Positions 1 through 33,672 of a stretch of 33,672 nt of DNA are shown in pieces; the first letter of the stretch is position 1; each line of letters opens with the position of its first letter. Source of the stretch: a virus; the IMG/VR virus record IMGVR_UViG_3300043395_002153, positions 1 through 33,672 of that record, one strand, 5' to 3'. The notes under the pieces were generated by a model that was given only the letters and a program-made list of their open reading frames with translations, had not been told where the DNA came from and made no database searches. The translations under genes and the position numbers were made by a program.

Positions 1-409
1 AGTCCCCACTGGGCAGGCCCGTCGCAGGCACCGTGGCGCCCAGCGTCTGATCCCACGTCACCAGATGGTTCAGCGGTGTGCTGCCGTCAGGGGCATAGCG
101 CACCAGGAACGTGTCACCCGTCTTGAGTGCCGCGGCTGCTGGGGTGCCAAGGCGCGGCAGATCCGCCACCCGGTTCACCACCTTCACACCGGCGGTGGGG
201 CGGAACTTGGCGAGGGTGTTGTCCTTCTTGCGCAGCCAGATGCACGGATCCTCCGCGCTGTAGTTCACCGCCAGCTCGCGCAGCTCGAGGTGCTCACGGC
301 CGTTGGCATCCAGCGCCTGCGGCTGGCCCGTCTCGGTGCCGTCATCGGTGGGGGCCTTGGCGCCGCCGGCGATCAGCTCATCGGTCCCACGCCAGTTGAC
401 GATCAGCAC
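1..409 (-). CDS. Tail fibre/adhesin-like protein, 3' end cut off by window edge
   Basis: The minus-strand frame is open from GTG at 409 to the window edge, about 136 codons. The start was chosen because it lies 23 bases after the ATACCCTC element at 433-440, the usual spacing here; an ATG at 416 is in another frame. The visible part contains LRELAVNYSAEDPCIWLR and then KFRPTAGV, which matches the start of the 438-residue protein at 4085-5401 (DLAINYNHEDPALIIK, then EFKPMAGV). This cap is familiar from fibre-like structural proteins of cyanophages. It is probably a virion adhesin or fibre component; the rest of the protein is not visible. Sure of coding, moderately sure of role. Confidence 0.72.
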   Translation of the reverse strand, partial: MLIVNWRGTDELIAGGAKAPTDDGTETGQPQALDANGREHLELRELAVNYSAEDPCIWLRKKDNTLAKFRPTAGVKVVNRVADLPRLGTPAAAALKTGDTFLVRYAPDGSTPLNHLVTWDQTLGATVPATGLPSGD

Positions 410-432
410 CACTCATCCTGCAGCCTCAGGGC

Positions 433-440
433 GAGGGTAT
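433..440 (-). promoter_or_regulatory. ATACCCTC element before the left-edge gene
   Basis: A perfect copy of the recurrent element (minus strand ATACCCTC) lies in the 41-base gap between the collagen fibre stop and the GTG start at 409, with 23 bases to the start. Function inferred: late promoter core or leader control site. Confidence 0.65.
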
Positions 441-450
441 CGAGCGGGCC

Positions 451-2487
451 TCAACGCTCATACAGCACCGACACCTTGCCGGAATCAAAGGTGTTGGCAC
501 CAGCCACCGTCGTCAACCGCAATCGATCCAGGACACCGCTCAACTGCACCGAGCCGCCACTGGCCATCGAACCGCCGGTATCCGAGCGGGCCAGGGTTGA
601 ACCGGCCACCCATAGGCCAGCATCCAGCTGGATCAGCGTCACCTGGAAATGACGCACTGCTGCACCAGCTGTCAGACCATCGATGGCAAAGCCCTGGCCC
701 GTATAACCTGCGTCTCCCACATTAGCGGGATGTCCCAGATAGTTCGACACCTGGAAGCCGCTGGATGTTCCCAGCTGCACAATCACTAAATGCGTTCCAT
801 TGGTGCTTACGGAAGAACCGATCAATGTCAACCGTTTGACGCCAGGTGGAATGTTCAGGAAGTCAACATTCACAAGACCTGTTGCCGTCTTGACGCTATC
901 AAGTGTCAAGTCGGATTTCGCCGATTGCACCCAGGCCGTCGTCGCCAGCTGCCCATCATTGGAATCCGCAGCAGGGAGAGGAGCCGTCGGCTTACCCGTG
1001 AAGGCAGGGCTGGCTAAATCCGCCTTCACGGCCAGCTGCTCCAACGTCGCCTTCTTGTCCAGCTCCACCTTCAGGCCAGCCGGATGCACCGCACGGCTGC
1101 CATCAATGCCGGCCGTCGTCTCCGCCGCAGTGGCCAGCTCCACCACACCCAGAGCCACTTCACTGGCCTGGGCCACGGCCGGTGTCGCCGCCAGCAGCTG
1201 CGCGGCATCCACCAGGCGGCCTGCTGTTCCAGCGGCGATCGCCGCCGCATCCGCCAGCTGCACCACACCCATCGCTGAGGTGGTGGCGACCGCCACCTGA
1301 ATGCGCTTGGAGCCGTCGATCATCACTGGCAGCACCGGCGTCAACGCCTGCGCATCGGCACCAGCAGGACCGGCGGGACCTTGCGGACCCATCGGACCCT
1401 GCGGACCTTCCAGTCCCTGGCTGCCGGTATTGCCGATCGGGCCCTGCGGACCCATCGGGCCCTGTGGCCCTGCAGGGCCGATGTCCCCCTTGGCCCCTGC
1501 AGGGCCCTGCACGCCGGCCGGGCCCGTCTGGCCCTGTGGCCCCGCCGGGCCGATGTCCCCCTTGGCCCCTGCAGGGCCCGTCGCTCCTGCGCTCCCTGCA
1601 GGGCCCGTCGCTCCTGTGGCACCGGTCGGGCCTGCAGGGCCCTGCGGGCCGCGAATCGGACCCACATTCACCCAGCCAGTGCCGCTCCACACCAGGCCAT
1701 CGCCAGCAGCAACGGCACCGCCGGGGAAGCCAGTGATCACGCCGCCGGCGATATACAGATCCCCCGCCACCTGCGCAGGCGCGCTCCACGCGCCAGCCGG
1801 CAACGTGCCGACCACCCGCGTTGCAGCGCCCATTGGCCCGGTCGGGCCCGCCTGGCCGGTGTCACCCTTCGGGCCAGTTGGACCTGCCGGGCCCTGCAAT
1901 CCCTGAGGACCCGCTGGGCCTGCAGGGCCTGCCGCGCCCGTGTCCCCTTTAGGGCCGGCCGGGCCCTGCACGCCTTGCACGCCCTGCGGCCCTGCGACCC
2001 CAGCACTGCCGGCCACACCGGCCGGGCCCTGCGGACCCTCGGGGCCCTCGGGCCCCTCCGGGCCTTCCATCCCATCAGCGCCAGCAGGGCCGCGCATCGC
2101 GCCGATATTCACCCACGCCGCGCCATCCCACACCAACCCATCACCTTCTGCCACCACACCACCGGGGAAGCCAGTGATGACACCCGCCGCGATGAACAGA
2201 TCACCTGGCTGCGGTGTCGCTGTCGGCGGTGTCCAGGCCCCGGCGGCAGCGGTGCCGTGAATGATCAGCGCTGGACCGATCGGACCCTGCGGTCCCCTCG
2301 GGCCTGGCACGCCATCCAATCCCGCAGGGCCCTGGGGACCGGCGGGGCCGGCGGGGCCGGCAACCAACGCCGGCGGTTTCGTCCGCCAGCTGTTCGTTGC
2401 TGCCTCATAGATGTAGGCACCGCCATTGGAGGGATCAATCCACTCGGTGCCATTGGCCGGAGAATCCGGGAAATTGATCGCCACCAA
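451..2487 (-). CDS. Collagen-like tail fibre protein, 678 aa
   Basis: Predicted tail fibre that reaches towards the host surface. Residues 1-42 form a small cap ([10 protein letters not shown], then [12 protein letters not shown]) common in cyanophage fibres and likely to anchor to the virion. Gly-X-Y collagen tracts at about 44-73, 133-221 and 280-378 should form triple helices. Two copies of a 55-60 residue globular insert (about 77-132 and 224-279, both with GVITGFPGG and GDGLVW) interrupt them. Residues 400-470 carry [14 protein letters not shown]-type repeats, 490-520 an [13 protein letters not shown] fibre motif, and about 545-678 a beta-rich C-terminal domain, the likely receptor-binding tip. 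The start is TTG, 18 bases after a TACCCTC element. Trimer formation is inferred from the collagen repeats. Confidence 0.9.
1354..2358 (-). repeat. Gly-X-Y collagen repeat tracts in the fibre gene
   Basis: Three runs of the nine-base Gly-X-Y periodicity (about 2269-2358, 1825-2091 and 1354-1650) are separated by two copies of one globular insert. KGD tripeptides recur at residues 180, 207, 309 and 333. Near-identical GC-rich blocks make the region prone to unequal recombination and to assembly error. Confidence 0.85.
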
Positions 2488-2505
2488 CGCTCAAGCCGCT
2501 GGCGG

Positions 2506-2513
2506 GAGGGTAG
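2506..2513 (-). promoter_or_regulatory. CTACCCTC element before the collagen fibre gene
   Basis: One-base variant of the recurrent element in the 55-base gap between two genes, 18 bases before the TTG start at 2487. Its presence supports that non-ATG start. Confidence 0.5.
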
Positions 2514-2542
2514 TTGCAGTGACTTGGCGCAAGCACGGAGCG

Positions 2543-2995
2543 TCAGGCCACCACGGCCCAGTCACCTGGCACGTCATCAGGCTCGTTGCTCCGGTTGTTG
2601 CTGGTCGCCACCCACGTCCTGCCGCCGTGCAGCACTCGTTCGCCAATCGTGTAGTCCACAGCCGCATCCCATTCCCTCGGGTGCGTGAGAGCCACCAGTG
2701 CCGTCAGATCACCAAGAGTGAGCCCCAACCCGGCCAGCTTCTCCGCTGTGGTGAACACCACCGCTGCCGGTGCCGGCGGGATCGGCACCACCTTCCAGCT
2801 GCGTGTCACCTTGCCGCTGGTCTTGTCGATCACCTCGGTGGCTTCCAGCTGCTGCGTGGCTGGATCAAACGCCGGTGGATCCACCTGCTCGACAGTTAAC
2901 ACCTGCAGGGTGGGGCTCAGACCGATGATCGGTTCTTCGTCCTGGCGGGGATAGGGCAGCAGATCGCCGGTGAGCGTGTTGAGAAGGAGCTTCAT
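2543..2995 (-). CDS. Small tail protein with carbohydrate-binding-like C-terminus, 150 aa
   Basis: Starts with ATG three bases after the stop of the propeller gene, so probably translationally coupled to it. Residues 1-105 are unrecognised, with a Pro-rich middle. Residues 106-150 fit the short aromatic pattern of chitin-binding type 3/CBM5-12 modules: W109, the Y115-T-I-G-E-R turn, G124-G-R-T-W128, N133, P139 and a closing G-D-W146. These modules bind polysaccharides through exposed aromatic residues. Lying between a beta-propeller and a collagen fibre, it may help bind a surface glycan. The family match is by eye on a short pattern, so the glycan role is inference. Confidence 0.72.
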   Translation of the reverse strand: MKLLLNTLTGDLLPYPRQDEEPIIGLSPTLQVLTVEQVDPPAFDPATQQLEATEVIDKTSGKVTRSWKVVPIPPAPAAVVFTTAEKLAGLGLTLGDLTALVALTHPREWDAAVDYTIGERVLHGGRTWVATSNNRSNEPDDVPGDWAVVA

Positions 2996-2998
2996 GGT

Positions 2999-4081
2999 TC
3001 AGACTCTGTTGTAGCGATTGGAGAGGATTAAGGACGCGGGCAGTTGTGTTGGCAGGCGGTTGCCAATAAGCGTAATGGTACCGTCTCTCCCTGAAGGCAC
3101 TAGAACACGACCATCAAAAAGCAGGCAAGGCAATGCGAAATACTGACTTCCACTGTACTGGTGAGGGCCATCAAAAGCATTGCAATCGGCGGATACGGTT
3201 CCGTAATGGCCGCCTACTTGGCCGGGGCTGATAAAGATTTTCCTATCCGCTAACATACACCCTCCAAGGTAATGCCTAGTGCGTGGCTGGACCGTGAGGT
3301 GAGTATCAAAGCTTTTGGTTGTGGGATCAAAAACGATTGCGTGGCTACCTTCTGGAACACAGAATACTTTTCCTTGCGCAGTCAACACCGTATCAAGGAT
3401 AGCGCCATTAGTCCCGAGCGTATTTGGTATTTCCTCAATAGAATTAGTGGATGGGTGATACAGGAACATCTTTTTACCCGCAGTGTATGGCGCGATAAAC
3501 ACGGTATCGTCCAATAATGACGCTAAGCGAGAGTAATGAACATTAGGCTCTAGAGTCGCGACGACCGAGGCAGTGTCAGTGCTGACGTCATGTACCCATA
3601 ATTCCTTAAGGCTACTGGCTGACACGTTCAGCACTCTCCCGTCGTTAAGAAGTATGCATCCAGAGGAGCTTTTGCCTGGATGAAGCAACCTGACCGTGTC
3701 TGCTTTGCAGTCATACAGCAAAGAAGGAGAAGCTTCGCTGCGTGCAGCCATATAGAGTTGTCCGTCTTTTAGGAGACACGCGCCATCTAGCCACCAGTGG
3801 GGCGTGAAAGGGGCAGTCAGAATGCGAGTAGTATTTGTTGCTGGATCAAATATCAATGGAGAACCCGAGGTTGGAGCAAGCATTACTTGACCATTGATCA
3901 TTACAACAGCGCCTTTGTACCCACGGGTGGTGGCGTCAATGCTTTTGATAGCCTCCACAACATCTACGTGGCCAGCCGGTACTGTCACGGGTGGCGGTGG
4001 AAACGGCCCTCCTGAAATGTCGCCGGGGGAGACCACGATGGGCGCCGACTTGGGCGCATACCAGAAAGGGTTGATCAGCAT
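2999..4081 (-). CDS. Kelch-like beta-propeller protein, probable receptor-binding tail protein, 360 aa
   Basis: Seven repeats of about 42-45 residues begin near residues 57, 99, 140, 185, 227, 272 and 316. Each has a small-residue/hydrophobic start followed by LxDGxVxxxP-like strands; several add an FDPxTxxxxxL segment (LIFDPATNT, LYHPSTNS, IVFDPTTKS). This spacing and count fit a seven-bladed Kelch/galactose-oxidase-type propeller, a fold used for ligand binding. A Pro-rich linker (PPPPVTVP, residues 28-35) joins it to a short N-terminus. The start is ATG, directly after the 438-residue gene. The DNA is clearly more A+T-rich than its neighbours, which suggests recent acquisition or exchange, as often seen for receptor-binding genes. 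No enzymatic residues were recognised. Confidence 0.82.
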   Translation of the reverse strand: MLINPFWYAPKSAPIVVSPGDISGGPFPPPPVTVPAGHVDVVEAIKSIDATTRGYKGAVVMINGQVMLAPTSGSPLIFDPATNTTRILTAPFTPHWWLDGACLLKDGQLYMAARSEASPSLLYDCKADTVRLLHPGKSSSGCILLNDGRVLNVSASSLKELWVHDVSTDTASVVATLEPNVHYSRLASLLDDTVFIAPYTAGKKMFLYHPSTNSIEEIPNTLGTNGAILDTVLTAQGKVFCVPEGSHAIVFDPTTKSFDTHLTVQPRTRHYLGGCMLADRKIFISPGQVGGHYGTVSADCNAFDGPHQYSGSQYFALPCLLFDGRVLVPSGRDGTITLIGNRLPTQLPASLILSNRYNRV

Positions 4082-4084
4082 CGA

Positions 4085-5401
4085 TCAAGCCCTCTCGCCG
4101 ATCAGATACATCTTGAGGCCAGCGCCGGCAAAGGTGGCACCAACCTGCGTGAAGTCCACTTCGATCAAAGCATCAGCCGCCAGAGCCGTTGTGCTCAACG
4201 TGGCGGCAGTGCTCACCCTGCTGCCGTCAGCAATCTGCGGTGGTGTTGCAAACACCGACGTTCCGTTGACGCGCAGGCCAAAAGCGATGGCCGCACCTGT
4301 CGGTGGCTTCACGGCGTTGAACTTCACTTCCTTCAACTTCATCGCTACCGGCAGGTGATCACTGATCACAGCCGTTCCTGTCTTGATCGCTGTCGCCTCA
4401 TCGCCCAGCGCCCAGCCAAGAACCAGCAGCTGCGTCGGCACTGCCGCTTTCAACTGCGCTGCATCCACCACCAACCCGGCGGTGCCAGCCGTGATCGCTG
4501 CTGCATCCGCCAGTTGCACCACGCCCTTGGCCGCTGTCGTGGCATCAGGCGGCACATGGGCTTTCAGTTGCGCGGCATCCACCACCAACCCGGCTGTCCC
4601 AGCCGTGATCGCTGCGGCATCCGCCAGCTGGACAACGCCTTTGGCGGCGCTCGTCGCATCCGCCACCACCGCATCAGGGCCCAGCTGCTGCCAGCTCGCC
4701 CCATCAAACACATAGACATCGCCAACCGCGGCAGCGGCCTTCACCCCAGGCCAATCCGCGGCGGGCGCTCCGGCCTTGCCCACCTGCAGCAGATCGCCCG
4801 CCGCCGGGGTATAACCCGCGGCCCGGGCCACTGTCGTGTCGATCGCTCCCTGCCACGCCGTCCGCGGACTCGCCGCAGTCCCCGCTCCAGCCCAGGCCAG
4901 CCCATCCCACACCATCAGCTCGTGCAGGCTGACGGCATTGCCGGCCAGGCCCGTCCAGCCCGCCGCGGCCGTTCCCGCTGCGCTGGCGATCCAGGTGTCA
5001 CCCACCGCAGGAGTGGCCGGCACCGAACCCGCAGCTGTCGGATCAACGCGGCCCTTGTAGGTGAGTGCATTTGCCACCGATGGCGGCACTGCCGCAGGGC
5101 TTGCATCCACCCACGCGCTCACCAGCGGCGTGCCACTGCTGTAGCGGAGGAACAACCGCGCACTGGTGGTGTCCCACCACAGATCACCATCCTTCGCCAC
5201 CACCGGCGCCGTCGCCGCCACGGTCACGCCGGCCATCGGCTTGAACTCGATCAGCGCATTGTCATCACCTTTGATGATCAGCGCTGGATCTTCATGGTTG
5301 TAATTGATCGCCAGATCGCCATAGCTCATGTCCGCAGGATTGGGCCGCCGGCCCTTCACGCTGCTGCGGTACAGCCGAACATCGATCGGTGCCTTGGCCA
5401 T
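4085..5401 (-). CDS. Modular tail/fibre protein, 438 aa
   Basis: Starts at ATG 5401. Residues 1-60 hold the cap SYGDLAINYNHEDPALIIK, shared with the gene at the left edge. A DGDLWWDTTSARLFLRY segment (about 71-87) belongs to a GxLWxDT module that recurs in other tail proteins here. The middle is Ala/Gly-rich with similar GDTWIASAAG and GDVYVFDG pieces, followed by two tandem 38-residue repeats ([14 protein letters not shown]) and a beta-rich C-terminal domain of about 110 residues. Likely a fibre or adhesin joined to the virion through its N-terminus. It is first in a group with the propeller and the 150-residue protein, with three-base gaps. Confidence 0.8.
   Translation of the reverse strand: MAKAPIDVRLYRSSVKGRRPNPADMSYGDLAINYNHEDPALIIKGDDNALIEFKPMAGVTVAATAPVVAKDGDLWWDTTSARLFLRYSSGTPLVSAWVDASPAAVPPSVANALTYKGRVDPTAAGSVPATPAVGDTWIASAAGTAAAGWTGLAGNAVSLHELMVWDGLAWAGAGTAASPRTAWQGAIDTTVARAAGYTPAAGDLLQVGKAGAPAADWPGVKAAAAVGDVYVFDGASWQQLGPDAVVADATSAAKGVVQLADAAAITAGTAGLVVDAAQLKAHVPPDATTAAKGVVQLADAAAITAGTAGLVVDAAQLKAAVPTQLLVLGWALGDEATAIKTGTAVISDHLPVAMKLKEVKFNAVKPPTGAAIAFGLRVNGTSVFATPPQIADGSRVSTAATLSTTALAADALIEVDFTQVGATFAGAGLKMYLIGERA
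4433..4660 (-). repeat. Two tandem 38-codon repeats ([14 protein letters not shown] module)
   Basis: Two adjacent 114-base units encode nearly identical peptides starting DATSAAKG and DATTAAKG. A related unit is in the collagen fibre (about 1216-1290). The same module in different tail genes suggests spread by recombination within the tail cluster. Confidence 0.8.
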
Positions 5402-5423
5402 GACGAGAAAAATCCCTGCGGAA

Positions 5424-5441
5424 CACCCCTAACAAGGGGTG
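5424..5441. other. Seven-base-pair hairpin in the leader of the 438-aa gene
   Basis: CACCCCT, a four-base loop and AGGGGTG form a perfect stem. On the minus strand it lies between the ATACCCTG element (5446-5453) and the ATG at 5401, giving the longest element-to-start gap seen (44 bases). No U-tract follows directly, so it is not a clear terminator; a leader structure is possible. Confidence 0.5.
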
Positions 5442-5445
5442 CCCA

Positions 5446-5453
5446 CAGGGTAT
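5446..5453 (-). promoter_or_regulatory. ATACCCTG element before the 438-aa gene
   Basis: Perfect copy of the recurrent element in the 59-base gap, eight bases after the stop of the 423-residue gene and 44 bases before ATG 5401; a hairpin sits in between. Confidence 0.62.
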
Positions 5454-5460
5454 AGGGGTT

Positions 5461-6732
5461 TCAAAATTCCCCCAGATCCACCACTGTCACGAGCTTGTAC
5501 GCGCCGGCGGCGCCATCCGCCACCACGCTCGAGTCGCGCACCAGCAGCCCCTTCATCTTGTCCGGTGCCACCACGGACACGGCGCTGTCGCTCACGTCAC
5601 CACAACCGTGCAAGGAGAGCGGCGTTGCGATGAGGCCGGAGCTGATGACGTGCCACTGGACGGTGCCGCCCACATAGACAATGTGATCATTGGCTGCCAG
5701 GGGCACATTGACCGGCGCCGCATCACCTGTCGGGGTACCGGCCTTGGACACCACGAAGAAATCACCTTCCTTCAGGCCTGTGCCGGCGGAGAGCTTGGCG
5801 CCTGCCGTGAGGTTGCCGCGGCCATTCGCCGCTGCGGTGGCGGTGGGAGTGGCGATGCCACTGGCGCTGGCGTCATAGGTGCCAAGCAGTGTCGAGCCCG
5901 TCACCAGCCCGGCGATCTGATCAGCGAAGGCCCGCATCTGCTTGGCCGTCACCACACCGCCTGCGTTGTTGGTGGTGGCGGTGGGATCACCCGTCTCGGT
6001 GATGTCGGTGTCGCGGGCAAGCACCACCGCACCTTTCACGGCGCCGGCGCCAGCGGCGTCAGGAGCGGTGGCATCCGGCACCCCGGCGCCGGTCTTGATG
6101 AAGCTGCTGCCATCGAAGACGTAGGTGCCGGCATCGGCGCCAGGGCCGGCGACGACGAGCATGTCGCCGGACTTCAGATCCGCTTTGGTGGTGACACCGC
6201 TGCCGGTGACGGCCGCCAGCACCACCACCGCCTTGGCGGTGATGTCAGCGCCAGCGGCAGCGGTGATCGCCGCCTGGGTGGCGGAGAAGACCTTGGGGGA
6301 GGCAGCGGGGGGCACCCAGGCAATGCCGTTGTGCATCAGCAGCTGCGGCGTGCCGCTGGCCGGCACCAGGACGAACAGATCGCCCTTGGCGGCATTGGCA
6401 ACTGGCGGCAATGCGGTGCCTGAGTTCAGTCCTTCTCCTTTGAGATCAAAGATCTCATAGCCTTCGTTCTGGTAGATCGAACCAGCGGCGGCACCAGTGG
6501 CGGGCCGTGCGGTGGCCACCTTGGCCGGAACAGTGACGTTGGTGACACCAAAGATTGTCTGAGCGCCGGCGGCGACTGCCTTGCCGTGCACCAGGACATC
6601 ATCACCAGCGCAGCCGACGAGCAGCCATTTGTTAGCGAGGTTGAAGGCGATCTGTCCTGGCTTGAGACCATCGGGCAGCTTCGTTGCCGTGGGTGTGCGC
6701 AGGTGCTGCAGCGCGATGTTCGAGAGGGCCAT
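5461..6732 (-). CDS. Modular tail/structural protein, 423 aa
   Basis: ATG start at 6732, preceded 26 bases upstream by ATACCCTC. The N-terminus contains LKPGQIAFNLANKWLLVG, comparable to the short caps of the other fibre-like proteins. The rest is Ala/Gly/Thr/Val-rich, predicted beta-structured, with repeated GDLFVL-, GDMLVV- and GDFFVV-type strands at roughly 130, 205 and 330 and a degenerate GAVVLARDTD element related to the GVVQLADA repeats. No enzymatic motif was seen. By composition and place among adhesin genes it is probably a tail fibre or baseplate-type protein. Confidence 0.75.
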   Translation of the reverse strand: MALSNIALQHLRTPTATKLPDGLKPGQIAFNLANKWLLVGCAGDDVLVHGKAVAAGAQTIFGVTNVTVPAKVATARPATGAAAGSIYQNEGYEIFDLKGEGLNSGTALPPVANAAKGDLFVLVPASGTPQLLMHNGIAWVPPAASPKVFSATQAAITAAAGADITAKAVVVLAAVTGSGVTTKADLKSGDMLVVAGPGADAGTYVFDGSSFIKTGAGVPDATAPDAAGAGAVKGAVVLARDTDITETGDPTATTNNAGGVVTAKQMRAFADQIAGLVTGSTLLGTYDASASGIATPTATAAANGRGNLTAGAKLSAGTGLKEGDFFVVSKAGTPTGDAAPVNVPLAANDHIVYVGGTVQWHVISSGLIATPLSLHGCGDVSDSAVSVVAPDKMKGLLVRDSSVVADGAAGAYKLVTVVDLGEF

Positions 6733-6758
6733 GGATCAGGCGTCGGGCAGTCTGTCGA

Positions 6759-6766
6759 GAGGGTAT
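6759..6766 (-). promoter_or_regulatory. ATACCCTC element before the 423-aa gene
   Basis: Perfect copy in the 41-base gap between the 694-residue gene (stop at 6774) and ATG 6732; 26 bases to the start. Confidence 0.65.
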
Positions 6767-6773
6767 CGGAGGC

Positions 6774-8858
6774 TTAGAAGGAGCCTTCGTCGAGGCCGAT
6801 GATCTGGTTGGTGGTGTTGACGAGCACGCCAGGGCCAGGGAGGAGGAAGGCGCCAGCGGGTGTGGCCCCGCCACCCGTGGCCCCGCCACCTGTGGCGGCG
6901 TTAGAGGGCGGGACGCGGCTGCCGCCGGCATCGATCACCAGTGTCTGGTTGTCCGCCATCGTCACGACAGTGCCGCCAGCACCGCGGATCCGCAGCGTCG
7001 TGTCGGTGCCATCGCTGTGGGTGACGCGGATGGCGGCGGTGAGCGGATCGCTGACGAAGTCGATCGCCTCGAGCGCCGTCACGCACAAGCCACCCACACC
7101 ACCACCACCGGTACCGCCTCCGGGGGTGGTGGTGCTGCCGCGGAGGTTGTCGGGCGATGCCGACACCCATTGCGTCGAGGTCCCGTCATCAAACAGCACC
7201 ATCAGCTCGCCGGTGACGGTGTTCCACCACAGCTCACCAGGCCGTGCCGGCGGTGGCGTGGCGCCGACATGCGCGCGGGCCGGCAGTGCCGCATCACGCA
7301 GCAACCCACTGCGCAGCAGCAGTTGCGTGCTGGACAGTGCTGTGCCGACCGCCACGCCAGATGATCCCGCCGGCTTGGTCGTCAGCTGACCTGCTGCAGT
7401 GCTGGAGACGTAGTAATCACGCCCGGCCGTCAGGCCTGCCACGAGGGCGTGCGGCTCGGCGTTGTCGATCACGCCTGCCCATTGCGCTTCCCGCAGGGTG
7501 ATCACACCTTCAATCCCTGCCGCCACCTGGCCGCCGGGGAGGGCATCTTCAAGGGCGATCGCCACGGCGCTGCCCATCGCCGTCGAAGGCCCTGCCAGCT
7601 GCCAGTTCGCCGCGCCATGCACCAGCGGTTGACCAGCCCTGATCGACTGGCCGCTGCCATTGATGCCGGCAAAGCGCTGGACATCATTGATCGCCAGCCA
7701 GCGGCCTCCTTGCCGCACCGACACCCGGCTGGTGCTGCTGTCCAGCCAGAGATCACCATCCAGCGCCGTCGATGGCGCAGTGGCGGCGGTGGAGAAGCGA
7801 TCGTGCCACTTCAGTTCACCGGCATCCACCACCAGAGAAGTGCCCTGGCTGCCAAGCGACAACCGATCCACCTGCCCGCCCTTGAAGGTGATCAGATCAC
7901 CAGGCGCCAGGGCGGTGCGCAGTTCCGCCAACCGGTTCAGCACCGGGTTGTTCACATACGCCGTCTTCCACTGCAGCGCTGCTTCATCCCAGAAGCCGAT
8001 CGTCTCGGCGCCACCGGCTGGATTGCACCAGATCGCTTCTGTCGCACCCGGCGGCCTGCCGCCACCAGTGGGGATTGGATCCGTCGCACTCACCCCCGCC
8101 GGCCAGGGTGGCTGAAGGCCCATCGACACCAGATCGATGAAAGCGCCAACACCACTACCGCCATAGGCCAGCACCCGACCACCTGTCGCGCCAGCAGGGG
8201 GGGCGATGCTGCGGACGCCGCCGCCGCCATCCGCCACCAGCACCGCGCCATTGCCTGCCGCGGTCAACGTCTGCAGCAACGCCGCCACGCCACCGCCAAG
8301 CACCGAGGCCCACACCGTTCCGGTGAACACCTTCAGTTCACCGGCGGTGGTGTCCATCCACAACGCACCAGCCAGTGGCGTCGTCACCGGTGCAACTGCG
8401 CCATAGGCCAGGATCGGGCTGTAGGCCAGCGTCCGCATCGCCAGGCCCGTCACCGGACTGGTTTCCGGCAGGCCCGCGTGGCTTGTCGGCACCTGGATCA
8501 CACCCGGCACCGCCGCCGGTTGATCCAGAGGCATCCAGCCACCGGTGGAACCAACGATCAGTCGGCCCGGCTCATACGGACCTACCGCACCCAACAGTGC
8601 GGTGGCGTTGACGCCATCCATCCAGCTGGTGGGACGGCCGTCCTGCACCAACCCCAGCACCGCCAGGCCTCGGATGAGGCGATCAAGGCTCTGCCCCCAG
8701 TTGCCGCCAACAACCTGCGGCAACGCCGGCGTGACGCCGTTGAAGCCGACAGGCCCTGCGAACAGGACCGAACCCGCCAGGTGCAGCGTGTCGCCAGTCT
8801 CAAGCTGGCGGTTGACGCCACGGGCGCCATCGAAAACAAGCGGCTTGAGCAGCGCCAT
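6774..8858 (-). CDS. Large modular tail protein, 694 aa
   Basis: ATG at 8858 overlaps the upstream stop as TGATG, so translation is probably coupled to the 179-residue gene. The protein is a chain of beta-rich modules: three GxLWxDT-type hairpins (AGALWMDTTAGELKVF, DGDLWLDSSTSRVSV, PGELWWNTVTGELMVL), a GRDYYVS/GQLTTKPAGS/VGTAL module also present in the 179-residue protein, and a Gly/Thr-rich linker (PGGGTGGGGVGG) before the C-terminal domain. No catalytic residues were recognised. Likely a long fibre, tail-needle or baseplate component; the modules suggest it grew by duplication. Confidence 0.78.
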   Translation of the reverse strand: MALLKPLVFDGARGVNRQLETGDTLHLAGSVLFAGPVGFNGVTPALPQVVGGNWGQSLDRLIRGLAVLGLVQDGRPTSWMDGVNATALLGAVGPYEPGRLIVGSTGGWMPLDQPAAVPGVIQVPTSHAGLPETSPVTGLAMRTLAYSPILAYGAVAPVTTPLAGALWMDTTAGELKVFTGTVWASVLGGGVAALLQTLTAAGNGAVLVADGGGGVRSIAPPAGATGGRVLAYGGSGVGAFIDLVSMGLQPPWPAGVSATDPIPTGGGRPPGATEAIWCNPAGGAETIGFWDEAALQWKTAYVNNPVLNRLAELRTALAPGDLITFKGGQVDRLSLGSQGTSLVVDAGELKWHDRFSTAATAPSTALDGDLWLDSSTSRVSVRQGGRWLAINDVQRFAGINGSGQSIRAGQPLVHGAANWQLAGPSTAMGSAVAIALEDALPGGQVAAGIEGVITLREAQWAGVIDNAEPHALVAGLTAGRDYYVSSTAAGQLTTKPAGSSGVAVGTALSSTQLLLRSGLLRDAALPARAHVGATPPPARPGELWWNTVTGELMVLFDDGTSTQWVSASPDNLRGSTTTPGGGTGGGGVGGLCVTALEAIDFVSDPLTAAIRVTHSDGTDTTLRIRGAGGTVVTMADNQTLVIDAGGSRVPPSNAATGGGATGGGATPAGAFLLPGPGVLVNTTNQIIGLDEGSF

Positions 8859-9397
8859 CAGAGGTGCACCATCAGGTTGATCTCAACATCCAGCGTCTGC
8901 TGGCTCACCGCCTGCCCAACGCAGACCACCGTCGAACCAACGGCCGCAGGGCAGGTTGTCGTCAACATCCCTGCCGCCATGTCGGAGAGGTAGTACCGCT
9001 TGTTCACCTCAAGCGTTGCGGTGCCCGTCACCGGCAGCCAATCCGACAGGCTCATCTGCCCGTCGGTGATCACCCCAATGATCTGTCCTGTCGTCGCATC
9101 TGCCGCGGCCAGACCCGCCACCTCATAGGGATGGACCGTGGCCGGTACCACCGCATCCTTGGCGATCGCCAGATCAATCGTTCCCGCACCACTGAAGAAC
9201 ACCGCCATCCCGGCCCTGGCCATCGTCCCCGCCCCCGCAGGAGTGAAGGCCCCTGTCGCCTGGCCGGCACCAGGTGCACCGGCAGGGCCTGCACCGGCAC
9301 TCGACAGCACCCAGGTCACCGGGCCACCGCCTGCCCCATCCGGGTCGTATTCGGCGTAGGTCCGCCCAAATCGCGTGATCGTCCGTGCCGTCGCCAA
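8858..9397 (-). CDS. Small tail/structural protein, 179 aa
   Basis: The start is TTG at 9397, 21 bases after the ATACCCTG element, with a GGGGC purine run before it; no in-frame ATG lies upstream of the conserved part. The first third is Gly/Ala/Pro-rich. Residues 110-179 carry NKRYYLSDMAAGMLTTT, then VVCVGQAVS and LDVEINLMV, the same beta module as in the 694-residue protein. The stop overlaps the next ATG. Probably a subunit working with the 694-residue protein, perhaps as an adaptor or short fibre. The family is not recognised. Confidence 0.72.
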   Translation of the reverse strand: MATARTITRFGRTYAEYDPDGAGGGPVTWVLSSAGAGPAGAPGAGQATGAFTPAGAGTMARAGMAVFFSGAGTIDLAIAKDAVVPATVHPYEVAGLAAADATTGQIIGVITDGQMSLSDWLPVTGTATLEVNKRYYLSDMAAGMLTTTCPAAVGSTVVCVGQAVSQQTLDVEINLMVHL

Positions 9398-9418
9398 AGC
9401 CCCTGCCCCGCTACGCCG

Positions 9419-9426
9419 CAGGGTAT
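9419..9426 (-). promoter_or_regulatory. ATACCCTG element before the 179-aa gene
   Basis: Perfect copy in the 89-base gap between genes; 21 bases to the TTG at 9397, supporting this unusual start. Confidence 0.65.
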
Positions 9427-9430
9427 GGAG

Positions 9431-9445
9431 GGAGCCAGGGGCTCC
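9431..9445. other. GGAGCC-AGG-GGCTCC hairpin just upstream of an element
   Basis: A perfect six-base-pair stem with a three-base loop lies in the 9398-9486 gap, a few bases before the ATACCCTG element on the minus strand. It has no U-run on the minus strand and only three T on the plus strand. It could end the upstream unit weakly. The rest of the gap shows no gene. Confidence 0.4.
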
Positions 9446-9486
9446 TTTGATATGGGATCCTGCCTAGGAGACCAAGGCGATTGGCG

Positions 9487-10161
9487 CTAATAAGTTCCCA
9501 AATTCAAGTGATTCGTCACACGATAAGCACCGCGGGCTACCAGATTACTGCGATCATCTCGCACCAAAACGCCCATCTGATGTTCGGCTGGAATATCACT
9601 CACAATCGGATCATCCGTCACATTGCTCAGTTCACCCAACGCCTTGTTCCCTGCGCTGCCACCGGCACCGCCGCCATTCATCTGATACCAGCCTGCTTCA
9701 TTGGCTGATGCCACTTCATCGATATACACAAACGTCACGCCCTGCCTGGTGTCAAACCACACCGCGCCGCTCACCTTCCGCGCCGGTTCATTCGGACCGA
9801 TGTGCACAAACGCTTCCGCGCCATTGGTCTGATGCCATTCGCCGGCCTGGCTGATGAACAGCCGGCCCTGGCGGGTGTCGAACCAGAAGCTGCCATCACC
9901 CGGCGTCATCCCCGGGTTGTAGCTCCCAGTCGCACTGTTCCATCCCGGCGGCTGGCTGCCGATCACGCTCGTCGCCGGGGGCGGCACCACGCCGCTGAGC
10001 ACCGTGCCCAGATCCCACAACGCCCTGGTGATCCCCTCGAAATTCGCCTGGTACTGGTTCGGCAAAACAGGACTCCGCATCAGGATCAGCCGCTCGATCG
10101 CCCTCAGGATCGAGGTGTAGCCGTAGCCGCTCTGGGTGACTTCCGCAAACGACAGGGCCAT
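9487..10161 (-). CDS. Structural/tail protein with two FWFDTRQG modules, 224 aa
   Basis: ATG at 10161 overlaps the upstream stop (TGATG). The N-terminal 60 residues look helical (FAEVTQSGYGYTSILRAIERL), unlike its beta-rich neighbours, and may dock onto the tail. Two near-identical beta hairpins follow (GDGSFWFDTRQGRLFI and SGAVWFDTRQGVTFVY), from the same GxLWxDT family seen elsewhere in this cluster. The C-terminal part (GELSNVTDDP, then GVLVRDDRSN) resembles short adhesin ends. No enzyme motif was seen. Likely a fibre-attachment or baseplate protein. Confidence 0.75.
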   Translation of the reverse strand: MALSFAEVTQSGYGYTSILRAIERLILMRSPVLPNQYQANFEGITRALWDLGTVLSGVVPPPATSVIGSQPPGWNSATGSYNPGMTPGDGSFWFDTRQGRLFISQAGEWHQTNGAEAFVHIGPNEPARKVSGAVWFDTRQGVTFVYIDEVASANEAGWYQMNGGGAGGSAGNKALGELSNVTDDPIVSDIPAEHQMGVLVRDDRSNLVARGAYRVTNHLNLGTY

Positions 10162-10562
10162 CAGAGGGACCGCAGCGACAGATCACCAGAGAAGAAACAG
10201 GGCGGGTTGCCGGCGGTGATCGTGCAGTCCGGCGACACATCCCCGGCCAGCAGCAGGGTTCCGCCGGTGGCGGCATCCCACAGCCCGAACGACTTCACCG
10301 TCTGCGTGGCGGTATGAACGCCAAGCAGGATCGCCCGGCCGTTCAGCCGTTCACGGCCGCCGCCTGGTGCATTGCCGATCGGCCCGAAGTCCGCCGCAGC
10401 AACCCGCACCCGATCGCCGCCAGCCCAGCCCTTGATCTCATTGCCCGTGGCCGGGATGTCATCGCTGTGCAGCGCCAGCCACAGCTGCGCCGGAGGGGCG
10501 GGGAAGGCGGTGCCCAGCAACCAGTTCAGGACTGCATCTTCCGTCGCTTGTGCCAGTGCCAT
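10161..10562 (-). CDS. Small phage structural protein of the LLG-T-PAxLWLAL type, 133 aa
   Basis: The frame is open further upstream (to 10727), but the start is set at ATG 10562: it lies 22 bases after an ATACTCTG element and gives the expected MALAQATEDAVLNWLLG opening. The protein resembles a widespread small phage tail-associated family whose members begin with a helix ending in LLG-T, then P-A-x-L-[YW]-[VL]-A-L, and carry a central G(L/I)WDA-type strand (here FGLWDAATGGTLLL). Members are often annotated as tail fibre proteins; the biochemical role is unknown. It is coupled to the 224-residue gene by a TGATG overlap. Confidence 0.75.
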   Translation of the reverse strand: MALAQATEDAVLNWLLGTAFPAPPAQLWLALHSDDIPATGNEIKGWAGGDRVRVAAADFGPIGNAPGGGRERLNGRAILLGVHTATQTVKSFGLWDAATGGTLLLAGDVSPDCTITAGNPPCFFSGDLSLRSL

Positions 10563-10584
10563 CCGCCAAAACCCCCGGTGGCCA

Positions 10585-10592
10585 CAGAGTAT
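10585..10592 (-). promoter_or_regulatory. ATACTCTG element before the 133-aa gene
   Basis: One-base variant (C to T) of the element, four bases after the stop of the 306-residue gene and 22 bases before ATG 10562. It favours the short start over the longer open frame. Confidence 0.5.
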
Positions 10593-10596
10593 TGGC

Positions 10597-11514
10597 TCAC
10601 GGCAGTGCCGCTGCAATCCCCGCCAACACGTCCGCCACCGCTTGCCCGCCTGAGAAGCGGACGTAGGCCCGGTTGAGCTGCAGCACTCCCGCCGCTTCCC
10701 GCGCCCGCCAGGCGTTCTGCGGTTCATCCAGCCACTGCACCGCCGCCAGTCGGCCGCGGCCGCGCACCTGCAACATCACCTCTCCTTCCATCTGTTGTCC
10801 CACGGCGGTATGCAGCACACCCTGGGCGCTGATCGCCATCGACGCTGCGCCCTGCAGCGCACGACGAGGATCCTGTAAAGCAGCCGTGCCGATGACAACA
10901 GCAGTGCCGGCAGCCTGCAGTTGTCGGCTCGCCAGCCTTCTCGCACTCGCCTCGAGCGGCAGCATCAACCCCACGCCAGACAGCTGCCGGTGCGTCAGCA
11001 TCCCGCCGCCGCCCAGCAGCAGATCGCCGGCGCCGCGGATCCGGCCGCCGCTGGGCAACGCCAGGAACTCGAACACCAGATCCTTCAGGTTCTCCGCAAG
11101 CCCCAAGCTCGCCACCACCTTGTAGGTGCCGGCCTGGATCTCAACCGGTGTGCCGCGGCCTGATGCCGACTGCACCAGTGGTGCCACACGCTGGTTGTTC
11201 TCATCCAGCAGCGCCACACCCACGCTGTTCGCGTAGCGATCCTTGGAGATCCGGTTCACCTGCAACCGCACCGGCCCCGTCACCGTGAACTGCCAGAACT
11301 CACTGGCTGGCACCGCCTCATAGCCCAGCCGGCTCTTGATCCGATGCGGGCTCAGCAGCGGCAGCTCAAACCGCTTGGGCTGCCGCAGCGTTCCCCATCC
11401 CGCGTCCTGGTCCGGCTTCTGCCGGACCGAGATCGCATTGCCCCGTTGTCCCTCCCGTTGCTGCCGCACGGCCAGGGACTGTGGATGAGGAAGCTGGCGC
11501 GGCGAGTCGCTCAT
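10597..11514 (-). CDS. Unrecognised structural protein, 305 aa
   Basis: The start is taken as ATG 11514 (MSDSPRQLPHPQS), five bases after the upstream stop; a TTG three codons earlier is possible. The N-terminal 50 residues are basic and polar. Residues 60-150 look like a beta-sandwich (FWQFTVTGPVRLQVNRIS, IQAGTYKVVASLG). The C-terminal half is Ala/Gly/Leu-rich with amphipathic helices and strands. No known family or catalytic motif was recognised. It is third in the unit starting at the 171-residue gene, next to the cysteine-motif protein, so a tail role is likely. Confidence 0.7.
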   Translation of the reverse strand: MSDSPRQLPHPQSLAVRQQREGQRGNAISVRQKPDQDAGWGTLRQPKRFELPLLSPHRIKSRLGYEAVPASEFWQFTVTGPVRLQVNRISKDRYANSVGVALLDENNQRVAPLVQSASGRGTPVEIQAGTYKVVASLGLAENLKDLVFEFLALPSGGRIRGAGDLLLGGGGMLTHRQLSGVGLMLPLEASARRLASRQLQAAGTAVVIGTAALQDPRRALQGAASMAISAQGVLHTAVGQQMEGEVMLQVRGRGRLAAVQWLDEPQNAWRAREAAGVLQLNRAYVRFSGGQAVADVLAGIAAALP

Positions 11515-11519
11515 GCTTC

Positions 11520-13019
11520 TCAAGGTATCGCCGCCGGCAGTTCCACACTCCCAGGCGGGAGGGGCTCGATCGCCCTGTTGTTTCGTGCCTTCGCGGGCCC
11601 ATCAAAGCCGTGCACCGCTGTCGCCGTGCCGCGGCCCACCCACCAGTCACCGAACACTGCATCGACGTCCTCGCTTGGATCAGTGGTGGGGTGCTGCTCG
11701 TTCTGCCGCAGCACGCCAAGCGCCGCCAGCGCCGCCGGACCATTGCGGCGGGGCCTGAGCTGATCGGCGATGAACTCCACCCGCTGCGGGCAGATCCCCA
11801 CGCAGTCCCCAACGCTCGCCGCCAGCAGCGTCACATCCAGCATCGAGAAGGCCTGCTCATTCAGCAGCGACAGCCGCAGATCCTCCAGGAACCGCGGATC
11901 GCTCATCGGTGCATCCATCTCCTCCACCTGGCTCATCACCTTCATGTCCTGCCAGTAGTCACTGGCCAGCGATTGCATGTCTGATGGCTCGGCCATTGGT
12001 GCTCCCAGCGCCCAGCGCGTCGCGTGGCAGTGCTTGCACTCCGCCCCGGGAATCCGGTCCCACTCCAGCAGCCGGAACCGCCGCCGAACACCTTCTGGAT
12101 CGCCATCCAGTGGACCGCGCTGTGGGCCACCAAGGCCGCTTGGTGCACGCTGCGGATAGAGCTGCTGCGACCCCAGGCTGGAGCCCATCAGCAGCCTGGC
12201 GAACGACAGCCCCAGATGCGACGGGCAGTTGCAGCTCAGCGTCGTCGCCTGCGTCAGGTGCCGATCGCTGCGAAACATCGGCAGTGGATCCGTCCCTGCC
12301 ACCTTCACCTCACGGGTGACCAGCCGGCCATCACTGGTGCGCTCACGCCGCCAGAAGCGTGTCGCATCGAAGTAGGCCTTCCCCGCCGCCTCGTGCACAC
12401 CCACGCACAGCAGCCCAATACCAGCTGTCAGATCGTCCTCCAGTTGCTGCGGACCGATTGCGGTGTCCTCCACCACCTCGCCGATCAGCATCCGGTTGAT
12501 GTGCAGCAGGTTGGCGCTCAACGCCGCGGCCTTGAAGTCCAGCTCCAGCAACCGCAGTGGCGTGCGGCCAGAGCCATCCTCGAACGAATACCAGACCTCC
12601 CGCTGCCTGCTGCCGGCCGGCTGGGTGGTGATCTCTGTCCCGCGGGGCTGAATCGCCACTGTCCACCGCCCCTCCGGTGATTCCCGTGACGTGAAGCCGG
12701 CGAGCAGCAGCGTGCTGGTGCGCCACTGCGGCGTGACCGCATAGCTGTCGCGGTGCTCCACCTGCACCGCCGTGAAGCGCTCCGCAGCTCCGACCAGCTG
12801 CGCCTGCGCCAGGGACATCCCCTTCCTCCAGGACTGCCAGTGGCCGTCCTTGTCCCACTTCGCCAGCAGATCGGGGTAGGCCGCCTCACCCTGGATCCCC
12901 CAGCCCTTCCCCTTGCGGGGATAGACCGAGCCGTTGAAGGGCAGGCCGACATCAAAGCGATCCCGCGTCGGCCGCTGCCCCAGCGTGCCGAACAGCTTGT
13001 CGCCGCGCTGCCGCGCCAC
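11520..13019 (-). CDS. Probable tail protein with CxC...CxH cysteine motif, 499 aa
   Basis: The start is GTG 13019 (ARQRGDKLFGTLG), three bases after the upstream stop. Two cysteine clusters stand out: SCNCPSHLG (C263, C265) and ECKHCHATRW (C328, H330, C331, H332). The C-x-C...C-x-H order is that of SWIM-type zinc fingers, here with a spacer of about 62 residues. A surrounding stretch rich in Arg and Gln may make a loop. Residues 80-215 are a mixed alpha/beta region with no recognised motif. Metal binding is inferred from the residues. Its place between tail genes argues for a virion protein, but a non-structural role cannot be excluded. Confidence 0.72.
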   Translation of the reverse strand: MARQRGDKLFGTLGQRPTRDRFDVGLPFNGSVYPRKGKGWGIQGEAAYPDLLAKWDKDGHWQSWRKGMSLAQAQLVGAAERFTAVQVEHRDSYAVTPQWRTSTLLLAGFTSRESPEGRWTVAIQPRGTEITTQPAGSRQREVWYSFEDGSGRTPLRLLELDFKAAALSANLLHINRMLIGEVVEDTAIGPQQLEDDLTAGIGLLCVGVHEAAGKAYFDATRFWRRERTSDGRLVTREVKVAGTDPLPMFRSDRHLTQATTLSCNCPSHLGLSFARLLMGSSLGSQQLYPQRAPSGLGGPQRGPLDGDPEGVRRRFRLLEWDRIPGAECKHCHATRWALGAPMAEPSDMQSLASDYWQDMKVMSQVEEMDAPMSDPRFLEDLRLSLLNEQAFSMLDVTLLAASVGDCVGICPQRVEFIADQLRPRRNGPAALAALGVLRQNEQHPTTDPSEDVDAVFGDWWVGRGTATAVHGFDGPAKARNNRAIEPLPPGSVELPAAIP

Positions 13020-13022
13020 GGC

Positions 13023-13538
13023 TCAGTAGAAGCCGCCCTGGCAGGCGATGTTCGGCGCCGCGGCCACTGCCGTCTGGCTTTCGACCGCCGCCCACAGCGC
13101 CTGGCCGGACTGCAGCAGCAGGCCCCGGTACTGCGGTGGATTGCCATCCGCTCCATTGGCGCCGGCATGGGGGACAGGGGCCAGCAGCTTGGGCAGCACC
13201 ATCTCCACCGTCGCTCCCACCTTCTGGGTGGCCGTGAAACCAAAGCGGCCGATGAAGCTCGCGTTGCTTGAGCCACCGGCCGCCGTGATCCCCAGCGCAT
13301 AGGCGCTGCTTGAGATGTAGAGATTCACCTTCACGGCATTGTCATCCACCCGCTGAATCAGATAGATGGTGTCCAGGATTGCGCCGTCATTGGCGGTGCA
13401 GTCCACCAGCAGCACGCCACTGCTCCCCGATCCCGGATCGGGATTGCCGGCAGGGGAGGTGGTGTTGTCCAGGCGGGTGACGACCATCAGGGGCCGATCA
13501 ACCAGCAGTGGCTGCTTGTTGGTCGAGCTGCTACTCAT
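13023..13538 (-). CDS. Unrecognised tail/head-tail structural protein, 171 aa
   Basis: ATG 13538 is 24 bases after a perfect ATACCCTC element, which itself lies in the last codons of the upstream gene. The first 20 residues are polar (MSSSSTNKQP), then LLVDRPLMVVTRL begins a beta-rich protein with conserved-looking GVLLVDCTANDGAILDTIYLI and KVNLYISSSAYALG strands. The size and all-beta look would suit a tail tube, adaptor or decoration protein, but the family is not recognised. First gene of a three-gene unit with the cysteine-motif and 305-residue proteins. Confidence 0.72.
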   Translation of the reverse strand: MSSSSTNKQPLLVDRPLMVVTRLDNTTSPAGNPDPGSGSSGVLLVDCTANDGAILDTIYLIQRVDDNAVKVNLYISSSAYALGITAAGGSSNASFIGRFGFTATQKVGATVEMVLPKLLAPVPHAGANGADGNPPQYRGLLLQSGQALWAAVESQTAVAAAPNIACQGGFY

Positions 13539-13543
13539 GTCGA

Positions 13544-14671
<1,128 letters not shown>

Positions 14672-14675
14672 CGAT

Positions 14676-15350
14676 TCAACGCGGTTGGGGCATCACGGCA
14701 GGGCGCCCGCCTTTGCCGGGGCTGCTGCCGCGGCCGGCTCGAGGCAGCAGGGCATCGGCAGGAGAGCCCTCCACCCGGGAGGCGGCCTGTAGATCGGGCC
14801 CGGCGAACATCAGATCCGTCGTCGTCGGCACCGGTGTCTTGGCGCTGCGCAGGTCCTCCTGTCCGGGCGGCGGCCCACCAGGCGGCAGCGGGCGGCCCAC
14901 TGGCTGCCCTGTCGGATAGCGCTGCACCTCCTTCATCAACCCAGGGTTTGCCACCCACTCATTCGGTGGACCAGCCAGCGGGCCGCCCATTCCATTCACC
15001 TGCCCGGCCCAGCGCAGATCACCCATCGATTCGCTCTGGCCGATCGCCTGCGGCGTCATCATTCGACCCACGGCCGGCGCTGGCCGCTGCATCCCATAGT
15101 CGATGCTCGCGCCAGGCAAGTTGGCACCACGCCAGTCCTGATACGGGTTGCTGTAGACCTGGCCGTTGTCACGGCCGACCTCCATCTGGATCTGGTTGCC
15201 GACAAGCGTGTTGTTCGGCACCCGACCGCCGGGGACGGTATAGAACTGATCCGCCAGCTTCTGGCCCCGTGCCACCGGCACATTGGCTGGATCATTGCCG
15301 CGGCCCATGTAATCAGTGGCCGGCCGTGTCGCCCTGCGCTGCGGATCCAT
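14676..15350 (-). CDS. Unrecognised Pro/Gly-rich virion-type protein, 224 aa
   Basis: The frame is open to a GTG at 15365, but ATG 15350 forms the TGATG overlap with the upstream stop used repeatedly in this genome, so it is preferred. The protein is rich in Gly, Pro, Arg and Gln with little predicted regular structure (NPYQDWRGANLPGASIDYG; LPPGGPPPGQEDL near 165-180). No domain was recognised. It lies between two other low-complexity proteins and is probably made with them as a coupled set, perhaps disordered adaptors or internal proteins. Confidence 0.68.
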   Translation of the reverse strand: MDPQRRATRPATDYMGRGNDPANVPVARGQKLADQFYTVPGGRVPNNTLVGNQIQMEVGRDNGQVYSNPYQDWRGANLPGASIDYGMQRPAPAVGRMMTPQAIGQSESMGDLRWAGQVNGMGGPLAGPPNEWVANPGLMKEVQRYPTGQPVGRPLPPGGPPPGQEDLRSAKTPVPTTTDLMFAGPDLQAASRVEGSPADALLPRAGRGSSPGKGGRPAVMPQPR

Positions 15351-16684
15351 CAGCCATACCCCCACGCGCTCGGGCTGCTGACGAATCCACCGATCCCAAG
15401 CGGCTTGAGCTTGGTTGGATCCAGCTCAGGCAGCATCACGGTGTTGCCTGGCTTGAACATCCCGCCCCTGGTGCCGGCGGCATTGCCGGCCATCGCCGCC
15501 AGCACCGCTTCTCCAGCTCCAGCAGGGCGCGGCACACCCTGAGCCGCAAACGCCGCCAGGGTGGCATCACGGCCGGCATCCTCGCGAGGTGCCGCCAGCG
15601 GCTGCGTTCCAAGCTGCCACTTCGCCACCTCATTGAGCGGCTGATCACTGGCCCGCAACTTGCCCTTGAAGGCGTCGCTCGAGAGGTAGTCGTTGACCGT
15701 CGCCTGCGGCAAATTGCCGGATGGGGCAAGAACCCGATCGCGGATCCCGAAGCCGACCATCGCCTGATCACCGACAGCAGAACCAGAAACAGGTGTCCCT
15801 GACACGGGTGTCTGCGCGATGACCGGATGCTTCTCGAAGCTCATCGCATCCAGCGTCGCCTGCTCTCCCGCTTTGTCATTGGTGGTTTCCCACTGCCCGC
15901 CCTTGCCATAGCGGATGCCGGGAGCAACCTGCGCCGACGCGATCTGCGCTTCCAGTCCTTTGACGGTGGCCTGCGGTTCAGCGGTGGGGGTGCCGCCGCG
16001 GCGCTTCACCTCATCAGCAAGGATGCTGCGAACGGCACGGATGCCGGCCATCGAATCACTCGCACCCAGGAAGGCGGCGCGGCGCGCTTCCGCCAGCTCC
16101 GCTTCCGTGCGGGGAACGGGGGCGACGCCACTGAGCGCCTGGTCCAGATAGCTGGAGCCGGCCGTGCCAGTGGCATTGCCGCCTGTGACGGAGGTGATGC
16201 TGTTTTCGAGAGTGCCACCGCCGGCCTTGGCGACGGCCGTGGCGCCAGGAGCCAGATCACCCTTGGCGCCGAACCCTGCCTGCCAGTTGCCGGCATTGCC
16301 CGTGGGAGCAGCCGCAGAGGTAGGCGCGGGCGCCGAGGGCGCGGGCGCCGAGGGCGCGGGCTTGGCCGGCGCTGGAGTCGTGATCGCCTGCACTGCCGCG
16401 GCCGGCGAGGACACGGCTGCTTGCGTGGCGGGCGCTGGGGCCGCGGGGGGCTTCCAGCCGGCAGGGATCACCCGCTGCGGCGCCAGGCCCCCAGGCGCCG
16501 GCTTGGCGGCGCCACCCTCGCGGTAGTCCCAGGTGCCGTTGTGCTGCGCCCACACACCCGCAGGATGGGCGGAACCACCAGGATCAGACGTGGAAGGCTT
16601 GCCGTCCTTGCCATAGCGCCATCCGCCAGGCAATGAAGTGCCGTTCGGATCCGTGGCCCAGAACCAGCCCTGCGGCACCGCCAT
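15350..16684 (-). CDS. Unrecognised Pro/Ala-rich structural protein, 444 aa
   Basis: ATG 16684 has a good AGAGGA ribosome site four bases upstream and an ATACCCTC element 22 bases upstream. Residues 1-65 are rich in Trp, Gly and Asp (QGWFWATDPNGTSLPGGW; GVWAQHNGTWDYREGG), perhaps a small repeated binding module. A long Ala/Pro linker (residues 75-125, with APSAPAPSAPAP) leads to a helical region with regular SxLDQALSG and AELAEARRAAFLG segments, then a Gly/Pro-rich end (WGYG). No known family. The modular head-linker-helix layout suggests a virion or assembly protein. Confidence 0.72.
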   Translation of the reverse strand: MAVPQGWFWATDPNGTSLPGGWRYGKDGKPSTSDPGGSAHPAGVWAQHNGTWDYREGGAAKPAPGGLAPQRVIPAGWKPPAAPAPATQAAVSSPAAAVQAITTPAPAKPAPSAPAPSAPAPTSAAAPTGNAGNWQAGFGAKGDLAPGATAVAKAGGGTLENSITSVTGGNATGTAGSSYLDQALSGVAPVPRTEAELAEARRAAFLGASDSMAGIRAVRSILADEVKRRGGTPTAEPQATVKGLEAQIASAQVAPGIRYGKGGQWETTNDKAGEQATLDAMSFEKHPVIAQTPVSGTPVSGSAVGDQAMVGFGIRDRVLAPSGNLPQATVNDYLSSDAFKGKLRASDQPLNEVAKWQLGTQPLAAPREDAGRDATLAAFAAQGVPRPAGAGEAVLAAMAGNAAGTRGGMFKPGNTVMLPELDPTKLKPLGIGGFVSSPSAWGYG

Positions 16685-16706
16685 GCAGTCCTCTCTTCAA
16701 TGCTCG

Positions 16707-16714
16707 GAGGGTAT
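16707..16714 (-). promoter_or_regulatory. ATACCCTC element before the 444-aa gene
   Basis: Perfect copy four bases after the stop of the 164-residue gene and 22 bases before ATG 16684, which also has its own AGAGGA ribosome site at 16689-16694. The element is therefore not the ribosome site. Confidence 0.68.
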
Positions 16715-16718
16715 GGCG

Positions 16719-17213
16719 TCAGCGCCAGCCGAGTCCGCCGATCCGCTCCAGGACTCTCGTGCCCACTGAGGTGTCAGCAGGACCCGGGATGCTCAGGATG
16801 AACTCCGCACCGCTGCGCTCAAACGCATACCTCCGCACCTCCTCCCTTCTGTAGTTCGCCACATACAGCGATTCCGCCAATCGATCGCATTCACGCAGAT
16901 ACACCTCGCGGTATTGCGTATCTGCATTCAGGGGATCACTGATTTCAATGGATCTATTGCTATCTCCAAAGATTCTTTGCGTTCTTGATGGAGCCATCTG
17001 CCCAGATGTCGCCACCCCTTTCATCACCTCCGACGCATCCCAGGCTCGATCGCAACGATCCAGCTGATTGGTGATGCGTGAATACCAATGCGAATCCGGG
17101 ATGCGATTCACCGCCTCCTCGAACCGCGCCATGTCGCCGGCAGGGGTGCCGGCGCCGTCATTCATCCCCAAATGAAACGCGGCGCGGCTGATGTCGTAGT
17201 CGTTCAGGCGCAC
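16719..17213 (-). CDS. Unrecognised connector-region protein, 164 aa
   Basis: The start is GTG 17213 (RLNDYDISRAAFHLG), 22 bases after a CTACCCTT variant of the element. Predicted mostly helical and charged (FEEAVNRIPDSHWYSRI, YREVYLRECDRLAESLYVAN). The size, helical content and place after the capsid genes resemble head-completion or head-tail connector proteins, but no family motif is seen, so the role is inferred from order only. The central part is more A+T-rich than its surroundings. Confidence 0.68.
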   Translation of the reverse strand: MRLNDYDISRAAFHLGMNDGAGTPAGDMARFEEAVNRIPDSHWYSRITNQLDRCDRAWDASEVMKGVATSGQMAPSRTQRIFGDSNRSIEISDPLNADTQYREVYLRECDRLAESLYVANYRREEVRRYAFERSGAEFILSIPGPADTSVGTRVLERIGGLGWR

Positions 17214-17235
17214 GGCACTTCAAGCTGCTTTCCCG

Positions 17236-17243
17236 AAGGGTAG
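17236..17243 (-). promoter_or_regulatory. CTACCCTT variant element before the 164-aa gene
   Basis: Two-base variant in the 44-base gap, 22 bases before GTG 17213. Weak alone; the spacing supports it. Confidence 0.42.
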
Positions 17244-17257
17244 GCCTCGCCCGGCCA

Positions 17258-17701
17258 TCACCCCAGGAACAGTTGGTTGCTCTTGAAGATCTCGTCCCAG
17301 TTCACCCGAGTGCTGGCAGCCTTGAGCTGCTCGAGGTTGCGGAACACCTCCCCGGGGAGGGAGAGCTGCAGGCCCTTGAGCTTCTTGGCGGTGCGGTAGC
17401 CGAGGCCTGGCACCCGCCGGGCGATCTCCTCCGCCGTCGCGGTGTTGACATTGAGCCGTGTCTCGACGATGTCGATGATCGGCGTCGGGATCGCCTCATC
17501 CGGCTCCTCCGGCTTCTCGTAGCTGGCGTCGAAGTCCGGGTTGCCGCTGGCATCGCAGGGCATCAGCTGCGAGAGGGAGGCGTAATACGGGACCCCATCG
17601 GGGCCCTTGACCATGATGAACTCCTCCTTGCCACCGCCGCCTCCAACCTGCAGGACGCGCTTGCCAGTCTTTCGATCCTGGAAGATCACCTGAGTCGTCA
17701 C
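17258..17701 (-). CDS. Helix-hairpin-helix protein next to the capsid genes, 147 aa
   Basis: The frame is open to a GTG at 17785, but that would place a transcription terminator and an element inside the gene. GTG 17701, 23 bases after the CTACCCTG element, is preferred. The N-terminal half has short strands (TTQVIFQDRKTGKRVLQVGG, EEFIMVKGPDGVPYYASL). Residues 83-112 form a helix-hairpin-helix (LNVNTATAEEIARRVPGLG), which normally contacts the DNA backbone without sequence specificity, as in ComEA-type proteins. A helical tail follows. Possible roles: DNA gripping at the head-tail connector, or genome stabilisation after packaging. Confidence 0.8.
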   Translation of the reverse strand: MTTQVIFQDRKTGKRVLQVGGGGGKEEFIMVKGPDGVPYYASLSQLMPCDASGNPDFDASYEKPEEPDEAIPTPIIDIVETRLNVNTATAEEIARRVPGLGYRTAKKLKGLQLSLPGEVFRNLEQLKAASTRVNWDEIFKSNQLFLG

Positions 17702-17724
17702 AGTCGCTTGCTTGAACTGACCAG

Positions 17725-17732
17725 CAGGGTAG
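17725..17732 (-). promoter_or_regulatory. CTACCCTG element right after the capsid-operon terminator
   Basis: One-base variant, 21 bases downstream of the terminator U-tract and 23 bases before GTG 17701. A start site just after a stop for transcription is what a promoter would look like. Confidence 0.55.
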
Positions 17733-17753
17733 GGGCCGCGCCTGTATTGCCAC

Positions 17754-17781
17754 AAAAAAGGCCCAGCTTCCGCTGGGCCTT
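17754..17781 (-). terminator. Rho-independent terminator after the capsid operon
   Basis: Perfect eight-base-pair stem GGCCCAGC / GCTGGGCC with a four-base loop, followed on the minus strand by six T. Flanking A/T pairs extend the stem. It lies 29 bases after the stop of the 256-residue gene and should end capsid transcripts. It is the clearest terminator in the window. Confidence 0.9.
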
Positions 17782-17810
17782 GCACTTGACACCCACTGGT
17801 TGTGGCCAGT

Positions 17811-18581
17811 TCAGCCAGTGTAGCCGCTGTATTTGGCGCCAGGAAGGATCAGCGCATCGAGGCTGGGCACCTCATCCTCGACCAGATAGCAGACCTCAGC
17901 GATGAGGTAGCAGCCGCCGAGGAAGGTGGAGCCCAGTCCGCCCTTGTCAGCCCACAGCTTGAAGGTGAGTTCAGCAGTGGTGGTGACAGCGGTGGGGACG
18001 CTGTTGCTCCGGGAGTCGGCATCGAAGTCGCCGCGGCTCGACACCGTCAGCGCACCGGTGTGGGCGCCGGTGGCGGCGATGGCACCACTGTCGCCGGGAG
18101 CGGCAGTGGGATCGGTGGCCTTGGCCTCGAGCCACAGCTTGGCGCCAGCATTGGCCAGCACGCCGGAAGCCTCAGGGGCATTGGCATCCTTGGCGCCGGA
18201 GCTGAAGTAGCCGGGCTGGTTCTGCACGCGGGGGACGCGCAGGCCAACCCGATACAGGCTGGCGCCAGCCGGGACGATCAGGCCCTTGACGTCAGCGCGG
18301 GGCTTGTCATCACCACGGGTGTCAGGCGAGCCGATCGTGATGTCGTAGCCGACCACGCCGGCGCCGGTGCCGGGAGCGGCAGGGAGAGCGCCCTGGACGT
18401 GGACAAAGCCGACCTTGTGAACAGCGATGGCGCCGGGCATGTAGAGCACACCCTGCTGCTGACGATCGTGGGGATCGCCGACGGCACGCTTGTTCTTGGT
18501 GAAGTCCGCGTTGGGCAGCGGCCAGGCATTGATGCCCGCAACCCAGTTCCCCGGATAGATTTTCTTGTAAGTCTCAGCCAT
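17811..18581 (-). CDS. Capsid-associated structural protein, 256 aa
   Basis: ATG 18581 with GAGGA nine bases upstream, 37 bases after the capsid gene stop and before the terminator, so it is co-transcribed with the capsid gene. Predicted mainly beta: KKIYPGNWVAGINAW at the start, GVLYMPGAIAVHKVGFVHV, GLIVPAGASLYRVGLRVPRV, and a final TFLGGCYLIAEVCYLVEDE. Large amounts would be expected from this position. Likely a head decoration protein or second shell protein paired with the capsid; the family is not recognised. Confidence 0.75.
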   Translation of the reverse strand: MAETYKKIYPGNWVAGINAWPLPNADFTKNKRAVGDPHDRQQQGVLYMPGAIAVHKVGFVHVQGALPAAPGTGAGVVGYDITIGSPDTRGDDKPRADVKGLIVPAGASLYRVGLRVPRVQNQPGYFSSGAKDANAPEASGVLANAGAKLWLEAKATDPTAAPGDSGAIAATGAHTGALTVSSRGDFDADSRSNSVPTAVTTTAELTFKLWADKGGLGSTFLGGCYLIAEVCYLVEDEVPSLDALILPGAKYSGYTG

Positions 18582-18618
18582 GGAAGTTGGTCCTCGTGAG
18601 TGTTAGAAACGCCTCCTA

Positions 18619-19794
18619 TCAGGGAGTGGTGTAGATGAACGAATGGGCCACCGTGGTGAAGTCCATGTTCAGCGTCTCGAAGCCGGCGAACAGGCTCCAG
18701 ATCAGAATGACGAAGCGCGAGAAATCGTCGTTCGAGCTGATCAAAACCTGGGCGTTGTTGCCGCCGATGCCGATACCGATCGCCTGAGGACCGAAGAAGA
18801 TCCCGCAAGCAGCACGGCTGGACTTGGCGGTGGTGCCGGTGAAGCCCTTGGCGCCTTTGATCGCCACGTTGTACTTGTACTCGGGCATGTTGGTGGTCTC
18901 GAAGAACCGCACACCCTCGAACAGGAAGCCGGTAGGCATCGACGGGGCGCCGCCCACGAAGCCGGCCTGGCCATAGGCAGGGCCGCCGCCGAGGTAGTTG
19001 ATGGCGTTCGGCTGCAGGAAAGGCTGCATCGGATTGACTTGCCCAAGACCGCTGTAGCGAGCGATCTCACGGAAGTCGGAGTCCTGACGCATGTGCATCA
19101 TGAACTCGGGGTCAACCAGGGCGCGGTAGTAGCCATCCTGGAAGGTGGGGACGTTGCGCGAACGCATGTCCTTGACGACGGTGAGCAGATCCTCCTTGAC
19201 GGAGAACTTGGCGTTGTCGTTGCCGCCAGCGACGCTGACGTCATAACCAGGAGCGGCCAGTTCGGCTTCGCTCAGGCCGCCGGGGAAGTAGTAACCACCC
19301 TGCTCATTATCGGCCTTGCCGCGGGAATAGGACTTGTAGAGTTCATTGATGAACACACGATCCCGCCAGCGGCGATAATCGTCGAGAAGAGTTAGACTTC
19401 CGATCGATTGATGGAAGACTCCAAGATTACCCGTATCGATCAGCAATCGCTGAGCGGTCATCAGGTTTTCCCGGCTCACCTTGAAGGTGGAAGGCTGATC
19501 CGGTTCGGTGGCATCGGCGGGTCCGGTATATTCCTTCAAAGTCACCAAGACCTTCTGCTTGGTGATGTTGCGGGACGACGCCGTGCCGATGGTTTGATCA
19601 GGAGTCCGCTCGCGAGATTCCTTGGAACCAGGAGCGCCCCAGTAGGAATAGCGGTCGAGCTGAACAGTCTGTCCCGGCATCTTCGAGAAGTCGTGCACCA
19701 CGACGGGCTCGATTGCCAGCTCCGCGACGTATGTCGGGTGGGGGCGATAAAGCTCAGCCCCGAGCAGCTTGGGAAAATCGGAATCAATCCACAA
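18619..19794 (-). CDS. Major capsid protein, 391 aa
   Basis: The start is TTG 19794, with AGGAGG 11 bases upstream (19806-19811); there is no in-frame ATG nearby. Size, order (downstream of terminase, portal and scaffold) and content fit an HK97-fold major capsid protein. Residues 1-80 make an N-terminal arm (WIDSDFPKLLGAELYRP). A long helix region (RENLMTAQRLLIDTGNLG, DDYRRWRDRVFINELYKSYS) is followed by a domain with YYRALVDPEFMMHMRQDSDFRE, a segment style shared with N4 gp56-type capsids, and a hydrophobic beta end (NDDFSRFVILIWSLFAGFE). The subfamily is tentative. It heads a two-gene operon ending at the terminator. Confidence 0.85.
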   Translation of the reverse strand: MWIDSDFPKLLGAELYRPHPTYVAELAIEPVVVHDFSKMPGQTVQLDRYSYWGAPGSKESRERTPDQTIGTASSRNITKQKVLVTLKEYTGPADATEPDQPSTFKVSRENLMTAQRLLIDTGNLGVFHQSIGSLTLLDDYRRWRDRVFINELYKSYSRGKADNEQGGYYFPGGLSEAELAAPGYDVSVAGGNDNAKFSVKEDLLTVVKDMRSRNVPTFQDGYYRALVDPEFMMHMRQDSDFREIARYSGLGQVNPMQPFLQPNAINYLGGGPAYGQAGFVGGAPSMPTGFLFEGVRFFETTNMPEYKYNVAIKGAKGFTGTTAKSSRAACGIFFGPQAIGIGIGGNNAQVLISSNDDFSRFVILIWSLFAGFETLNMDFTTVAHSFIYTTP

Positions 19795-19805
19795 AGCAGT
19801 TAGCG

Positions 19806-19811
19806 CCTCCT
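19806..19811 (-). promoter_or_regulatory. AGGAGG ribosome site supporting the TTG start of the capsid gene
   Basis: A full Shine-Dalgarno core 11 bases before TTG 19794, the strongest ribosome site in this block, as expected for the most abundant virion protein. Confidence 0.7.
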
Positions 19812-19866
19812 GCGCGAAATCAACGGTGGATCAAGCGGAAGCCTGGGGCTGTGCTTGTGGTGAGAA

Positions 19867-19876
19867 GGTATATACC
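19867..19876. promoter_or_regulatory. GGTATATACC palindrome in the divergent capsid/LAGLIDADG control region
   Basis: The 113-base gap 19795-19907 lies between the divergently read capsid gene (minus) and LAGLIDADG gene (plus). The perfect ten-base palindrome merges a plus-strand ATACCCTG (19872-19879) and a minus-strand ATACCTTC (19864-19871), so both directions could be controlled from one site. The minus copy is 69 bases from the capsid TTG, the plus copy 28 bases from ATG 19908. Promoter or operator function is inferred. Confidence 0.58.
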
Positions 19877-19879
19877 CTG
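19872..19879 (+). promoter_or_regulatory. ATACCCTG element before the plus-strand LAGLIDADG gene
   Basis: A perfect copy in plus orientation, 28 bases before the only plus-strand gene. That the element turns with the gene argues that it acts on the downstream gene and is not a random feature of minus-strand composition. Confidence 0.65.
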
Positions 19880-19907
19880 TCGCCTGTGTAAGAAGAACTC
19901 CCTCCCC

Positions 19908-20711
19908 ATGAGCCAGCAGCGCGTCGTCCTCAACCCAGTGGAGGCCGCGGCCTTGACCCGTCTTGTCCTGGCCTACTGCCTTGGCCGTGGTTCGCTCTGC
20001 CTGTGCAGCCGGACCTACAGCCTGCAGCTGCATCAGCCGCGGGCGAACATGGATTACACCCACTACCAGTGGCGCAGGCTGCGGCAGTTCCTGTCCAACA
20101 CCAAGGCCCCCCGCTACGTCCCTGTCAAGGGCGGCGACAGCCGGGCCGGGCAGTGGCGGCTGCGGGTGAGCAGCAAGTATTTCGAGACGGCGTTCAAGCT
20201 GCTCTACCCGGATCGCTGCCAGGTGAGCGCCGCGGTACTTGAGCTGCTGGGTGCGGAAGCGATCGCCGCCATCTGGGCCGATCGCGGGCGGATCATGGTG
20301 ACGCGCGGCCGCAACTACTGCACCGGCCGGCTCAACCTCTCACGCTTCACCTTCGAGGAGGCGGAGCTGATCGCGCAGTGGATCAGCCGCCTCACCGGCA
20401 GTGGCTCGACGCTGCATCACGGGCCCCGATCCTTCGATGCTCCGATGCTCTACTTCGACCCGGAGGCGACCGCCACCTTGATGCAGGCGGTGGGTGACAC
20501 CTGGATGGCGCAGGCGCCGTGCCTGGAGAAGAAGTTCAAGCTGCCCACCTCCCGGCGGGTGCTGCTGCCACGGGAGACGCTGGCAGCTGAATTGCTGATG
20601 CCGCCTCCCACCGTGAAGAGCGGCTCAGCGCTGCTCAAACGCAACCGCCGCATTCCCTCGATGCCGCGGCCGAATGATCCACCGGTTCTTAGAACGATGG
20701 CAGCTGAATGA
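19908..20711 (+). CDS. LAGLIDADG-family protein with both catalytic acids replaced by Arg, 267 aa
   Basis: The only plus-strand gene. The layout matches single-chain LAGLIDADG homing endonucleases: first motif LVLAYCLGRG (19-28) with SL after it; WRLRVSSKYFETAFKLLYP (83-101); second motif IAAIWADRG (119-127); then RLNLSRFTFEEAELIAQWI (141-159); and a closing KKFKLP. In active enzymes the residue before the final Gly of each motif is Asp or Glu and binds the metal. Here it is R27 and R126. The frame and DNA-contacting strands look intact, so cleavage is probably lost and DNA binding kept. It runs against the genes around it and overlaps the lysozyme 3' end by 23 bases. It may be a degraded endonuclease or a regulator. 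Confidence 0.83.
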   Translation: MSQQRVVLNPVEAAALTRLVLAYCLGRGSLCLCSRTYSLQLHQPRANMDYTHYQWRRLRQFLSNTKAPRYVPVKGGDSRAGQWRLRVSSKYFETAFKLLYPDRCQVSAAVLELLGAEAIAAIWADRGRIMVTRGRNYCTGRLNLSRFTFEEAELIAQWISRLTGSGSTLHHGPRSFDAPMLYFDPEATATLMQAVGDTWMAQAPCLEKKFKLPTSRRVLLPRETLAAELLMPPPTVKSGSALLKRNRRIPSMPRPNDPPVLRTMAAE

Positions 20712-21507
20712 GCGACTGCAGCCGCTCGAGGTAGCTGCGTGGCGGCGAGCCGGCCATCCGCTGGCCGGTGGAGCCGGCGGGCTTCGTGCCAGGGCGGCGA
20801 ATGAAGGGATCAGGGGTAGAGAGCATGTCAAGGCCGCGCTGCAGAGCACCCATCACGGGATTGCTACCAGCAGCGCCGATGGCACCACCGGCATTGATGC
20901 TTGGCATGCCGCCGCCATAGGCCGGTGGGACGAAGAGGTTGCCGAGGCTGCCGATCAGACCGCCACCACCCGTGGCCCCGCCACCGCCTGTGGGTGGCTT
21001 GGTGGTGGGCGCCGCGGTGTTGCCCGGGTTCGGCGCCTGCCCTGCCGCGCCGACGCGACCACTGAAGAACCCAAGCAGATCCTTCTGCGACTTCACCGGC
21101 TGGCCGTAGTAGCTCTTGCCTGCAGCCGTCGGCAATGACGCCCATTCCGGCGCCAGGCGTGCCAGACCCTCCGTCGTCATCGGCTTGGTCGTGTCCACCC
21201 CCCGCTGCTGCATCAGGTAGAGCGCGGCGCGATCCTGGTTCTCCGGCGTCATCCGGCCATCCAGACCCAGGGCCTTGTTGGCGGCGGCCCAGGTGTCTGG
21301 CATGAACTGGTAGCGGCCCGCAGCAGCAGAGCTGTAGCCGCCGCTGTGGATCACCTGATTGGGATGACCCTTGCTCGTGTCCAGTTCACCCTGGTAGCCG
21401 AACATCGTCCGGTAGCCCTTGAGGCCACCATCGCCATAGGTGCCTTCCGCGTGGGCGACGGTGTCAAGCCAGGCCCGCTGCGTGGGGCTGATCGGTGACT
21501 GGGGCAT
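20689..21507 (-). CDS. Virion-associated lytic transglycosylase, GH104/lambda R-like, 272 aa
   Basis: Residues 10-150 match the lambda R-type (GH104) lysozyme fold: AHAEGTYG with the likely catalytic Glu21, YRTMFGYQGEL, GHPN, then SSAAAGRYQFMPDTW, and QDRAALYLMQQRG. Such enzymes cleave the glycan strands of peptidoglycan. There is no signal peptide. A Gly/Pro/Ala/Thr-rich tail (about 155-272, with TGGGGATGGGG) makes it longer than lambda R. No holin is adjacent, and it sits between head genes. It is therefore more likely carried in the virion to help DNA entry than a lysis enzyme. ATG 21507 follows the upstream stop by four bases. Confidence 0.85.
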   Translation of the reverse strand: MPQSPISPTQRAWLDTVAHAEGTYGDGGLKGYRTMFGYQGELDTSKGHPNQVIHSGGYSSAAAGRYQFMPDTWAAANKALGLDGRMTPENQDRAALYLMQQRGVDTTKPMTTEGLARLAPEWASLPTAAGKSYYGQPVKSQKDLLGFFSGRVGAAGQAPNPGNTAAPTTKPPTGGGGATGGGGLIGSLGNLFVPPAYGGGMPSINAGGAIGAAGSNPVMGALQRGLDMLSTPDPFIRRPGTKPAGSTGQRMAGSPPRSYLERLQSLIQLPSF

Positions 21508-21511
21508 GGCT

Positions 21512-22090
21512 TCAGAGCGGGATGGTGTTCTGATCGGTGGGCGTCGTCAGCTGCTGCACGGCCGCCAGGAAGGCCGGCACGCCGACACCGACGGCGGCCA
21601 GGCCCGCCAGGCCCTGCTCCGCCATGTGGGCCTGACCTGCATCGATCGTGTGGCCGAACACCTCCTGGCCCTGCAGGCCGCGGCGCACATGCCCGCCAAG
21701 CGGTGCCTGCCAGAACTGTGTGGCCATCCGGCTGCGGCCCTTGGCGTCCAGCGGATTGTTGAGGTACTGCTGGCCGTACTGATAGGCGTCATTCACAACG
21801 CCCTGTCGCTGGGCCGTTTTGACAGCGCGAGCGGATTGGTGGATGAGTGACGGGCCTTCGCCAGTGCCATGGTCGTAGACCATGTCACCCCAGTCACGCG
21901 CAGGGGCAGAAGGAGGAGGCGGTGGTGCGCCCTGGTTCCAGGACGCCACAAGGCTTTCGTGATCTGCGAAATCCTCCACAGGGATGTCATCGGCCTGAGA
22001 AGTCAGCCGATGAATTTCCTCGGCAGAAGGCATCCGCCGGCCCGTGGCGGGATCAACCATGCGGCCTTGGCGGCGAACTTGACGTTGCAC
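21512..22090 (-). CDS. Unrecognised virion-region protein with hydrophobic C-terminus, 192 aa
   Basis: Starts at GTG 22090, just after the upstream stop; ATG 22060 (MVDPATGRRMPSAEE) is an equally plausible start. A Pro-rich segment (GAPPPPPSAPARDW) splits an acidic N-terminal part from a helical region, and near the end is a Gly/Ala hydrophobic stretch (GLAGLAAVGVGVPAFLAAV) able to span or insert into a membrane. It belongs to a series of small proteins between scaffold and capsid genes. The likely role is an internal or ejected virion protein; no family is recognised. Confidence 0.68.
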   Translation of the reverse strand: MQRQVRRQGRMVDPATGRRMPSAEEIHRLTSQADDIPVEDFADHESLVASWNQGAPPPPPSAPARDWGDMVYDHGTGEGPSLIHQSARAVKTAQRQGVVNDAYQYGQQYLNNPLDAKGRSRMATQFWQAPLGGHVRRGLQGQEVFGHTIDAGQAHMAEQGLAGLAAVGVGVPAFLAAVQQLTTPTDQNTIPL

Positions 22091-22096
22091 GGGTTC

Positions 22097-22717
22097 TCAG
22101 CGAAGGAACATGCTGTTGCCGCTGGCGATGTTCCCCGCCAGGTTGTCCAGTGCGGCAAGACCCTGCGGCGACATCACCGACTGGCGGTAACGGGCCGAGA
22201 ACTCCTGCGCATTGACGAAGTCGCTGGTGGTGTCACGACCACCGGCCTGGGCCATCTGCTGCTGCATCAACCGCTGCTGCCCCAGTCCCTGCTGCACCAT
22301 CTGCGGTTGCGCCACCGCATCCACCAGCGTCTGAGCGCCGTGAATTTCAGTCTGCAACTGCTGGCCACTGCGATCGGTGCCCATCTGCGCTTGGCGCTGC
22401 AGCATCTGCTGCGGGCTGTCCATCGTCTGCGTCCGCACGGCAGCGCGGGTGGCCATCACTCCCAGCTTGGTGGGATCACCCACCGAACCGGCTGCCTCGA
22501 GATCACCAGGATCGACCGGGCGGGCAAGGGGCTGCACCTGCGCCGAGAAGCCGGGGCGAGCCGGCGTGCCCTGCGCGTGCAGGTTGTCGCCGGCCACCTG
22601 GGCCAGGGCCGGCAGATCGTTGGAAAGGTGGGACATCATCTGCCCGGTGGGAGGCGGCACCTCCTGCGGACGATGGCCGGGGCGAAGGCCACCGGGAGCA
22701 GCGAAGCGGATCGGCAT
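22097..22717 (-). CDS. Gln-rich helical unknown protein, 206 aa
   Basis: ATG 22717, 25 bases after the upstream stop; a divergent TCACCCTG sequence lies only 10 bases before the start and may be a decayed element. The N-terminal part is Pro/Gly-rich. Residues 95-160 are rich in Gln and Met (QQMLQRQAQMG, MVQQGLGQQRLMQQQMAQ) and predicted helical, perhaps a coiled coil. The C-terminus is ordered (FSARYRQSVMSPQGLAALD). This composition resembles scaffolding or internal head proteins; no family is recognised. Confidence 0.68.
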   Translation of the reverse strand: MPIRFAAPGGLRPGHRPQEVPPPTGQMMSHLSNDLPALAQVAGDNLHAQGTPARPGFSAQVQPLARPVDPGDLEAAGSVGDPTKLGVMATRAAVRTQTMDSPQQMLQRQAQMGTDRSGQQLQTEIHGAQTLVDAVAQPQMVQQGLGQQRLMQQQMAQAGGRDTTSDFVNAQEFSARYRQSVMSPQGLAALDNLAGNIASGNSMFLR

Positions 22718-22742
22718 GACAGAAATGCAGGGTGAGGTGGCG

Positions 22743-23504
22743 TCAGTAGGCGTTCATGGCCTGGACGGTGGAGGCATAGGCCACTGGATCGGCCTGCTGC
22801 TGGCCCTTGGCCATCAGGTGATACGCCAGGCCTGCCGCGGCCGCAGTGCCAAGGCCGGTGGCTGCCAGGCCCCAGCGGGGCATGCCGCCCAGCACCGGGA
22901 TGTTTCGCAGCTCCTCCGCACTGGCACTCCACCAGTCGTCGGCTTCCCCTTTCACCGCCGGCGAGGCTTCTGGATTGGCAGCAGGGGATTGCGGTGGAGC
23001 TTCCGGCGGCTTGCCGATCGGTGCTGGATCGGGGGAAGGGGAGAAGCCGAAATACGGGCCCAGTTCAGCCCGCATCGCCTCATCCTTCTTCATCCGATCC
23101 ATCAGCCTCTCGACCGATTCCATGCGCTGGAAGCGGGCTTGCGAGCTGACGTTCTGCTGCGCCTGCAGCTGAGCCAGTAGGGCCTCATCATCCAGGCCGC
23201 CGCCGGCCTCGCGCAGTTGCGCCAGGCTTGCGGCCACCTGTTCATCCGTGGGTTTCTGCCCTTTCGCCAGCCCGCGTTGCACCAGGCCGGCGGCGACATC
23301 ATTGAGGGTTGCCTTCTTGGTGGCCCACACCACATGATCGCTCTTGTCATCGGGACTTGGCACCATCACGGTGTCGTTCCCGAAGGCGGCTGTCGTTACC
23401 CAGCGATCGCCAATGGTGCTGTCGCCGACGCCGTACCTCTCCAGCAACTTCCGCGCCGCGTGTTCACGCTGCGCGGGTGTCTTGGCTGCAGCCGTCCGCG
23501 CCAT
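22743..23504 (-). CDS. Unknown protein with C-terminal membrane-like segment, 253 aa
   Basis: ATG 23504 has a GGAGGG ribosome site overlapping the scaffold gene stop, so the two are coupled. Residues 1-50 are basic (AKTPAQREHAARKLLERYG), 85-150 helical with Gln/Asp/Arg (RFQRMESVERLMDRMKKDEAM), 155-185 a Pro-rich linker, and about 208-230 a Gly/Ala hydrophobic stretch (WGLAATGLGTAAAAGLAYHLM). One membrane-inserting helix at the end again suggests an internal protein delivered with DNA. No known family. Confidence 0.7.
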   Translation of the reverse strand: MARTAAAKTPAQREHAARKLLERYGVGDSTIGDRWVTTAAFGNDTVMVPSPDDKSDHVVWATKKATLNDVAAGLVQRGLAKGQKPTDEQVAASLAQLREAGGGLDDEALLAQLQAQQNVSSQARFQRMESVERLMDRMKKDEAMRAELGPYFGFSPSPDPAPIGKPPEAPPQSPAANPEASPAVKGEADDWWSASAEELRNIPVLGGMPRWGLAATGLGTAAAAGLAYHLMAKGQQQADPVAYASTVQAMNAY

Positions 23505-23507
23505 GGC

Positions 23508-24623
23508 TCAACCCTCCATGAACAGCATCTTGGTGCGGATGCTCTCGGGATCCGCCTGCGCCAGCACCTTCCAGGCGTCCTGGGGTGCGACATCCATCAC
23601 CTGGGAGAACTGACTCCAGACGTTGCCGTTGCCGGCCATGCGGGGTGCACCGCCGGGCTGGGGCATCGACATCTGCGGCCGCTGGAAGGACGGCTGGGCC
23701 ACGGCATCCATGCGGGGGTTGCCGGCGGCAGGCATCAGCGGACCGTCCTGCTGGATCATCCCCTCAGCCAGCGCACGCTGCGCTTGCTCAGCCGGAGTCT
23801 CGACGGGGTAGGGCCCGTTGGGCCCGAAGAACTCCTTGGTGTAATCCGCCAGCCGATCCGGATCGGTGAGGATCGCCAGCATCGCTTCGCGATCCGCAGT
23901 GGCCGCGGCCAGCACATCCTGCACTTGCGTGATGTACTGATGCTGCTGCTGGATGGCCGCAGATTGCTGCTGCTGATGGCCCAGGGATTCAAGCAGGGCG
24001 TCTTCCACCTGGCAGGAATAGGTGTTGAGCTTGAACGGTGCCTCAGGCCCGAAGTGGCTCAGAACCTCCAGGGATTCGTTGGAGATGTTGTCGAGGTAGT
24101 TGTCACCGCGCTGAGGAGCGGCGGCCTGCTGGGCGGCGGCTTGCAGCCCTGCTGCTTGCTGTTGAGCTGCGGCCTGGTACTGCTGCTGCAGCGTCTGATT
24201 CGCCGCCTGCGCTGCCAGGTACTGAACGTCCGCCGCCGACAATCCCTGCGTTGGTTGGGGCGAGTAAGTCGGGGCTGCCGAGCCCACCTGCGGGGCCTGG
24301 ACCCAGTTGGCCACCTGACCCTGCGTCAGGCCGGAGGGGGTCGAAATTGAGGGAGCCGCCCACCCCTGGTAGGCCTGTTGAGGCGTCGGTGCGCCGACCA
24401 GCTGATTGAACGCCTGTTGCCATTGCGCCGGACTGGCTTGCGCCGAATCCCAGCTGCCCGGTGTAGGAGCCGCCGCCGGCTGTCCAGGCATCGGAGAGGT
24501 AACCGGCGAAGGCATCGCGGCGGCGGGCGGCGCGACGTTGCTCCAGCTCGGTTGGCTCGCCACGGGAGGCGCGTAGGCGATCGGCGTCTGAGAGGGTTGG
24601 GGGCTGACTTGCTGGGTCGACAT
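23508..24623 (-). CDS. Putative scaffolding protein, overlapping the portal gene, 371 aa
   Basis: ATG 24623 lies inside the portal gene, whose frame continues to 24103, so about 520 bases are open in two frames. Residues 1-172 are Pro/Gln/Ala-rich with AQWQQAFNQLVG and ALQ-type repeats (YLAAQAANQTLQQQYQAA). Past the overlap the protein is more regular: GDNYLDNISNESLEVLSHFG, helical LLESLGHQQQQ, and FGPNGPYPVETPAEQAQRAL. Order (portal, this gene, small proteins, capsid) and Gln/Ala helices fit a scaffold. A later start would shorten the overlap, but no clear ribosome site favours one. Confidence 0.74.
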   Translation of the reverse strand: MSTQQVSPQPSQTPIAYAPPVASQPSWSNVAPPAAAMPSPVTSPMPGQPAAAPTPGSWDSAQASPAQWQQAFNQLVGAPTPQQAYQGWAAPSISTPSGLTQGQVANWVQAPQVGSAAPTYSPQPTQGLSAADVQYLAAQAANQTLQQQYQAAAQQQAAGLQAAAQQAAAPQRGDNYLDNISNESLEVLSHFGPEAPFKLNTYSCQVEDALLESLGHQQQQSAAIQQQHQYITQVQDVLAAATADREAMLAILTDPDRLADYTKEFFGPNGPYPVETPAEQAQRALAEGMIQQDGPLMPAAGNPRMDAVAQPSFQRPQMSMPQPGGAPRMAGNGNVWSQFSQVMDVAPQDAWKVLAQADPESIRTKMLFMEG

Positions 24624-26403
24624 CTTGGTACTTGCCAGAGTAACTGAGTTCTTGCCTCAGGAAAGTGAGGGTTTTGTAGATGTAGGGAACAAGATCCAGG
24701 TTTGGATCTGCCGCGAGGGGGAGATCCGGCTCCTGTGGATGGGGAACCTGGAACATGCCTCGCAGCATGTCCATGAATACCCCGGCCTGTCTTGCTGTAC
24801 TCTCTACAACCCGGAAGGGAAAACCGCTCAACATTGCTGAGCGTTCCTCGGGCGTCTTCTGCGGGAACAGGTATTGCAGGGCCTCGACGCTGCTAACGCC
24901 CAGTTCCTGCAGGTTCCGACAGACGATTGAATTTTGGAGGATTTCCTGAGGAGAGTCCTCAAAGATTTCCCCCATCCACCGCCAGAGTATGGTTGTCGAT
25001 CCATCGGGGATCAGGCCCACCACCTCGGGTGGCACTTCCCCCGTCTCCTTCAGTTGGCTGACGGCCGCGCCGATCTGCTGTCGCCAGGCGCTGAGAGCTT
25101 GCTCGTATTGCTGCTCGATGACGGCGAACTCCTCCGGCGGCAGGCCCGTGTCCTCGATCAGCGGCGGCTCCGGCTTGACGATCCCCAGCGCCTGGGAGAG
25201 CGATTCGCGGAACAGCGTCTCCTCGTGGTCGACCATCAGCGAGAACAGCTTGCAGAAGCCGTACTCGAACAGATCGCGCGCCTTGCGCTTGGCGGTTGCC
25301 GCCACCCGGCCGTAGAGCGTGCGGACCTCATAGGCCGTTGCACCGCTGTTGATCGAGAGATCATCGACACCGCCGAGAGCGGTGCGGATCGTCTCCTGAT
25401 ACATCTGGCTGTAGGCCGTCAGATCGCCGCCGACGGAATCGGGCGTGATGTAGCCGACCCGGTCCGCTGCCTCCACATTGGCGATGATGCGCGGCACCCG
25501 CATCCCGCCGCCGAAACCGGCCATCGCCGTGTCGGAGGTGCGAGTGGCGGCACGATTGAGGCCGACGAAACCGCTCTGGCTGCTGATCGTCGCCTTGCCG
25601 CCGCCATCGCCATCAGGCTCGAGCAGATCGTGCTTGGGCCGGCTGGAGACGAGCGTCGGGTTCCCGAAGAAGTTGAGGTTGGCCTTGATGGCCTTCACCA
25701 TCTTGTCGTGCTGGAGGATGTGCGTCGCCAGCCAGTCGAAGTCGCCGTGGCCGCTGCCGGCCTGCAGTCCGCGGTTGTTGAACACCTCCACCGCCGGGAT
25801 GAAGCCGAGGGTGTTGAGCAGCGTCTGCGTCTGGCCGCCCAACACCATCTCGGTGCCGAAATCCGGCCGCTGCGGAGTGATCACTTGCTCGATCCGATCG
25901 GCGAACACCTTGAGGCGAATCCAGCGCAGCTCGCTGTTGGAGGTGCTGCCAGTAAAACGCGAGGCCTCGTTCAGCTGCTCGGTGCCGAGAGAGGATCCGA
26001 ATCCACGCGGCGGCCGCACCAGGAAGCTGTAGATGATCTGCAGCTCCTCAAGCTGCCCGTCCTCGTCGTAGTAGGTGCGGAACTGATCCTTGGAGAAGTA
26101 ATGAATGCGATAGAGATCTTTGCTGGGCCTGAAGTAAAGGAGGCCGCGGCCATCGATCAGCAGGCTATCGACGATCGCCTCAAGCCGGCCGGGCAGCTCG
26201 TTGTAGTCGACGACGCGGCGCAGGAACTCACGGCGCTGCGCGAACGAATCCTGCTTGGCGAAGAACTCAATCCCCTGCCGGAGGGTGAACAGCCGCATCT
26301 GCGCCAGATGGGCCGCCACCACCATGGTGTCGACACCGTCATTGGCCGTCCGCGAGCGCGCTGCCTCGAGGATCGCCTGAAAGCGTTGCGCGTCGACGGA
26401 CAT
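24103..26403 (-). CDS. Portal protein, 766 aa
   Basis: ATG 26403, 20 bases after an ATACCCTC element. It lies downstream of the terminase with the size and order of a portal. Residues 1-100 are helical; 100-400 carry the mixed core (LEAIVDSLLIDGRGLLYF, YRIHYFSKDQFRTYYDEDG), an HDKMVKAIKANLNFF helix, and GGVDDLSINSGATAYEV. A long helical part follows (FEYGFCKLFSLMVDHEETLF). The last 173 residues share DNA with the scaffold gene in another frame: first helical and basic (LEQRRAARRRDAF), then Gly/Ser/Arg-rich. Twelve such subunits would normally form the packaging vertex. The family is assigned from order and shape; I saw no single diagnostic motif. Confidence 0.82.
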   Translation of the reverse strand: MSVDAQRFQAILEAARSRTANDGVDTMVVAAHLAQMRLFTLRQGIEFFAKQDSFAQRREFLRRVVDYNELPGRLEAIVDSLLIDGRGLLYFRPSKDLYRIHYFSKDQFRTYYDEDGQLEELQIIYSFLVRPPRGFGSSLGTEQLNEASRFTGSTSNSELRWIRLKVFADRIEQVITPQRPDFGTEMVLGGQTQTLLNTLGFIPAVEVFNNRGLQAGSGHGDFDWLATHILQHDKMVKAIKANLNFFGNPTLVSSRPKHDLLEPDGDGGGKATISSQSGFVGLNRAATRTSDTAMAGFGGGMRVPRIIANVEAADRVGYITPDSVGGDLTAYSQMYQETIRTALGGVDDLSINSGATAYEVRTLYGRVAATAKRKARDLFEYGFCKLFSLMVDHEETLFRESLSQALGIVKPEPPLIEDTGLPPEEFAVIEQQYEQALSAWRQQIGAAVSQLKETGEVPPEVVGLIPDGSTTILWRWMGEIFEDSPQEILQNSIVCRNLQELGVSSVEALQYLFPQKTPEERSAMLSGFPFRVVESTARQAGVFMDMLRGMFQVPHPQEPDLPLAADPNLDLVPYIYKTLTFLRQELSYSGKYQDVDPASQPPTLSDADRLRASRGEPTELEQRRAARRRDAFAGYLSDAWTAGGGSYTGQLGFGASQSGAMATGVQSAGRRTDASTGLPGVGGSLNFDPLRPDAGSGGQLGPGPAGGLGSPDLLAPTNAGIVGGGRSVPGSAGGESDAAAAVPGRSSTASSRAASRRPAGRRSSAR

Positions 26404-26423
26404 CGGAAAAGGCGATCACCACT

Positions 26424-26431
26424 GAGGGTAT
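26424..26431 (-). promoter_or_regulatory. ATACCCTC element before the portal gene
   Basis: Perfect copy in the 47-base gap, 20 bases before ATG 26403. It starts the longest unit, from portal through lysozyme. Confidence 0.65.
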
Positions 26432-26450
26432 GGCCGGTGAGCCGCAAAGC

Positions 26451-26654
26451 TCAGTAGAGGCCGCGTTGATGCGCTTCCGTCAAGGTGCCGGCAGCGACAG
26501 AGCCGCCATCCAGGATCCGCAGCCCTTGCACAAACGGCCGTGCCTGAGCCGGGACGAGCATGCCGATGGCGCCAAGCCCAGGGAATGCGGAAGTGTCCTT
26601 GCGCTTCTGCAAGGCGTCCTGGATCGCGCGATTGGCGATGTCAAACGGATTCAC
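26451..26654 (-). CDS. Small unknown protein between terminase and portal, 67 aa
   Basis: The start is GTG 26654 (NPFDIANRAIQDALQK), 22 bases after a TTACCCTC element. The element and gaps on both sides support a real gene despite its size. The N-terminal helix is amphipathic; a hydrophobic Gly/Ala stretch (FPGLGAIGMLVPAQARPF) follows, then a short polar end. Position between terL and portal suggests a packaging or portal-associated part, but no family is recognised. Confidence 0.66.
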   Translation of the reverse strand: MNPFDIANRAIQDALQKRKDTSAFPGLGAIGMLVPAQARPFVQGLRILDGGSVAAGTLTEAHQRGLY

Positions 26655-26676
26655 GCGGAAGCGATCGAACTGCAGG

Positions 26677-26684
26677 GAGGGTAA
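26677..26684 (-). promoter_or_regulatory. TTACCCTC element before the 67-aa gene
   Basis: One-base variant, three bases after the terL stop and 22 bases before GTG 26654. Confidence 0.5.
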
Positions 26685-26687
26685 CGA

Positions 26688-28241
26688 TCAGTCGTCACGC
26701 CATTCGCCCCACGCCGGCTGCAGGCGGCCCGGGCCCACCAGGCCCTTGACTGCCAGCAGGAAGCTGTCGGGGCAGTCATCGTGATCCGTGGCGCCGTAGT
26801 TCAGCAGCTCCTGCCAGTAGGGCTCCCAGTTGATCCAGCGATTCCAGATCACGCGGCCAGTCTGGAACAGGCCCAGCACGCCGCGGAAGCGGGAGAGCTT
26901 GTCACCCCGGTAGCCGGTGACGCCACGCAGGACGAGGTTGTGGAGCGTGCGCTTGTCGTGCAGGATCTCCTTGGCATCGGCCTGCATCGACTGCTGGTAG
27001 CTGATCGCCTCGATGTTGATCGTCACTGGCACATCGGTGGGGAACCAGTCGATGGTGCCGTCCGGCTTCTCGTCGCCTTCCACCAGCAGGCCCCAGTCCG
27101 CCAGCAGCTCGCAGAGGGCATCGATCTTCTCGAGGTTGCCCATGGAGCGCAGGCGACGGAAGTCGATCAGCTCCACCTTGTCGCCATTGATCCCGGCGAG
27201 CGTCATCACCGTCCAGTCGTTGCGCTCCTTGAGGCCGCTGCTCAAGTCGATGCCAACGCAGAGGCCGTCATACTCACTGCTGAGATCACCAAGTTTCAGC
27301 CAATCTTCTGGAAAATCGATCTCGGATCGCGAGACCGGTTGGTTCATGAACTGGAATGAGAATGCGATCATGTCTTCAGATCGCAGTTTCTTTAGATGCT
27401 CTAGTGTGTAGAACTCTGGCCAGTAAGAATGCTCGATTCCATTGTCGTCAGTGACAATCGCCTGCTGAGTGATGACGCGCCAACCGTTTTTCTCGCAAAA
27501 AGTGGTAGCGAAAATGTCAACCGTCGAGAAGCGAGTGCCAAGCGCGATGCAGCGCCCGCCTTCCAGCAGGGTGGGCTGCACCACCTCCTGCCAGTTGGTG
27601 ATCAACTTGCGGCGGATCTCCGGGTTCTGGATCGACTCTGACGACTTGACGACGTCATCCAGCACGATCAGCTGCGAGCGGCGGCTGGTGATCGAACCCG
27701 ACAGGCCCTGGCCCACAAGGGTGTAGGGATCGTCGCCGGCCACCTCGATCTGCGCGTGATCCATGTCGATCGCCCACAGCTCATCCGACTGGCGGGCCTT
27801 GGACAGCCGCACCATCGGGAACACCTCCTGGTAGGCGCGGGAGGAGATGATCGCCTTGATCGTGTGGGACCTCGAGCGGGCGATGTCCAGGCTGTAGCCC
27901 AGGTAGAGGAGCCGCAGCATCTTGCGCTCCTGGGCGTGGATGCCAATCAGCCAAGCGACCAGCATCCCCAGCACGGTGGACTTGGCACTGCCCCGCGGAG
28001 CCAGAACGGCGGTGTTGGGGCCGCCGCAGCGCAGCAGCTGGGTGGTGTCCACCCCGGTGACGAACTCCTCGACCCAACGGCGGTGATGCTCGGCGTTCGG
28101 CTTGCCCAGCAGCTCACAGAAGGCGCTGAAGTCGGTGCGGGCCTGCCGGATCAGCGGCGGGACTTCCAGTTCGACCCGTGTCACGCCTGACGCCAAAGCC
28201 TTGGCGCGGCGCAGGTGAGCCATGGAAAGCTCAATACTCAT
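26688..28241 (-). CDS. terL: Terminase large subunit, 517 aa
   Basis: DNA-packaging motor. N-terminal ATPase: Walker A LAPRGSAKST (80-89), Walker B LIVLDD (191-196), and a coupling motif ALGTRFST (233-240). C-terminal RNase H-like nuclease: CVGIDLSSG (first Asp about 332, with NDWTV after it) and a late acidic cluster, GATDHDDCPDSF, near 490. All parts are intact. It moves DNA through the portal using ATP and cuts the concatemer. ATG 28241 overlaps the stop of the HNH gene as ATGA; a second ATG (MAHLRRAKAL) is six codons in. Confidence 0.95.
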   Translation of the reverse strand: MSIELSMAHLRRAKALASGVTRVELEVPPLIRQARTDFSAFCELLGKPNAEHHRRWVEEFVTGVDTTQLLRCGGPNTAVLAPRGSAKSTVLGMLVAWLIGIHAQERKMLRLLYLGYSLDIARSRSHTIKAIISSRAYQEVFPMVRLSKARQSDELWAIDMDHAQIEVAGDDPYTLVGQGLSGSITSRRSQLIVLDDVVKSSESIQNPEIRRKLITNWQEVVQPTLLEGGRCIALGTRFSTVDIFATTFCEKNGWRVITQQAIVTDDNGIEHSYWPEFYTLEHLKKLRSEDMIAFSFQFMNQPVSRSEIDFPEDWLKLGDLSSEYDGLCVGIDLSSGLKERNDWTVMTLAGINGDKVELIDFRRLRSMGNLEKIDALCELLADWGLLVEGDEKPDGTIDWFPTDVPVTINIEAISYQQSMQADAKEILHDKRTLHNLVLRGVTGYRGDKLSRFRGVLGLFQTGRVIWNRWINWEPYWQELLNYGATDHDDCPDSFLLAVKGLVGPGRLQPAWGEWRDD

Positions 28242-29101
28242 CGCTGCTTTGCCAGTCGAGGCGCGAGTTGGCCTGCGCGATGCAGCCTCCAGGCGTGCTG
28301 GTAGCTCAGCCCCAGAGAAGCAGAAGCCTCGACGAGCGGGATGCGCGAAGAGCCGAGATCGACGACCACTGTATTACGGCGATTGCGGCAGTTTTCACGA
28401 GGTGTAACCCAGTGACAGTTAAGAGGAGTGTAGTTCCCATCGTTATCTATTCGATCTATCTGGTGTGACGAGGTGGGCAAAAGACCCATGTCGCAAATGA
28501 AAGACTCAAAACTGGCGAGCCACTCTTCGCAAACCGAAATGCCGCGGCCGCCGTAATCGGGATACGACAAGTCTGAGGGATCATGGCATCTTTTGATCAT
28601 GTTGAGATAACGAGTGTATTCGCCACTGTGATGATCCGCGCGAGCGTGTCCGTGCTTAAGATTATTCCCCTCCCTCTTGATGCACCCGCAACTCCGAGAC
28701 AGGCCTCGGACCAGGCTCTTGACCAGCACTGGCTTTTCAACATCGCTTCCGCAGGTGCAGCGCACAAGCGTGGCTGGCTCGTAGTGAACGCCACTGCTAC
28801 AGGTTGCGCTGGGGTAGCCGATGTCGGGCGCTGGGCCGACAACTCGCCAGCGCCCGAAAGCCGAACCTGGAGCTGGCTGCGGCAACCGCTTGGATCCCTT
28901 GCGGGCCTGACGCTCCTCCTTCTTCCAGCAGCCGCAGCTCTTGGCATGGCGGCCAAGGTTGCTGGCGTTCACCAGCACACAAGCCCGGCCGCAATCGCAC
29001 TCACACCACCAGCGAGTCGTTTTCCCGGAGTTGGGTCCTCGCCTGAGGACCGTCAGCCTCCCGTGCCGCTCCCCAGTCCTGTCCCGTAAAGTCGATCCCA
29101 T
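28238..29101 (-). CDS. HNH endonuclease (free-standing homing type), 287 aa
   Basis: Residues 1-145 carry two zinc-type repeats, each with CxC(D/T)CG-like and SCGC ends (CECDCG 33-38 to SCGC 55-58; CTCG 115-118 to SCGC 137-140). Residues 160-243 form the phage HNH core (EYTRYLNMIKRCHD, YGGRGISVCEEW, then QIDRIDNDGNYTPLNCHW and NRRN). The C-terminal 40 residues (LVEASASLGLSYQHAWRL) resemble the helix-turn-helix that gives such enzymes sequence recognition. It probably nicks or cuts DNA and spreads into phages lacking it. It sits just before terL, with a lower-GC look. ATG 29101 matches family starts; an in-frame ATG 29254, 24 bases after an element, would add 51 residues. Confidence 0.82.
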   Translation of the reverse strand: MGSTLRDRTGERHGRLTVLRRGPNSGKTTRWWCECDCGRACVLVNASNLGRHAKSCGCWKKEERQARKGSKRLPQPAPGSAFGRWRVVGPAPDIGYPSATCSSGVHYEPATLVRCTCGSDVEKPVLVKSLVRGLSRSCGCIKREGNNLKHGHARADHHSGEYTRYLNMIKRCHDPSDLSYPDYGGRGISVCEEWLASFESFICDMGLLPTSSHQIDRIDNDGNYTPLNCHWVTPRENCRNRRNTVVVDLGSSRIPLVEASASLGLSYQHAWRLHRAGQLAPRLAKQR

Positions 29102-29312
29102 CAGCCTGCTGCTCAGGTTGGTCACGCCGCAGGTGTTCCACCACGCTGCGGCACCCCACAACTCTAGTTCACGCCCTAAGGGCCTGCGAACAATTCCAGT
29201 GGATGGCTGGGCGATTTGTTCAAAGGAGGCCTCGCGGGCGCGAGGAAAAATCATCAGAAAAAAATCGGGGCGTGCAGTGAGGGTATCTTGCGATTCGACA
29301 ACGGCACAGGCA
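29102..29312. other. 211-base gap before the HNH gene holding an element and an unused open frame
   Basis: The gap holds the ATACCCTC element (29279-29286), an ATG (29254) in frame with the HNH gene, and a short palindrome CCTCGC-GGGC-GCGAGG at 29229-29244. No separate gene was found. It may be the original leader of terL, now split from terL by the HNH insertion. Confidence 0.5.
29279..29286 (-). promoter_or_regulatory. ATACCCTC element before the HNH-terL unit
   Basis: Perfect copy, 26 bases after the stop of the 173-residue gene. The first in-frame ATG (29254) is 24 bases downstream, the normal distance, while the HNH family-type start (29101) is much farther. Confidence 0.62.
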
Positions 29313-29834
29313 TCAACCCTGATGCTTCGCCTCGATGTCCGCGAACACGCTTTCGACCGTGGCCTCGATTGCCGGCCACACGTTGGCGTCACGGCCGAAC
29401 ACCTTGCGCAGGCTCTTGGCTGCCAGTTCGACGCCGGCCAGCAGGAGGCTGCGGCGATCGTGCGCATTCACCTCACGGGAGAGGTGCTCGATATGACCGC
29501 GGAGTTCCTTGCTAAGATAGGCGATCTTTGTAGGGCTATCTCCTAATCGAATCTTGCCTTCTTCCACCGCGCGGCGGATTTCGGCGATGTCATCTGTGAG
29601 CGCCATGATTTCCGTTTCAAGGATGGCGCGGTGGTCCAATTTCTTCCAGCGCTGCAGCGCAAACGCCTCCCAGTCATCGATGGAGGCCTCCAGTCCCATC
29701 AGGCTGGAATAGAGGTAGGAGGCGACGATGGAGCGCTCCCCGGCGGCGTACTGCAGCACAGCGGAGCGCTTGCGCTCAGGCAGTGCCGTCAGCCAGGCCT
29801 CGACCGGTTGCTCGTGGCGGACCAGCAGTGTCAT
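29313..29834 (-). CDS. Unrecognised helical protein upstream of terL, 173 aa
   Basis: ATG 29834 overlaps the stop of the repeat protein gene as ATGA. Predicted almost fully helical: an N-terminal 45 residues (PVEAWLTALPERKRSAVLQYAAG), a middle coiled-coil-like span (ETEIMALTDDIAEIRRAVEEG), and a basic, charged region (LRGHIEHLSREVNAHDRR). The place before the terminase and the small helical make-up would suit a small terminase subunit, but I see no typical helix-turn-helix motif, so the role is left open. Confidence 0.72.
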   Translation of the reverse strand: MTLLVRHEQPVEAWLTALPERKRSAVLQYAAGERSIVASYLYSSLMGLEASIDDWEAFALQRWKKLDHRAILETEIMALTDDIAEIRRAVEEGKIRLGDSPTKIAYLSKELRGHIEHLSREVNAHDRRSLLLAGVELAAKSLRKVFGRDANVWPAIEATVESVFADIEAKHQG

Positions 29835-31063
29835 CGGCGGCTGTAGCGAACAGCGAGGGATGCAGCGTGCTCGCGATCAGACATCCCCGTCTTGCGCTGC
29901 TCTTCTGCCGTGCGGGAGACGGTAGCGCGATCCTGCTCGCCTCGAGCGCCGATGCTGAGCCGATCCTGGGCGCCCTGCGTTTCCATGCCACGGCGTTGCT
30001 GATCGCCCTGGGCGGCGTAGTTCAACCGATCCTGCTCGCCCTGCAGCCCCACCCGGCGGGATTCCTCTTCCTGCGCAAAGCGAGAAGCGCCGGCCTGCAG
30101 CTCCGTGCTGCGCACGCCAGCGTCGGAAGCGTAGCGGGAGGCGCCAGCCTGAAGTTCCGAGCTGCGCACTCCAGCATCGGAGGCGTAGCGGGACGCGCCG
30201 GCCTGCGCCTCTGCGGCATAGCGAGAGGCATCGGCCTGAAGACCCACGCCACGCAGTTCATTCTCCGAGGCATAGCGCGCGGCGTCAGCCTGCAAGCCAG
30301 TGCTGCGCACACTCGAATCTGAGGCATAGCGGGACGCATCAGCCTGCAAGCCGGTGCTGCGCACGCTTGAATCAGAGGCGTAACGAGACGCGCCAGCCTG
30401 GGCTTCTGCTGCGTATTTCGACGCCTCAGCTTGAACGCCGACACCCCGGAGTTCATTCTCCGAGGCGTACCTGGTGGCGTCTGCCTGCAAGCCGGTACTG
30501 CGCACGCTGGCATCTGAGGCGTAACGGGAGGCGCCGGACTGCGCGTCAGCGCCATAACGAGAAGCATCTGCCGCTGCATCAGACTGATACATCGAAGCGC
30601 CAGCAGCGATGCCGGCACGACGGGTATCGGCGTCCTGGCCGTAGTTGCTGGCCGCGGCCCGGATCGCCTCCACATCTGCCAGGCCGCGATTGGCCGTCTC
30701 CTGCGTCAACCGCGCCTGAGTGCCCTGCTCCTGCAGGTTGGCGCGGTTCTCCGCGCCTTCGGCGGCGAGGTAATCCTGCGAGAGACGATTGGCCTCCTGC
30801 ATGCCGGCAATCTTGAACTGGTTTTCACCCGTCATCAGATCCAGGGTGTTGCGGCGATCCAAATCAGCCGAGAGCTGCATCGTCTCCCGCTCCTGATTGG
30901 ATGACTTGTCCATCAACCGTGAGGTGACGTCATAATTGAGACCCTTCTCGGCAGCATTCATCTCGAATGCGTCCTTGTAGGCACCGCGATCGGCATTGAG
31001 CTGATCGGCATTGACCGACCAGTTAGCGATGTCGGAATAGGCTTCGTCCCACCAGTTTGCCAT
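29831..31063 (-). CDS. Helical repeat protein, likely internal virion protein, 410 aa
   Basis: ATG 31063 with AAGGAG seven bases upstream. Residues 1-155 are helical and polar (WWDEAYSDIANW at the start). Residues 156-344 are 12 repeat units of two lengths: 18 residues (ASRYASDSSVRSTGLQAD) and 11 residues (ASRYAAEAQAG), ordered 11, 11-18-18, 11-18-18-18, 11-18-18-18. Both 18/5 and 11/3 keep a continuous helical stripe, so a very long amphipathic helix or right-handed coiled coil is expected. No cysteine is visible. The C-terminus is polar and basic (SDREHAASLAVRYSRR). Likely an internal or ejection-type protein; the exact role is unknown. Confidence 0.82.
   Translation of the reverse strand: MANWWDEAYSDIANWSVNADQLNADRGAYKDAFEMNAAEKGLNYDVTSRLMDKSSNQERETMQLSADLDRRNTLDLMTGENQFKIAGMQEANRLSQDYLAAEGAENRANLQEQGTQARLTQETANRGLADVEAIRAAASNYGQDADTRRAGIAAGASMYQSDAAADASRYGADAQSGASRYASDASVRSTGLQADATRYASENELRGVGVQAEASKYAAEAQAGASRYASDSSVRSTGLQADASRYASDSSVRSTGLQADAARYASENELRGVGLQADASRYAAEAQAGASRYASDAGVRSSELQAGASRYASDAGVRSTELQAGASRFAQEEESRRVGLQGEQDRLNYAAQGDQQRRGMETQGAQDRLSIGARGEQDRATVSRTAEEQRKTGMSDREHAASLAVRYSRR
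30032..30598 (-). repeat. Higher-order 54-base/33-base coding repeats
   Basis: Tandem 54-base units (18 codons) are punctuated by 33-base units (11 codons). Blocks of one 11-residue unit plus two or three 18-residue units are themselves repeated about three times. The third-position differences between units show they are not very recent copies. Confidence 0.88.
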
Positions 31064-31074
31064 GTGTGCTCTCC

Positions 31075-31836
31075 TTAAAGATTAGCGGCGGACTTGGCGA
31101 TAAGCGACAAGGCGCCGAGCACCTGAGTGCGGCGACTGTTGCGCTTGTCCAGCTCCATCTGCTGCTGGAAGTGCTGATCATCCAGCAGGAGCTTGGAGGC
31201 GTTTAGCTTATTGCTGGCCTCAAGCTGTTTGTTGCCTTGCTCGATCTGGGCAAGGCCAAGTGTGAGCTGATTGCTTGCAATGTCGCGATCAAGGCCAAGC
31301 TTGTCTCTGTTGATTTCGTTGCCTTCTTTTCTGGCGGCAGTGACCTCGCCAAGCTGAGCAGTTTGAAACGCGCCATTTTGTTGAATTTGCCTTATTTCCG
31401 CCAGAAGCCGCTGTCCGTTTTGCTCTAGCTCTGCCAACCGTAGTCCATGCTCTTTGTTCCACTGATCGTTTCTCGTTCGCTCCGCTTTGTCAGAGCGTTC
31501 TTGAAGAGTCGTTCTTTCGCCTTGATCTGTTAGTCGAGCCCTTTCGGCATTCTCATTATCCCAACTGTATTTACCGCCCTCTAGCTTTGTGCGATCATTG
31601 GTGCTAAGATTGAAGTAGACGTTATTGCCTTGCGCGTCTTTACCGACGCGTCGATACCCTCCGCGGCCTCCATCTGCTGATTGCACCCACTGAGGTGATG
31701 CGCCACTCGTGATGTCGCCGGTCCAGCGATCACGAGTAATGCCAACAGCCCCTTGATCGCCGGTTGTTGGCGGAGTATCGCTATTGCGATTCAGGGTTCC
31801 CGGCGTCAAAACGACCCACGGATTCGAGGACGGCAC
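31075..31836 (-). CDS. Coiled-coil virion-region protein, 253 aa
   Basis: GTG 31836 (PSSNPWVVLTPG), 24 bases after ATACCCTG. Residues 1-90 are polar with GGYRRVGKDAQGNNVYF. Residues 90-250 are a long, highly charged helix region, probably coiled coil (RTTLQERSDKAERTRNDQW, GNKQLEASNKLNASKLL), ending in a short hydrophobic stretch (VLGALSLIAKSAANL). The DNA is more A+T-rich than most of the block, hinting at separate origin. The stop is 11 bases before the start of the repeat protein. Probably an internal or scaffold-like protein of the ejection set. Confidence 0.74.
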   Translation of the reverse strand: MPSSNPWVVLTPGTLNRNSDTPPTTGDQGAVGITRDRWTGDITSGASPQWVQSADGGRGGYRRVGKDAQGNNVYFNLSTNDRTKLEGGKYSWDNENAERARLTDQGERTTLQERSDKAERTRNDQWNKEHGLRLAELEQNGQRLLAEIRQIQQNGAFQTAQLGEVTAARKEGNEINRDKLGLDRDIASNQLTLGLAQIEQGNKQLEASNKLNASKLLLDDQHFQQQMELDKRNSRRTQVLGALSLIAKSAANL

Positions 31837-31860
31837 GAATCACCAACTGCTGCTGAGCGA

Positions 31861-31868
31861 CAGGGTAT
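31861..31868 (-). promoter_or_regulatory. ATACCCTG element before the 253-aa gene
   Basis: Perfect copy, three bases after the stop of the 131-residue gene and 24 bases before GTG 31836. Confidence 0.65.
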
Positions 31869-31871
31869 GGC

Positions 31872-32267
31872 TCAGTCGATGAACAACCCTGCTGCGCCCA
31901 CTGCCATACCAGCAATGGCGCCGAGGGTGCTGCCGCGGCGGGCCTTCTCCTGATCGATCGCCAACTTGGCCTGCTTGACGCCGGCGGCGCCGCTGATGCC
32001 CTGCTGAGCGATGCCGCCATAGGCGCTGACGATCGAGTTCGCCAGGGAGCCGTAGGAGCTGATGCCCTGCTGCGCTGTCTGGGCCGCGGAATTGATGATC
32101 GCGGCATCGCGCTGCGCGGAGGCGCCGGCGGACGCCGCGGCCAGCCCCGCCCAGTTCTGGGTGTTGCCCAGGGCGGCCTGGGCGAAGTTGGCGCCCTGGG
32201 GGGCAACCCCATAGTTGCCGCGGCCCTGGCTGGTAAGCAGGTTGCCGTAGTCGAAAGCGGCTGGCAT
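31872..32267 (-). CDS. Small Ala/Gly-rich membrane-active virion protein, 131 aa
   Basis: ATG 32267 overlaps the upstream stop (TGATG), so it is coupled to the 453-residue gene. Residues 20-105 are Ala/Gln/Ser-rich and helical (AALGNTQNWAGLAAASAGAS). A short basic spacer (KARRGS) leads to a C-terminal Gly-spaced hydrophobic helix (TLGAIAGMAVGAAGLFI) like a glycine zipper. The layout fits small internal virion proteins that insert in the host envelope during DNA entry. No family assignment was possible. Confidence 0.7.
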   Translation of the reverse strand: MPAAFDYGNLLTSQGRGNYGVAPQGANFAQAALGNTQNWAGLAAASAGASAQRDAAIINSAAQTAQQGISSYGSLANSIVSAYGGIAQQGISGAAGVKQAKLAIDQEKARRGSTLGAIAGMAVGAAGLFID

Positions 32268-33628
32268 CAGCGGAGACCCTGGAGGTAGGACTGCATCAGC
32301 AGAGCGTGCGTCTGATCAGCGCGAGCCTGAGCAATCCGGGCGTTTTCCTGATCGCGGATCATGCGCATCGCCGGGCTGTTCATCTGCTGCAGCGCCGCTT
32401 GCTGCTGCTTCTCGAAGGCGGTGTCGATGAAGGGATCGAGAGCCCGGCCGATGCCGCCGGCCCAGCCAGTGTCACCAGCCTGGGCCTTTTCGACAAGGCC
32501 AGAGACGCCAGAGGTGAGTGCGCTGCCGACGCCGCTACCAAGCATCGAGCCGATGCCGGCCCCGATCACCGTACCGAAGCCTGGAATGACACTGCCGATC
32601 GCACCGCCAATCGCGGCGCCAGCAAGGCCGGTGCCGCCTTGAATTGCCGCACCGCCGACGCCAGCCTGATTGAAGCCATCCATGGCTCCGGTGACAGCAG
32701 GTAGAACGGCGCCGCCGACGGCCAAGGCTGGCGCCGCCCAGCGAGCCGCACCGCCAAGACGAACAAGACCGCGGCCGAGATTGGGCATTCCTGCGCTCTT
32801 GGCAGCGGCTCCGACGCGAATCAGGCCGGCACGAGCGGCTTCACCAATGCCCAGATCCACGGCGCCCAAGGCCCGATCGACGCTGCTGCCAGCACGCTTG
32901 GCGACCTGCTTGGCGGTGGCGGCAGCCCCCTTGGCGGTGGAGGTGCCAGGCCCGCCGCCGCTCAGATTGATCGATTCCTCAAAGGCCCTGGCGGGAGTGC
33001 CGGCGCTGCCGACGCCGCCCAGATCGACCGACCCGGAAAGGCCATCGGTAGGGGAGTGGGTAGCAGCAGGGAGGGCGGCCGTGCTGCGAGCGGCCCTGGA
33101 AGGCGGCTCAATCAGATCCAGGCCACTGGAGGCCAGCTGGGTGACGGCATCCAGGGCCGGTGAATGAACTGCGCTGCTGTCTGGATCAACGGGGCGCTGC
33201 ACGATCGGGACCGTGGCGGCGTCACCCCAGGGATCGTCAAGCACGGCGCCAGCAGCGACAGGGACACGCTGAGCAGCGGCAACCACTGGAGCGGCGACTG
33301 CCGGAGCAGCAACAGGAAGACCGCGCCCTGCAGCACGAGCGGCAACGGAGTTGACGGCATCGCCGACCAGGCGGCGATCGGCATCGATGCCGTTCAGGAC
33401 GCCTTCAAAGCGTGGGGAAAAAGGGGGCGCAACGACCTCACCTTGCAGACCACCGGCAGAGGGGGGCGTGCCGCCTTGGCGGGCCGCTACGCGAGCAGCG
33501 ACGGAATTGACGGCGTCGCCAACCAACTGCCGATCAGCGTCGATGCTGCTCACCACACCGGCAAACCGCGGGCCGGCGGGAGCTGTAATGGCAGGCGCAA
33601 CCGGAGGGGCCTGCACCGGCTGGAGCAA
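32267..33628 (-). CDS. Gly/Ala-rich internal virion protein, 453 aa or longer
   Basis: TTG 33628 is a possible start, but the frame stays open to the window edge (14 more codons with AQPHPDDH), so the gene may begin outside. Two copies of a 30-residue motif, RFxGVxxxIDADRxLVGDAV, lie at 21-50 and 73-102. A Pro/Ala-rich linker with polar stretches follows. About 300-380 holds Gly-spaced hydrophobic segments (GLAGAAIGGAIGSVIPGFG, VIGAGIGSMLGSGVG) like glycine zippers that pack in membranes. A charged helix (MIRDQENARIAQARADQ) ends it. Probably ejected into the host envelope at infection. The family is not recognised. Confidence 0.72.
   Translation of the reverse strand: MLQPVQAPPVAPAITAPAGPRFAGVVSSIDADRQLVGDAVNSVAARVAARQGGTPPSAGGLQGEVVAPPFSPRFEGVLNGIDADRRLVGDAVNSVAARAAGRGLPVAAPAVAAPVVAAAQRVPVAAGAVLDDPWGDAATVPIVQRPVDPDSSAVHSPALDAVTQLASSGLDLIEPPSRAARSTAALPAATHSPTDGLSGSVDLGGVGSAGTPARAFEESINLSGGGPGTSTAKGAAATAKQVAKRAGSSVDRALGAVDLGIGEAARAGLIRVGAAAKSAGMPNLGRGLVRLGGAARWAAPALAVGGAVLPAVTGAMDGFNQAGVGGAAIQGGTGLAGAAIGGAIGSVIPGFGTVIGAGIGSMLGSGVGSALTSGVSGLVEKAQAGDTGWAGGIGRALDPFIDTAFEKQQQAALQQMNSPAMRMIRDQENARIAQARADQTHALLMQSYLQGLR
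33323..33568 (-). repeat. Duplicated 30-codon motif in the 453-aa gene
   Basis: Two copies (33479-33568 and 33323-33412), 156 bases apart in phase, encode IDADRQLVGDAVNSVAAR and IDADRRLVGDAVNSVAAR. The high match over a short span suggests a functional docking peptide. Confidence 0.82.
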
Positions 33629-33672
33629 GTGATCATCGGGATGCGGCTGCGCACTCAGCGAGCGGTATGTCA

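What the first reader, a model, noticed from the sequence alone, without database searches (positions are those of the whole stretch)
433..31868. An ATACCCT(C/G) element precedes almost every gene with room for a leader
Seen: ten perfect copies in coding orientation (minus at 433, 5446, 6759, 9419, 13563, 16707, 26424, 29279, 31861; plus at 19872), plus one- or two-base variants at 2506, 10585, 17236, 17725 and 26677. All but one lie 18-28 bases before a start codon (44 at 5446). All nine perfect minus-strand copies I found are at gene starts. Genes lacking it mostly follow the previous stop by a few bases or overlap it. The element turns over with the single plus-strand gene. It is separate from ribosome sites (16684 has both) and survives inside coding DNA at 13563. 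This looks like a single-block late promoter core, comparable in concept to the T4 late TATAAATA box or to single-subunit RNA polymerase promoters, though a leader control site is possible. I do not recognise this sequence as a described promoter.
Basis: partly seen in the sequence, partly recalled or inferred. Interest (0 to 1): 0.85.

Follow-up and report, generated by a model that had tools for sequence, protein, structure and literature searches.

The report
Cyanophage late promoter read by sigma
A short DNA signal, ATACCCT, sits just before most late genes of a freshwater cyanobacterial virus group; sequence evidence says it is the virus's own promoter (a replaced "-10 box"), probably read by a sigma factor that a relative of this virus carries, but no RNA or protein experiment has been done.

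Summary
ATACCCT(C/G) occurs 11 times in the window (0.53 expected; no shuffle exceeded 3). Ten copies and five one-base variants lie 19-29 nt (one 45 nt) before start codons, in gene orientation. The eleventh (31654 +) is antisense inside a gene. The window is a fragment of a GC-rich phage related to Synechococcus phage S-EIV1. Relatives whose flanking DNA has diverged carry the element too: across seven contigs, window included, TACCCT precedes 68 of 279 genes, against about 1 expected. The full motif is TCC-ATACCCT-S-N4-Y-A-R. The A lies 7 nt after the last T, the usual distance from a bacterial -10 box to the transcription start. T, A and final T hardly vary, as in -10 boxes, and no -35 signal appears. 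At some orthologous genes, more distant relatives have TAGAAT, TAGACT or TATAAT in the same place, so TACCCT is best read as a replaced -10 box. The only near-genome-length relative (90 kb) encodes a cyanobacterial-type sigma factor with altered region 2.4 (-10-reading) residues; sigma-bearing marine relatives with host-like region 2.4 keep TANAAT boxes. No single-subunit RNA polymerase was found. Best explanation: a phage-specific, -10-only promoter used mainly by late genes and read by a phage sigma. Promoter: strongly supported. Sigma link: plausible, resting on one genome.

The parts
434..440 (-). ATACCCT box; predicted +1 near 427 by spacing; gene 2-412
2507..2513 (-). variant CTACCCT; gene 451-2487 (collagen-like tail fibre)
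5447..5453 (-). ATACCCT box, 45 nt before gene 4085-5401; +1 near 5440
6760..6766 (-). ATACCCT box; +1 (CAG) near 6753; gene 5461-6732
9420..9426 (-). ATACCCT box; gene 8858-9397 (TTG start)
10586..10592 (-). variant ATACTCT; gene 10161-10562
13564..13570 (-). ATACCCT box inside the end of gene 13544-14671; gene 13023-13538
16708..16714 (-). ATACCCT box; gene 15350-16684
17237..17243 (-). variant CTACCCT; gene 16719-17213. Non-lineage relatives have TAGAAT, TAGACT or TATAAT in this place
17726..17732 (-). variant CTACCCT after a terminator-like hairpin; gene 17258-17701 (marine relatives TATAAT in this place)
19872..19878 (+). ATACCCT box; gene 19908-20711, LAGLIDADG endonuclease
26425..26431 (-). 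ATACCCT box; portal-like gene 24103-26403; a TACCCT box stands before this gene in every close lineage member read, and in L257 and L242
26678..26684 (-). variant TTACCCT; small ORF 26451-26654
29280..29286 (-). ATACCCT box; conserved leader, then ORF 28238-29254 and terminase 26688-28241
31654..31660 (+). ATACCCT, antisense inside gene 31075-31836, no start downstream; probably chance
31862..31868 (-). ATACCCT box; gene 31075-31836 (GTG start)

Best explanation
The element is the -10 box of phage-specific promoters used mainly by late genes: TCC-A(-13)T(-12)A(-11)CCC T(-7) S(-6) N4 Y A(+1) R, without a -35 box. It replaces the ordinary TANAAT-type -10 that related phages use. Host core RNA polymerase carrying a phage-encoded, cyanobacterial-type sigma factor with changed -10-reading residues opens it at T-12, A-11 and T-7 and starts at the A, as a rule 13-23 nt before the start codon, so many late genes or small operons have their own start site. 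Supported by sequence: enrichment, geometry, which positions vary, match in place to canonical -10 boxes at some orthologous genes, lineage restriction, late bias in one relative, and a divergent sigma gene in that relative. Inferred: that RNA starts there, that this sigma reads it, that this window's own genome carries the sigma, and timing.
For: Enrichment; TACCCT before 68/279 genes, 1.08 expected. Start site: among 65 sites non-redundant in their flanks, A at +1 in 35 (18% background, p 4e-11), R at +2 in 56 (p 5e-9), Y at -1 in 48 (p 2e-5). Positions: changes at T-12, A-11 or T-7 are not enriched before genes; -10 and -9 are somewhat tolerated, on counts of 1-3. No -35 signal. Place: at the orthologue of gene 16719-17213, G010 and G013 have TAGAAT, G019 TAGACT, S-EIV1 and G026 TATAAT where the lineage has TACCCT; similar for gene 17258. 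Conserved where flanks diverged: portal gene. Late bias in G007: 19/48 versus 5/54. Sigma: G007:39525-40415, TIGR02997 3.6e-50 and Pfam regions 1.2, 2, 4 over cut-off. Region 2.4 reads YAVWWAQQSCQIAVA; host YATWWIRQAITRAIA; marine phage YAYWWIRQGITRAIA, and the marine phages examined keep TANAAT. No PF00940 polymerase in five records while T7 rings.
Against: No transcript data. The sigma gene is known in one lineage member, which may be incomplete; the window and other members are fragments, so absence there says nothing. Two sigma scans of viral contigs found no other lineage copy. S-EIV1 and several other relatives have no detectable sigma, so one is not needed for late expression in the wider family. 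The sigma keeps a region 4 although no -35 block is seen. Contact residues were mapped from memory of E. coli sigma70 numbering. At many orthologous genes (for example the portal) no clear canonical box stands in the same place in relatives. Five early-strand genes of G007 also carry TACCCT, two of them ATACCCT.
Confidence: 0.68

Rival explanations
1. A -10-only promoter as above, but read by a host sigma factor, perhaps helped by a small phage protein; the sigma gene in G007 does something else.
For: S-EIV1 and others gave no PF04542 hit; the sigma is known in one lineage member only.
Against: CCC in the middle departs from the TANAAT boxes of relatives. The density of CCATACCCTS in 291 cyanobacterial genomes peaks near 21 per Mb, against 61-283 per Mb in eight lineage contigs over 13 kb; ten sites read in three such genomes lay mostly inside genes, though these are probably not the true hosts.
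Confidence: 0.2
2. Promoter of a phage single-subunit RNA polymerase (T7-like).
For: One strong short block, no -35, many copies on one strand.
Against: No PF00940 in W, G003, G006, G007 or S-EIV1 while T7 rings at 1e-109; an unconserved gap separates box and start; relatives show sigma-type -10 boxes in the same place.
Confidence: 0.03
3. A leader control site in RNA or an operator (translation, anti-termination, repressor or activator site) rather than a promoter.
For: Close to starts; strictly oriented; one copy precedes a conserved leader with possible hairpins.
Against: Fixed YAR spacing from the element although distance to the start codon varies; not complementary to the 16S tail; not a palindrome; -10 boxes in its place in relatives.
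Confidence: 0.07
4. Chance or a composition effect.
For: Only 11 copies in the window, one of them antisense.
Against: Shuffles, lineage-wide conservation and position.
Confidence: 0.01

Closest known systems
Phage T4 late promoter (8-bp TATA box, gp55)
   Same: Short box about one helical turn before the start, at the -10 site, no -35, sigma-family reader, late genes, either strand (PMC2988020).
   Different: Sequence TACCCT instead of a TATA box, GC-rich downstream; the candidate sigma has regions 1.2 to 4 rather than being a gp55; no gp33 or clamp role shown.
Bacterial sigma70 -10 and extended -10 promoters
   Same: T-12, A-11, T-7 kept; purine start 7 nt on; ordinary -10 boxes in the same place at some orthologous genes.
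   Different: CCC in the middle; TCCA instead of TGn; no -35.
Phage-encoded sigma cascades (e.g. Bacillus phage SPO1, from memory)
   Same: Phage sigma redirects host core polymerase to phage-specific promoters.
   Different: Cyanobacterial-type sigma, GC-rich -10-only promoter.
Mycobacteriophage cluster K start-associated sequences
   Same: Short oriented repeat before many gene starts (PMC3203893).
   Different: Those 13-bp repeats are immediately upstream of the start; this one has a fixed start-like signal and varying distance to the codon.

Membership tests
sigma70-family -10 promoter | T-12, A-11, T-7 conserved | tested here: met
   Changes at these positions not enriched before genes
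sigma70-family -10 promoter | Purine start about 7 nt after the hexamer | tested here: met
   YAR at fixed spacing; by sequence only, no RNA ends
sigma70-family -10 promoter | TATAAT-like middle bases | tested here: not met
   CCC; seen as TANAAT or TAGACT in relatives
sigma70-family -10 promoter | -35 box or TGn extension | tested here: not met
   Logo shows no -35; TCCA upstream
T4-type late promoter | TATA box sequence and gp55, gp33, clamp machinery | tested here: not met
   Sequence differs; the sigma has regions 1.2, 2, 4. gp33 and clamp not searched
T4-type late promoter | -10-only box serving late genes on either strand | tested here: met
   'late' inferred from gene content
Single-subunit RNA polymerase promoter | Phage encodes the polymerase | tested here: not met
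   PF00940 absent, T7 control positive; records may be incomplete
Cyanobacterial SigA/group 2 type sigma (G007 protein) | Regions 1.2, 2, 3, 4 | tested here: met
   Regions 1.2, 2, 4 over cut-off, region 3 just under (25.2 of 25.3); TIGR02997 matched at 3.6e-50 but 171 bits is below its curated cut-off of 384.5
Phage sigma regulon | The sigma directs transcription from the element | not testable with these tools
   Needs in vitro transcription or infection RNA-seq

The most novel reading that the evidence does not exclude
One lineage of S-EIV1-like cyanophages has rewired its late promoters: sigma residues that read the -10 box changed together with the box itself, from TANAAT to a GC-rich TACCCT, giving a private promoter set that host sigma cannot use, while sister lineages keep host-like boxes with host-like phage sigmas or none.
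Probability: 0.5. Interest if true: 0.7.

Novelty: new variant of a known kind. Interest (0 to 1): 0.56.

Why it matters
S-EIV1-like phages are widespread and I found no published account of their promoters in the open-access library searched (the S-EIV1 paper itself is not held). If right, this gives a motif that marks promoters and predicts operons straight from metagenomes, and a natural case of a sigma factor and its -10 box changing together across closely related viruses, testable with one protein and a few templates. A GC-rich -10 without a -35 is also unusual for sigma70-type recognition.

Tried and rejected
Single-subunit polymerase: searched, absent, with T7 as control. Same element in S-EIV1: not enriched there; TAAACT and other ordinary hexamers instead. 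Close relatives in phage records: none by DNA. Terminase of the lineage in 84,980 bacterial and archaeal species genomes: none. Sigma relatives of the lineage in viral contigs: only G007 by protein. A WWxQQ pattern found other phage sigmas, some on contigs that share genes with S-EIV1, but without enrichment of the element. Host control used mixed cyanobacteria without names, not proven hosts. Literature: a search for the letters ATACCCT gave 2,753 papers, of which the ten listed were unrelated; searches on phage sigma, late promoter and S-EIV1 showed no title or abstract describing this motif. Rfam: no match in the window. Gene starts for tallies come from my own simple gene caller.

Full report
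What the window is. The 33.7 kb window is a virus record with about 64% G+C, nearly all genes on the minus strand, and no match by DNA to 50,697 phage records. Its terminase (26688-28241) is 45% and its portal-like protein (24103-26403) 47% identical to those of Synechococcus phage S-EIV1. It is therefore a structural-gene fragment of an S-EIV1-like cyanophage. Eleven viral contigs carry terminases 76-92% identical; I call these and the window 'the lineage'. The largest, G007, is 90 kb.

The observation. ATACCCTS occurs 11 times against 0.53 expected. Fifteen copies and variants lie 19-29 nt, once 45 nt, before start codons in gene orientation. The eleventh perfect copy is antisense and probably chance. 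In the lineage 100 copies of ATACCCT were collected. TACCCT lies within 45 nt before 68 of 279 called genes in seven contigs, window included, 1.08 expected from coding DNA. Genes 30-60 nt after the previous gene have ATACCCT in 42 of 72 cases; those overlapping or within 10 nt in 3 of 80.

The logo is TCC-ATACCCT-S-N4-Y-A-R. On 65 sites with flanks at most 50% identical, the A 7 nt after the last T occurs in 35 (background 18%, p 4e-11), and a purine follows that position in 56. This spacing is constant while the distance to the start codon varies, which points to transcription and not translation. There is no -35 signal.

Why it is read as a -10 box. T-12, A-11 and T-7 are the fixed points of sigma70-type -10 boxes (established knowledge), and in the lineage changes there are not enriched before genes, whereas -10 and -9 vary a little (counts of 1-3). 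Outside the lineage, upstream regions of related phages are enriched for TAGAAT, TAGACT, TACAAT or TAAACT. At the orthologue of window gene 16719-17213 these boxes stand in the same place as TACCCT: G010 and G013 TAGAAT, G019 TAGACT, S-EIV1 and G026 TATAAT. At gene 17258 five marine relatives have TATAAT. At other genes, such as the portal, most relatives show no clear box in that place. More distant lineage members L257 (ATACCCT) and L242 (GTACCCT) also have TACCCT before the portal gene, so the core is TACCCT and -13 may vary.

Late genes. In G007 one strand carries structural genes and the other mostly replication and nucleotide genes (AAA ATPase/KaiC-like domain, dCTP deaminase, ArdC-like). 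TACCCT precedes 19 of 48 late-strand and 5 of 54 early-strand genes. 'Late' is inferred from gene content.

Who reads it. G007 encodes a 296-aa sigma factor at 39525-40415, matching sigma regions 1.2, 2 and 4 over cut-off and region 3 just under, closest to cyanobacterial SigA-type models. Nine of the marine relatives searched also encode a sigma; their region 2.4 is host-like (YAYWWIRQGITRAIA), and those of these phages examined for promoters keep TANAAT boxes. In G007 the stretch is YAVWWAQQSCQIAVA, and PIHV (host PVHL) becomes PTTV where the extended -10 is read. By E. coli numbering from memory the changes include R436Q, T440Q, R441I and H455T, at or next to residues known to read -12 and the extended -10. 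No single-subunit RNA polymerase was found, with T7 as positive control. Hence the model: host core polymerase with a rewired phage sigma. The link between this sigma and this box is a correlation resting on one genome.

Host-side control. CCATACCCTS peaks near 21 per Mb in 291 unnamed cyanobacterial genomes, against 61-283 per Mb in the eight lineage contigs over 13 kb; short fragments range from 0 to 273. Ten sites with the longer motif in three such genomes lay mostly inside genes. The true host was not available.

Verdict. That this is a promoter -10 box: about 0.9. The combined claim that a phage sigma reads it: about 0.68. The kind (phage sigma with a private late promoter) is known from other phages; the GC-rich box and the apparent joint change of box and sigma between sister lineages are new as far as I could find.

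Noticed in passing
window 29190-29290 (-); G001, G002, G003, G004, L010, L243: After the ATACCCT copy before the terminase region a leader of about 100 nt is conserved, with a CCTCGCG/CGCGAGG hairpin and an ACAAAT/ATTTGT pairing; two pairs change on both sides, so support for structure is slight. Could be an attenuator or small RNA.
   Followed up: partly
window 28238-29254 (-) and 19908-20711 (+): An HNH/AP2-like ORF (by eye, no Pfam match) and a LAGLIDADG endonuclease each have their own ATACCCT copy; mobile endonucleases appear to carry or capture the phage promoter.
   Followed up: partly
G003 23031-25294, G007 72576-74887: The major capsid gene, intact in the window (18619-19794), is split in these relatives, in G007 with an ORF on the other strand inside: probably an intron or other insertion.
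   Followed up: no
G321-G324 (L315-L321): Contigs with two tandem sigma-like genes (WWIQQ) and a different block, GGCAAGCTAGGC, 18-26 nt before some starts: perhaps another phage-sigma promoter.
   Followed up: partly
S-EIV1 (L025/L026) 42996, 33586, 30497 (-): A repeated block around GCATGAC followed by TAAACTGCT stands before three early-region genes.
   Followed up: no
window 5401-5453 (-): The one copy far from its start (45 nt) is followed by a CACCCCTTGTTAGGGGTG hairpin inside the leader (sequence).
   Followed up: no
G008, G009, G011, G012, G015-G018, G021: Many marine S-EIV1-like contigs carry a SigA-like sigma gene, in G008 next to the portal gene.
   Followed up: partly
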